64,000 nucleotides of DNA from Dactylorhiza incarnata. Taxonomy: Eukaryota > Streptophyta > Magnoliopsida > Asparagales > Orchidaceae. Position numbers and translations under genes: made by a program. Below the pieces are notes generated by a model that saw nothing but the letters and a program-made list of their open reading frames with translations, did no database searches and was not told the origin of the DNA. The DNA is taken from positions 310,001 through 374,000 of the forward strand of contig JAWHQI010000525.1 of assembly GCA_033032865.1 (NCBI GenBank), written 5' to 3'. Positions 1 through 64,000 of this stretch are shown one piece after another; within the stretch, counting starts at the first letter, position 1, and each line of letters opens with the position of its first letter.

Positions 1-512
1 GAGAGAGGATTCTTTTTACAAAGCCCTAATTGATTCTTTTATACTACCCCTGGCTTTCAACGGCTATTATATGTCCTCCTGACACAGCATGGGAGAGATT
101 GGAACATCCCTTCTTTCTTTACAGGTGTTGCGCCAAAAGTAAAGCTCGTCAGTTATTTTGAAACTGTCTCAGCGGCTGGGCTGAGACAGTCTCATGTCTC
201 TGCTACTGGATATGTTCCTTCTTAGCGAATCCGCTGAGACAGACAGTTGTCTCAACAGATTTTCCTTATCCGTAGCTCAACTGGCCTATACTTCTTCTCA
301 GCGACACCTGGTCTTGTCCCAGTGGTTCAGCTGAGATTGAGAGCTCGTCTCAGCGGTTTTGGCAGCAAACCAACTGAACTTTCTTCATACCCTGGTATGA
401 TCTAACCCTACATAGTCATGAGATAGAGTGGGGTTTATCAAATACAACTTATACTTAGCATTGAGAGTGAAGCCTCTTCAAATCAAGGGAACATTGAGGA
501 TCAGTTTCCCAA
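1..512 (-). mobile_element. L: partial SIRE-type copia LTR, cut by window edge
   Basis: This is the right-hand part of a copia LTR of the same family as the D LTRs at 54481 and 60747. Shared landmarks in the same order are the stretch around CTTTCAACGGCTAT, the GCGCCAAAAG block, the GTCTCAGC/GCTGAGAC cluster, and the ending with TTAGCATT, CTTCAAATCAAGG and ATTGAGGA before a degraded CCCAACA end near 510. No polypurine tract follows, so this is the 5' LTR of a minus-strand element lying to the left, or a solo LTR. Flanking DNA from 513 looks like gypsy LTR K. Confidence 0.7.
158..352. repeat. M3 inverted-motif cluster in LTR L
   Basis: Repeated CTCAGCGG and CTGAGACAG units in both orientations, including a GCTGAGACAGTCTCATGTCTC run. 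They form the same GTCTCAGC/GCTGAGAC inverted pairs seen in elements B, D and E. Confidence 0.8.
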
Positions 513-1363
513 TAGAAGCTTAGCTGTGTCATCAAGTATATATCGTTAAGACGCTAGCGCCGGGCGGTAGCACTACCACCGGTTGTAGGTATTCTCATTG
601 ATTTGACTCCCAGATCCGTCGAGAGAACAAGACGGTGTGCTTGAGGTTAAGTCCAAATCTAGTGCGGAGTGGTAGTACCACCGTTGGGCGGTAACTTACG
701 AGAAAAATCTGAGAAATTGAGATCGTGCGGTCAAATCTTTTATCTTTTTATCCAACGGCTGAGTGTTGTTTCGAGAGAGTTTTAGGGCTTGACCAGAGGA
801 TGTTTCTCCTTATTACTTCAAGTTATTTCTCTCGCCAAGGTTAAGAAAGAAGAGTGGCAAGGAAAAAGAAGGAGCTTCTTTCAGCTATAGACGAAATCCG
901 AAGCTCCGAATCGCAAGATATTTCCAGATCCACGGAGAGCAACCCGGTATGGTTCTTTTTATCTGATTGGAATCTCGGATTCACATGGCGCCAAAGAAAA
1001 ATGCAAGGGTAACGATCCTTCCTCTTTCGGAGAAGTGTCTCTTTCACCTAAAGGTGAACTGTAGGACTTCCTATAGTTCTTCGAAACTCCGGGTCAATTG
1101 TGTCCGTCCCTGACCCCGACATGTTTTGCATGTAGAAATCTGGTAGTCATACCGATTTAGGCATTTTGCGTGAAGCTTACCCGAGGTTGTGAGCCCGGAT
1201 CGGTGATGTTTTATTATGAAGTTGCATTTATGTTTAGCCTAGAATGCGTGCCAGAGAATGACTCCGAGAGATTTGTCATCATATTACAGGACTTAGTTTT
1301 AGTTGTCTTTCAGAGAGCCTAATAGTAGCCCCGTGCTTGGGTTATGGTTGAATGCAAACCTTC
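513..1363 (+). mobile_element. K: left part of a gypsy-type LTR
   Basis: This is non-coding DNA left of the insertion site of B; its continuation starts at 23536. CCTTC before B and CATTC after it agree at four of five bases, supporting one interrupted sequence. The right part ends in TGTTACA, as plant Ty3/gypsy LTRs often do. The piece holds two M1 modules. It also holds ATGGCGCCAAAGAA at about 985, fourteen bases identical to the start of the third ORF in element B; the frame from there is short and I do not call it a gene. Lineage is inferred from end sequence and style only. Confidence 0.45.
553..694. repeat. Two M1 modules in gypsy LTR K
   Basis: At 553-583 CTAGCGCC is followed by GGGCGGTAG and CTACCACCGG. 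At 661-694 GCGGAGTGGTAG is followed by TACCACCG and GGGCGGTAA. These match the modules in the LTRs of copia elements A and C and of gypsy LTR J. Confidence 0.8.
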
Positions 1364-2196
1364 TGATAGTTAATTTGGTAGTAGTCTAACTCATATAGAG
1401 GTGGGGGGGGGGGGGGGTGAATAGGTTTCTTTGCTTTTTCTAATTATAGTCGACTATTTTAAGTGATTTAGCAAAGTGGAGGAGAACACGGAAAAGCACA
1501 CAGCTATTTATAGTGGTTCCCCAAGGTCTGGGTACTCCACTTTCCCTCTCCACCTTTCTAACAGAGTGTTATAAGGCAATCTCCTCCAGCAACTCAGCTC
1601 AATGATCTTACAACACAAGTCCCTCAGTATTTCTCAAGTTTACTCCAAAACCCTAACTTAGGCCTTCCGCAATACCCTTAGACTTATCAAGAAGTCCTAC
1701 CTCAGAGTTCTCCAACTCCTACATCTCAGTGACCCACTTAGTTACCTACCTCAGGCCTATCAAGAAGCCCTACAACTCAGGCTTAGAGTACATCCCTACA
1801 ATCTCAGGCATATAGGCCTTACAGCTCAAGCACAAGGGCCCTACAACTCAGAATAGTAAAGTTCTTATAGAAATTGTTGATTCTAGTTTTACAACAGAAG
1901 AATAATTAAAAAAACCTTCAGCTTGACTCTTCTGTTATTGAGCACAATAGATGCCGTCTTGAAGCAGGGCTAGATAATAGCAGCTACAGACCTTGCTTGA
2001 CCTTATCTTCTTCTTCAGTAGAGGGAAGAAGATCAACTTGTACTAATGAATCAAATTAGCTAGAACAAACTATCTCTCTTGACTTTGTCTACTTGCAGCT
2101 TGAGAGAGATCACTTCACAGGTAGATGATGATCTTCAGCAGGTTCAAAAATGGTTCTTGCCATCAATTAGTGCTCTTCAATTTGCCCTAGCTATTT

Positions 2197-2204
2197 CTTT
2201 TATA
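2197..2204 (-). promoter_or_regulatory. TATA box in 3' LTR of B
   Basis: TATAAAAG on the minus strand, in the context GGTATAAAAGAAATAGC. The matching site in the 5' LTR is at 23069-23076. The M3 cluster lies 126 bases or more upstream of it, within presumed U3. Confidence 0.6.
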
Positions 2205-2329
2205 CCTACTCCAATCCTCAAAGGATCTTATGAGTGCCTAGTCACAGCATGGACAATAATAGAAAAGCTTATCTTACTTTCTAGTCCCTCCTGCAAAATT
2301 AGATCTCATCTGAGTAAAGGCCATGATTG

Positions 2330-2526
2330 AGTTTGTCTCAGTGGATGGGCTGAGACAGGCTTCAGTCTTAGCGGCTGAAACACTCTGCATCATTGTGGAT
2401 CTGCTGAGACAGGTAGTCTTCTCAGCGGTTAACTCAGCGTGTTGCACAGCTAAGACAGACCTCTTCTCAGCAGCTATACAGCTGTGTCTCAGCTAATCAG
2501 CTGAGACAAGACTTTTATCTCAGCTG
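2330..2526. repeat. M3 inverted-motif cluster in 3' LTR of B
   Basis: Several GTCTCAG and CTGAGACAG units in alternating orientation with CAGCGGTT-type cores. The counterpart in the 5' LTR lies at about 23202-23400, with single-base changes between copies. Confidence 0.85.
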
Positions 2527-2661
2527 ACCTTGTTAATGAAAGAGTCAATACAAAGCATGTATAAACATGAAATAGAAATGGCTTATCAAAAACAATATGA
2601 ATGTAGCATTTTGTGATGCATCTTCAAATCTAGGGAACATTGAGAGGCAATATTCCCAACA

Positions 2662-2672
2662 ATCTCCCCCTA
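2662..2672 (-). other. Polypurine tract of B
   Basis: On the minus strand CTAGGGGGAGA abuts the 3' LTR. The same tract adjoins the 3' LTR of D at 55860. It is the expected primer site for plus-strand DNA synthesis. Confidence 0.8.
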
Positions 2673-2956
2673 GTTGAAGAAGGCAGAAAATACAACAATT
2701 CTAAGATACATTAAAACAATAAATCATATCATGACATTTTGAGATAACATAATAATTAGACATGATAATATAACAAATTCATTATTAACAAATATAGGCA
2801 ATACACAACATAAATTCAAGAGGAAGAATAATTGCCTATTATAAAGATTTCAAATTTCAAATGGAAGATCATTTATATTAGCAATAAAGTGTTTACATAG
2901 GATATAACAATTTTCTTTCAGTACAACATTTTATCTTATGAAAGTTAAACATTTGT

Positions 2957-5420
2957 TCAGGTTTTTCTTTTCTTGGAAGCATTGGAGCTCTCATCTTGGT
3001 CTTTAGCACCAATCTTTGCATCAGCATCAACAACAACCATCTCTGCAGCCTTCCTTTCGTTCTCTTGCCTCTTGAAGTATAAGAAAGGTTTTGGTAAGTA
3101 TTTAGAGGGCATCCTTTTGGGGTTATATCTTTTCACCAGATTTTCTTTGAATATTCTTTCCCTCAGGGATTTCCTTTCCAAATGCTTTATCCATTCTTCT
3201 ACTGAGTAGATGTTGTCAATGTTTTTGCACAGCTGTCCATGGTTTAACCAAGCATTTATGATTATCTTCTTTGAATCTTTACTCCAATACTCAAAATCTG
3301 GATGTATGGCTTGATCAGCTCTGTTCTTAGCTATGTATTCTTCAGCCATCAATACTCCTTCCCTTTTTCCTTCTAGCTATAAGTTGTGCATCCTGTGCAA
3401 CCCTTGCTTGAGATTGGAAGGCAATGTTTTTTGGTCTTGAAGTGTCCAGGAGAGGAAGATTGAGTGCAATTCTTGTACCTAGAAGAACTTTAAGTGCTTG
3501 CTTGGCATTGTACTCCTCCCCCTTTCTAGCTTCTTCAAATATCTTCTTCTCAAGATCTTGAGAGTTGTTACTATTGAGCTAGACATGGTTTGGAAAGCAT
3601 TTTCTAGATCATATTTGATCTCTTCTTTCATATTCTCAGGTTCTCCAAGCATGGTTGTTGCTGTAGACCACACATATTCTGCAATGTGATTTGAGGCTTT
3701 CTCAATCACCTCATCTGTCTTTCTTACATAGTTCTTGACATAGCTCATGTATTTCTCTGAATGTTGGAGAGTTTTGTCCATGGATCTTAGAATGGTGCTT
3801 TGAGCTACAACTGATTTTTCTGCCAGATCAATCCACTTGGTCATTTGTCTGTTAAGATGAGTTGTGTCTTCCTTTATGACCTGCATTTCAGTTATCACCT
3901 CAGCTTTCATATCTGAAACAAATTTATCTATATATTCCTTGATTAATGACATTTGGCCATAAATCAGTGTCTTGATTGAACTGAGAAGATGTTCATTGAA
4001 AATGTGGAGGTTGAGGGTTGTTCAACAATTATTAGTTGTTTGAAAGTTGCTGACAGAACTGCAGGTAGGCTTTTCTCTTGATTTTCTAGACCATCACACT
4101 CAACTGCAGTGGATGTTTCAGCTGCTGGGGTGGATGGAATTATCTCATCCTGAGCAGGGACCCTTGTATGCTCCCCCTCAACTTGATCACTGATCTTTTC
4201 AGCTGAAACTTTAATATCATCACTATTATCAGCATCATTATCATCATCATCAGTACTTAACTTTTCCTGCTCCCCCTCAGTTGGAGCATCTATCTTTTCT
4301 TGATTTATTGAATCCAAGAGGTCTGGGGAATTATCAGGAATTAGAATAATTCTTCTTTCAATATTAGAAATGATGTTATCAATCTTACTTTGTAAATCAG
4401 AGGAATCCAACTACTCCTCATCATCATCTCCTCCTGAATGGGCATGCACATTGTGTGCATCATCATCAATTTGTAAGTCTAGAGGATTGGGAGCATCATT
4501 GTTATCTCCAACATGATCTCCTTTGTCTTGAACATGAGCTTGTCCTTCTCCATCATTCTCTCCTTGATTTGGAATGTTGTGTGATACTAAATCAATATTG
4601 GCAGCAACATTTTCTGATGGGTTTTCATAGTCTGAGTCAGAGTAGACCATCCTAGCCTTTCTAGTTCCTTGAATTAATCTTTTTCTCTAATCTTTTACCT
4701 TAGAGGGTTGACTCATGGGAAGCACCGTTGTGAATTTATCCAGTGTTTTGATGTCCATTCTCTTTAAATAATGTATCTCTTAGCCTTTTGAACTGTCAAA
4801 AAGTTCAGGATATGTGTTCAGGAGGTAATGAGATACTAGTCTTCCCAGATTTGAGGCATTATTTAATTCTTTGAAAAATTACATTAGCCCAAGATGACTT
4901 TTTCTGCAGGACAATCCTTGCCATCAACTCAAACGTATATTTGGAGATTGTGTCATGTGACACTGTTTTGCAAAGAATGGTTTTGCCAACAATATCAGAC
5001 AGAAGCTCTCCTCTTTGGCTGAAATTTTTCCTTTTCAGAGAGCCAGTTTTAGCATCACTGTACTCACACAACTTTAGTGCTTTATCTTTTTCCTTTTCAG
5101 AGAGTTCATCTTCTTCATCATGGCTGAATGAAGGCAAATGTAGAGCTTTTTCCAATCTTCTATGGGTTATCTTTATCTATTCACTTCCAATCTTAGATTT
5201 TAGAGAAGACTTGGAAGGAGACAACTTTACATTACTGTAAAATTCCAGAACTTCAGTTCTGAGAATTGTAGATGGTTTAGACAGTAAATATTCTAACCCT
5301 TGAGCTTCCAGCAACTGAATCACCTCCTTGATTTATGCTGGGGCATGTTGAAATCCATTTCTAATAATCCCATAGCCTTCAAAGATCCTTTGCATTCTTT
5401 GGCGCCATAGCTTCAGAAAG
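2957..5420 (-). pseudogene. Third ORF of element B (post-pol), decayed
   Basis: A broken reading frame between RNase H and the 3' LTR, a place where SIRE-type elements often carry an extra ORF. Minus-strand order: an ATGGCGCCAAAG start near 5410, quickly frameshifted; a globular part with LEFYSNVKLSP, RRLEKALHLPSF and SKYTFELMARIVLQ (about 5330-4860); an acidic low-complexity part with DDDDND and GGDDDEE (4650-3964); a coiled-coil-like part (3952-3479); and a C-terminal part with SVEEWIKHLERK, YLPKPFLYFKR and a final SKKRKT (3352-2957). The last part matches the third ORF of D (SSIEWSRHVKDM, KIPKPLNFYGR). The first globular part faintly resembles the plant transposon protein domain found in gypsy-associated ORFs; that is a memory-based impression. 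No membrane segment is visible, so an envelope-like role is not supported. Confidence 0.65.
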
Positions 5421-5877
5421 ATGAGTCGTTGATATGGGGGAAAGGAAAGGTTGTCTCAACAGCTGGATTAGGTTTAGGGTTTATAAAAGTATAATTAACA
5501 CTGCTCTATTTATAAAGATTTAGTTTAAATTTTCCCTAGAGAGAGGCGATGATTTGACTTATTAATTAATTGATCTAATTAAAATAGCCCGTCTTAGTTG
5601 ATCTGCTGAGATGGATCGATAAACTGTTGGGTCATGATAATATTAACCGATGAGACTGTCTTAACTGTCTCAGCGGTTCAGCTAAGACTCTCTCAGCTGT
5701 CTCAGTGGTTTAGCTGAAAATTTCTCAGCTGAACACACTGACTAACAGTGAACCATTTTAAATAGGATTGTTTTAAGTCCTAACTAGACACTAAGAGTTT
5801 TTTTAAGTAGCTAACATATCCTAGCAGAGATTAAGATACACATAAAATGTATTATGAACAGTATGAAATGTAAGTGA
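5421..5877. other. Spacer between RNase H and third ORF of B, with M3 cluster
   Basis: No coding potential. Bases 5588-5745 carry the M3 motif again: CTGCTGAGATGG, TGTCTTAACTGTCTCAGCGG, CTCAGCTGTCTCAGTGG and TTTCTCAGCTGAAC. The LTR motif of this family therefore also occurs outside the LTR, downstream of pol. Confidence 0.75.
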
Positions 5878-7758
5878 CTATTCAACATTTAGCATTCCTT
5901 GCTCAATCTTAAAGAAATTAAATTTAGCCTCATCCAATGACTTTATGAAGATATCAGCAACTTGATTATCAGTGGAGACATATTCAAGGTGGATATCTCC
6001 ACTCTCTACATGTTCTCTAATGAAATGACATCTAATTTCTATGTGATTAGTCCTGCTATGAGAAATAGGAATCTTAGCAGTAGAAATTGCTTTGGATGAG
6101 TCACAATACAATGGAGAATGACTTACCTTGAGGTTGGATTCCTCTAGCTGGTGATGAACCCATAGTAGTTTTGCATAGTAGCTTCCAGCAACTATATATT
6201 CAGACTCAGCAGTGGATATAGCCACACTTGTCTGCTTCTTACTGCTCCATGAGATCAATCTCCTGCCTAGGAATTAACAAGTCCCACTTGTACTCTTCCT
6301 ATCTTCCTTACATCCTGCAAAGTCAGCATTTGAAATCCTATTAGTTCAAAATCATTGTTTTAGGGTACCAAAGGCCAAGATGTTGGCTGCCCTCAAGATA
6401 TCTCAAAATCCTCTTTGCAGCTGAGTAATGAGATTCCTTTGGGCATGCCTGATACCAAGCACACACACATATTGCATACATAATATATGGTCTACTAGCA
6501 GTCAAATACAATGAGGATCCAATTATGCATTCGTTCATGGATTTATTAAAGGATTTTCCCTTCTCAGCCTTGTCCAGGGAAATGTTGGACACCATAGGAG
6601 TTTTCATGCTAGAAGCTGATTCCATCCCAAATTTCTTAATGAGCACCCTAGTGTACTTGGTCTGAAAGATAAATATCTCTTCATCAGACTATTTCACTTA
6701 GAGGTAAAAAAAGTACTTGAGCTCTCTCATACTGCTCATTTTAAACTCCCCCTAACTTTTTGCACATGTTGTCATCAGTAGACCCAAAAATTTTGTCATT
6801 CACATAAATTTGGACTAGGAGACACTTGCCATTTGTTTCCCTAAGAAATAATGTGCTATCTATCTTTCCCCTCAAGAATTTGTTCTTTATGAGAAACCTA
6901 GATGAGGTTTCATACCAGGCCCTATAGGCTTGCTTTAGACCATAAAAAGCTTTCTTTAGTAGATATATATGAGAGGTAAGAGTAGGATGAACAAAACCTA
7001 AGGGATGCTGCACATATACCTCTTCCTTAAAAATTTCCATTGAGGAATGTAGACTTGATATCCATTTGGTAGACTTTGAATCCCTTGTGGGCCGCATAGG
7101 CAAGGAACAATCTTATTGCCTCCAACCCTGCAATTGGGGTAAAGGTTTGGTCAAAGTCTATTCCCCCTTCTTGCCTATACCCCTTGGCTACAAATCTTGC
7201 TTTGTTCTTGATGATGACACCATGCTCATCTAGCTTGTTTCTATAAATCCACTTGGTGCCAATAATGTTATGTCCTTGTGGCTTTGGCACCAACTTCTGT
7301 ACCTTACATATTCTAAATTGATGTAATTCCTCTTGCATGGCTTGGATCCAGAAAGTGTCCTCGTTAGCTTCCTCAAACTTATTTGGCTCAACCTGAGACA
7401 TGAAGCTCAGGAATAGGGCTTCATTGTGAGCCCTTCTCCTTGTGATCACACCTTGGTATTCATCTCTAATGATCAGATTTCTTGGATGATCCCTCATATG
7501 TCTCTTTGCTGCAGGAAATATGTCAGATCTCTGCTGGACTTCTTCTACAGTAGCTGGTTCTTCACCAATCTGATCATCTTCATCTTGAACTATTTCTTCA
7601 TTGAACACTTCAATTCGTGAATCTATCCTGCTAGAGCTTGGTCTATTATGTATGGACAGATCCTGCATTGTCTTATCATTTCCTGCAAGAGTAGAAGTGC
7701 TGGACCAACCCTTATAAAGTAGGCTAGTCTCATAAAACAACATGCTTTGATTCCTCAA
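5878..7758 (-). pseudogene. pol: Reverse transcriptase and RNase H part of B pol
   Basis: Minus-strand fragments of copia RT and RNase H spread over at least four frames. RT begins with [27 protein letters not shown] and [15 protein letters not shown] (7400-7027). It continues with AFYGLKQAYRAWYE, but the catalytic motif reads YVNDKIFGS instead of YVDD (about 6800), so one catalytic Asp is lost. The RNase H part has STAESEYI, YCDSSKAI, HSRTNHIEI and DNQVADIF (6258-5878). Several stops and frameshifts rule out a working polymerase. The 5' part (7758-7450) is the acidic integrase-RT linker. Confidence 0.9.
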
Positions 7759-9000
7759 CTACATGAGCCTTCTTGTTGAACACTCTATAGGCTCTACTAT
7801 GTGAGCTATATCCAATAAGAACACCAATAATGAATTTTTCAACAAACTTTGTAAGTTGAGTTTTTCCATTATTTAAAAGGTAACATTTGCAACCAAAGAT
7901 TCTAAAATATGAAATAGTTTGATGTTTGCCCTTCATAATTTCATATGGTGTTTTCCTATGGGCCTTATTGATTGATGCTCAATTTAGAACATAACAAGCT
8001 GTATTGACTGCCTCAGCCCAAAAATATTCTAGGAGTGAGGAGTCACTAAGCAATGTTCTGCCAGCCTCAATGAAGGTCTTATTCCTTCTCTCAGCCACTC
8101 CATTTTGTTGTGGAGTTCTGGGAGAGGAGAACTCTTGGGCGATACCAAATTCTTGACAAAACTTTGTCATGGAACCAGATTGAAATTATGTGTCATGGTT
8201 AGTTCTAGTTTTGACCAAATTACATTGTAATTCATTCTGAATTGCCTTAACTTAGTTGATAAAGACTTCTGGTGTATCAGATTTCTACTTAAGGAAGAAT
8301 ACCCAGGTATACTTAGAGTGATCAGCAACAATCACAAGAGTATACAACTTCCCACCTAGGCTCTAAATTTGCAAAGGACCAAACAAGTCAATATGCAATA
8401 GAAATAGACATCTTTCAATGTCTTTGGAGCCAATGCTTTTAAAGGTGGCCCTAGTTTGCTTACCCATCTGACATGCATGGAAGGGACCACTTTTAACAAA
8501 TTTTAAATTAGGACACTTTCTTACAAGGTTTTTAGAAAATAATTTTTGCATTGTCTTGTAGTTAATGTCGGCAAGTCTTTTGTGCCATTGAATACAAAGT
8601 GACTCACTCTCATTAGCTATAAGAAATATGGAAGATGATGAACTATTGCAAATAAAATCTAAGAAATAAATATTTCCACTCCTAGTGCCTAAGAGAATGA
8701 CCTTTAAGTCAATTGACTTTTTGATCAAGCACTTGTCATTGTGGAATTAAACGATATAGCCCAAGTCACATAGTTGACTTATGCTTACAAGGTTATGTTG
8801 CAACCCTTCTACATAAGCTATGCTTGTTATTGAAACTATGTCATTGGTAATTATACCATAGCCTCTTATGACACCTCTATCAGATCCTCCAAAGATAACC
8901 TTTTGACCATTCTCTCATGGAGTGTATTCTTTGAGTAAGCTCCTTGTTCCAGTCATGTGTCTGGAACATCCACTATCCAAGTACCATATCTGATTTAGAT
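7730..9000 (-). pseudogene. pol: Protease and integrase part of B pol
   Basis: The protease start WYLDSGCSRHMTG lies at about 8990-8950, with the catalytic DSG present, followed by a stop near 8915. The GAG-pre-integrase and zinc-binding part is at 8728-8363 (WHKRLADINY, CQMGKQTRATF). The integrase core follows: HIDLFGPLQ holds the first Asp, RTNHDT replaces the usual RSDHGTEF with a stop next to it, and TPQQNGVAERRNKT holds the Glu (about 8120-8080). The C-terminal part has YFRIFGCKCYLLNN and GVLIGYSSHSRAYRVF (7936-7730). Multiple stops show that it is dead. Confidence 0.9.
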
Positions 9001-10342
9001 GGGTACTTAAACTAACCTACAAGATAGATTTTACATAGCCTTATGTGCCCAATTAATTTTGGGCCCTAGGTCCTTGTTAGCACAATAAGAGAGACTTCTA
9101 CATACTGCAGCATTGGTAGGAATTCTCTTATTTGCTTTAGGCACATTAGGGTTATGCCAACAATCAATGGCAAAGTGTCCCAATTTACCACATCACCAAC
9201 ATTCATGGATTTTGTACCTTCTTTTCTGAACATTTATTGAGGTAGAGGGAGCATCTGAATGCTTATGTTCAGTAGAGAAGGCAGCAACATTCTTCCTATC
9301 TCTCTCTGTTATTACCTGATTGGATGCTTTATGGTATTCAGTCCATCTTGATTGTATCTGTTTGACAGCAATAGATGTCAGCTTGGTAGCTGACATGGTG
9401 TTGATGGCATCTGATATGATCATGTGGGAGCTGAATACCTTTTTTTACCCGCCTGCTTCTTTGCTAGAGGGGATTGGGAAGATGTTACTTCCTTATCCTT
9501 GAGTGTGGGGGCTGGAGCACCAAACACAAATGGTCCATGATGGGCCATTTGGATTTCCTCATGGGGAGCTTTCGAAGTGCTCATCCCCATGCCCTTTCTC
9601 CCACCATAGTTAGGAGCATTCCCCTTACTATAAGAACTTCCATTCTTCCAGTGACCATAAATACTGTCCTGGTCATACATGTTAGAAGGAAGCAAGACCT
9701 TTTGAAAGGTGGTATGAGGCTTAACTTGGCTTTGCCAATTCCTCTATTCTGAGCACCTACTGCCTTTTCATTGAAGTTCAATCCCCTCCTGTTTGTTTGG
9801 GAGGTGAAGGTGTCAATGATGGGCAGCTCAGATTGGATGATTTAGTCTTACCGAATTGAGCCACTATACTCTTCTCCTTGAGAAGCTTCTCTTCAAGATC
9901 CTTGATGATCTTGTTCTTATAGCTAATAGTGCTCAATTGGATGATTGTAATTCTTTTCAGCCGCCTAATCTCTCTACTCATCTGAGCTAGCTAGATGGTA
10001 AACTTAGAGCATTCAGATTGTGCTTGCTGAAGGGATGTAATCTCCATAGCCTGCTTTGTGGCTATCTTCTTGCTCTTTTTCAGAGCTTCCAGGAGGGCAC
10101 CATACCTATTAATCAATTGATTGATATCATCCTTAGATTCTGAACCACTTTCATCATAAGATGAAGATGTTTCAGATTCAGGACATGTCATATAATCAGT
10201 AGAAGAATTGGAAGGAATTAATACCTTTTCAGGATCTGAATCTTCCTGATTGTCTTCTCCTTCAGATATGGCCATCAGACCACAACAACCACTGACATGT
10301 TCTTCCTCCTCATTGTGATTATCTAAATGCGATAGAGGGGTA
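9001..10342 (-). pseudogene. gag: 3' part of gag of element B
   Basis: Minus-strand continuation of the gag that starts at 22152, resumed after element A. It begins near 10275 with an acidic, serine-rich stretch, runs through a coiled-coil-like part (9981-9778), and ends in a second zinc knuckle near 9200-9155 reading HECW, a stop, then CGKLGHFAIDC, so a cysteine codon of the CX2C pair is now TGA. The homologous knuckle in D is intact (CWCCGKVGHFAIDC). Frameshifts at about 9420, 9695 and 9980. Confidence 0.85.
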
Positions 10343-12059
10343 TGTTGGATCTGTAGGCGCCCTTAGAGGGGGGGGGGGGGTGAATAAGGGTTTTAAGATT
10401 TTTGAGATTATTTAGAGAAATTAATTCTTTGTTGCTACCGCCAGCGGTAGAGTTACCGCTCTGCGTTAGCGTAAGTGAAACTTGCTTTTAGGTTAGAACA
10501 ATGAAAATCCTTAAGCACGAATCAGAGATATAGAGACAAACATATTTTCATTTAATCATTGACTTGAAATAAATATGATTACAAAAATTTTCCCAATAAC
10601 GCTTGGAAAGAGGCGACCAATGAAAACTCTTTTGGTTTTCTATACCGATCCTTCTCCTAAGGACCGGTTGGCTTTAGCCTATCTCTCCCTAGACAAGGCC
10701 TCAAGCCGTTCTAGCCCTTCCCTCACCGGAAAGGCCTCAAGCAGTCCCTAGATCTACAGCGTAGACCTAGTCGACAATGCGAGGTGAATTTCCCCTAGTC
10801 CCCGCATGGCCCTAGTCGCCGTGTGACGAATTCCTCTACAAAACAAAAGATATAAAAATTACAATTTGAAAACTAAAACAACACAAAAACTAAGACTCCC
10901 TCAAATGAAGAACTTGATGTAGATATAGATACGATCGGATCGGTCTTCAAGTTCTTTGCGTTCACAAACGTTGACGGAGTTATTTTGGCTGCTTGGGAAG
11001 GCTCTCACGAGTGCTCTAAAAATATGGCTTCAAATCGTTCTAGGACAGCAAGCAACAACGGACGAGGCATGCGTCTTTTTATAGAATCAGCCACTACCGT
11101 CTGCGGTAGTACTACCGCCCCGCGGTATCCACATTAGGCAATTAAGAACACGGATCGTGGTAGTTTAGGCAACATTTTGAGCGCCAAACACTAGAGCATC
11201 GTGGTACCCCTAACGCCCCGCGATAGTGAGATAACCTTCCTTCATCCACAATCTCCTTCCAAATCTGCTCCTCAATCAACTGCAGACGAGAAGTTTCCAA
11301 AAGCTACCGCCGGGCGTTAGTCCTTAACACGCCGCGATAGTACTTGCCAAAATAGCGTCCCATCGACATTCCTTTTTCTCCACTGTTTCCTTTACCTCAA
11401 ATGTTTCCATTTATGCTAGTGCCAGCGGTAGTGCTAATGCGCCGCAGTAGCAACATCTGTCATCAATTTTTGTCGACCAACATTTATTTTGGTCGAACAC
11501 ATTTCGTCGAGCACCATCTTCGTCGAACGCCGCTTTCATTTCGTCGACCTCCATTTCATCGATCGCTGCTTTCATTTCATCGACCTTCATTTCATCGATC
11601 TCTAGCGCTAGCGGTAGTTCTAACGCGCTGTGATAAAGCATGCACTTCGTCAAGCGCCGTGGTAGAGCGTGCAGTTCGTCGAATGCAGGTTTCATTTCAT
11701 TGAACGCCAGTTCGTCGAACGCAGCTTCCATTTCGCCGAATGAACACTAGCGCCAGCGGCAGTTCTGACGCTATGCGGTAGAGTATTTCGTCGGGAGCAT
11801 CTTTGTCTAACCGGCCTCACATTTCATCGAGCGCAACTTTCATTTCCGTTCTCAGCGGTTTCCTTCTCAGCGATTTCTTCTCAGCGATTGTTAGCGCCAA
11901 CGGTAGTTCTAACGCACCACGGTAGCAACAACAAAAACACATTTCCATGGAGATTTGAAAGCACAGAATCCTGCATACTATAAACACAAAACAAGTATGA
12001 TCAAATACAATAGGATTTGTTATTGTCAAACCAAGAGATGTGGAAAGCATGTTCCAACA
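10343..12059 (-). repeat. 3' LTR of element A
   Basis: 1717 bases, aligned end to end with 19216-20925. It starts TGTTGGATCTGTAGGCGCCC, has a G-run and GTGAATAAGGG, and ends AAGCATGTTCCAACA. Many differences from the 5' LTR are CG to TG or CA changes, for example TTTCATCGA here against TTTCGTCGA at 20418-20465. This fits loss of methylated CpG. Confidence 0.93.
10437..11932. repeat. M1/M2/M3 motif arrays in 3' LTR of A
   Basis: At least eight M1 pairs occur at 10437, 11090, 11195, 11304, 11417, 11607, 11749 and 11890. They are built as CTAGCGCCAGCGGTAG-type units followed by CTAACGC and GCGGTAG. M2 units (CGTCGA or CATCGA) fill 11468-11830, partly as a 20-24-base tandem series around TTCATTTCATCGA. 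Three CTCAGCG units (M3) lie at 11850-11890. Most of the array is on the U3 side of the TATA box at 11076-11083. Confidence 0.88.
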
Positions 12060-14152
12060 AACTCCCCCTTTTGATAATAACAAATCCCCTTAGAAAGAAA
12101 TAATTCAATTGATAGGAATTTGTGTTTATAATAGAGAACGAACATAGATAGCATGAAAATTAGGCATGTTCAAATGCTCCCCCTAAATGAATTCTCCCCC
12201 TAAGTGAATGCTCCCCCTACAACAAAAACATCCTATGAACATGACTCCCCAAAAGATGTTAATTTCTTTCAAATTTATTCTCCCCCTTTTGGTATTATCA
12301 AAAGAGGGTGGAGAGTTAGTCCAACAAAAAAGTGTGCAATAACTGTGTAGAGAGAGAATGATCATGATAAAGAGTGAAACGCTTAGGAAAAATACAATAG
12401 ATAGGAGATAAAAAGAAAGGAATATGAAGAATTTTTCATAAAGAAACCACTTGTTAGGACAACGTATTCATGATCGAGCGTACAAGTAGTAGCATGATGA
12501 AATACTTTTTGTAAGGGAACATCTATATAGGAATTGTGAAGCATAGTAGATGATTAAGAATTTTAGACATAAAAAAATAGATGTTGTAGCATTTTAAGTA
12601 CACAAAATAATTTCAGTTGTAACATAGCCATATACTAGTTTTGAAAGGTCTGCAATACATAGTTCTCATGGCGTAGCGGAAAAAATATGTAAGCATGATA
12701 CAAGATATAAAGTCAAGATGGAAGAATAGAATGTTCTAAATTGCGAAACCAAGTACACTTATACATTGTATTGATCATGCAAGGCTATCTAGTGCATTTA
12801 CTTAAGAATTTAGAGAATACATGTAGATATGCAATACACTCCAATTCTCATGAGTAGAAGGCTTACAAGTGATAATGATGTCTACAAAATAGTATTTTTG
12901 ATAAAGGTATACATATGAGTTAATCAAAACACATGACATGTATAATGGAATAAACACAATATTATTGAAAAAGCATTTTTAGAGTTACTTCTACCCACAA
13001 AGCTATATAAATTATTCAATGCACATAGAAAAATAGTACAACTACCAAGGTGCTCTGCACACACAATGCTTATTAAGACTTATCAGGGGTACAATGTAGT
13101 GCTTGGGGAATCACAGTTATTATTTTGAAATTTAGTTATTTGTGATCCAGTGTACAAGAAGAAGTAGTGTAGAAAGAAATGTTTGCAACAAGGCACTTTA
13201 CAATTCTCTCCAAGGTGCTCAACCTCACAATGCTCATTAAGACTTATCAGGAGGGTGAGTAGTGCTTGGTGGAGTTATCTTTGTCAACTAATCATTTTAA
13301 TTTTTTCTTAACGACAATAGTCTCCGAATTCACTTGTATGTGCAAACAAAAGATTTTTGAAAAGACACACTTCTTCAAAAAAATAGGTGCATGAAAAAGA
13401 TTTTTACTTGTGGTGTAGGTAAACTAAGCATGCATAACAATAATATTAAGTTTTTACACTACACAATCAGGAAGGAGAAGATTAAATTCATATGTAGTAT
13501 ATCAAAAAGGTGTGAGTGAAAAAAAATCTTTTGCAAATATAAGCCATTTACTCATACATAGAGGCATGCTATGCAATACTACACATGATTTCTATAATCA
13601 ATTTCAAAGCACTAATAAGATAATGATCAAGGCATGATACAAAAACAATGTTATTAAGATACTTGAAATAGAGAATGAAACATTGTATACAAAACTTGGC
13701 AAGATAAATCATATCATCCTTGAAACATCAGTTTTTATAAATTTTAAGTTTTACAAAAATAATAATAATAATAAAATAAATAAAAAGCATGTTTTTGTTG
13801 TTTGATTGGTTTTTTCAATTTTGTAGTTGGTTTTGATATATAAAAAAACAAAGCATGTTTATGGTTGAATTTTGATTTGTTTTACAGTTTTTTGTGTTTA
13901 GAATTTTTAAAAGAAAATAACAGGAACTGAAAAATAAAAAAATAAAAGAGAAAATAGGAAATTCAGAAATGACCCACTACCGCCAGCGGTACCCAGCTAT
14001 GGCTGAGCGGTAGTGACAAAACTCAAATTTTTGGAAAAGCATAAAAATTTTCAGAATTTTTCTTTTGAAATTAGTTGTGCAGATTAATGACAACGTAGTT
14101 CAGTAAAGAAATAAGACATATGCATACACAAAAGTGCAAATTTCGCAAGTTC
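12060..14152 (-). other. Long 3' untranslated region of A
   Basis: 2.1 kb with no ORF, conserved with 28187-30238 of element C. From the LTR side it contains: several purine tracts (CTCCCCCT on the plus strand at 12062, 12178, 12193, 12210 and 12281) resembling extra polypurine tracts; two copies of a roughly 69-base direct repeat at 13046-13114 and 13210-13278 (landmarks CAAGGTGCTC, TTATCAGG, TAGTGCTTGG); and an M1 inverted pair at 13976-14014 (CACTACCGC and GCGGTAGTG). Only non-coding function is plausible. Confidence 0.75.
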
Positions 14153-17100
14153 AAGCTAGTATGTCCAAAACCCCTAGTTCTAGTCTAAGTATATGAAATC
14201 GTGAATCGGGTAGAGGCTTGGTAAAGATGTCCGCAAGTTGCGATTCAGTTCCAATGAAGTTTACATGAACATGTTCCTTTTTGATGTGATCCCTAATGAA
14301 GTGGTGTCTTATGTCAATGTGTTTAGATCATGAGTGATGAACAAGGTTGTTTGTTAAGTCAATAGCACTCTTGTTGTCACACATAAGTTCAATATTAGTT
14401 AAATGGACACCAAAATCTTCTAATGTTTGAGTCATCCATAATGCTTGGGCACAACAACTTCCTAGTGCAATATATTCTACCTCGATGGTGGAGAGGGCAA
14501 CAGAGTTTTGTTTTCTACTTGACCATTCAATTAGAGAAGGACTTAAAAATGACAGGTACCACTAGTGCTTTTCCTATCTAATGAACAACCCGCATAATCA
14601 GAATCAGAATCAGAATACTCATGCAAGAGAAAATAATCATTATTTGGATACCAAAGTCCTAATTTTGATGTGCCTATTAGATATCGAAAAATTCATTTCA
14701 CCGCTTTTAAATGAGATTCTTTTGAATTTGGTTGAAATCTAATGCATAAGCATACAACAAACATAATATCTGGTCTAGATGCACTAAGGTATAATAAGGA
14801 TCCAATCATTCCTCTAGATAAAGTTTGGTCAATTGAAATTTCGGCTTCATCTTTTCCTAATTTTAGTGATGCGCTCATTGGAGTACTTGCTTGTTTTAAG
14901 TTTTCAAAGCCAAAATGTTGTAGCATAGCATGGACATATTTGGATTGACATATAAAAATTCCATCATACGTTGGGTTATTTGAAATCCTAAAAAATATGT
15001 TAGTTCACCCACTAGACTCATCTCAAATTCATTTTTCATCACTTGAATAACTTCCTTACACAACTCTTCATTAGTGGCTCCAAAAATAATATCGTCAACG
15101 TATATTTGTAAAATAATCAAATCATTATCACAGTGCTTAATGAAGAGCGTGTTATCAGCACTACCCATATTATAACCATGCTTTAATAAAAAAAGATGTT
15201 AAGTGTTAATACTAAGCACGGGGTGCTTGTTTTAGACCATAAAGCGCTTTTTCTAATCTAAATACATGATTTGGAAATTTTTCATCAATAAATCCGGGGC
15301 ATGTTCGACATAGACTTCTTCTTTAATTATCCCATTTAAGAAAGCACTTTTAACATCCATTTGAAATAATTTAAACTTCTTATAACTCGCAAAAGCTAAA
15401 AATTCTAATCGATTCAAGGCGAGCAACGGGTGCAAAAGTTTCATCAAAATCTACCCCCTCGATTTGAGAATAACCCTGTGCCACTAATTGAGCTTTGTTC
15501 CTAGTTATTCTAGATTCTCCATCTAATTTATTTTTAAATATCCATTTGACACCGATAACCGGGTGATTAGATGGTCTTTCAACTAGTTTCCAAACCCTAT
15601 TGCGTTCAAATTGATTCAATTCGTCATTTATAGCAATAAACCAAAATTCATCATTCAAAGCGGTGGAAACATTTTTCGGTTCTATTTCGGAAACAAAGCA
15701 TATGTTTGAAAAAGATTCATTAAAAGAAGAACGTGTAGTTACCCCTCTTGATGGTTCTCCAATTATAAGCTCCCCTGGATGATCTCTTATAAATCGAAGA
15801 ACACTTGGAGGCACGAGCTCATCTTGCACTGTCTCTACTTCTTTTTCTTCTCCAAGTGGATCATCATCATCATACTCCAATGGTGAAAGAGGTACATCTT
15901 CATTTCCTGCACAATAAGAATCTACACAAGGCACAAGTTCATCAAACTTCACATGAATAGACTCTTCAACCTTTTTAGATTTTTTATTATATACTCTATA
16001 TGCTTTGCTAGTGGAAGAGTAACCAAGAAAAATACCTTCATCACATTTTTCATCAAATTTAGCTAATGCATCCTTGGTGTTTAGGATAAAACATTTACAA
16101 CCAAAGACATGAAAATACGATACATTAGTTTTCTTTTGAAAGTACAATTCATATGGAGTTAATTTCAAAATAGGGCGAAGCATAACACGATTTATGACAT
16201 AACATGATGTATTTACGGCTTCAGCCCAAAAATATCTTGGCAACCCATACTCCGATAGCATGGTGCGTGCAAGTTCTTGAAGAGTTCTATTTTTCCTCTC
16301 CACCACACCGTTTTGTTAGGGGATGCGTGGAGCGAAAAATTCATGTTTAATACCTAGATTATTACAGAAAGTGGTGAAGCTCTCGTTTTCAAATTCCCCT
16401 CCATGATCCGATCGTATACACTTGATTTTTAGATCTAATTCATTTTGAATACGATTGCAAAGCTTTGTAAATTCAAAAAACGCATCAGATTTGGAGGTAA
16501 GAAATAAGGTCCAAGTAAATCTAGAAAAATCATCAATTAAAACAAAAGTGTATTTTTTACCACCAAGACTACACGTGCTAATAGGTCCAAAAAGATCCAT
16601 GTGAATTAGTTGTAAGGGTCTTGAGGTGGATATTTCTTTTTTACTCTTAAACGATGTTTTTGAAATTTTTCCTTTTTGGCATGGCGAGCATAAGGAAGAT
16701 AGATTTCCATTTAGCATAGGCAAACCTTTAATGAGTTTATTCTTTGACAATTTTAAGATTAACTTGTTGCTAGAGTGACCGAGACGCCTATGCCATAATT
16801 CAAGTTCTTCATTTTTTGATGTAAGACATTTGAGAGACCCACGTGATAGATCATGAAAGGCAATTAGATACACATTGTGAATTCGTGGTGTAGTGAGTAC
16901 AATACAATTTGTTTTAGGATCTATAATTTTGCATAAATCAGTAGAAGACTCAAATAAAACATTTAGACCTTTATCGCAAAGCTAACTAATAGAAATCAAA
17001 TTCTGTTTCAAACCTTCTACATATAAGACATTAGTAAGAGAGAAAGAATTGTTACCCACAGTGCCGTTGCATAAATTCCTTCCCTTTCCATTGTCCCCAA

Positions 17101-17215
17101 ATGTCATCATTCCTCCTTTCTTCTTAGTGGGCTAAGGAATTTTGGTTTATCGCCCGTCATGTGCTTGGAGCACCCTGACTCTAAGTACCACATGTCTTCC
17201 TTTTCATTAGCCTGC
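14153..17215 (-). pseudogene. pol: pol of element A (protease, integrase, RT, RNase H)
   Basis: Order and spacing are normal for copia pol. The protease at about 17190 reads WYLESGCSKHMTG, so the catalytic Asp of DSG is Glu here. Pre-integrase and integrase core (16873-16316) have WHRRLGHSS, CSPCQKGK, HMDLFGPIS and RSDHGGEF, then a TAA replaces the first Gln of PQQNG at 16316. The frame resumes with [15 protein letters not shown] through the linker to RT (16306-15380), with [13 protein letters not shown] and [15 protein letters not shown]. The RT centre has intact QIYVDDIIFGA (15168-14896). RNase H (about 14690-14160) has several stops but keeps ADIFTKPLP and ends GVLDILA. It is not functional. 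Confidence 0.9.
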
Positions 17216-17223
17216 CAACATAC

Positions 17224-19140
17224 CTAACAAGAAGATGAGAGTAAAGATCCGGATACCCAGGTGGTTCCTCCCATAGAATAGGTGGAAACCTTAGGCACCC
17301 AGATTTGCTTGACAGTACATCGACCCTTCATCCTGCAGGATTCCAAGGTATGCCTGAAGTGATGGCACTTGGCACATAACACAAAAGGGGTTGAGACCTT
17401 TTTCAGTTTTTGTTGTGGACTCTTGCTGGAGGATGGGGAATCAGCAGAATAAATTCCAGATTTGTGATTATTCGATGAATTATGAGTTTTGTTACTACCG
17501 CCAGCGTTAGAAGTTACCACCGGGCGGTAGTTAGCAGAGACAAAACCTAGACCAGTTTTTGCACTACCATGCCTTTGGTTGGCCAAAATCATATCAAGAC
17601 TTTTCTAGCCAACACCGAATTTTTCTATGGCTAAGTTAAGGTCATGGATTTTAGCTTTTAATGCAAAATTTTCACTTACTAAATTTCCACATCTATTTGC
17701 AAAAAATTTCTTTTCATTTTCAACATTAGAAAGAGAGAGTTTCAAATTTTTTTCTAAGTCTCTCTTTTGTTTCGAGAGTGATTCAATATTGGAGAGAGCA
17801 TTAGAAAGATCAGTTTCAAGTTTGTTGGTCCTTGCCAAGAGATCATCATTCTTTTGGAAAGACTCCATTTCCTTTCCCAAGGCAAAAACTTCCTTACTTA
17901 ATTTTTGATTTTGTTTCAAAAGAATTTTATTTTCAGTTTTAAGTAGATCAAGATCTTTAAAATTTTTGCCAAAAGATTTGCAAGTTCTTAAGTATTCGGA
18001 ATATAGATCATCATAGTTAGAGGGGATTACCTCAGTGTCGCTTTGGACACTGCACTCGTCATCGGTTGATTCATTGCTTTTTCCCATAAGGCACAAGTTT
18101 GCCTCATCATCATCGCTTGAGCTTGAAATACTTGGGCACCTGGAGGAAGAGTCATCCCATGTTGCTACTTTTAAGACCTTCTTCTTCGCCTTTCCTTTAA
18201 CCCATTTTTCTTTTTGCTCCTTCAGGAATTTTGGGCATTGACTTCTAATATGCCCGGTCTTCCTATAGTGGAAGCACTCAGGAGGTGGCCGCTCTTCGTC
18301 GTCGTCGCTAGACTTCTCATTCTTCTCTCTTTTGGATGAGGAGCCCTTTCGGAAAAATTTCCGGAAGGTGTTCCTCCTTTCCAGATTCTTCATGAACTTA
18401 GTGAAGTTCTTCATGAAGAGACTCTCCTTATCATCTTCCTCGTCGTCATCTTCTTTTCTTGACTTCAGTGCCAAGTCTTTCTTCTTTGGTTCCTTGTTGT
18501 ACTCACTTCTTGAATCTTGAGTTCTACCTCATGGGTTTTGAGGTTCCCAATGAGGCTCTCAATTTGGAGCCACCTAAGATCATGTGATTTGGAAATCGCC
18601 GTCACCTTTAGATTAAACTTTAGTGGGAGTGATCGAAGATGCTTTCTCACCAAGTTGCCGTTTGGAAATGTTTTTCCAAGAATTTATGAGGCATTGACGA
18701 TCTTAGTGAATCGAGTGTACATGGCGTCGACGTCCTCATTTGGATCCATCCTGAACCTCTCAAATTCAGATTCCAGTTGGAATAACTTTGAATCTTTGAC
18801 CTGCGAGGTGCCTTTATGCATTATTTCTAATAAGTTCCAAATATCATAAGCAGTTTCACATGCACTTACTCAATTAAATTCAATCCTGTCAAGAGCACAG
18901 AACAAAGCATTCATTGCTTTCGCATTATTCTTACACATAGCCTTATCTCCATCATACCATCTATCCCTTGGTTTTTCCATGGTTACTTCTCCAACAATGT
19001 ATGTAGGAGAAGTGTATGGAGTTTCAATACATGCCCATACATCTAGATTTAAGTTTATCAGAAAACAACACATACACGTTCTCCAGTAATTATAATCAGT
19101 TTTGGTAAACAACGGAGGTCTACTTATTCCCCGCCCCTAA
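17224..19140 (-). pseudogene. gag: gag of element A
   Basis: The N-terminal copia gag domain starts around TDYNYWRTCM (19112) and runs to KLFQLESEFERFRMDPNED, with stops near 18870 and 18690. It is followed by an open stretch of 289 codons (18474-17605) with a basic part, a zinc knuckle CFHYRKTGHIRSQC in which the second Cys is Tyr, an acidic serine-rich part and a long coiled coil. The last part (17592-17224) has a second, intact knuckle CAKCHHFRHTLESC. The gag segment NYRPVVTSNAGGSN between coil and knuckle is encoded by an M1 inverted pair (17494-17530). Confidence 0.87.
17494..17530. repeat. M1 pair inside gag of A
   Basis: CTACCGCCAGCG and CCGGGCGGTAG flank 12-14 bases inside the gag frame. 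The arms can pair as CTACCGCC with GGCGGTAG, allowing one substitution. C has the same feature at 33617-33652 with perfect 8-base arms. Confidence 0.8.
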
Positions 19141-19201
19141 TGAAAAGCGAGATCACGGAGTGACATTATTCCCGGTTGTTAGAACGAATTGGAATAACCT
19201 A

Positions 19202-19213
19202 GCTCTGATACCA
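19202..19213 (-). other. Primer binding site of A
   Basis: The minus strand reads TGGTATCAGAGC two bases after the 5' LTR. This is the complement expected for the 3' end of initiator Met-tRNA, the usual copia primer. Confidence 0.9.
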
Positions 19214-19215
19214 CT

Positions 19216-20925
19216 TGTTGGATCTGTAGGCGCCCATAGAGGGGGGGTGAATAAGGGTTTTAAGATTTTCGAGATTATTTAGAGAAATTAATTCTCTGTT
19301 GCTACCGCCAGCGGTAGAGTTACCGCTCTGCGTTAGCTTAAGTGAAACTTGCTTTTAGGTTAGAACAATGAAAATCCTTAAGCACGAATCATAGAAATAG
19401 AGACAAACATATTTTCATTAATCATTGACTTGAAATAAATATGATTACAAAACTTTTCCCAATAATGCTTGGAAAGAGGCGACCAATGAAAACTCTTTTG
19501 GTTTTCTATACCGACCCTTCTCCTAAGGACCGGTTGGCTTTAGCCTATCTCTCCCTAGACAAGGCCTCAAGCGGCTCTAGCCCTTCCCTCACTGGAAAGT
19601 CCTTGAGCACTCCCTAGATCTACAGCCTAGACTTAGTCGCCAACGCGAAGCAAATTTCCCCTAGACCCCGCAACGCCCTAGTCGCCGTGTGGCGAATCCC
19701 TCTACTGAACAAAAGATATAAAGATTATAATTTGAAAACTAAAACAACACAAAAACTAAGACTCCCTCAAATAAAGAACTTGATGTCGATGTAGATATGA
19801 TCGGATCGGTCTTCAAGTTCTTTGCATTCACAAATGTTGACAGAGTTCTTTTGGCTGCTTGGGAAGGCTCTCACGTGTGCTCTGAAAATATGGCTTCTAA
19901 TCGTTCTAGGACAGAAAGCAACAACGGAGGAGGCGCGCGTCTTTTTATAGAATCAGCCACTACCGCCTGCGGTACTACTACCGCCCCGCGGTATCCACAT
20001 TAGGCAATGAAGCACACGGATCATGGTAGTTTAGGCAACATTTTGAGAACCAAACACTAGCGCGCCGCGGTACCGCTAACGCCCCGCGATAGCAAGATAT
20101 CCTTTCTTCAGCCACAATCTCCTTCCAAATCTGCTCCTCAATCAACTGCAGACGGGAAGTTTCCAAAAGCTACCGTCGGGCGTTAGTCCTTAACGCGCCG
20201 CGATAGTACTTGCCAAAATAGTGTCCCGTCGACATTCCTTTTTCTCCACTGTTTCCTTTATGTCAAATGTTTCCATTTATGCTAGCGCCAGCGGTAGTGC
20301 TAACGCACCGCGGTAGCAACACCTGGCATCAATTTTCATCGACCGGCATTTACTTTGGTCGAACACATTTCATCAAACACCATCTTCGTCGAACTCTGCT
20401 TTCATTTCGTCGACCTCCATTTCGTCGATCGTTGCTTTCATTTCGTCGACCTTCATTTCGTCGATCTCTAGTGCCATCGGTAGTTCTAACGCGCCGCGGT
20501 AAAGCATGCACTTCGTCGAGCACCATGGTAGAGCGTGCAGTTCGTCGAACGCAGGTTTCATTTCGTCGAACGCCAGTTCGTCGAATGCAGCTTACCTTTC
20601 ATCGAACGAGCACTAGCGCCAGCGGTTGTTCTGACGCTACGCGGTAGAGTATTTCGTCGGGTGCATCTTCGTCGAACTGGCCTCACATTTTGTCGAGCGC
20701 AGCTTTCATTTCCGTTCTCAGCGGTTTCCTTCTCAGCGGTTTCTTCTCAGCGGTTGTTAGCGCCAACGGTAGTTCTAACGCACCGCGGTAGCAACAACAA
20801 AAACACATTTCCATGGAGATTTGAAAGCACGGAATCCTGCATACTATAAACACAAAACAAGTATGATCAAATACAATAGGATTTGTTATTATCAAACCAA
20901 GAGATGCGGAAAGCATGTTCCAACA
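19216..20925 (-). repeat. 5' LTR of element A
   Basis: 1710 bases, TGTTGG to CCAACA. It carries the same M1, M2 and M3 arrays as the 3' LTR (M1 units from 19301 to 20790, M2 at 20337-20690, M3 at 20715-20755). The motif copies here are less decayed, with CGTCGA and CCGCGGTA largely kept. Confidence 0.93.
19942..19949 (-). promoter_or_regulatory. TATA box in 5' LTR of A
   Basis: The minus strand reads TATAAAAA in the context CTATAAAAAGACGCGC. The 3' LTR has it at 11076-11083. Nearly all motif units lie on its U3 side (19950-20800). Confidence 0.55.
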
Positions 20926-22152
20926 GGGTCATGATGCCTAACCTTGCAGATGGATAATCTTCATCCTCAGCAATAACAACAGTAAGTAGCCCTATGCAGG
21001 CTTCTTCATCTTCATCAGAATCTAAAGATGATGAGCCAAATTGACTCCAGCTATTTTTTTCTTTGCCAGGAAGGACTTTTCACCTTTCCTTCTCTTGTGG
21101 TGATGATGCTTCTTCTCACCATTCTCCTTTCTCTTAACTGGGCAGTCAGCTATGAAATGTCCAGATTTGCTGCAGCAATAACAAATAATATTTTTTGAAA
21201 TATGTTTACTGGGTTTGGATTCATACCTTTCTCCCTTGGAGTGCATTTTCCCAGTTTTTCTATACTCCTTATTGGGATGTGAAGAGGAGGAAGGTTTGTT
21301 CTTCCACTGCTCTCTCTCTTCATCAGCTTCTAGAAGTGCCTGGAGAAGGAAGCAAACTCTCGATCTAAAATGTTGTTGTTTGAAGAGTTGGGCTCAGAGC
21401 TTTCTGAGTCAGCAGTCCTTCTTCGAGAAGATGGAATCCTCTCCTTATTGATCTCTCCTTTACTTGAGATCTGTTGGTGGTTTCCTCCTCCTTCCTTGCA
21501 GATAGCTTCATCTCATATGAGAGCAGCTTTCCAAAAAGAGTGGGTAGGAGTCTCAGTAAGTCTGGCCTCTTCCCTGATGGCATAGATCTTTATTTCTCAG
21601 TCTCTAGTTAGAGACCTTAAGAACTTGTCATTCAGTTCAGAATTGTTGAAGACTCACCCATAAGAATTCAGCTCATTAACCACTCTAAAGAACCTTTCAT
21701 AGCAGATAGCTATGCTTTCCCGGCTGTGCTTCCTGAAGGCTTCATACTCCTTGTTGAGGAGGAATTTCCTACCATCCCTTACCTATGTAGTACCTTCCAT
21801 ATACATAATGAGTGTATCCCACATTTCCTTGGCAGTTTCATAGTGCACCAAGTTTTGGAAGGTGGAATCATCAATTGCATTTACTATGATATTCTGAGCT
21901 CTTTTATCCATATTAGCAAGGGCAATTTTATCCTTAGTCATTTTTAGCATAAGTCTTGGGCACTTGCCTAGCTAGATCTATGGTTGAGGCCTTTAGGAAC
22001 ACAAAAGGACCATCCTTCACAGTGATGTAAATCCTAGGGTCTGAGGCTTCCATAAATAGACTAACCCTTTGCTTCCATATGCCAAAGGACTCCTTCCTGC
22101 ATATGAGCAGCTTCATGAAGCTCATCTCCTTATGAACTCCAGGGGCAGCCAT
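20926..22152 (-). pseudogene. gag: 5' part of gag of element B
   Basis: The start at 22152 reads MAAPGVHKEMSFMKLLICRK, then KESFGIWKQRVSLFMEASDP, the typical SIRE gag N-terminus also seen in D and E. The frame is broken by a stop at about 21934 and several later ones, but STFQNLVHYETAKEMWDTL and YERFFRVVNELN remain readable. A zinc knuckle CYCCSKSGHFIADC with a following His/Lys-rich part lies at 21246-21022. Element A interrupts at 20925; the rest is at 10342-9001. Confidence 0.87.
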
Positions 22153-22220
22153 TGGATGCAGTAGTAGACTACTCCTTGTAGGATCTGGTCAAACTGTTAA
22201 GTCCTTTTTGACCATCCTCC

Positions 22221-22232
22221 CTCTGATAACAC
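22221..22232 (-). other. Primer binding site of B
   Basis: The minus strand reads GTGTTATCAGAG next to the 5' LTR. It is TGGTATCAGAG with one G-to-T change, so it is decayed. Confidence 0.75.
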
Positions 22233-22233
22233 T

Positions 22234-23535
22234 TGATAGTTAATTTTGTAGTAGTCTAACTCATCTAGAGGGGGGGGGGGGGGGGGTGAATAGGTTTCTT
22301 TGCTTTTTATAATTATAGTTAACTGTTTTGAGTGATTAAGCAAAGTGGAAGAGAACACAGAAAAGCAAACAACTATTTATAGTGGTTCCCCAAGGTCTGG
22401 GTACTCCACTTTCCCTCTCCACCTTTCTAACAGTGTGTTAAACAAGGCAATCTCCTCCAACAACTCAGCTCAATGAGCTTAGAACAAAATTCCCCCAGGA
22501 TTTCTCAGGTTTACTCCAAAACCCTACCTCTGGCCTTCAGCACTACCCTCAGACTTATCAAGAAGTCCTACCTCAGAGTTCTCCAACTCCTACAGCTCAA
22601 TGACCCACTTAGTCACCTACCTCCGGCCTATCAAGAAGCCCTACAACTCAGGATGAGAGTATAACCCTACAGTCTTAGGCACACAATCCTTACAAATCAG
22701 TCACAAGGGCCCTACAACTCCGAATAGTAAAGTTCTTACAGAAATTATTGATTCTTATTTTACAACAGAAGAATAATTAAGTAAACCTTCAGCTTGATTC
22801 TTCTGTTGTTGAGCACTGCAGATGCTGTCTTGAAGAAGGGTTGGATAACAACAGATACAGACCTTTGCTTCACATGATCTTCTTCTTCAGTAGAGGGAAG
22901 AAGGTCAACTTGTTCTGCTGAATCAAATCAGCTGGAACAAACTATCTCTCTTGACTTTGTCTGATTGCATTTTGAGAGAGATCACTTCACAGGAAGATGA
23001 TGATCTTCAACAGGTTCAACAATGGTTCTTGCCGTCAATCAGTGCTCTTCCATTTGCCCTAGCTATTCCTTTTATACCTCATGCAATCTTCAATGGCTCT
23101 TAAGAGTGCCTAGTCACAACATGGACAATAATAGAAAAGCTTATCTTGCTTTCTAGTCCCTCCTACAAAAGTAGATCCTGTCAGAGTAAAGGCCATGTTT
23201 GAGTTTGTCTCAATGGATGGACTGAGACAGGCTTCAGTCTTAGTGGTTGAAACACTCAGCATCTTAGCGGATCCACTAAGACGGGTAGTCTTCTCAGCGA
23301 TTAACTCAGCATGCTGCACAGCTGAGACATACTTCTTCTCAGCGGCTATACAGCTGAGTCTCAGATGTTTAGCTGAGACCAGATTGCTATCTCAGCTGAC
23401 CTTGTTAATGAAATAGTCAATACTAAGCCTGAATAAACTTGAAATATAAATGTCTTATCAAATACAATATGCACTTAGCATTGTATGTGATGCATCTTCA
23501 AATCTAGGGAACATTGAGGGGCAATATTCCGAACA
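22234..23535 (-). repeat. 5' LTR of element B
   Basis: 1302 bases, TGATAGTTAAT to TTCCGAACA. The G-run is at 22262-22277 and the M3 cluster at 23202-23400. It matches 1364-2661. The right end has CCGAACA where the 3' LTR has CCCAACA. Confidence 0.92.
23069..23076 (-). promoter_or_regulatory. TATA box in 5' LTR of B
   Basis: The minus strand reads TATAAAAG in GAGGTATAAAAGGAATAGC. It is the likely promoter core of the former element. The M3 cluster begins about 125 bases upstream. Confidence 0.6.
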
Positions 23536-24559
23536 CATTCACCACGAGTTTTGAAGTGAAGTGGTCTTTGCCTCCTTTATTGGTTATGTTTGTGAAGCCT
23601 ATGTCCTTTTGGAAGGATTTGGTGGGTAGCTTATTTTTTGCATAACACTTGTACGTGTTAAACCCCTACAGGCCGAGGCGAAGCCATACCCGTGTCGTGC
23701 ATAGGATCACGGTGACTGGAGCACGGGCAAAGCTGAACCAAACCCGTTTTCATGCAGATTGGTGAGAGGTCCCAACCTCTTGTACGCCGTGTGATCATGG
23801 CAGAGGCCGTGGAAGGTGTTCACTTATACCGACCAAAATCTCTATTTCCCACCTAAGGTTGTGTTACTTGGTTGGAGTAGGTTATGAATTGATAATATGT
23901 TATCCTCATGCGTTTTCTTAGGCGGTTATGGGGATCCTCTGGGTGAATCCAACCAACATCATGTGCGTGCCTAAGTTCCCCTTACTTTGATGCTCAACCT
24001 AGAAGATTGATTGTGCTTGAAACCTCACCCTGTGTAGTGTAGTTGCACTTTCTTTTTATGATTAGAAGTTGCATGTATGACTTGCTTGCAGGTTAGCGGT
24101 GTCCCCCTAGGCCGGCTAGAATGGTCGGGGGTGTGATCGTTATGCGGTTTGTGGTCATCTTATAGCTGGACCTAGTTTACCTCTTATTGGATGTTGGTGC
24201 AGGTACTGGTGAGCCAAGCGGGAATTAGCGTGCGGTGGCCCATTGCTGAGTTGGACATTGAAGGCCAACCACCTTTTTTGCTTTACATATATTGCAGGCC
24301 TGCAGGCCGAAGTATGTCTTGAGTTAGATACATTATTTGTATGTAAGGCGTTAAGGCCATAACTCTTTAATGTTTCATTCCTGGGATAGTGGACAATCTG
24401 AAAGTAATGTTTAAAAAATGCTTCTGCTTACGCCTTTTTATACTCTCGTGCAGTTATGTTTCTGTTATCATCTTATTAATGTTTAGCTAGTGTGTTCAAT
24501 ATGGTGTGGTGTTCTGGCCGGACCTATTGTTATATTGTTTGTACTGGCAGGGTGTTACA
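23536..24559 (+). mobile_element. K: right part of a gypsy-type LTR
   Basis: Non-coding DNA that continues 513-1363 after removal of B. It ends GGCAGGGTGTTACA at 24559, the usual right end of TGTAACA-type Ty3/gypsy LTRs of plants. No ORF with family resemblance. Its sequence differs from LTR J downstream, so K and J are probably different elements. Plus orientation is inferred from the end motif. Confidence 0.45.
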
Positions 24560-25272
24560 GTCGGTGCCCTAAAGGAAAGTCGTCAACAAATTCTAAATAA
24601 AAACCAATTAAGTCCATTCGTCGAGTGTTCACGTGACATCTCTAGATTACTCGACGAATCAGCCTTAACTACTCGACGAATTATATTTGGCTGAGATTTG
24701 AAATAAAATAAATCTCCAGTTCAGTGATCACGAGACCTCTCAAGAATACTCGACAAATTCGTCGAGTATTCACATGAAATCAACAGATCACTCAACAAAT
24801 ATTACTTGGCCAAAATAGGAAACAAGATCTGATACATTCAAAAATCTCTCGAGTAGTATCGATGAAGTGATCGAGTGCTCACGTGAGATCTCGACGAAAG
24901 AAATGAGTCTTCACGTGAGTACTCGATGAATTTTACTTGAAAATCTTGTCAATCCAGAATCCAGCAACCATCTTCCACTTGATTCTCCCCGTGCACTTGG
25001 AAAAGAAGTACACCCCAATAGAGAGATTACACATGAATCAATATTATGTCCTACACAACGAAGAATTACATTCCATAGTCCGGTGTTTTATGACCCATTG
25101 TAATATGACATTGGTTGTACTTAGCAATTAAAGTCTTAAGTAGGAGTCAAGACATACTAAATTAATAACCTCATCAAGTCTACTCTGAATTAGATTTACA
25201 TAGTCCGACCTTCAATCCGCATAGCCCCAACCTAAATTTCGGGGACGAAATTGTTTCTTTGTTTATTGGATT
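24560..25272 (+). other. Internal 3' end of a gypsy element
   Basis: About 0.7 kb between LTR K and LTR J without a convincing ORF. The right end carries AAATTTCGGGGACGAAATT (25244-25262), ten bases before LTR J. This is a hallmark I know from the 3' untranslated end of Tekay/Del-type chromoviruses. The left part carries the M6 motif array. No primer site follows LTR K at 24560, so K need not be the 5' LTR of the same element. Confidence 0.55.
24614..24932. repeat. M6 array: TCACGTGA with TCGACGAA
   Basis: ATTCGTCGA (24616-24624) and TCGACGAAT (24651-24659) form a 9-base inverted pair around GTTCACGTGAC, whose TCACGTGA core is palindromic. Similar sets recur around 24745-24775 (CGACAAATTCGTCGAG) and 24861-24932 (GCTCACGTGAG, CTCGACGAAAG, TTCACGTGAG, CTCGATGAA). 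The CACGTG core is the plant G-box hexamer. Confidence 0.75.
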
Positions 25273-26552
25273 TGTAACATCCCAATTTGAACTAGACCGC
25301 TCGAGTGACATGAGACACTTGGAGATGTTTGGGCTAGGTAGGAGTCTTGAGGTCCTAGTGGTGCCATGGATGTACCCTGATCTCCAAAAGTGGATGTAAC
25401 CATCACCCCTTGAAGTTAGAAAACAAATGGCAAAGGATTGGTAGAAGGGAGTTAGCTTCTGCTAGCACCGGCGGTAGCGGCCGAATCAGTGCACGTGATT
25501 TCTTTCATGGTGGGTGGCCTAAATTGCCTAAAACTAAGTTAAGGGTGGAATTAAAAGGCAATAAGCAGTTGGCACCTAGTGTGGAGTTTCAACATAATGG
25601 TTGGAAAGATGGAATTGCATTTAATGCTCATTAATTCAAATCTCTCTCTCTCTCTTCATTCTCTCCTAACATGAATGGGCTAAACTCTTAATCAGATGGC
25701 CCTATTCATCTTATTCTTCTTCTTCTTCTTCTTCTTCTTTTCTTCATCTAATTCCTCACACCTTAAGGTTTTAACTTAGGGTTCTTGCAGGAACAAGCTT
25801 GGAGAAGGACTTGAGATTGGTCGACCGCATCCATGCCGTCGAGGAGACAACCACGATCGTCGGCTGGAAATCAGGTGACTTCCGACCCCTCTCCCTTGGT
25901 GCTAGATCTTTAGATCTAATTAGGAGAGATATTGAGCTCAAAAGAGCTTGATTTAGTGAGTTTAATGGGGTTTCGTAGGAAGTGGCCATGCTATATCATA
26001 TGGTCTAGGGCATTGTTCGCCGCGTGTATGTATTCGATCAACTCCTCTCTTCAATACGAAGTTAAAGGAGTTGATTTCGTGAAGATCGGTGGCCTATTGA
26101 GGGAGTGTTGGAGGAGAGAAGGAGAAATGCCCTAATTTCTTGTGGAGGAAGATGGTGAATAGTCCATGTTAAAAAGGGCTTTATTTATAGATATGGTAGC
26201 AAATATTGAACTTGAATCATATTAAACATATACATAGCAATGGGAGTCCAATCATTAGGGAAAGAAAGAATATGTTTTTGATTTGTAGATGGGATGCCAA
26301 TAAAGTAATTTGGAGGTGAATAATAGAGGATCTGCTTCCTGTTAGCTAGCGCCCAGCGGTAGCGCTACCGCCGTCCCTAGCATGTCGGCTGGTCGACGAG
26401 AAGGGATTTCTTCCCATCGACACTTAATGTCTACGGGAGGGACGTTGGTATAAATACTAGCGCCCGACGGTAGTGCTACCACCGGCTCTAGCGAGTCGAC
26501 TTGTTGACGGAAAGGATAACTCTCATCGACACTTAATGTTGACGGGAAGGAG
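25273..26552 (+). mobile_element. J: left part of a gypsy (chromovirus-like) 3' LTR
   Basis: Starts TGTAACATCCC directly after the conserved pre-LTR motif, which fixes plus orientation and 3' LTR identity. It contains CT and CTT microsatellites (25644-25665, 25710-25742). Its right end is a tandem duplication of about 107 bases carrying M1 modules. The LTR is split at 26553 by element C and resumes at about 36829. Confidence 0.6.
26346..26552 (+). repeat. Duplicated M1 module around a TATA box in LTR J
   Basis: Two diverged copies of a unit starting TAGCGCCC at 26347 and 26458. The first contains the perfect 16-base palindrome GCGGTAGCGCTACCGC (26356-26371). Both continue to a CATCGACACTTAATGT block. 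TATAAATA at 26449-26456 lies between them and may be the LTR promoter core. The modules are close to those of copia elements A and C. Confidence 0.75.
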
Positions 26553-28186
26553 TGTTGGATCTGTAGGCGCCCTTAGAGGGGGGGGTGAATAAGGGTTTTA
26601 AAAATTCAGAGATTATGAGAGAAAATAATTCTCAGACACTACCGCCAGCGGTAGTGGTAACGATCGGCGTTAGGCAACAGTGAGAATGCTTTTACGTTTG
26701 AACAATGAAAATCACAGAGTACGACTCAGAGATGAAACAATAAACATATTTTCATTAATCATTAACTGGAAGTAAATACGATTACAAAACTTTTCCCAAT
26801 AATGCTTGGAAAGAGGCGACCGATGAAAACTCTTTTGGTTTTCTATACTGACCCTTCTCCCAAGGATCGGTTTGCTTTAGCCTATCTCTCCCTAGAAAAG
26901 ACCTCAAGCCGCTCTAGCCCTTCCCTCACCGGAAAGGCCTCAAGCACTCCCTAGATCTACACCCTAGACCTAGTCGCTGTGTGGCAAATTCCCCCTAGTC
27001 CAGACAAGACCCTAGTCGCCGTGTGGCGAGTTCCTCTACCGAACAAAAGATATAAAGGTTACAAATTGAAAGTAAAACAAAACTCAAATTAAAAACTCCC
27101 TCAAAGGTAGAACATGGTGTTGATGTAGATGTGATCGGATCGGTCTCCAAGTTCTTTGCTTTCTCGAACGTTGACGGAGGTGTCTTGGCTGCTTCTGAAG
27201 GCTCTCACGAGTGCTCTGAAATAAGGTTTTAATAACTTATGTAACAGCAGCACATAATGGAGGAAGCACCGCTCTTTAAATAGATTCGACAGCTACCGCA
27301 TGCGCTAGTACTACCGCCCCGCGATAGTGACACGATGCGCACACGGATCGTGGCAGTTAAGGCAACTTCTGAGCGCAAACGGTTGAGACAGCCTAGCGCG
27401 CCGTGGTACCACTAGCGCCCCGTGTTAGCGAGATTTCCTTCCTTCAGCCAAGATCATCTTCCAAATCTGCTCCTCAATCATATGCAGATGGGATGTTTCC
27501 AAAAGCTACCGTCGGGCGTTAGACCTACCGCGCCGCGATAGTACTTGCCAAACATAGCGACCCGTCGACATTCCTTTTTCTCCACTTTCCTTTCTGTCAA
27601 TAGTTTCCATATATGCTAACGCTAGCGTCAGTGCTAATTGCTCCGCGGTAGGTCATTTCATCGGGCTCATCTTCGTCGAGCTGTCCTCAGCTTTCGTCGA
27701 TCTCAATCTGGTTCGTCGAACGGAAACTTATTTTCGTCGCTCTCAATCTGGTTCATCGAACGGAACTAGCGCCAACGGTAGTATTACCGCTCCGCGGTAT
27801 GGCATTCCTTTCATCGAGCGCCGCGGTAGAGCATGCAGATCGTTGAACGGAGCACCGAGTTCGTCGAACCCAGTTCGTCGAACGGAGCATCCAGTTTGTC
27901 GAACGCAGGTTTCCTTCTCAGCCTTTTCTTCTCAGTGGTTGTTAGTGCCAGCGGTAGGCTTAATGCGGCGCGGTAGAGCTTTCAAATCTTCTCAGTGGTT
28001 TCATCTCAGCGGTTTAGTCAGTGCTAGCGCCAGCGGTAAGGTTAGCGCGGCATGGTAGCAACAACACATCACCATGGAGATTTGAAAGCACAGAATCCTG
28101 CATACTATAAACACAAAACAAGTATGATCAAATATAATAGGATTTGTTATTGTCAAACCAAGAGATGCGGAAAGCATGTTCCAACA
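26553..28186 (-). repeat. 3' LTR of element C with M1/M2/M3 arrays
   Basis: TGTTGGATCTGTAGG to CATGTTCCAACA, 1634 bases. M1 pairs start at about 26637, 27294, 27389, 27505, 27616, 27765, 27950 and 28024. M2 units (TTCGTCGA, GTTCGTCGAACG) lie at 27655-27910, and CTCAGCGGTT-type M3 units at 27925-28015. In C the TATA region is weaker (CTCTTTAAATAG at 27273). Confidence 0.9.
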
Positions 28187-30238
28187 AACTCACCCTTTTG
28201 ATAATAACAAATCCCCTTAGAAAGAAATAATACAATTGATAGGATTTTGTGTTTATAATAGAGATAAGCATGAAAGTTAAGACATTTTCATATGCTCCCC
28301 CTAAATGAATGCTCCCCCTACAACAAATCTTCCTATGAACTTGACTCCCCAAACATGTTAATTTCTTTCAAATTTATTCTCCCCCTTTTGGTATTATCAA
28401 AAGAGGGTGGAGAGGAAGGCCAACAAAAAGTGTGTAATTATTGTGTAGAGAGGGAATGAGTATGATAAATAGGGAAACACTAAGGAAAATACAATAGATA
28501 AGAGTGAAAAGAGAATTGTCAAAAAGGAACCACTTGTTGGGAAAATGTATTCATGATCGACCATACAAGTACTAAGGAGGTGGAAAGCATGACGAAACAA
28601 TTTTTAAGTGAACATCTTTATAGGAATTGAGAAGCATAGTAGATGATTAAGAATTTTGGATATAACAAAATAGATGTCGTAGCATTTTAAGTAAACACAA
28701 TAATTTCAGTTTTAACATAGCCATACACTAGTTGAAAAGGTATGCAATACAGAGTTCTCATGGCGTAGCAAAAAAAATATGTAAGCATGATATAATTATC
28801 AAGACAAGATAGAAGAATACAATGTTCAAAATTTAGAAATCAAGTACACTTATACATTGCAATGATCATGCAAAGCTATCTAGTGCATTTACTTAAGAGT
28901 TTAGAGAATACATGTAGATATGCAATAGACTCCAATTCTCATGAGTAGAAGGCTTACAAGTGATAATGATGTGTACAAAATAGTGTTTTTGAAAAAAGTA
29001 TACATATGAGTTAATCAAAACACATGACATGTATAATGGAATAAACACGATATTATTGAACAAGCGTTTTTAGAGTTACCTCTTCCCACAAAGTTATATA
29101 AAGTATTCAATGCACATAGTAAAATAGTACAACTACCAAGGTGCTCTGCACACACAATGCTTATTAAGACTTATCAGGGTGCAAAGTAGTGCTTGGGGAA
29201 TCACAAGAATTATTTTGAATTTTATTTATTTGTGATTCGGTGTACAATAAGAAGTATGTAAAAAAATGTTTGTGACAAGACACTTTACAATTCTCTCCAA
29301 GGTGCTCAACCTCACAATGCTCATTAAGAATTATCAGGAGGGTGAGTAGTGCTTGGTGGAGTTATATTTGTCAATTATTCATATGAATTTGTTTTGCTTA
29401 ACGACAATGGTCTCCAAATTCACTTGTATGTGCAAACAAAAAGATTTTTGAAAAGACACACTTCTTCAAAGATAGGTGCATGAAAAAGATTTTAACATGT
29501 GGTGAAGGTAAAACTAAGCATGCCAAACAATAATATGACGTTGTTACACTACACAATCATGTAAGAGAAGATTAAATGCATATGTAGTTTGTCAAAAAGT
29601 GTGCGTGAAACAAAATCATTAGCAAATATAAGCCATTTACTCATACATAGAGGCATGCTATGCAATACTACACATGATTTCTATCATCAATTTCAAAGCA
29701 CACATAATATAATGGTCAAGGCATGATACAAAAAAACAATGTTATTAAGATACTTGAACTAGAGAATGAAACATTGTATACTAAGCTTGGGAAGATAAAC
29801 TATATCATCCTTGAAACATTGAAAATCTACATCAGTTTTTATAAATTTTAAGTTTTCAAAAACAAAAACAAAAACAAATAGAAAGCATGTTTTTGATGTT
29901 TTAATTGGTTTTTCAATTTTGTACTTTGTTTTGATATATACAAAAACATGTTTTTGGTTGGATTTTGATTTGTTCTATTTTTTGTGTTTTTGGAATTTTA
30001 AAAGAAAATAGCAAAAACTGAAGGATAAGAATGAAAAAGAGACCGGAAATACAGAAGTATCCACTACCGCCAGCGGTACCCAGCTATCGTCGGGCGGTAG
30101 TGGCAGAGCGATAAATTTTGGGAAAATGTGAAATTTTTCAGAATTTTTCCTTTCAATATATTTGTGCAGATTTGTGACAATGTAGTTCAGCAAAGAAATC
30201 AGACATATGTATTCATAAATAATGTGGATTTTGCAAGT
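28187..30238 (-). other. Long 3' untranslated region of C
   Basis: No ORF. Colinear with 12060-14152 of A: purine tracts next to the LTR (plus-strand CTCCCCCT at several places up to 28380), two direct-repeat copies at about 29135-29203 and 29298-29366, and an M1 inverted pair at 30062-30102 with perfect 10-base arms CCACTACCGC and GCGGTAGTGG. Confidence 0.75.
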
Positions 30239-33200
30239 TCAAGCTAGAATGTCCAAAACCCCTAATTCTAGTCTAAGTAGATGAAATCGTGAATAAGGTA
30301 GAGGCTTGGTAAAGATGTCCGCAAGTTGCGATTCAGTTCCTATGAAGCTTACATGAACGTGTTCCTTTTTGATGTGATCCCTAATGAAGTGGTGTCTTAC
30401 GTCAATATGTTTAGATCGTGAGTGATGAACGGGGTTGTTTATTAAGTCAATAGCACTCTTGTTGTCACACTTAAGTTCAATATTAGTTAAATGAACACCA
30501 AAGTCTTCTAAGGTTTGTGTCATCCATAGTGCTTGGGCGCAACAACTTGCTAGTGCAATGTATTCTGCCTCGGTGATGGAGATGGCAACAAAATTTTGTT
30601 TTCTACTTGACCATGCAACTAGAGAAGGACCTAAGAAGTGACATGTACCACTAGTGCTTTTCCTATCTAGTGAGCAACCCGCATAATCAGAATCATAATA
30701 TCCATGCAAGAGAAAAGAATCATTATTTGGATACCAAAGTCCTAATTTTGATGTGTCTATTAGATATTGAAAAATTCGTTTCACCGCTTTTAAATGAGAT
30801 TCTTTTGGATTTGCTTGAAATCTAGCGCATAAGCATACGACAAACATGATATCCGGTCTAGATGCACTTAGGTATAACAGGGATCCAATCATTCCTCTAT
30901 ATAAACTTTGGTCAATTGAAATTACGGCTTCATCTTCTCCTAGTTTTAGTGATGCGCTCATTGGAGTACTAGCTTGTTTTAAATTTTCAAAGCCAAAACG
31001 TTGTAGCATATCATGGACATATTTGGATTGACATATAAAAATTCCATCATTTCGTAGGGTTATTTGAAAACCTATAAAGTATGTTAGTTCACCCACTAGA
31101 CTCATTTCAAATTCATTTTGCATCGCTAAAATAACTTCCTTACACAACTCTTCATTAGTGGCTCCAAAAATAATATCTTCAACGTATATTTGTAAAATAA
31201 TCAAATCATTATCACAGTGCTTAATGAAGAGCGTGTTATCGGCACTACCCATTTTATAACCGTGCTTTAATAAAAAAAGATGTTAAGCGTTCATACCAAG
31301 CACGGGGCGCTTGTTTTAGACCATAAAGCGCTTTTTCTAATCTATATACATGATTTGGAAATTTTTCATCAATAAATCCCGGGGGGGTTGTTCTACATAG
31401 ACTTCTTCTTTTATTATCCCGTTTAAGAAAGCACTTTTGACATCCATTTGAAATAATTTAAACTTCTTATAACTCGCAAAAGCTAGAAAAATTCTAATCG
31501 ATTCAAGGCGAGCAACGGGTGCAAATGTTTCATCGAAATCTACCCCTTCGATTTGAGAATAACCTTGTGCCACTAATCTAGCTTTGTTCCTAGCTATTCT
31601 AGACTCTCCATCTAATTTATTTTTAAATATCCATTTGACACCGATAACGGGATGATTAGATGGTCTTTCAACTAGTTTCCAAACTTTATTGCGTTCAAAT
31701 TGATTTAACTCGTCATTCATAGCAATAAACCAAAACTCATCATTCAAAGCGGTGGTCACATTTTTCGGTTCTATTTCTGAAATAAAGCATAAATTTGAAA
31801 AAGATTCAGTAAAAGAAGAATGTGTAGTTACCCCTCTTGATGGTTCTCCAATGATAAGCTCCCTTGGATGATACCTTGTAAATCGTAGCACACTAGGAGG
31901 CACGAACTCCTCTTGCACAATCTCTACACCTTTTTCTTCTCCAAGTGGATCATCATCATCATGCTCCAATGGTGAAAGAGGTTCATCTTCATTTCCTGCA
32001 CAAGTAGAGTCTACACAGGGCACAAGTTCATCAAACTTCACATGAATAGAATAACCAAGAAAGATAACCAAGAAAGAGGTTCATCTTCATTTCCTTTTTA
32101 GACTTTTTTTATTATACACTCTATATGCTTTGCTAGTGGAAGAATAACCAAGAAAGATACCTTCATCACACTTTTCATCAAATTTAGCTAATGCATCCTA
32201 GGTGTTTAGAATAAAACATTTACACCCAAAGACATGAAAATAAGACACATTAGGTTTCTTTTGAAAGTACAATTCATAAGGAGTTAATTTTAAAACAGGG
32301 CGAAGCATAACACGATTTATAACATAACATGCTATATTTATGGCTTCGGCCCAAAAATATCTAGGCAATCCATACTCGGATAGCATAGTGCGTGCAAGTT
32401 CTTGAAGAGTTCTATTTTTTCTCTCCACCACACCGTTTTGTTAGGGGTGCGTGGAGCGGAAAATTCGTGTTTAATACCTAGATCATTACAAAAAGTGGTG
32501 AAGCTATCATTTTCAAATTACCCTCCATGATCCGATCGTATACACTTGATTTTTAGATCTAATTCATTTTGAATACGATTGCAAAGTTTTGTAAATTCAG
32601 AAAATGCATCGGATTTGGAGGTGAGAAATAAGGTCAAAGTAAATCTAGAATAATCATCAATTAAAACAAAAGTGCACTTTTTACCACCAAGACTACATGT
32701 GCTGATGGGTCCAAAAAGATCCATGTGAATTAGTTGTAAGGGTCTTGAGGTGGATATTTCTTTTTTACTTTTAAATGATGTTTTTGAAAATTTTCCTTTT
32801 TGGCATGGCGAGCATAAGGAAGATAGATTTCCATTTAGCATAGGCAAACATTTAATGGGTTTATTCTTTGACAATTTTAAAATTAACTTGATGCTAGAGT
32901 GACCTAGACGCCTATGCCATAATTCAAGTTCTTCATTTTTTGATATAAGACATTTAAGAGACGCACGTGATAGATCATGAAAGGCAATTAGATACACATT
33001 GTGAATTCGTGGTGCAGTGAGTACAATACTATTGGTTTTTGGATCTATAATTTTGCATAAATCTGTAGAAGACTCAAATAAAACATTTAGACCTTTATCG
33101 CAGTGTTGACTAATAGAAATCAAGTTATGTTTCAAACCTTCTACAAATAAAACATTAGAAGAGAGAAAGAATTGTTACCAACAGTACCGGTGCCTAATAT

Positions 33201-33390
33201 CCTTCCTTTTCCATTGTCCCCAAATGTCACCATTCCTCCTTTCTTCTTGGTGAGGCTAAGGAATTTTGCTTTGTCGCCCGTCATGTGTTTCGAGCACCCT
33301 GAGTCCAAGTACCACATGTCTTCCTTTTCCTTAGCTGCCAACATACCTAACAAGAAGATGAAAGTAAAGATCCGGATACCCAAGTGGTTC
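30239..33390 (-). pseudogene. pol: pol of element C
   Basis: The protease (33330-33141) has intact WYLDSGCSKHMTGDK. Pre-integrase and integrase (33135-32518) have WHRRLGHSS, CSPCQKGK, HMDLFGPIS and RSDHGG. As in A, a TAA stands at the first Gln of PQQNG (about 32440). The C-terminal integrase part has [13 protein letters not shown]. At 31980-32165 a local duplication repeats GGTTCATCTTCATTTCCT and ATAACCAAGAAAGATA, scrambling the linker. RT N-half is 32071-31337. A 337-codon open stretch (31252-30239) covers RT C-half and RNase H, with YVEDIIFGA in place of YVDD, so the catalytic site is damaged, and DNKSAIDL, HSRSKHIDV and ADIFTKPLP intact. Confidence 0.9.
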
Positions 33391-35234
33391 CTCCCATAGA
33401 ATAGGTGGAAACCTTAGGCACCCAAATTTGCTTGACCGTACATCGACCCTTCATCCTGCAAGAGTCCAAAGTATGCCCGAAGTGATGGCACTTGGCACAT
33501 AACGCAAAAGGGGTTGAGACCTTTTTCAGTTTTTGTTGTGGACTCTTGCTGGAGGATGGGGAATCAGTAGAATAAATTTTAGATTTGTGGTTATTCGAAG
33601 AATTAAGAGTTTTGTTACTACCGCCAGCGTTATCAGTTACCGCCGGGCGGTAGTTAGCAGAGACAAAACCTAGACCAGTTTTTGCACTACCATGCCTTTG
33701 GTTGGCCAAAATCATATCAAGACTTTTCTGGCCAACAACGAATTTTTCTATGGCTAAGTTAAGGTCATGGATTTTAGCTTTTAATGCAAAATTTTCACTA
33801 ACTAGATTTCCGAATCTATTTGCAAAATTTTCTTTCATTTTCAACATTAGAAAAGGAGAGTTTCAAATTTCTCACTAAGTCTCTCTTTTGTTTTGAGAGT
33901 GATTTGATATTGGAGAGAGCATTAGAAAGATCAATTTCAAGTTTGCTAGTCCTTGCCATGAGATCATCATTCTTTTGGCAAGACTCCATCTCCTTTCCCA
34001 AGGCAAAAACTTCCTTAATTTTTATTTTGTTTCAAAAGAATTTTATTTTCAGTTTTAAGTAGATCAAGATCTTTTAAATTTCTGCCAAAAGATTTGCAAG
34101 TTCTGTAGTATTCAGAATAAAGATCATCATATTTAGAGGGGATTACCTCAGTGTCGCATTGGACACTGCACTCGTCGTCGGTTGATTCACTGCTTTTCCC
34201 CATAAAGCACAAGTTTGCCTCATCATCATCGCTTGAGTTTGAAATACTTGAGCACCCGGAGGAAGAGTCATCCCATATTGCAGCCTTAATGACCTTCTTC
34301 TTCTCATTTCCTTTAACCCGTTTTTCTTTTTGCTCCTTCAGGAATTTTGGGCACTGACTTCTAATATGCCCAGTCTTCCTACAGTGGAAGCACTCGGGAG
34401 GTGGCCGCTCTTCGTCTTCGTCGCTAGACTTCTCCTTCTTCTCTCTTTTGGATGAGGAGCCCTTTCGGAAAAATTTCCGGAAGGTGTTCCTCCTTTCTGG
34501 GTTCTTCATGAACTTAGTGAAGTTCTTCACGAAGAGACTTTCCTCGTCATCTTCCTCGTTGTCATATTCTTTTCTTGACTTCAGTGCCAAGGCTTTCTTC
34601 TTTGGTTCCTTGTTGTACTCCTCTTCTTGAATCTTGAGTTCTACCTCATGGGTTTTAAGGTTCCCAATGAGGCTCTCAATTTGGAGCCGCCTAAGATCAT
34701 GTGATTCGGAAATTGCCGTCACCTTTGGATTGAACTTTGGTGGGAGTGATCGAAAAAAGCTTTCTCACCAAGTCGCCGTTTGAAAATGTTTTTCCAAGAA
34801 TTTTTGAGGCATTAACAATCTTGGTGAATCGAGTGTACATGGCGTCGACGTCCTCATTTGGATCCATCCTGAACCTCTCAAATTCAGATTCCAGTTGGAA
34901 TAGTTTTGAATCTTTGACCTGCGAGGTACCTTCATGCGTTATTTCTAATAAGTTCCAAATATCATAAGATGTTACACATGCACTTACTCTATTAAATTCA
35001 GTCCTATCAAGAGCACAAAACAGAGCATTCATTGTTTTCGCATTATTCTTACACCTAGTCTTATCTCCATCGTCTCATTTATCCCTAGGTTTTCCATGGT
35101 TACTTCTCCAACAATGTATGTAGGAGAAGTGTATGAAGTTTCAATAGATGCTCATACATATAGATCTAAGTTTATCAGAAAAAACAATGCATACGCGTTC
35201 TCCAGTAATTATAATCAGTTCCAGTAAACAACGG
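33347..35234 (-). pseudogene. gag: gag of element C
   Basis: Starts around FTGTDYNYWRTRM (35225) with an early stop. Recognisable parts are MNALFCALDRTEFNRVSACV to FERFRMDPNEDVDAMYTRF (35032-34760), a frameshift, then ESLIGNLKTHEVELKIQEEE, a basic part, an intact zinc knuckle CFHCRKTGHIRSQC and an acidic Ser-rich part (34722-34015). The coiled coil (34001-33816) and the final part with knuckle CAKCHHFGHTLDSC (33847-33347) follow. An M1 pair encodes NYRPAVTDNAGGSN. Confidence 0.87.
33617..33652. repeat. M1 pair inside gag of C
   Basis: CTACCGCC and GGCGGTAG are perfect 8-base inverted arms within the gag frame, separated by about 20 bases. This is the same position as in A. The LTR motif of this family is thus also coding sequence. 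Confidence 0.85.
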
Positions 35235-35320
35235 AGGTCTACTTATTCCCTGCCCCTCATGAAAAGCAAGATCACGGAGCATCATTATTCCTGGTTGTTA
35301 GACTGAATTGGAATAACCTC

Positions 35321-35332
35321 CCTCTGATACCA
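35321..35332 (-). other. Primer binding site of C
   Basis: The minus strand reads TGGTATCAGAGG two bases after the LTR start. It matches the initiator Met-tRNA 3' end. Confidence 0.88.
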
Positions 35333-35334
35333 CT

Positions 35335-36828
35335 TGTTGGATCTGTAGGCGCCCTTAGAGGGGGGTGAATAAGGGTTTTAAAAATTCAGAGATTATGAGA
35401 GAAAATAATTCTCAGACACTACCTCCAGCGGTAGTGGTAACGCTCGGCGTTAGACAACAGTGAGAATGCTTTTACGTTTGAACAATGAAAATCATAGAGT
35501 ATGACTCAGAGATGAAACAATAAACATATTTTCATTAATCATTAACTGGAAGTAAATATGATTACAAAACTTTTCCCAATAACACTTGAAAAGAGGCGAC
35601 CGATGAAAACTCTTTTGGTTTTCTATACCGACCCTTCTCCCATGGACCGGTTGGCTTTAGCCTATCTCTCCCTAGAAAAGGCCTCAAGCCGCACTAGCCC
35701 TTACCTCACCGGAAAGGCCTCAAGCACTCCCTAGATCTACACCCTAGACCTAGTCACCGTGTGTCGAATTCCCCCTAGTCCCCGCAAGGCCCTAGTCGCC
35801 GTGTGGCGAGTTCCTCTACCGAACAAAAGATATAAAGGTTACAAATTGAAAGTAAAACAAAACTCAAATTAAAAACTCCCTCAAAGGTAGAACTTGGTGT
35901 CGATGTAGATGTGATCGGATCGGTCTCCAAGTTCTTTGCTTTCTCGAACGTTGACGGAGTTGTCTTGGCTGCTTCTGAAGGCTCTCACGAGTGCTTTGAA
36001 ATAAGGCTTTAATAACTTCTGTAACAGCAGCACATAATGTTGGAAGCACCGCTCTTTAAATAGATTCAATAGATACCCCCTGCGCTAGTACTACCGCCCC
36101 GCGATAGTGACACGACGCGCACACGGATCGTGGCAATTAAGGCATCTTCTGAGCGCAAACAGTTGAGACAACCTATCGCGTTGCGGTACCGCTAACGCCC
36201 CGCGTTAGCGAGATTTCCTTCCTTCAGCCAAGATCATCTTCCAAATATGCTCCTAAAATCATATGCAGACGGGATGTTTCCAAAAGCTACAGCTGGGCGT
36301 TAGACCTAACGCGCCGCGATAGTACTTGCCAAACATAGCGACCCGTCGACATTCCTTGTTCTCCACTTTCCTTTCTGTCAATAGTTTCCATATATGCTAA
36401 CGCCAACGTCAGTGCTAACGCTCCGCGGTAGGTCATTTCGTCGGGCGCATCTTCGTCGAGCTGTCCTCAGCTTTCGTCGATCTCAATCTGGTTCGTCGGA
36501 CGGAAACTTATTTTCGTCGATCTCAATCTGGTTCGTCGAATGGAACAAGCGCCAACGGTAGTATTATTGCTCCGCGGCATGGCATTCATTTCGTCGAGCA
36601 CCGTGGTAGAGCATGCAGATCATCGAACGGAGCACCGAGTTCGTCGAACCCAGTTCGTCGAATGGAGCATCCAGTTCGTCGAATGCATGTTTCCTTCTCA
36701 GCTATTTCTTCTCAGCGGTTGTTAGCGCCAGCGGTAGGCTTAACGCGGTGCGGTAGAGCTTTCATATCTTCTCAGCGGTTTCCTTCTCCGCGGTTTCATC
36801 TCAGCGGTTTCGTCAGTGCTAGTGCATG
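35335..36828 (-). repeat. 5' LTR of element C, truncated
   Basis: Matches 26553 to about 28028 and then stops at GTCAGTGCTAG (about 36828). The last 158 or so bases, with two M1 units and the CCAACA terminus, are missing. The break falls inside an M1 unit (CTAGCGCC in the other copy). The following DNA, TGCATGCATAATTATGG, is unrelated. Confidence 0.85.
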
Positions 36829-38835
36829 CATAATTATGGTAATAATTTATGAGCTATAATAGAAATTTCAGAGGATTTGGTTCTGAAATAATCTCCTGAT
36901 TAAGTATTATATTATAAATTATTATGTGAATATGATTCCTTAGGGAATAGGCATATGATGATTATAGTTGATATAAGCCTATTGTTGAAGTCCATCCCTA
37001 GAGGGAAGGAAAGTAGATCATGTTCGGAGCTGAGTAGAACTTCTTGGATGTGCATTTTGACTGAATGTGTTCTGGGCACTAATTATGATGAATGAGACAT
37101 TATGATGAGCATCTGAATATAGAGTGTGGGGGAACATGTATGAATTAATTTTCATATCACTTGATAATCTATTGGATGGTTTAGATTGGTGATAACCTCT
37201 CAATAAGGTTGATAGATTTAATCGTGTTGGAACACGTTGTGATTTGTGCATGAGGATGGAATATTAGTGATATGTTCGGGCTTACTTATTAGTAAAATAT
37301 GAAGGTGACACCGTACACACAAGTAGTCCTACAAGATCTTGTAGAGTAATTCCCATATTATACGCACGCCACTGCACGAGAGTTATGACAACTCAGTATG
37401 GGAAGCAGTGAGGGTTGGTGTGGTCTATAGGATATTGTTATATCCTAAGGTGTTATGCTAAGGACCCGGTTGGTAGGTCCTTGTATGCTAGTTAGCATCA
37501 ATTGAACAAGTGAATAGTAACATGTGTTATAAACTCGATAGAAGTCCTTGGTTGCTTGGTAGCACGGGTCGAGCATGGGACTTACTCGGGTGTGCATAGT
37601 TTTCACACAATTTCATAATGATCCTTGTTGAAGGATTGCTTGTGGCAGATCTACGGGCTCGCCGGACGTCACACCGACGGGAGCTGGCAGATAGATCTTG
37701 GCCAGTTGGGATGGGATCTTTTTGCTTATTTCCAAAGACCCCTTCCGTGCCAATGACCGGTTGGGTTGGGTTCTTGGTGTTTACTTCCCAAGACCCCTTC
37801 CGCGCCATAAGACTCGTCTAGTTTGGCGAGCAAGAGTACGAAGGAGCTCTGATGTTGTGTTCTTAGCATTTAGGCGTACGTAAGGCATAGGTATGGTAGT
37901 GTGCATACCCGCCTAGTAGTGGAGAAGCCCGTTCCACTGCCACCGTCTGGCCATGATGGGGGCGCCTGAGTGGTTTGCTACTCTCGAAAAGTGGGAAGTT
38001 TAGGTCTATGTCAACATAGCAACTATGGATGGGAGAGTCATCATATCATAAAATTGCAATGCATTCATCCTCTCATGATCATAGAATTGCACCGCATTGG
38101 ATCCTCATCATATAAACTTGTATGGGCACCTTTATATGGCAGGTTACTTTTTGTTCAGATCCTTAACTTATATGCTTGTATGGGCATCCTTATAAGTTAA
38201 GTTCAATTCAGTTATCTGTATACTCTGTCGTTGACCATACTACTTGTTAAATGTACTTCTTATACATTTGATATACTACTGTGATTACATCTTTCCTTGC
38301 GACCTACTATTGCTATTACTATTTATATTGAAGCTTCTCTTCATTCCCTTCCGCCCGATGCCTTGGAGTCACGGGGGGCGAGGATGTGAAGCCGCTTAGT
38401 CTTTATGACTAACGGTTGTCGCACCACTATTTTTAGGAGCACACCCAGGTGGAACAGCATCGTAGGATGCAGGAGAACAGCCAGACCAGGGTGACAGGGC
38501 ATGTTAATATGATTCCTTCGCTACCGTCAGTGACGGAAATGAGCAAGTGTTTTGGGATGTAGCCTCAGGTCAAGTTTGTACTTTCATGTTTAACAGGAGC
38601 TTTGTAGCTACTTGTACTTTTGTACTTGAATGGACATTATTACTTAGTTGTGAATAAATGGCTTCTAATGTTTTTCTTTTATTGATGGATTGACATGATG
38701 ATATGTGAGAATAGACGGCAGGATAGACGTCTTATGGAGGGGGATAGCCTGTGTGTTGGCACTTCCGCAAGGCGGCTGTCCTGGGCATAGGACTCCCCTC
38801 TGCCGTGTCTTGTATTCCGGGAGGGGGGTCTTACA
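36829..38835 (+). mobile_element. J: right part of a gypsy LTR
   Basis: 2.0 kb without coding potential. It ends GGGAGGGGGGTCTTACA at 38835, a TG..CA-compatible right end for the LTR that starts TGTAACATCCC at 25273. Joined, LTR J would be about 3.3 kb, long but within the range of Tekay-type LTRs. The joining across element C is inferred from position and end types, not from a TSD. Confidence 0.5.
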
Positions 38836-40875
38836 GCATGTGCCACTAGTGCTTTTCCTATCTAATGAACACCCAGCATAACGAGAATAAGAACAGCCAT
38901 GTAAAATAAAAGAATCATTATTTGGGTACCATAAACCTAATCTTGATGATCCGATTAAGTACCTAAAAATTCTTTTCACCGCTTTTAAATGATATTCTTT
39001 TGGATTAGCTTAAAATCTAGCGCATAAACGTATGACAAAAGTAATGTAGGGTCTAGAAACACTCAAATATAATAAGGATCCAATCATTCCTCTATACAAA
39101 GTTTGATCAGTTAAAATTCTGGCTTCATCCTTTCCTAATTTAAGTGATGCGTTGATTGGTGTACTAGCTAGTTTTAAGTTTTCAAACCAAAACATTTGGC
39201 ATATCCTGTACATATTTACTTTCGAAAATAAACATTCCATCAATTATGTGTGGTTTGAAAACCAAAGAAATATGTTAGTTCTCCAACTAGACTCATTTCA
39301 AATTTGTTTTGTATTACTTGAACTACTTCATTGCACAATTCTTCATTAGTGGCTCCAAAAATTATATCATCGACATAAATTTGTACAATAATCAATTTGT
39401 TTTTAATATGCATAATGAAGAGTGTGTTATTGGCACTACCCATTTTATAATCGTGCTTTAATAAAAAGATGTTAAGCATTCATACCAAGCACAAGGCGCC
39501 TGCTTTAAACCATAAAGCGCTTTTTCTAACATATAGCCATGATCAGGACATTTTTCATCTACATAACAGGGGGTTGTTCAACATAAACTTCTTCTTTAAT
39601 TATTCTGTTTAAGAAAGCACTTTTTACATCCATTTGAAATAATTTAAACTTCTTATAACTCGCAAAAGCAAGAAAGATTCTAGTAGATTCTAGGCGAGCA
39701 ACGGGTGCAAACATTTCATCAAAATCTATCCCCTCGATTTGTCAGTATCCTTGTGCTACTAATCTAGCCTTGTTCCTAGTGATTCTAGAATCTCCATCTA
39801 ATTTATTTTTAAATATCAATTTTACACCAATTACCGGGTTATTAGATGGTCTTTCTACTAACTTCCAAACCCTATTTCATTCAAATTGATTTAGTTCTTC
39901 ATTCATAGCAATAAACTAAAACTCATCATGTAAAGCGGTTGTCACATTTTTTGGTACAATTTCAGAAACAAAGAATAAATTAGAAAATGATTCATGGATG
40001 GAAGAACATGTTGATACCCCTCTTGACAGCTCTCCAATGATAAGCTCTTTTGGATGATCTTTTGTAAATCTAAGCACGCTTGGAGGTACAAAATTTTCTT
40101 GCGCCGCCTCTATTTCTTTATCAGCTCCAAGTGGATCATTTTCCTCATCCTCCCAGGGTGAAAGGGGTTCCTCTTCTTTTCCTGCAATAGTAGAATCTAC
40201 ACACGAAACAAGTTCATCAAATCTAGCATGAATAGACTCTTCAACCTTTTTAGACCTCTTATTATATATATCATATATGCTTTACTAGTTGAAGTGTATC
40301 CAAGAAAAATTCCTTCATCACATTTTTCATCAAATTTTGCTAAGGTATCTTTAGTATTTAAGATAAAACACTTACACCCAAAAACATGAAAGTAAGATAC
40401 ATTAGGTTTCTTTTGGTAATACAGTTCATATGGTGTTAGTTTTAGAATTGGGCAAAGCATGACTAAATTTATTAGATAGCAAGAAGAATTTACTGCTTCG
40501 GCCCAAAAATATCTAGGCAACCCATACTCGGATAGCATAGTGCGTGCAAGTACCTGAAAGGTTCTATTTTTTCTCTCCACGACACCATTTTGTTGAGGGA
40601 TGTGTAGAGCAGAAAATTTATGTTTGATGCCTAGATTATTGCAAAACATGGTGAAATTTTCATTTTCAAATTCTCCTCCATGATCCGAGCGAATACATTT
40701 AATTTTTTAATCTAACTCATTTTGAATACGATTGCATAATTTTGTAAACTCACAAAAAGCGTCAGATTTGGAGGTAAGAAATAAAGTCCATGTAAATCTA
40801 GAATAATCATCAATCAATACAAACGTGTACTTTCTTCCTCCTAGACTACACATGCTAATTAGATTGAATAAGTCC
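38836..40875 (-). pseudogene. pol: H: copia pol fragment of the A/C family
   Basis: A minus-strand fragment bounded by LTR J on the left and LTR G on the right. It runs from the integrase core (RSDHGGEF region near 40680, [15 protein letters not shown] at 40600) through [14 protein letters not shown] (40370) and the acidic linker, then RT with intact QIYVDDIIFGATNEELC (39400-39340), to RNase H start DRKSTSGTC (38850), where it is cut. H has the ordinary PQQNG, without the stop seen in A and C. Frameshifts and stops are frequent. Confidence 0.88.
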
Positions 40876-42471
40876 TGTTGGAACAACCCTATTACTGATT
40901 TGGGCTAGGATCACTGTCTTTGACTAGGACTCAAGTTGACCCCATTGTATAGTCTAAGGGTCAAGGTTTAAGTATGTCTGAGTAGCTAGAACTTAGGAAA
41001 AATTACAAGTTTCTGTGTTCGACGAACTTCATTCTGCGTTCGACGAACTCCTCTCTACGTTCGACGAACGTTATGCTTCAGTTCGACGATCTTGCCTCTC
41101 AGCTCGACGAATTCAATCCTCAAGCCAGTTTAGCAGATTTCATCTTAGTTAGACGAACTCCAGATTGAGATCAACGAACTCAGCTCTATGTTCGACGAAT
41201 AAGGAACTAAATGTTCAGTTCGATGAACTCAACTTTCAATTCGACGAACTCAGCTCTCAGCTCGACGAACTCAGTTTTCTGCTCGACGAATTTCTTCTCC
41301 AGCTTGACAACTTCTGACAGACCAGTTATCTATTTTATCTGAACTCAGATCGACTATTCAACAACGGATCTATTCAATTATTTGGACTTATTCATTATCA
41401 GATAAGTCAAGATTTGATCCTTCCTTTTATTATTCATTTCTATTCTCTTCTTTCAAGAAAGTAGCCGTTGATATATATTGGAAAAGGATACTTTCATGGA
41501 AAAGGAAAAAGAATTAAAGTATATTGCTGAATCATATTGCAGTTCCAAGAATAATCATTTAAGAATATTTTATTCCTTATTTAGAAGATTTGATTTTCAA
41601 ATCTGTCACACATATGTCTAAGGAAAAAGAGATATAGAAGAGATCAATTAAGGATATATTAGAGAAATATAGAGAACAAGAGATATACCCGTGGATTCAA
41701 TAATGAACAAAGAAGATATAGAAGATACTTGAAAAATACTCAGAGATACAGAAATCTTCATCTTCTACAGCAGCATTTTCATCCTCTGAGAACATCAACA
41801 ATCTTCTCTCAGTTTTCAGCTGTTGATTCTTAATCTTCAAAAAGCAACAACAATCTGAGAAACTTTATCTCTCAAATTCATCTGCTATCAAGGAAGATTT
41901 TATACATCCAAGAGAAAGCTCCATCCATCCACCTGTCAAGAATTTATATCAGACAGGGGGTGCTTTACAACACAACAATCCACTAGTCTTCTCTCAACTT
42001 GTTGACAAAGAAGAATTTCATAAACCTTTTTGTTTACCCTTTTTACCTTATCTTGTACAGGGTTCTAACTCCCTTCAAAAGTTAAACCTTTGGTGGCAGG
42101 GCACCTGATCAAAATCCTGTGTTTTGGTTTGAGCACCTGATCAAAAGCTCAGTGGTGTTTGGGCAGCTGATCAAAAATTCCATGGTGATAGGGCACCTGA
42201 TCAAAAACCTAGTGGATTCCTACCAATGGTGGTAGAAGAGTAGTTGTACCCAGTTTGATTGGGGAACTACAATAGATCCTTGTGTCTTCTGTGATTGTGT
42301 TTTTCTTTCTGTACTGTGCTGTGATTTGTGTTTATTTTGCTTTTACACTCACTCTGTTACATATACATATATCACAATTATAATTTCGCTATAAAATAAG
42401 TTAAAACTTTTTAATACTCTATTCACCCCCCCCCCCTCTAGAGTAAAGCTAAGATCTAATACCTCACTTTC
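40876..42471 (+). repeat. 5' LTR of element G
   Basis: Starts TGTTGG and ends near CTCACTTTCA, with CTATTCACCCCC and a C-run at 42421-42437, the plus-strand counterpart of the G-run in the other LTRs. It contains the M2 array and a run of four units with GCACCTGATCAAAA (42086-42213). No second copy is in the window, so the right end is set by comparison with the E LTR end. Confidence 0.7.
41017..41310 (+). repeat. M2 array in LTR G
   Basis: About twelve GTTCGACGAAC or CTCGACGAAC units in nearly the same orientation, spaced about 17-25 bases. They are GTTCGACGAAC at 41018, 41037 and 41058, then more diverged copies to 41300. The array lies upstream of an AT-rich stretch GATATATATTGG (41468) that could be the promoter core. 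Confidence 0.85.
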
Positions 42472-43005
42472 ATGATGGCTATCAATACCTCAGGAAGTAA
42501 TTCAGATGAATCTGAATCTGATAATGACAGTGATCAGGTAATCTCAACCTTTGACTTTAATTCAAATGATTTCAAAAATGAATTTAAAACTCTTTGTTTG
42601 GATTTAATTAAATTTGAGAAGGAAATAATTTCCCTCAGAAGTAAGTTGGTTGAAATGAATCAACTGGCTGAAGATAATGCCAATCTTTAGAAAGAACTGG
42701 CTGCCTCCAAAGAACATATTGTTCTCGTTGAGAACAAGTTATCTTAGGCTAAAAAGTTTGAAGAATCCCCCAATGGGAGAAGCATCAAACTGATGGACAT
42801 CACAAGCATTGTGAATGCCAGACTAAATGGCAAACTGGGCTTGGGTGCATCATCAAGTCAGCCACATCTCCTTAAGAAAAACATTTTATCTACACCAGTA
42901 AAGTTCATCTCTGCCAAGAGCAAAGAGGCAATTGTTGTAGGTAAGAACATCTCAAGTAAGGATGTTAAGAATAAAGAAATTCAAAAGAATTCGTCGAATG
43001 GAGTT
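42472..43005 (+). pseudogene. gag: gag of G, first fragment
   Basis: Starts in the middle of gag, with the acidic serine-rich stretch SDESESDNDSDQVIS, then a coiled-coil-like part (FEKEIISLRSKLVEMNQLAE) with stops at about 42690 and 42748, and a basic part ending KNSSNGV. The N-terminal gag domain and the first zinc knuckle are missing. The AATTCGTCGAATGGAG at 42988-43003 is a coding M2 unit. Insertion I interrupts here. Confidence 0.75.
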
Positions 43006-43898
43006 TGATACGCTAAAATTTAACTTTTTAGAAAAGCTCTTTCTTTCTTTAGACTTTAACCTTAGGCGGACGTTTTCGAAGAGTCCCGCGAGTAATTCTA
43101 CTTCGAGGAATTACCCGTTATCCTATCGAAAGATAGAAGTAACGGCCTTTTCCTCTTTCAAAATATCGACGATTACTCTTTGGCCGCGTCGCCAAAAGCT
43201 AAGTAGAAATGGTTTGAAAGGCTTATGTTGAAATGAAAGTTGAAAGCTTTTTGAATATGTTATGTTGTTGCAACAATTTGTGAGTTGTTGCAACAATTTT
43301 GTAAATGATAGTTTCCTTTTTTTAAAACCTCTTTTACCTTGAGCTAGTTGCAACAACCAAAGGTTTGTTGCAAAAAATTTTCTAAGTGTTTTTAAAAGAG
43401 TTTTAATTGGCTTTTGAGAGAAAGCTTTTGGGTTTATATAATTATCCGGACTAAAATCAATAAAGGCAAGTGGACCTTATCGATAGTAGTATAGGATATT
43501 TCTTTTGAAATATCAAGGTCATATTTTTCCAAGGTCGTATCGATTATTTCCACTTCTTAGGAACGCGCTATTATTTTATCGAAAAGAGATTTGAATTGAT
43601 TTTTATAGCTTTGTAGAAAAACTAATGACGAAAATTAAGGTTGGCGTGCGTTTAACGATAATTGCGATAAAAAGCTAGAAAGCACGAAAATGTTAATTTA
43701 GAAAGTAGTTTTGCTTAGAATTTTTTAGAGTTTTATATAGCGATAATGATAACTACGGCGATTTTAAGCGATTGAGCGGTTAGCGGAATTAGCAAAAAGC
43801 AATTATATTAAAAAAACAAAAGACGCACTAATTGAAAACTCACGCACTCTACGGAATTAAAATGAAAGCGGTAAATTGCAGAAATTAAAGAAATGCGA

Positions 43899-44101
43899 TC
43901 CCTACCCAAATAGGTAGAGGGGAAATAAATGCGTGAGCGAGTCCTATCCAAATGGATAGGCGGGAAATAAATGCGTGACGAGTCCTATCCAAATGGATAG
44001 GCGGAAAATAAATGCGTGACGAGTCCTATCCAAATGGATAGGCGGGAAATAAATGCGTGATGAGTCCTATCCAAATGGATAGGCGGGAAATAAATGCGTG
44101 A
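43899..44101. repeat. 41-base tandem array with M5 hairpins
   Basis: Four perfect CCTATCC-AAAT-GGATAGG inverted repeats (arms at 43943-43949 and 43954-43960, then every 41 bases), joined by GGAAATAAATGCGTGACGAG-type linkers. A variant first copy has CTACC-CAAAT-AGGTAG at about 43901. Copies are nearly identical, so the array expanded recently. Confidence 0.9.
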
Positions 44102-44784
44102 CGGAAATGGAAGCTATTGAATTACAAAAAAGGCGCAAAATTTATACTCATACACGCACACACCCTTACTTGAAATGAAATCTAAGTTAAAAGAAAACAA
44201 AATCTATACTAACACACACACACATACTTAAAAGGAAATCTAAGTTAAAAGAAAACAAAATCTATACTAACACACACACACCATACTTAAATAAAAACTA
44301 CAAAAACACTAAAAAAAACTAAAAAGAAAAATTAAAATACAAAACAGAGAAAAATTAACCGAAACTCATACACTCACACACACAAATTATGAAACCATCT
44401 AAAAATTACAAAAAAACTAAAAACATGAAAATTAGCCTCATACACACACACCCAAATTTAAAATGGAAAACTTAATTAACAGATCAAAATCTAAATAAAA
44501 AGGAAAAACAAAAAGAGAACACACACACACTTTCACCAAAACAAAGAGAGAGAGAGAGTTACAAACAAGCCAAATTATTTCATTTCCATCATAAAGAGGT
44601 TACAAAACAAGAGAGAGAAAGAGCAAAAAAAAAGCTAAAACATGAAAACAAAGCTTGGATTAAAACCTTAAGAATAGCTCTCCAAATTTTGAACCCTTTA
44701 AACATCAGCCACCCCCTCAATTTATAGAGGATTTATGGGCTGCATTTAACAAAAAAGAAGCTTGTGGGGTGCGGTTAGAGGGCT

Positions 44785-45058
44785 GGAAGGGGCTAGCTGG
44801 CAGGCTGAGCTGGAGGTTGGCGCGGGCAGCGGGCAGCAGGGCAGGGGCGCGGGCAGCAGGGCGGCAGCTGGCACGGGCGCGAGCAGGGGCGCGGGCAGCA
44901 GGGCGGCAGCTGGCGGGCTGAGCTGGAGGTTGGCGCGGGCAGCGGGCAGCAGGGCAGGGGCGCGGGCAGCAGGGAGGCAGCTGGCACGGGCGCGGGCAGG
45001 GGCGCGGGCAGCAGGGCGGCAGCTGGCACGGGCGCGGGCAGGGGCGCGAGCAGGATTT
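44785..45058. repeat. GC-rich tandem block
   Basis: Irregular repeats built of GCGGGCAGCAGGG and GGCAGCTGGCACGGGCGCG. The whole block appears as a larger duplication (44811-44900 against 44931-45020). Long open frames here come from lack of A/T-rich stop codons and are not taken as genes. Confidence 0.85.
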
Positions 45059-45066
45059 AATCCAGC

Positions 45067-45142
45067 AAAAAGGTGCGCTGGCCTGGATTCGAACCCAGGG
45101 CGGCTGCGCTGTTAGCCTAGTCCGAAACCAATGAGCCAAGCG
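45067..45142 (-). other. tRNA-like block with Pol III box A and box B
   Basis: On the minus strand TGGCTCATTGG (45138-45128) resembles box A, and GGTTCGAATCC (45095-45085) is a perfect box B, 33-43 bases downstream. CCTGG and CCAGG flank GTTCGAAT as a T-arm-like hairpin. TTTTT follows (45071-45067). The acceptor stem does not pair, so this is not a functional tRNA gene; it looks tRNA-derived, like a SINE head. Confidence 0.6.
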
Positions 45143-45149
45143 GCTCAAT

Positions 45150-45665
45150 CTACAAAGAACATGGGTATATTATATATATTATGGTCAGCACAGATATTTT
45201 TATTTTAAATTTAATTTTCATTTCATTTACATAGTTATTTATATGTTTATATTTAATTTTTATATATATATATATATTATTATTTACGTTTTATATACTA
45301 TACATATATATTTATACATATACATATATCATACATATATGTATTTTATTATATTTATAGTATATTTATTATTCATTATCATTATTATGTTATTAATATA
45401 CTATACTATTATTTTATTTTATATATATATTCAACCTATTTATCTAACAGGCATATTATTTTTACATCATTTATATATTATTACTATTTTTCATTTATAT
45501 TTACATATATAAATATATGATTATTTATTATACTTATTATTTACATATATATATTTCTACTAATATATTATATATATTATATATATTTATAATAAATTTA
45601 TTATACAATAATATTTCAAATTTTTATTCTTTTATATATATAAAAACTTATTTTTACAAAAGAAA
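45150..45665. repeat. Very AT-rich low-complexity tail of insertion I
   Basis: Half a kilobase of TATATA, ATTATT and TTTATATTT patterns with almost no G or C. Open frames here encode only Ile, Tyr, Phe and Leu runs and are artefacts. Confidence 0.85.
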
Positions 45666-45773
45666 AAAAAGAAGTGATTATTTCAATGATTTAAAAGCAA
45701 TATGTACAAAATTACCCAAAATTAGGCTAGAAATGATACTAAAAATATGCATAATTTGTTATTCATCAGAGTT

Positions 45774-46103
45774 CAACGAAATCACATGAATTTGTCGAAC
45801 GGAGATCGACGAACGCTGAATACAGACTTTCAGTACAGCTATTCTTCAAACGGCGCTCGTTGAAATCACTTCAATTCGTCGAACGGTGATCGGCAAACTC
45901 AGCCAAGTTTGTCGAACAGAAATTGTACTGAATTTCAAAAGAATTTTAATTCTCAACATACTAAGAATCCCTTTACTGAGTGGATTATTCCTCCAAGGAG
46001 ATATCATCCACAAGGCTATAAGGATCAGCCTGAGATTTCTTACATTTCAGAATTTTGTGGTAAGACAAAAGGACCCAAGGTAGTCTGGGTCAAGAACAAC
46101 TAG
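45774..46103 (+). pseudogene. gag: gag of G, last fragment, with coding M2 units
   Basis: Resumes gag after insertion I. The first 150 bases are made of M2 units (TTTGTCGAACGGAGATCGACG at 45790, TTCGTCGAACGGTGATCGGC at 45875, TTTGTCGAACAG at 45907) and are read as NLSNGDRR, NSSNGDRQ and SLSNRN. The end NSQHTKNPFTEWIIPPRRYH to GKTKGPKVVWVKNN is the usual gag-protease linker. One stop interrupts the repeat part. Confidence 0.7.
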
Positions 46104-49100
46104 TTTATTTTCTGTTGTGCAGGTATAAGGCTATCCAATCATAAAAGAACAGTGGTATTTGGATAGTGGGTGTTCCAAGCACATGACAGGAAACAAGGCC
46201 AACCTAAGCAACTACAAGGCAAAGCTTGGACCCAAAGTGATTTTTGGAGACTCCAACTGTGGTCAAACCAAAGGATATGGAAAAATCAAAGTTGGAGCAG
46301 TTACGTTCAAAGAGGTAGCTTATGTTAAGGGTCTCAAGCATAACCTCATTAGCATAAGCAAGTTATGTGATGAAAGTTATCAGGTAACTCTTAACCATTC
46401 CTTATATCTTATTACCAATAATAAAAACATTAATGTGTTATCCGGTATTAGATATGGAAATATTTATTTAGTCAATTTTGACTCTGCCAATTCAGACATT
46501 TGTTTATTTAATTCTATAAGTAAAACAAATGAATTATGGCATAAAAGGCTAGGACATATTAACCTTAGAACTATCTCTAATCTCTCCAAGGACAGTCTGG
46601 TAAGAGGACTGCCTTCTGGTTCATACAAGAAGGAAGGACTCTGCAGGGCTTATCAACTAGGAAAGCAAACCAAGAGTAGTTTTAAATATTTATCCAAGAG
46701 TGATTCACCTAGGATTCTGTACTTACTGCATTTGGATATCTTTGGACCCACTGCAATACAGAGCTTAGGAGGGAAGAATTACACTTTAGTTATTGTAGAT
46801 GACTTCTCAAGATTCACTTGGGTGTTCTTTCTTAGGAACAAGTCTGACACCTTCAGTTTTCTGATAGACTTTCTCAGGTCCATCAAGATTGAGTACTCTA
46901 CTCTAGTTGCATTGATCAGAAGTGATCATGGCACTGAGTTTAAATCTCTTCTGATGAGAGAATTCTGTGGAAAAGAAGTGATCATGCAATGTTTCTCTGC
47001 TCCTAGAACTCCTCAACAAAATGGGGTAGCTGAAAGGAAAAATAGAACATTAATTGAATCAACAACTACATTGCTTACTTATTCTCACTTGCCACTCTCT
47101 TTTTGGGCAGAGGCAATGAACACATCAAATTATGTGTTGAACAGAAGTCTGATACATAAACTTAAGGGTAAAACACCCTATGAATTACTTAAGAATAAAA
47201 AGTCTAAGGTTAACTATTTTAAGATTTTTTGCTGTAAATGTTATGTGCATAACAATGATAAGAAATATCTAAGGAAATTTGAAGCAAAAGCTGCTGAAGG
47301 TATATTCCTTGGATACTCTCTTTCTATTAAAACATATAGAGTTTACAATAAATTAACTCTTAAGATAGAAGAGTCCATGCATATATCTTTTGATGAAACT
47401 AACATATTAAATGAGGAGTGGAACACCACCTCTACAAGAGACATTTTGTAGGTACCAGCTCTATGTGAAGAGCTCAATGGATTAAATCTACAGAATGAAG
47501 AGTCTCTACTTCCATCATCTCAAACTATTGAAGACAGTGAATAAGAAGATATTCCAGAAGATCTTGCTGATAATTAAAATCAAGTGACAGTTGAACAAAT
47601 CGCTTAAGAGGAAACTATTGCTGAACCCACTCCAACTGTTGATCACATCACAGTTAGAGATCATCCAATATCTCAAGTCATTGGAGACATCTCAGCAGGT
47701 GTTCAAACAAGGCATCAACTACACCAAAATCAGATGCACACTTGTTTCCTATCACAGATTGAACCTCAATCCATAAAAGATGCAGAACAAGATCCAAACT
47801 GGATTCTTGCAATGCAAGAGGAACTCAATCAATTTGAGAGGAATAAGGTTTGGGATTTGGTTTCAAGACCAAAGGGCCATCCAGTCATTGGCACTAAATG
47901 GGTCTTCAGAAACAAGCTAGATGATAAAGGCATCATAATCAGAAATAAAGCAAGATTGGTAGCCCAAGGATACTCTCAAGAAGAAGAAATTGATATTGAT
48001 CAAACCTTTTCTCCTATTGCTAGACTTGAAGCTATTAGGATATTTCTTGCCTTTGCTGCTTTCAAGAAATTTAAAGTTTATCAGATGGATGTGAAGAGTG
48101 CATTCTTAAATGGAGATATCAAAGAAGAATTTTAAGTGGAACCACCACCATGTTTTATCTCTCCAACTCACTCTTCTTATGTTTTTAATCTTAATAAAGC
48201 TCTTTATGGTCTCGAGCAAGCTCACAGAGCATGGTATGAGACCCTAGCTTATTTTCTTTTAGGGAACAAGTTCTGTAGAGGCATTGTTGATAAAATCTTA
48301 TTTTTCAGGATACATAAAAATCAAACTTTACTAGTTCAAATTTATGTAGATGACATTACTTTTGGCTCTACTGATTTAAATCTTTGCAAAAGGTTTTCTG
48401 ACCTAATGCAATCTAAATTTGAAATGAGTAGTATGGGTGAGTTATCTTACTTCCTTGGCCTTCAAGTAAAGCAAACTCCAAATAACATATTCATATCACA
48501 ATCCAAGTATGCTAAGGAATTAGTGAAAAGATTTGGTATGTCTGATACTTCCACCATGAAAACACCCATGCCCTCCAATGTTGTTGTAGACAATGATGAA
48601 TTAGGGAAACCTGTTGATCAAAAATTATATAGAGCAATTGTTGGCTCATTACTTATTTAACAGCTAGTAGACCAGACATAATGTTTGCTCCATGCATTTG
48701 TGCTAGGTTCCAAGTTAACCCCAAAGAATCTCACCTTATTTTACTAAAAAGAATTTTGAGATATATAAAGGGTTGTCCAAATCTAGGACTCTGGTATCCA
48801 ACTGCATCAGAATTTGAATTAACTGGATTCTCAGATTCTGATTATGCTGGATGCAGAGTAGATAGGAAAAGCACATCAGGAACTTGCCAGTTCCTTGGTG
48901 ATAAGCTTGTGTCTTGGTTTTGTAAGAAACAAGCATCTGTGTCTACATCAACAGCTGAAGCAGAATATATTGTTGATGGCAGTTGCTGCTTAAAGATATT
49001 GTGGATACAAAATCAACTTCTAGATTATGGTATCAACTTAAATAAGTCAATTATATTTTGTGACAATACTAGTGCAATATCTATAGCACAAAATCCAGTA

Positions 49101-49295
49101 CTCCATAGTAGGACTAAACACATAGAAATTAGGCACCACTTTATCAGAGATAATATGGATAAAAATAAAATTTGGCTACAATTTATTCCTACTGACTTAC
49201 AAAGGGCTGATATTTTCAACAAACCCTTGGATGAAAAGAAACATATTTTCTTTATAAATCAGCTAGGAATGATAGATGGAAATTCAATCAATTAA
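46104..49295 (+). pseudogene. pol: pol of element G
   Basis: The best-kept integrase of the window: WYLDSGCSKHMTGNKANL protease (46153), WHKRLGHINL with a damaged second Cys pair (CRAYQLGK, Tyr for Cys), HLDIFGPTA, VIVDDFSRFTWVFFL, RSDHGTEF and TPQQNGVAERKNRTLIE, open to 47451. The linker (47452-47733) has three stops. RT (47734-48660) has [29 protein letters not shown] followed by a stop at 48133, ALYGLEQAHRAWYE and intact QIYVDDITFGS. A one-base loss at about 48655 shifts frame before RNase H (48681-49295), which has DRKSTSGTCQFLG, STAEAEYI, FCDNTSAI, HSRTKHIEI and ADIFNKPLDE. Confidence 0.92.
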
Positions 49296-49627
49296 AAAGT
49301 ATATCTTCTACTTATCCCCCATTTCGTCGAACGGAGATCGACGAAATCTAGTCATTCGTCGAATGGAGATCGACGAAGCCTATTAGCTTCAGAGATCGAC
49401 GAAGTCAGCTCGATCGTCGAACTGAGATCGACGAAAATTCACTTTTCTTCGAATGCAGTTTGATGAAGCCTAAACTCTTCGACTTTTAATTTTATTAGGT
49501 TTAGCCGACCTCAGTTCCACGAATTTTTGCTCCTTCTCCGATCTCTTTCCTTATAATCAAATTTTGATTCTTTTTCGTCTTTGCGCCTAAAGAACTTGCT
49601 CTTGCTTTTCCCTCCAGTTCCCTTGCA
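49296..49627. other. Post-pol region of G with M2 array
   Basis: No ORF. TTTCGTCGA (49322-49330) and TCGACGAAA (49338-49346) are perfect 9-base inverted arms around ACGGAGA. Four further, partly decayed units follow to about 49478. The rest is a T-rich stretch in which TCTCTTTCCTTATAAT occurs at 49539 and again near 49632. That duplicate marks the unclear junction to LTR E. Confidence 0.7.
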
Positions 49628-49774
49628 CTTGATCTCTCTTTCCTTATAATAAGTACAAGATGTATTTTATAAAGCCATATTTTTGTAAGATATACAGGCT
49701 CAGGTAACTCAAGAGAAAGGGTCAATCATGCCCTTAGATCAGGAGAAATCATCTCCTAAGAGATGAAGGGTTGT

Positions 49775-50330
49775 CTCAGCTGAACCGCTGAGACAAGGTC
49801 AGGAGCCGCTGTGAAGGCATCTGGGCAAGATGAGCTGTAGATAGAAGAAACTGCTGAGACGGCTGTCTGTCTCAGCGGATCCGCTGAGATGGGAAAGAAG
49901 CAGCAAATATCTGTTGAGATTTGGCGAGTTCGTCGAACACAGAATGCAGTTCGTCAAACGCTGAGACATGGCGGGTTCGTCGAATGAAGAATGAAGTTCG
50001 TCGAACGCAGAATGCAGTTCATCGAACGCTGAGACTTGGCGGGTTCATCGAACGAAGAATGAAGTTCGTCGAACGCAGAACTCAGTTCATCGAACGCAGA
50101 GACGGGACAAAAGCAAGCGCTGAGGCTCGGCGTGTTCGTCGAACGCAGAACTCAGTTCGTCGAATGCAGAGATGGGACAGAAGCAAGCGCTGAGGCTTGG
50201 CATGTTCATCGAACGAAGAATGAAGTTCGTCGAACGCATAATGTTGTTCGTCGAACGCAGAAACTTCTCTGCAGATTGACAAAATCCGCTGAGAATAGGA
50301 AGCCATCTCAGCCCAACCGATGAGATACTT
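49775..50330 (+). repeat. Mixed M3 and M2 arrays in LTR E
   Basis: The M3 part (49775-49905) includes the perfect 18-base palindrome CTCAGCGGATCCGCTGAG (49871-49888). M2 units (49926-50262) have the form GTTCGTCGAACGCAGAATGC, with GGCGGGTTCATCGAAC variants. A last M3 pair is at 50282-50328. The array ends about 120 bases upstream of the TATA box. Some units fuse both motifs (CGTCGAACGCTGAGAC). Confidence 0.87.
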
Positions 50331-50448
50331 CAAACGAGACATGGCGGGTTCTGCCCTTGGCGCAAGCTGCAAAAAAGCATTATGGGGTCCAGCAGTCACT
50401 CCCATATCTGTCAGAAGGATGGTTGAGAGCCGTTGAAGATCGGGGATC

Positions 50449-50456
50449 TATAAAAG
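50449..50456 (+). promoter_or_regulatory. TATA box in LTR E
   Basis: TATAAAAG in GGGGATCTATAAAAGGGAT. It is the presumed promoter core, with the motif array in U3 upstream and the 68-base repeats in R/U5 downstream. Confidence 0.65.
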
Positions 50457-50869
50457 GGATAAATTAGGGTTGAGAAAGAACTTCTGCCATCAATCTTTCT
50501 CTCGAGCACACAAAGAAGCGGAAGTGTACTGTTCCATTGTCGGTAGCCAAGAACTGTGCTAACACAAGGGTGCAACAAAGAGATAGCTCATCTTGATTCA
50601 TCTCAAGATAGAGCAAGTAGATCCAGTCCTTCATCTGAAGTGCTGATCTAGTAGAATCAACATTGGATCTGTACCACTCCTCCTTGATTCAAGTCTGCAG
50701 CAACAGCTGAAAAGAAGAAGAGGAACAGGCTTCATCTTTTCTTCTTTCATTCTGTAAACCTCATTATATCTTATGTATGAGCCTTTGGGTTCTGAGTTTG
50801 TAGGGCCATTTGGTCTGAGGTTGTAGGACCAGCATGTGGTCTGTGTTGTAGGAGGTGGATTCCTCTGAG

Positions 50870-51060
50870 GTAGGATCTGTATGATCTGAGGTAGGACCAG
50901 GAGGTGGTCTGAGCTGTAGGAGGTGGATTCCTCTGAGGTAGGATCTGTGTGATCTGAGGTAGGACCAGGAGGTGGTCTGAGCTATAGGAGGCGGTTTCCT
51001 CTGAGGTAGGGTTGTTGTGTCTGAGGTAGGGTTTGGGAAAACCTGAGAGATCCTGAGGGA
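50870..51060 (+). repeat. 68-base tandem repeat in LTR E
   Basis: Copies begin GATCTGAGGTAGGACCAGG at 50883 and 50951, with partial copies on both sides (50790-50860, 51010-51060). It occupies the same place as the 21-base CTCAGGCTCAATAGCCCTACA array of LTR D on the opposite strand, so this LTR segment expands repeatedly with different unit lengths. Confidence 0.8.
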
Positions 51061-51333
51061 TCTGTGTTGTAAGCTCTTGGAGCTGAGTTTGGAGGAGTTG
51101 GCCCTGTCTAACACACTGTTAGAAGGGTGAAGGGGGAAAGTGGACTACCCATAGACACACTGTCTTGGGGAACCACTATAAACACTTGTAGGTTTTCTGG
51201 GTGTGCTTGATTTCTTGCTTAGAATAATTTTAAATATCTATATCAAACAAGTAGAACTCAAAAGACCTATTCACCCCCCCCCCCCCCTCCCCCTCTAGGT
51301 GAATTAGATCATATACCTATATAATCTTTCAAG

Positions 51334-51345
51334 TGGTATCAGAGG
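51334..51345 (+). other. Primer binding site of E
   Basis: TGGTATCAGAGG two bases after the LTR end, matching initiator Met-tRNA. Confidence 0.88.
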
Positions 51346-51412
51346 GAGGTTGGTCATAAAGGGCTTAACTGCCTAACCAGATCCTACATAGGTATTATTA
51401 AATCTGAATCCA

Positions 51413-51972
51413 ATGGCTTCAAGTGGAGTTCAGAAGGAAATGGGTTCAATGAAGCTCCCTATATGCAAAAAGGAAACCTTTGGCATCTAGAAACAAAGGG
51501 TTAGGCTGTTCATGGAAGCTTCAGTCCCTAGAATCTATATCACTGTTCAGGAAGGCCCCTTCATTATCACAAATCCCTCCACCATTGATCCTACTAGGCA
51601 GGTAGGCAAATCTTACACTCAAATGACAAGAGATGAGATAGCAATGGCTACAATGGATAAAAGGTCTCAAAATATTATTGTCAATGGTATTGATGATTCA
51701 ACTTTCCAAAACTTGGTGCACTGTGAAACTGCAAAGGAGATGTGGGATACACTGATTATGTACATGGAAGGGACTGAAGAAGTGAGGAATGATAGTAAAT
51801 CCCTCCTCAATCAGGAGTATAAAGTCTTTAGGCAACAAAACCAGGAATGCATAGCTGACTGCTATGAAAGATTCTTTAGAATAGTAAATGAGTTGAGGAC
51901 CTATGAAAGGACCTTCACTCATTATGAGTTAAATGATAAATTCCTTAGATCTCTAACTAGAGATTGGGATAC
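51413..51972 (+). pseudogene. gag: gag N-terminus of element E, cut by gypsy F
   Basis: Starts ATG at 51413 (MASSGVQKEMGSMKLPICKK). A TAG at 51488-51490 replaces the Trp of FGIWKQRVRLF. Then an open frame has MEASVPRIYITVQEGPF, STFQNLVHCETAKEMWDTLI, CYERFFRIVNELRTYERTFT and KFLRSLTRDWDT, where it stops at 51972 because element F is inserted. The rest of E lies outside the window. Confidence 0.88.
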
Positions 51973-53635
51973 TGATGCGCAAATCTTAGTACACCGCTAT
52001 AGGCGGTAGCAAGACTGCGACACGAAATGGCAGTGTACCGATCGTTCAAGTAATATAAAATGTGGGAGTGAATCCCCAAGTATCGATCTCGAAGGAACAC
52101 AGTAAGGTGGAGTTAACTATTGAGGACGGACTTGAGATTGAAGTCCTTAAGTCGGATGGGTTGCGGAAACGGGTGTTTTGGTTGGTGGAAATAAAGAGAA
52201 AATATTACAACTACTCCAATGCAATGCCGCTATGCAATGCTTCGCTTGGCGGGATGGAGACTAGGCAGGCCTTGAGCGCGCTGCTTCGAAAAGGCGGATG
52301 GACGAGTAGGCAAGCGGAATCGAACTATGCAGGCCTTGAGCGCCCTGCTTCGTTAGGCGAATGGTTTACACGGGCCGCTATGCCACGCTTCACTAGGAGA
52401 ATGGACGAGAAGGCTTGCGGAATGAGGGTCGCAAGCACCTCGTCGACAAGCACGCCACTAGCAATTGCTAGTGCGGCATACGAATGTGACGGCGGAATGG
52501 GAAATGGATGGCGGCGCACCTCATACACACATATAGACAAAAAGATACATTCACATAGACATGAAATAACTTTATAAGGCAAGGTCTATAGTGTTCATCA
52601 TCTAAATACAAAGGATTTAACAATTACAACACAACATACAAAGAAGGAGAAAGTGAGGAATCGACCGAATCCGAAGTCTTGCTGAGAGTTCACGGTTGGA
52701 ATCGCTGGGTTGTCAATCCGCGTCCAAGCTCGGTCCTCAACTGCGTCCGGGGTAGAGGAGGCTGTCACTACCACCCAATGGCCCATCTTCTTCGTGTCAC
52801 GATTCAACCACACAACCAAGCTTCCTTCTCCTTGGATATTGGTGGATGAAGAGCTAGATCCTTCTCCTTGGAGCTTGAGGATGATGGAGGAGGCCTAGGG
52901 CCAAGCCTTCATGGAAAGGTGCAGGTGTACGGAGCTGGAACTCCTTTTGCGGCGGAAAAGGCGGAATAGATGTACGATCCCCAATTTAGGTCGAAAGCTG
53001 CAGCTTTTATAGAGAAAGATCAGAAAATAGGTCACGCACGGTCGAACGCACGACCGTGCGTAGACTGTGCGATATTAATAATAGAGAACAACGCAGGAAG
53101 ATGACCTGGAGCGCCCGTGCGATTTACTCGCGCACGGGAAAATCTGCCCGTGCGTCAAAATGCATGGGTAAATTCAGAAAAGCTAAAATCAAGGCTAAAC
53201 AGGCTGATCGTGCGATTCCTTCACGCACGGGCAACTGCCCGTACGTAAAAGACGCACGATCAAAATCAGATCATGATTTTCTACCCAGATGAAGGCGCAC
53301 GACCACGTCTATCCGTGCGTCAATAAAAACGCACGACCGTGCGTTGTACACAGTCATGATTTCTGGGCAAAAGGGGATGGATCAGCCACCTGCGAGCATC
53401 GCAGCCTAGCTGGGAATACACATCCAGCACCATCATAAAAATAGAAATAACACGATGGGGAGCAGAGTGTGCTTACCCCCAGCAACATAGTGTGTAATTG
53501 CACACTACAACAGGCACTTCAAGCACAAGTATGAACAAGGTGAAAAATAAACAAATACGAACAAAAACTGAGGAACAAAAGCAGGAAAAACAGCCCGGAT
53601 GAGTCCGAAAAATAGTATATAAATTGGACTCATCA
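51973..53635 (-). repeat. 3' LTR of element F with M4 motif
   Basis: Bounded by TGATG and CATCA. The left part (AGTACACCGC, GCAGTGTACCGATCGTTCAA, GTGAATCCCCAAGTATCGAT) resembles LTRs of Tat/Ogre-type elements. The right end is AATTGGACTCATCA. It contains a diverged tandem pair around GCAGGCCTTGAGCGC (52264 and 52330). No coding assigned; an open frame at 52062-52577 has no recognised domain. Confidence 0.65.
53034..53346. repeat. M4 inverted motifs in LTR F
   Basis: ACGCACGGTCG (53034-53044) and CGACCGTGCGT (53051-53061) are perfect 11-base inverted arms with a 6-base loop. Further GCCCGTGCG, CGCGCACGGG, CCCGTGCG, CACGCACGGGC, GCACGATC, GGCGCACGACC, CCGTGCG and CGCACGACCGTGCG copies follow to 53346. 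The array sits near the middle-right of the LTR, on the U3-like side for a minus-strand element. Confidence 0.87.
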
Positions 53636-54480
53636 CACCCCTAGACATACCTGTTTGCACGTCCCGAGCAAACAAATCCTAAGTAGACAGGAACAAGAAA
53701 TAGCTAACTCAAAATTACAAAGTTAAATACCATACGAAGTCGCATGCCCATGTGCATAGAAAAATACTAAAGAAGATTTCTAATTTATACACATAGTTTA
53801 TAAATTTCTAAAAGAGTAAATAAATATTACTTCTTCTGAAAATGGGAATCACGGTGAATCATCTGGTCACACATATGGAGAAAGTAAAAGAATCGCTGAG
53901 ACAAGCATTGCCAAACCTGGGATTCTGGACAAACTCCACCGAAATCCATCGGCATCGGAGACCATAAGCTCACCCGTTCACATTCTCTCCACGACACTAG
54001 ATTGGTTCCTAGCGTGAGTCGGTAGGACTTTAGGTTTTAAATGGGGCTTGGGTTATGGTGAGGTAAACAACTATAAACACGAAGGCTAGATACACTGAAA
54101 CCCAAATGAGCTTTATTACAACTCCCCGCACACCGACATCGAATGCAAGTGCGCCACACCCCCAGACTTCGACTTTTGCAACATGGGTGTGTGCACCGCC
54201 TACTCCCAATCATAAATTTATACAAAGATTTTTTAATTAAGCACTTCTTCTTTTTCTGTTTCTTTTTACTTCTTTTCTTTTTCTCATTTTTTTTTCTTTT
54301 CAAAACAATTTCAGCAAGATGAGCAATGAAGTGCATCCCCATTTTCACCAAAAAAATATCACAACATCAACACCCCAATCAAAGAACGGGTAGGCACAAC
54401 TGGGCTAACGAGGATAAGATGGTAGGAATGGCTCAAAAAGCTCAACCGGGCCAAAATGATGGCCTACATCATTCTCACGC
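53636..54480 (-). other. Non-coding 3' internal region of F
   Basis: 0.85 kb without a credible ORF. A Lys-rich frame at 54037-54351 stems from an A/T-rich low-complexity tract (54220-54310). The end near the LTR carries the conserved pre-LTR motif with CTCGGGACG on the minus strand. Confidence 0.55.
54476..54480. repeat. Left TSD of element D
   Basis: CACGC, repeated exactly at 62123-62127 after the 5' LTR of D. Confidence 0.9.
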
Positions 54481-54779
54481 TGATAGTTTGTTAGTATGCT
54501 GATTAATTTACCTAGAGGGGGGTGAATAGGTCTCTTATTCGTTTCTTTTGTGCAGACTATTAGTTTTCTAGTTTAGTTCAGGGAAAACATCAAACACAGA
54601 AAGCACACACTAATTTATAGTGGTTCCCCAAAGACAGTGTGTCTATGGGTAGTCCACTTTCCCCCTTCACCCTTCCAACAATGAGTTAGACAGGGCCAAC
54701 TCCTCCAATTTTCAATCTCAGCTCCTTGAGCTTACACCACAAGTTCCTCAGAACTTCTCAGATCATGAATGATCCTACC

Positions 54780-54960
54780 TCAGGCACAGCAGCCCTACTC
54801 TCAGGCTCAACATCCCTACACTCAGGCTCAATAGCCCTACACTCAGGCTCAATAGCCCTACACTCAGGCTCAATAGCCCTACACTCAGGCTCAACAGCCC
54901 TACACTCAGGCTCAGCAGCCCTACACCTCAGGCTCAGCTGCCCTACACCTCAGAGTTCTG
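54780..54960. repeat. 21-base tandem repeat in 3' LTR of D
   Basis: Seven to eight copies of CTCAGGCTCAATAGCCCTAC plus A, the last ones diverged. The 5' LTR has the same array at 61043-61222 with single-base differences. It lies downstream of the TATA box in R/U5. Confidence 0.92.
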
Positions 54961-55527
54961 CAACTCCTACAACTCAGAAATCCAGCAGATTTCCTACCTC
55001 AGACTTGTCAAGAAGTCCTACTACTCAAGCTGTCAACACAGCTTTACACACTGGCTCAACAGCCTTTTTCTCAGGCAACAATGCCTTACAAAGGTATAAT
55101 AAAGTTTGAGTTGAACATTAGAGTACAAAAGGATTACTCTTAGGTCATCTGAGTCCTTTCTTCAGATCTGAAAACACCAGCTTCAGATTTGTATCACTTT
55201 GATCTTCTTCTTCAGTACAGCCGAAGATCAACTTGCCCTTCTTGAGTTTGTACAAGAAAAGCTATCTAATCTCCCTTAGAAGATTAACTTCAGCTGCAGA
55301 GAACGATTTCGACAGGCTGAATCGTGAATGCTCGATTGCGGCGTGTTGCAAAAGCTTCTTAATCGAACAGTATACTTTGATGTGCCCTAACATCTCCTTT
55401 TATACCCCCAAGAGGCTTCAACGGCTATATCGATCCTCCTGACACGGTATGGAGCTGAGTTGACTTGCTTTTCACCTTTCAAATATCGTTTGCGCCAAAA
55501 GTAGATCCCGTCAAAACGTTTGGATCT

Positions 55528-55681
55528 GTCTCAGCGGTTGGGCTGAGACAGCATCCAGCCTCAGCGGCAGCTCCAGTCCCCTTCTCAGCGATTGCTCCAG
55601 TCTTCTTCTCAGTGGACCCGCTGAGACGGCTCCTCGTCTCAGCGGTTCTGACCCATCGTCTCAGCGGTTATGCTGAGACAG
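55528..55681. repeat. M3 inverted motifs in 3' LTR of D
   Basis: GTCTCAGC (55528-55535) and GCTGAGAC (55542-55549) are perfect 8-base arms around GGTTGG. Further units: CTCAGCGGCAG, CTCAGTGGACCCGCTGAGAC, GTCTCAGCGGTT and GCTGAGACAG. The 5' LTR has them at 61791-61944. The cluster is 124-284 bases upstream of the TATA box. The overlapping hexamer TGTCTC/GAGACA equals the classical auxin response element. Confidence 0.9.
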
Positions 55682-55859
55682 ATCTTCATCTCTTTGTGGA
55701 TGATTCCTTCTTGTCTAAGGTCATGTTTGGCCCTTTCTTTTGAGTTACCTGTGTCTGTATATTCTACACAAGTGTAGCTTTGTTAAATACAATATGTCCT
55801 TAGCATTAGGAGTGATGCCTCTTCAAATCAAGGTTATATTGAGGACAATATACCCAACA

Positions 55860-56360
55860 ATCTCCCCCTATTTGAAGAAGGCAGAACATCCCCAATGCTA
55901 AGGTCCATTAACTATAGAAATCTTATCACAGAAAAAAAATGATCTTATAGAAAGTGAACTGTGAATCATAAGCATAAGCATAAGCATAAGCATAAGCATA
56001 GGCATAAGCATAAGCATAAGCATAAGCCCTTTCTCCCCTTTCTCCAGCATTGGTCCAGCATTGGTACTGGACCTTTCTCCCCCTTTCTGCCTTGTTCAAC
56101 CTTAACTTACTATCTCCCTCTTTATTTGTTATGTAGAGAGGGATAACAGTTATAGATCCCTTTGGATCAAACTATAGTCTATCCTGTACACACTTAGCAT
56201 GTGCCAACTACCCCTCATAAGCATAAGCATTCCATCTAAGTATTGAATTCTAGAGATAATAAATGCAGAGTACATATATCAATAGTAACAAACATGATAT
56301 TATGATCAGAATATGAAATGTCATTGCACTTTAATTGTTCAGTACAGATATGAGCAGCTC
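55860..56360 (-). other. Polypurine tract and 3' untranslated part of D
   Basis: The polypurine tract (minus strand AGGGGGAGAT, 55860-55870) abuts the LTR. A hexanucleotide microsatellite CATAAG (ten units, one changed to CATAGG) fills 55967-56026, with a short echo at 56216-56231. The rest is unremarkable. Confidence 0.8.
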
Positions 56361-56699
56361 TTAAGCTTTTGGGTTGTGCTCCCCCTCACTGGCACACCCA
56401 TCATTATCTCCAAAGAAAGAACTATGCTCCCCCTTACTCAGAGCATCCTTTTGTGGAGAATTCTGTTTAGAGGCATTGACTACACCTGACAGATTTGGGG
56501 CGGAAGATTCCTGTTGTTGCCCCCCCATTTGCCTACCTACTACTGTTTTCATGGGTTGGCATATGCTCTCCCTCTCTTTCTTCTTTCCTGCATCCTGCAT
56601 AATATGCAACTGAATTCTAGCTTGTGTTGCATTTTTCAAGCTAAGCACACAAGGTGCAGGACACATTATCAGCAGTAAAAAAAATGGCAGTAATTGCAT
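56361..56699 (-). CDS. Small open frame downstream of third ORF of D
   Basis: 112 codons, starting with a hydrophobic stretch (LLPFFLLLIMCPAPCVL, residues 3-19) that would resemble a signal peptide, then a polar Gln/Ser/Lys-rich part without known motifs. B has no equivalent frame. It may be chance or a displaced exon of the third ORF. Unknown function. Confidence 0.25.
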   Translation of the reverse strand: MQLLPFFLLLIMCPAPCVLSLKNATQARIQLHIMQDAGKKKERESICQPMKTVVGRQMGGQQQESSAPNLSGVVNASKQNSPQKDALSKGEHSSFFGDNDGCASEGEHNPKA

Positions 56700-56841
56700 A
56701 TATTAATTGCACAGGCATATGCCTTATACGCATTCATATATATAAGTTCTTATACTAGAATTGTTTGTATCTAGGATCCGTCATATGACTGGACAAATTG
56801 TCTTAGCATAATTCAAAATAGCAAAGAAAAATAAATTTCTT

Positions 56842-57687
56842 TCAATCGAAGATAAGTGGGGTGTCTTTGCTGGAGCTAGCTTCCTTTGCTCCTTTCTTCC
56901 TCTTTCGCCCATAGAAGTTTAGTGGCTTTGGAATTTTCTTTGGTGGAGGAGGTGGACCGTGAGGATATGCCATCTTGTGTCTTTCTCTTTCTTCCATATC
57001 TTTCACGTGACGACTCCATTCGATAGATGAGTATGCTCTCTCATGGTCTTTCTGACGGTGTCCAAAAGCTATCCAAGATTCAGTGATTATTTCGGTTGAG
57101 CGAGGACTCCATTGGCTAGATTCCGGGTCCTGTTGAACCTCATTCACTCTTTTCTTCCTGTACTCTACGCAAGATGCTTTCCTTTTCTTTCTAGCAGTTG
57201 CTGATTCATTAGATTTGGTTTCCGAGTCGGAGGTGGAGGAGGGTTCAGTGGGTATGTATTCAGAGGGGGTTACTTGAAGCGCTTGCCTTACCTGATTGCT
57301 TACCCATTTCGCTTGATGCGAGCAAGCAGCTATGCTTCCCTTGATTTCTTCTCGAATTTCTTCTCCCATTTTCCTTTCCACGTCTTGGATTACTTCTTTT
57401 ACTGACGCCTGTAGTTCAGATGCTTGCTCCAGAATTTCCTGATCTCCGACATCTTTGACATTTCTAACTACCTGGAGATGAGTGTCTAGGGATTGCTCTA
57501 GGTTAGTGATTCTGTTCAGGAGGAGGGTTGTGGACTGCGCATGTAGAGCTGTAAGTTGAGAGATGTCATCCTTCACTTCATCCTTCATTCTGTTTATAGC
57601 CTTTTCAATGAGGGTTTCTATTCGCTCCCACAGGGAGGTGATCGTCACAGTGAAGGGCGTCTCACTGGTTCCTTTTTCATGTGACAT
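56842..57687 (-). CDS. Third ORF of element D: coiled-coil, basic-tailed protein
   Basis: An uninterrupted frame of 281 codons starting ATG at 57687 (MSHEKGTSETPFTVTITSL). Residues about 15-130 have heptad-like hydrophobic spacing (LWERIETLIEKAINRMKDEV, LLLNRITNLEQSLDTHLQVV, QASELQASVKEVIQDVERKM), indicating a long coiled coil. Then comes a Ser/Thr/Glu-rich part, a basic cluster ARKKRKASCVEYRKKR that could be a nuclear localisation signal, a conserved part ESWIAFGHRQKDHERAYSSI, a Pro-rich loop and IPKPLNFYGRKRKKGAKE. It is homologous to the C-terminal half of the third ORF in B. There is no membrane segment. Function unknown; a role in nuclear entry or trans-mobilisation is only a guess. Confidence 0.7.
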   Translation of the reverse strand: MSHEKGTSETPFTVTITSLWERIETLIEKAINRMKDEVKDDISQLTALHAQSTTLLLNRITNLEQSLDTHLQVVRNVKDVGDQEILEQASELQASVKEVIQDVERKMGEEIREEIKGSIAACSHQAKWVSNQVRQALQVTPSEYIPTEPSSTSDSETKSNESATARKKRKASCVEYRKKRVNEVQQDPESSQWSPRSTEIITESWIAFGHRQKDHERAYSSIEWSRHVKDMEERERHKMAYPHGPPPPPKKIPKPLNFYGRKRKKGAKEASSSKDTPLIFD

Positions 57688-58000
57688 TTTTTCTGGAAGA
57701 TGAAGGGTTGGAGACGAAGAGGTGGTTTGCTAGTCGGAAAGTCCCAGGGCAAATTTCCAACCTAGGCATTCACTCAATTTATAGTAGGAGAAGCCGAAGG
57801 GGCGCGCTCCCTTTTGCATTTATCGAGGACTGTGTTGAGCGCCTCTGAATTACGGATCATAATAATATTTCAAATATTTAAGCGCACTATTATATGTAGT
57901 GAGTTGAATAACTATAATTACAAGATGAATGACATGAAGTTACATAGGTTAACATAACTCATATTTAGCTAGATGAGTCACATAATAGAGGTGAGTCACT
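57688..58000. other. Spacer between pol remnant and third ORF of D
   Basis: AT-rich, without ORF. Unlike the matching spacer of B (5421-5877) it lacks a clear M3 cluster. Confidence 0.6.
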
Positions 58001-58205
58001 CCCTTGATGTTGTAGTTTACTAGATCATGTTGGATCTACAACACCTGTGCACAGCAGCTCCCAGCTGCTATCTATTCTGAATCAGCTGTGCGAATAGTCA
58101 CTCTGGTCTACCTTTTTGATGTCCCATGAGATCAGCCTTCTTCCTGTTTTGTGCTTTTAGCACTCACTATCCATGTACCAATTTGATTTAGGCTGGTACT
58201 TGAAC
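58000..58205 (-). pseudogene. pol: Fused pol remnant of D (protease start joined to RNase H)
   Basis: On the minus strand the protease signature MDSEC, a stop, KHKTG (58174-58143) runs directly into GRRLISW of RNase H, at ACAGGAAGAAGG (58137-58148). In B the normal order is DSGCSRHMTG at about 8950 and GRRLISWSSKKQTS at about 6260, so some 2.7 kb of pol is missing here. The bases GGA or CAGGA at the joint would be microhomology. Downstream, remnants of STAESEY and AAGSCCAQVLW are seen with stops. Confidence 0.8.
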
Positions 58206-58223
58206 TATCTTGCAATAGGGATA

Positions 58224-60665
58224 TTAGCGATCCTTAGGAGCCCAAATAGTTTTGGGTCCTAGGTACTTGTTAGAGTTATAGAATGACCTTACATGAGTTG
58301 CCCTCTTTGTAGGAAGGCTCGTCTTTGCATATAACACATTAGAGTTGTGCCAACAATCTATGGCAAAGTGTCCCACTTTACCACAACACCAGCACTCATG
58401 GATGTTATATCTCCTTTTCTGAGCCCTTGCAAAAGGGGCAGTGGTCAGCCTTGGTTCAAGGTAGGTGGCAGCCTTCTTCTTTGAACTTACAGCTGGAGGA
58501 GGTGTGACTACTTGTTGGGATTGAGTTGCATGAGAATGTTTCTTCAAGCTATTGACAGGTTTCAGCCTTTCAGCTTTCATGTTTTTGGTGGCCTCAGAAA
58601 TATTCTGATGTTGGTCAACACCATTGCAGCAGCCTGCCTTTTTCACAGCTGGTCCAGTCTTGGAAGAGCTGGCCTTAATTCCCTTGAATGAGGGTGCTAA
58701 GGCCCCAAATACAAATGGTTCAGGTTGACCCATCAGTATTTCCTCATGGGGGGCTTTTGGAGTACTCAATTCAAACCTCCTTCTTCCACTGCTTGGAGTG
58801 TTCTCCTTACATGGAACCTTGGCAATCTTTAATTGCCCACATATGCTGTTCTGGTCATACCCATTTGAGGGCAGCCACACTTTTTGGAAGGTGCTTTGCA
58901 TCCTGGCTAGATCTTTCCCTTTTCTATTATTCTCAGCCCTAGCTGCCACATTATTGTTACCTAATCCACTCTTACTAGGTTGAGAGATGAAGGTCCTAAT
59001 GATGGGTAGCTTAGTTTTAGGTTTAGTGAATTTGGCCACTTTACTTTGTTCTATGAGAAGTTGACTGTGAGGCTTCCTAATGTACACCCACATCTTTTGT
59101 TTCTCATCAAGAAGGTTGTCAATTACCTTCTGGAGCTCTATGGACTTTTGTCCATCTTGATGAATAATGTCCATCTTGCTTTGTAGCTCAGCCTTATGTG
59201 ATCTTATCTCTTTGAGCTCATCAGTTTGTTTTTTAACAAGCTTTTTCTTTTTGTCCAGAATATCAAGAGGAGCATCATACCTCTCAACTGAATGACCAAC
59301 ATTTATCTCATATTCCGATCCATCCTCAGTTCTAGTTCTTGAGGATGCATCACAATCTGGGTTTGTACTATATTCAGAATTTGAAAGAGCAAAATCTAGA
59401 GTAGGTACCTCATCATCATCAGATGCTTTGCTTGATGATCCTTCATATATGACCATGACACCAGTGAGTTCTTCCTCTTCTTCTTCATCCACCTCATTGT
59501 CACTCTCAGGGTGAGAGAGAGGGGCCCTGATGCCCACCTTTGCTGCAGGGAGGTCCTCATCTTCCATAGCAGCAAACAGCCCAATAAGGGCCTCTTCTTT
59601 ATTATTTGAATATGATGTTGAAGAATCAGATTCACTCCAGCTTCTTCCTTTCTTTGCTAGGAGGGATCTTTCTCCCTTCCTATTCTTATGGTGAAGATGC
59701 TTCTTATCAACATTTTCTTTTCTGTTACCCTTTGAGTGATGTCTTTCAGACCTCCTGCTATCTTCCTTGTAGTGTGATGATGAAGAGGGCATGTTCTCCC
59801 ATTGCTTTTTCTTCATCATCTTTTTGAACTACCTTGAAAAGGCAGCAAATTCTTCATCAGAGGAAGATCTGTCAGAGGTGCTGACTTCAGGTTCAGCACT
59901 TCTCCTTGGAGGAGATGCCATCCTGCTCTTGTTTCTCTTGGAGCTGTCAGCTTTGAGAGCTACAGAATTTTCTTTGGCCTGTGTCCTGGTTGAGGTGTCC
60001 TCTTCCTTTCTAGTAGACAGCTGCATCTCATAGGAGAGCATCTTTCCAAACAGTGTGTGAGTGGGGGTCTCACCAAGCCTGGCCACTTCCCTGATTGCAC
60101 AGACTTTTGTGTCCCAGTCCCTTGTTAGAGATCTATGGAGATTATCATTCAGCTCATAGTTTGTGAATGCTCTCTCATAGGTTCTCAGCTCATTGACAGT
60201 TCTGAAGAACCTCTCATAGCATGTGGAGATGCTTTCCCCACTGTGCTGTCTGAAGGCTTCATACTCCTAATTAAGGAGTGACTTTCTATCTTCCCTTACT
60301 TCAGCTGTTCCCTCCATATATACAATCAGTGTGTCCCACATTTCCTTGGCAGTTGTGCAGTGTACCAAGTTCTGAAATGTGGAGTCATCAACAGTATTGA
60401 CAATAATGTTCTGAGCCCTTTTATCCATGGTGTATAGGGCAATTTCATCATTGGTCAGTTCTGAGAATACCTTCACCACTTTCCTGGTGGGGTCAATAGT
60501 TGAGACTTTCTCAAATGAGTAAGGACCATTTTTCACTGTTATGAAGATCCTTGGGTCTGAGGCTTCCATGAACAACCTCACCCTTTGCTTCCATATGCCA
60601 AAGTTTTCCTTTGAGCATATGGGCAATTTCATTGATCCTAACTCCTTCATTCCACTAGAGGTCAT
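58224..60665 (-). pseudogene. gag: gag of element D
   Basis: One reading frame from MTSSGMKELGSMKLPICSKE (60665) to GPKTIWAPKDR (58224) with only two in-frame stops, at 60267-60269 and 59829-59831. The N-terminal gag domain has FGIWKQRVRLFMEASDPRIF and STFQNLVHCTTAKEMWDTLI. The middle part is basic and His-rich but lacks the first zinc knuckle found in B (CYCCSKSGHFIADC). An acidic and coiled-coil part follows. The C-terminal knuckle CWCCGKVGHFAIDC (about 58385) is intact. With 814 codons in one frame it is the best-kept gag here. Confidence 0.9.
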
Positions 60666-60729
60666 TTAATTTAGTGTCAGCAATACCTATTTGGGATCCA
60701 GTCAGACTGTTAAGTCCTTCTTGACCACC

Positions 60730-60744
60730 CTACCTCTGATACCA
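60730..60744 (-). other. Primer binding site of D
   Basis: The minus strand reads TGGTATCAGAGGTAG two bases after the 5' LTR. It is a full match to the initiator Met-tRNA type. Confidence 0.9.
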
Positions 60745-60746
60745 CT

Positions 60747-62122
60747 TGATAGTTTGTTAGTATGCTGATTAATTTACCTAGGGGGTGAATAGGTCTCTTA
60801 TTCGTTTCTTTTGTGCAGACTATTAGTTTTCTAGTTTAGTTCAGGGAAAACATCAAACACAGAAAGCACACACTAATTTATAGTGGTTCCCCAAAGACAG
60901 TGTGTCTATGGGTAGTCCACTTTCCACCTTCACCCTTCCAACAATGAGTTAGACAGGGCCAACTCCTCCAATTTTCAATCTCAGTTCCTTGAGCTTACAC
61001 CACAATTTCCTCAGAACTTCTCAGATCATGAATGATCCTACCTCAGGCACAGCAGCCCTACTCTCAGGCTCAACAGCCCTACACTCAGGCTCAATAGCCC
61101 TACACTCAGGCTCAATAGCCCTAAACTCAGGCTCAATAGCCCTACACTCAGGCTCAACAGCCCTACACTCAGGCTTAGCAGCCCTACACCTCAGGCTCAG
61201 CTGCCCTACACCTCAGAGTTCTGCAACTCCTACAACTCAGAAATCCAGCAGATTTCCTACCTCAGACTTGTCAAGAAGTCCTACTGCTCAAGCTGTCAAC
61301 ACAGCTTTACACACTGGCTCAACAGCCTTTTTCTCAGGCAACAATGCCTTACCAAGGTATAATAAAGTTTGAGTTGAACATTAGAGGACAAAAGGATTAC
61401 TCTTAGGTCTTCTGAGTCCTTTCTTCAGATCTGAAAACACCAGCTTCAGATTTGTATCACCTTGATCTTCTTCTTCAGTACAGCCGAAGATCAACTTGCC
61501 CTTCTTGAGTTTGTACAAGAAAAGCTATCTAATCTCCCTTAGAAGATTAACTTCAGCTGCAGAGAACGATTTCGATAGGCTGAATCGTGAATGCTCGATT
61601 GCGGCGTGTTGCAAAAGCTTCTTAATCGAACAGTATACTTTGATGTGCCCTAACATCTCCTTTTATACCCCCAGAAGGCTTCAACGGCTATATCGATCCT
61701 CCTGACACGGTATGGAGCTGAGTTGACTTGCTTTTCACCTTTCAAATATCGTTTGCGCCAAAAGCAGATCCCGTCAAAACGTTTGGATCTGTCTCAGCGG
61801 TTGGGCTGAGACAGCATCCAGTCTCAGCGGCAGCTCCAGTCCCCTTCTCAGCGGTTGCTCCAGTCTTCTTCTCAGTGGACCCGCTGAGACGGCTCCTCGT
61901 CTCACCGATTCTGACCCATCGTCTCAACCGTTATGCTGAGACAGATCTTCATCTCCTTGTGGATGATTCCTTCTTGTCTAAGGCCATGTTTGGCCCTTTC
62001 TTTTGAGTTACCTGTGTCTGTATATTCTACACAAGTGTAGTTTTGTTAAATAAAATATGTCCTTAGCATTAGGAGTGATGCCTCTTCAAATCAAGGTTAT
62101 ATTGAGGACAATATACCCAACA
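60747..62122 (-). repeat. 5' LTR of element D
   Basis: 1376 bases. The TATA box is at 61660-61667 (minus strand TATAAAAG), the 21-base array at 61043-61222 and M3 units at 61791-61944. It differs from the 3' LTR at only scattered bases and in G-run length, indicating a young insertion. Confidence 0.95.
61660..61667 (-). promoter_or_regulatory. TATA box of D
   Basis: TATAAAAG on the minus strand in GGGGGTATAAAAGGAGATG. It is the promoter core that would transcribe D. Confidence 0.65.
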
Positions 62123-62949
62123 CACGCACTAGAACTATCCTATGTCTATGCTTCGAGAATCGCTTGGGGCAAGTTCTTAGCCACCGAGAAAGATTTTCTT
62201 TCCTCCTGACTCGAGCAATACGAATCTAACAATCATTTACACACATCCCTATGCTACCATTTGATTTACACCGGATTCACCATTTGAGTAGAGTAAACAA
62301 TATTTATGCTAACAGAAATGCATAAAGCTAGCGGTATAAAAGAGAAATCTAATCTACATGAATCCCTATACTCACATGAGTATTTGACTAGAAACACCGG
62401 AGTCAACATTTTATTCCACTACATAATTTTAGAAGCTAGCACAATCATTTTCCAAACTACAAAAAGGAATGAGTTATACTCGCGACGCACTAAAGGTTAC
62501 GTACGCGCTCAAGTGGGTGCATTGTGTGCAGACAAAATGAACAAAAGTAATTTAAATAAAGACTTCTAGCATGCTAAATAAATGTGCACGTGAGTGGGTA
62601 TACAAACAGATCTCCCCCAGACTTAAACTATGCATTAAGATATTCTAAAACAAAGTTAGGGGAAGAGGGTACCCAATGCTCAGCTAGTAAGCATGTCGGA
62701 AGCCTGGAGTGAAGCTCTACGAAGAATCACAACCACCGCCTTCACAAATAGAAAATACCTGCAAGTGGTTGTCTCTGCAAAAACAAACTGACATAAAATC
62801 TAGTAACTAGTTAGAGTAGGCGATAAAATAAAAGACAAGAAAAAGTAAGATAACTAATGGGGTTATTGTCATCCCAGCACGACTTATTCAGGAAGGCGAG
62901 GGTCTTAGATAATGGGAGTATGGAAAGAGAAGTGGACAGGCAACTGTTC
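62123..62949 (-). other. Internal region of F between gag and D insertion
   Basis: The right TSD of D (CACGC, 62123-62127), then 0.8 kb non-coding DNA. A plus-strand frame of 87 codons has no family resemblance. On the minus strand this is directly downstream of gag, where protease and RT would be expected; neither is seen. Confidence 0.55.
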
Positions 62950-63980
62950 TTATTCCTGTGTCGGTAGCGAGTACCGATACGGTGATAGAACCACTACCCC
63001 TCTACCTAAATAATAATACCTGCTAGACACAGGTAGAGGAGAGAGAAAGAAAGAGGTGGAGGGAGAGTCCTCCACTCTACTTTCACCAAAATAAATTTCC
63101 TTGCCTAGCAAGGTGTCATCTTCAGGGAGGCAGCAGGAGGGGAATACAATACACGGCATATCCTCTGTGGAGGGGGAATTAACCTCCTCACACAAGAAGA
63201 CGTGCGCAGCACTGAATGGTGCAGTTTGCACCACCTCCTGCATAACCTGTGAAGGCTCGAACTGCATAGGCTCGGAAAGGGAAGGGGGGTCAAGAAATAA
63301 AAGGGAAGAATGACATAAACAATCAAAAATCGGGGGAGTGGTCCCGGTCTCACTCCCATTAGATTGGGGAAGTAAAATAATGTCGGCATTGTTGACAATG
63401 CTACAAGGTTCAGCGGGATCAACAGTGGCCATGCCCAAGAGTCGGACTTCCTCCACCAGTGCCGAGGAAAGCTCCTCTTCACCTAGAAGGTTGTCCTCCT
63501 CCATAGGAGCAGGCATAACACATAGATCGCCAGCCTCATCCTGCGACACATCCTCAACATTGTCGTCAGAGACGAATGTAGTATGCACAACAGGGGGAGG
63601 AATAGTGCTTGGATAAAAGTCAAGCACCGATTCCTCATAAAGAGTCGAATCCATGCACGGTGATATATGTACAAGGGAGATGGGCTCCGAAATGTCAGAG
63701 TCTAGATCATCCACACATGCATCTGGTGACTGTGTCCACGTCATCCCCTTCAAAACTTGAAGGTGAAATGGCCACATAACTAGATGTTGAAGGTGTGCTG
63801 CCAGAAGTAGGAGTCAGGATGATCCGGATATCCGGCTCGTCATCCTCGTCCATTTGGCAAAGGAATGCAGCACAATCCTTAAAGGCATGATCCATGCTCC
63901 AACAAAACAAGCACTGTTTTGCATTTTTCTTTGTCTCAAATTGAACCGGAGATGAATGCGAAAAGGGAATGTGCGGAGCG
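62950..63980 (-). pseudogene. gag: gag-like ORF of element F with one zinc knuckle
   Basis: A CX2CX4HX4C knuckle CLFCWSMDHAFKDC is encoded at 63913-63872, followed by an acidic part (DEDDEPDIRI) and a Ser/Thr/Pro-rich part. A frameshift near 63720 joins it to a 275-codon frame that continues to 62950 with many Asp, Glu, Ser and Pro and no further motif (DDLDSDISEPISLVHISPC, PAPMEEDNLLGEEELSSAL). This looks like the C-terminal part of a gypsy gag with a long disordered tail. Its N-terminus lies beyond the window. Confidence 0.6.
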
Positions 63981-64000
63981 GATGAGTAGTCGTAGGACTT

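Follow-up and report, generated by a model that had tools for sequence, protein, structure and literature searches.

Arrays of palindromic repeated motifs (RMs) upstream of the TATA box of Sirevirus LTRs were published in 2010 (Bousios et al., PMC2829016). In the cited sections of that paper, the RM is termed Sirevirus-specific, with classic Ty1/copia elements as the comparison; 12 of 13 published RMs hold a CGG-CCG core, and the RM islands are CpG-rich. Elsewhere, Retand gypsy elements carry tandem repeat arrays between pol and the 3' LTR, according to the cited part of that report (PMC11963269).

We analyzed a 64,000-nucleotide stretch of Dactylorhiza incarnata DNA (contig JAWHQI010000525.1, positions 310,001 to 374,000; hereafter the window), for which six inverted motif classes, M1–M6, had been proposed. 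Several hallmarks identify five of its elements (A, B, E, F, and G) as Ty1/copia Sireviruses, and the partial LTR P is placed with them by its similarity. Their LTRs and associated sites are as follows.

10343–12059, minus strand: 3' LTR of A (A3) with M1 modules and M2 sites, 92% identical to 19216–20925
12069, minus strand: PPT of A, AGGGGGAG, adjoining its 3' LTR
19216–20925, minus strand: 5' LTR of A (A5), PBS at 19213
26553–28186, minus strand: 3' LTR of B (B3), 93.5% identical to 35335–36796 in the aligned part, terminal PPT altered
35335–36822, minus strand: 5' LTR of B (B5), start missing, PBS at 35332
54481–55859, minus strand: 3' LTR of E (E3) with an M3 array, 98% identical to 60747–62122, PPT AGGGGGAGATTG at 55869
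60747–62122, minus strand: 5' LTR of E (E5), PBS at 60744
1364–2661, minus strand: 3' LTR of F (F3), PPT AGGGGGAGATTG at 2671
22234–23535, minus strand: 5' LTR of F, 88.6% identical to 1364–2661
5603–5731, minus strand: M3 cluster downstream of the F pol ORFs, seven sites at no more than 2 mismatches
49640–51331, plus strand: LTR of G, 5'-truncated, with M3 and M2 sites, PBS at 51334
1–520, minus strand: P, partial LTR of M3 type, from similarity and M3 half-sites

The string TGGTATCAGAG, which we take to be a Met-tRNA primer site, follows the 5' LTR in A, B, E, and G and is one base off in F. Tracts of AGGGGGAG number five in A, four in E, and four in F plus one at 6753; B has three upstream copies, its terminal tract being changed to AGGGTGAG. 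The attachment site after the last PPT is TT/TG in A and B and AT/TG in E and F. Inverted repeats at the junction of PPT and 3' LTR scored 31 in A, 31 in B (window placed a few bases off the B tract), and 32 in E, against shuffle maxima of 24, 24, and 22, and 17 in F, under its shuffle maximum of 26. PolyC runs (6–15 C) lie near the LTR 3' end in all five LTRs A5, B5, E3, F3, and G, and none in the M4 LTR described below. Domain searches found RVT_2 of copia type in A, RVT_2 and gag_pre-integrs in F, a copia gag in G (51491–52009; Retrotran_gag_2, 58.4 bits), and Retrotran_gag_2 in two ORF pieces of E (30.1 and 25.6 bits; cut-off 27); a protein search with the E ORF 58224–59828 gave no match at an E-value of 0.001. 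B, whose own domains were not scanned, is 89–90% identical to A and has RT relatives of the Ty1/copia type. A gypsy origin of M3 is ruled out, as the M3 carriers show Sirevirus hallmarks.

M2 is a self-dyad, TTCG-N-CGAA (9 bp with a 1-nt centre), and M3 a dyad, GTCTCAGCGG/CCGCTGAGAC; the CGG-CCG core is present in M1 and M3 and absent from M2. The original prediction that these motifs are denser than expected held against shuffled LTRs of equal dinucleotide content: exact M1, M2, and M3 half-sites exceeded the maximum of 300 shuffles in every carrier LTR (M1 in A5, 8 versus a mean of 0.14; M2 in A5, 10 versus 0.08; M3 in E3, 6 versus 0.09), and M4, M5, and M6 half-sites were likewise enriched. 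In 13 of 15 sets, opposite-strand neighbours no more than 12 nt apart outnumbered those of every shuffle (M1 in A5, 17 versus 0.04; M4, 9 versus 0.03; M5, 4 versus 0.02), the M2 pair counts partly reflecting a self-dyad that matches both strands. Neither M6 set rose above the shuffle maximum in this test. The inverted-arm design proposed for all six classes stands for most pair sets, but not for the M6 pairs, with M2 being a self-dyad and M5 a single minisatellite. When exact 7-bp stem-loops were counted irrespective of motif, only four of ten LTRs (E3, E5, G, and P) surpassed all of their shuffles; what is enriched is therefore a recurring half-site rather than stem-loops in general.

Of 106 half-sites in six LTRs, 94 lie upstream of a TATA-like box (A5 26/31, B5 20/24, E3 9/11, F3 11/11, G 13/14, M4 15/15); the A5 figure refers to M1 half-sites and the F3 figure to M3 sites, and the five Sirevirus LTRs account for 79 of 91. 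The observed/expected CpG ratio was higher in the array than in the remaining LTR of A5 (1.50 versus 0.85), B5 (1.46 versus 0.80), G (1.30 versus 0.09), E3 (0.69 versus 0.21), and F3 (0.25 versus 0.12). Gaps between A5 and the B LTR, the truncated B5 start excluded, amounted to 13% upstream of TATA and 0.8% downstream.

These arrays resemble the Sirevirus RMs, as portrayed in the cited sections of PMC2829016, in being high-copy palindromic motifs of the upper LTR, upstream of TATA and CpG-rich, and in having additional copies outside the LTR, which for the RMs lie in the linker preceding env. Of the published RMs, that of Inga, AGCGGTASTACCGCT, corresponds to the middle of the M1 module, and M3 shares the CGG-CCG core. 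Unlike the RMs in those sections, M2 lacks this core, M1 forms a four-half-site module with copies in the gag/pol linker, one LTR can hold several motif types and one motif occurs in several families, and the M1 module is found in DNA other than a Sirevirus LTR. According to PMC5311732 and PMC10760457, maize Sireviruses also have a variable palindrome-rich LTR cis-region (reported by Bousios et al. 2016, PMC4728375), for which there are small-RNA data, whereas the window arrays are known from sequence alone. Retand repeats, in the part cited above (PMC11963269), are likewise family-specific repeats of LTR elements outside genes but are internal and tandem, not dyads upstream of TATA.

We lean, somewhat beyond even odds, towards reading the arrays as cis-regulatory RM arrays of LTR retrotransposons, mostly known Sirevirus RMs. 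Dyad half-site clusters upstream of TATA would most likely serve as binding sites for dimers or multimers of host DNA-binding factors and so drive or tune transcription. Local duplication would account for array growth and turnover; modules would have spread within elements to tolerant places, namely the gag/pol linker and the region directly past pol, and they are present in different elements. The fixed half-site spacing makes such binding directly testable. An LTR-pair comparison of half-site cores, made to look for purifying selection, gave no significant sign of constraint (fixed:within 31:35 versus 164:143 elsewhere, p = 0.35), which counts against this reading.

The M1 module consists of four alternating half-sites, CTANCGC n3 GCGNTAG n2 CTANCGC n2 GCGNTAG (35–37 bp), with centres 10, 9, and 9 bp apart. 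The window holds 37 modules versus 0 in 30 shuffled windows, although both LTRs of a pair are counted and two of the elements are related, so that these are not independent events. Thirty-four lie in A/B (LTR pairs counted) and three in the X/Y DNA described below. Of the 37, 24 have the 3-2-2 spacing; X/Y accounts for 3 of these, and the 21 in A/B share one strand. Four modules are internal to A/B.

17495–17530, minus strand: M1 module in the gag/pol linker of A, spacing 3-3-2, inside open frame 17224–17604
13977–14013, minus strand: M1 module about 140 bp past the pol stop of A, spacing 3-4-2
33618–33653, minus strand: M1 module in the gag/pol linker of B, spacing 3-3-2, inside open frame 33347–33862
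30064–30100, minus strand: M1 module about 140 bp past the pol stop of B, spacing 3-4-2

The gag-linker and after-pol modules sit where no enhancer is needed, which counts against reading the arrays as regulatory RMs.

The modules outside A/B lie in X, near the start of the window, and in Y, and were scored with a profile trained on A5/B5 modules only.

554–588, plus strand: M1 module in X, 3 mismatches, spacing 3-2-2, profile E 3.1e-4
659–694, plus strand: weak M1 module in X, 5 mismatches, profile E 0.089
25273–26552, plus strand: Y, from the LTR start TGTAACATCCC to where the B LTR ends, of putative lineage
26346–26380, plus strand: M1 module in Y, 2 mismatches, spacing 3-2-2, profile E 8.5e-4
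26457–26491, plus strand: second M1 module in Y, 3 mismatches, spacing 3-2-2, profile E 0.055 (opposite strand 0.012)
24617–24930, plus strand: M6 sites TTCGTCGA and TCACGTGA, between an LTR end at 24559 and the LTR start at 25273

The two Y modules belong to a 97-bp tandem duplication whose copies are 79% identical. Three X/Y modules have the spacing that is commonest overall, 3-2-2, and the same polarity. We looked at X/Y for the Sirevirus signs of AGGGGGAG before the LTR, a TGTTGG start, and a polyC end, and found the start TGTAACATCCC and the end GGGTGTTACA, with no AGGGGGAG adjoining. The 713 bp between the LTR end and start list no open frame of at least 110 aa. From terminal and pol-tail signatures, we take X/Y to be a chromovirus/Tekay-like LTR; this putative non-Sirevirus assignment draws on those signatures rather than on a coding domain. 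X and Y match over 35 bp; this match is the M1 module itself and alone no proof that they form one LTR. The overall design is already known from Sireviruses, but in this window the M1 module lies also in DNA resembling part of an unrelated element.

M2 sites also accompany two copia fragments, C and D, the latter with copia pol domains.

41011–41291, minus strand: M2 array of C, beside the copia pol fragment 38837–40859
45773–45915, plus strand: M2 sites of D, upstream of the copia pol ORF 46129–47451
49323–49452, plus strand: M2 inverted pairs of D, directly past ORF 48633–49295

Separate, true M2 inverted pairs are plain in D. Successive M2 sites are exactly 21 bp apart in 8 of 12 cases in G, 6 of 10 in C, 4 of 11 in A5, 3 of 8 in B5, and 0 of 8 in D. 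M2 cores turn up in five settings: the A/B LTRs, C, D, G, and the M6 region.

The loci of M4 and M5 are as follows.

52600–53635, minus strand: M4 LTR, putatively gypsy, far end not fixed, array at 53030–53350 upstream of TATA
43901–44103, plus strand: M5, a 41-bp minisatellite of 4.9 copies

The full M4 motif occurs exactly once, and its complement twice; it repeats only as the shorter half-site CGCACGG, in which form the proposed enrichment was recovered (15 at no more than 1 mismatch versus 2.4 shuffled). M4 is probably the LTR array of a gypsy element, presumably of Tat/Athila type by its 3'-end signatures. The 287-aa ORF assigned to this element had no Pfam match, and its one Platanthera homologue had none either. 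M5 as an LTR array is ruled out, as it is a single minisatellite. For M6, TTCGTCGA gave 8 half-sites versus 1.1 shuffled with one inverted pair, as many as in the best shuffle, and TCACGTGA is its own complement, so that its count of 10 represents 5 sites.

The idea that each lineage has its own array did not survive: M1, M2, and the M3 core coexist in the A/B LTRs, G holds M3 and M2, and M2 lies beside C and D. Such sharing fits capture and amplification, or binding-site selection, better than lineage-private arrays. The proposal that unrelated copia and gypsy elements all show the design was right in part: two elements that we take to be non-copia, by terminal and 3'-end signatures rather than coding evidence, probably do, but the best examples belong to one copia genus. 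A bolder and rather doubtful reading is that the stereotyped M1 module (four half-sites, 3-2-2 spacing, fixed polarity), together with the M2 and M3 cores, makes up a regulatory vocabulary common to unrelated LTR retrotransposons, here copia Sireviruses and a gypsy chromovirus. It would pass from one to another or be selected in them time and again, and would be duplicated within elements even into coding linkers, amounting to a traffic in enhancers among genomic parasites. Were one module to drive the promoters of unrelated elements, plant retrotransposons would converge on host factors or families would exchange promoter parts, which could explain why Sirevirus LTR arrays differ greatly yet keep one design.

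Alternatively, RNA or single-stranded DNA hairpins may be what is selected or consequential, with array transcripts folding and feeding small-RNA silencing or serving an RNA step of the element; we consider this unlikely. RNA-fold z-scores (50 shuffles) were strongly negative in E3 (-4.4), F3 (-2.9), G (-3.8), C (-3.1), M4 (-3.4), M5 (-3.3), and M6 (-4.2), and after pol in F (-5.5) and for the modules of A (-2.7) and B (-2.3), so hairpins may form there, and small RNAs concentrate in the palindrome regions of maize Sireviruses according to the cited parts of PMC5311732 and PMC10760457. The A5 and B5 arrays were no more stable than shuffles (+0.3 and +1.8), D and Y reached -1.8, and regions downstream of TATA reached -2.9 in B5, a non-array control, and -2.0 in E3. 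Moreover, the free base of M1 half-sites 1 and 2 was complementary in 7 of 37 modules versus 12.3 permuted (0.9% of permutations as low), direction being arbitrary in the 8 symmetrically spaced modules, and in 4 of 21 versus 7.2 without A3/B3 modules (4.0% as low). The stability scores and the rarity of complementary free bases disfavour hairpins as a conserved feature of the A/B arrays, and the 9-bp M2 dyad with its 1-nt centre is too tight for a hairpin alone. The hairpins first suggested as one option are thus unsupported in the A/B arrays, where protein-binding arrays fit better than RNA structure, but may apply to the M3, C, M4, M5, and M6 arrays.

Less probable again, the motifs may be functionless by-products of slippage, unequal exchange, and template switching during reverse transcription, which would both create and spread them. 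The greater frequency of indels in the arrays, direct tandem repeats of 15, 21, 36, 41, and 68 bp in the window, and the non-significant constraint test agree with this, but it leaves unexplained the fixed half-site spacing with differing spacers and the location upstream of TATA in six LTRs. That the M1 module is a small mobile or recombining unit entering many elements is improbable: its sites are spread over the LTR (both upstream of TATA and close to the 3' end), the gag linker, the stretch past pol, and X/Y, but 34 of 37 modules are confined to A/B. Palindromes as insertion targets were set aside, the target-site effect being small in the cited part of PMC6911290 and the arrays left unexplained.

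Viral contigs gave no match for an M2 string or an M1 pattern and no RT relatives; seven carry one M3 dyad each, which we take as chance. Plant miR5564-like small RNAs share TTCGTCGAAC, a 10-base match, in the cited parts of PMC3464620 and PMC10180537.

Nested LTR elements fill the plant DNA of the window. The elements and LTR remnants referred to here are as follows (suffixes 5 and 3 mark the 5' and 3' LTR of an element):

10343-12059 and 19216-20925: LTR pair of A, 92% in self-comparison
26553-28186 and 35335-36822: LTR pair of B, 93.5% over the aligned part
1364-2661 and 22234-23535: LTR pair of F, 88.6%
54481-55859 and 60747-62122: LTR pair of E, 98%
49640-51331, plus strand: G, a 5'-truncated LTR
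1-520: P, a partial LTR

Two further regions, C and D, consist of copia pol sequence with motif arrays alongside. One protein homologue, at 37% identity, came from the orchid Platanthera guangdongensis, a weak hint at the host. Element E (54481-62122), with ~4.9 kb of internal DNA, carries a copia gag and no pol domain in the four ORFs scanned, and is perhaps a non-autonomous Sirevirus. The 3' part of its LTRs holds a 21-bp tandem repeat of 8.5 copies (54774-54953 and 61037-61216), apart from the M3 array.

The carriers of the arrays had been described as unrelated copia and gypsy elements. Sirevirus hallmarks were taken from PMC2829016 and applied to them. AGGGGGAG tracts were grouped ahead of the 3' LTRs of A (five), E (four) and F (four, with one more at 6753), and B had an altered terminal tract with three upstream AGGGGGAG copies. 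TGGTATCAGAG followed the 5' LTRs of A, B and E as well as G, the F version differing by one base. PolyC ends were present in all five Sirevirus LTRs examined, the last tract was followed by AT/TG in E and F and by TT/TG in A and B, and A, B and E, unlike F, showed a clear inverted repeat at the junction. Because of these hallmarks and the copia-type domains, the LTRs carrying M1-M3 are Sireviruses rather than unrelated copia and gypsy elements, a conclusion that covers these LTRs and leaves the copia fragments C and D outside it. Relative to the Sirevirus motifs of PMC2829016, the Inga motif forms the centre of M1 and M3 contains the CGG-CCG core (GTCTCAGCGG-n2-CCGCTGAGAC), whereas M2 lacks it.

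Exact half-sites were counted against 300 dinucleotide shuffles per LTR. M1 half-sites numbered 8 in A3, 8 in A5, 9 in B3 and 5 in B5 (shuffle means 0.13-0.14, maxima 2); M2 half-sites 5, 10, 5, 8 and 8 in A3, A5, B3, B5 and G (means 0.05-0.09, maxima 1-2); and M3 half-sites 4, 2, 6, 5, 6 and 4 in F3, F5, E3, E5, G and P (means 0.02-0.10, maxima 1-2). In 13 of 15 sets, all but the two for M6, there were more opposite-strand pairs at most 12 nt apart than in any shuffle. The enrichment held for M1-M3 half-sites, but not for stem-loops in general: exact 7-bp stem-loops, scored blind to motif, exceeded the maximum in just 4 of 10 LTRs. What stands firm is a half-site that recurs in dyads.

The M1 module comprises four alternating half-sites with a free fourth base, CTANCGC n3 GCGNTAG n2-4 CTANCGC n2-3 GCGNTAG. 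With up to four mismatches, 37 modules were found in the window versus none in 30 shuffled windows, a total that includes LTR pairs and two related elements and so represents far fewer independent events. They lie in the LTRs A3, A5 and B3 (8 each) and B5 (6), in the internal parts of A and B (2 each) and in X/Y (3), the last being DNA assigned to a chromovirus-like LTR. Spacers of 3-2-2 occur in 24 modules (21 in A/B, 3 in X/Y); eight are symmetrically spaced and hence have no direction. Internal modules in the gag/pol linker have 3-3-2 spacing and lie within open frames 17224-17604 (A, with a stop just upstream) and 33347-33862 (B), and those ~140 bp past the pol stop have 3-4-2 spacing. The matching place after pol holds an M3 cluster in F and M2 sites in D. 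Ahead of the pol ORF in D, M2 repeats (45773-45915) read in one frame as stop-interrupted SSNGDR-like stretches. Overlapping 113-bp and 42-bp GC-rich tandem repeats lie at 44795-45053, adjoined by AT-rich repeats (45195-45592).

Outside A and B, M1 modules were located at 554, 26346 and 26457, with a weaker fourth at 659. A profile trained on 14 A5/B5 modules matched at 554 (E 3.1e-4) and 26346 (E 8.5e-4), and weakly at 26457 (E 0.055) and 660 (E 0.089). Y (25273-26552) lies behind an LTR start, TGTAACATCCC, at 25273, separated by 713 bp from an LTR end, GGGTGTTACA, at 24559; the stretch ahead of 25273 reads as NLNFGDEI in one frame. These three features are probable chromovirus (Tekay/Del) signatures; no coding domain survives there. 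X reaches the GGGTGTTACA end only across the inserted F, whose flanks, GAAGG/GAATG, agree at four of five bases, and no similarity of X to Y was found beyond the module itself. Taken in the orientation of that LTR, the X/Y modules would have the same polarity as those of A/B. In Y the two modules arose as a tandem duplication (97 bp at 79%) and, since they stop 61 bp short of the B LTR's outer end, may instead be Sirevirus-derived flank DNA.

Common 10-mers were compared for 78 pairs of 13 regions against 100 shuffled pairs, and 11 pairs exceeded every shuffled pair. A-G shared 35 words (maximum 14), 19 with the M2 core. Mainly M2 words were shared by A-C (14; maximum 9), A-D (20; 7), A-D2 (6; 5), G-C (31; 8), C-D (9; 5) and D-D2 (15; 3). 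A-F was barely above its maximum (13 versus 12; five M3-core words), and E-F, E-G and F-G also exceeded all shuffled pairs, as their common descent would predict. A-E fell short, as did every pair involving M4, M5, the M6 region, X, Y or the LTR end; the sharing with X/Y therefore rests on module structure. A5 and B5 each held three copies of CCGCTGAGA, and A3 and B3 one copy each, against shuffle maxima of 1. The C and G arrays aligned locally with an uncontrolled score of 87.

Because the arrays lie upstream of the TATA box and are CpG-rich, with M1 sites about one helical turn apart and M2 sites two turns apart in G and C (though not in D), we favour reading them as predicted binding-site arrays. 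Hairpins as the underlying feature would fit the stability of M3 and other arrays (z -2.9 to -4.4) and of the M1 modules after pol (z -2.7 and -2.3), which exceeds that of shuffles; however, the A5 and B5 arrays were no more stable than shuffles, and non-array control stretches also reached z -2.9 (B5) and -2.0 (E3), with others at -1.8 (A5), +0.9 (F3) and -0.7 (G). Furthermore, half-sites 1 and 2 had complementary free bases in 7 of 37 modules versus 12.3 when permuted (0.9% as low), or 4 of 21 versus 7.2 without A3 and B3 (4.0%); half-sites 3 and 4 showed no deviation (12 versus 10.6). A constraint test on half-sites was negative. Gaps between the A5 and B LTRs amounted to 13% upstream of the TATA box versus 0.8% downstream; the arrays turn over faster, in agreement with PMC5311732 on maize Sireviruses. 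Separately, E (55485-55505), G (50350-50370) and P (125-140) each have, between M3 array and TATA box, a TTGGCGCAA block resembling an E2F site.

The array pattern of the original prediction is true and well supported, but mostly already known; the part worth following is the spaced module in unlike elements. Neither a dyad module common to Sireviruses and gypsy LTRs nor module copies in the gag/pol linker were reported among the literature matches listed, mostly open papers without their supplements, which is weak evidence of novelty.

The M4 LTR, on the minus strand, begins with TGATGAGTCC at 53635, and its array lies ahead of CTATAAAAGC, with 15 of 15 M4 half-sites upstream of it. The motifs ahead of this LTR resemble those of Tat/Athila gypsy elements. 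GCGTG stands on each side of E, which seems to be nested in the M4 element.
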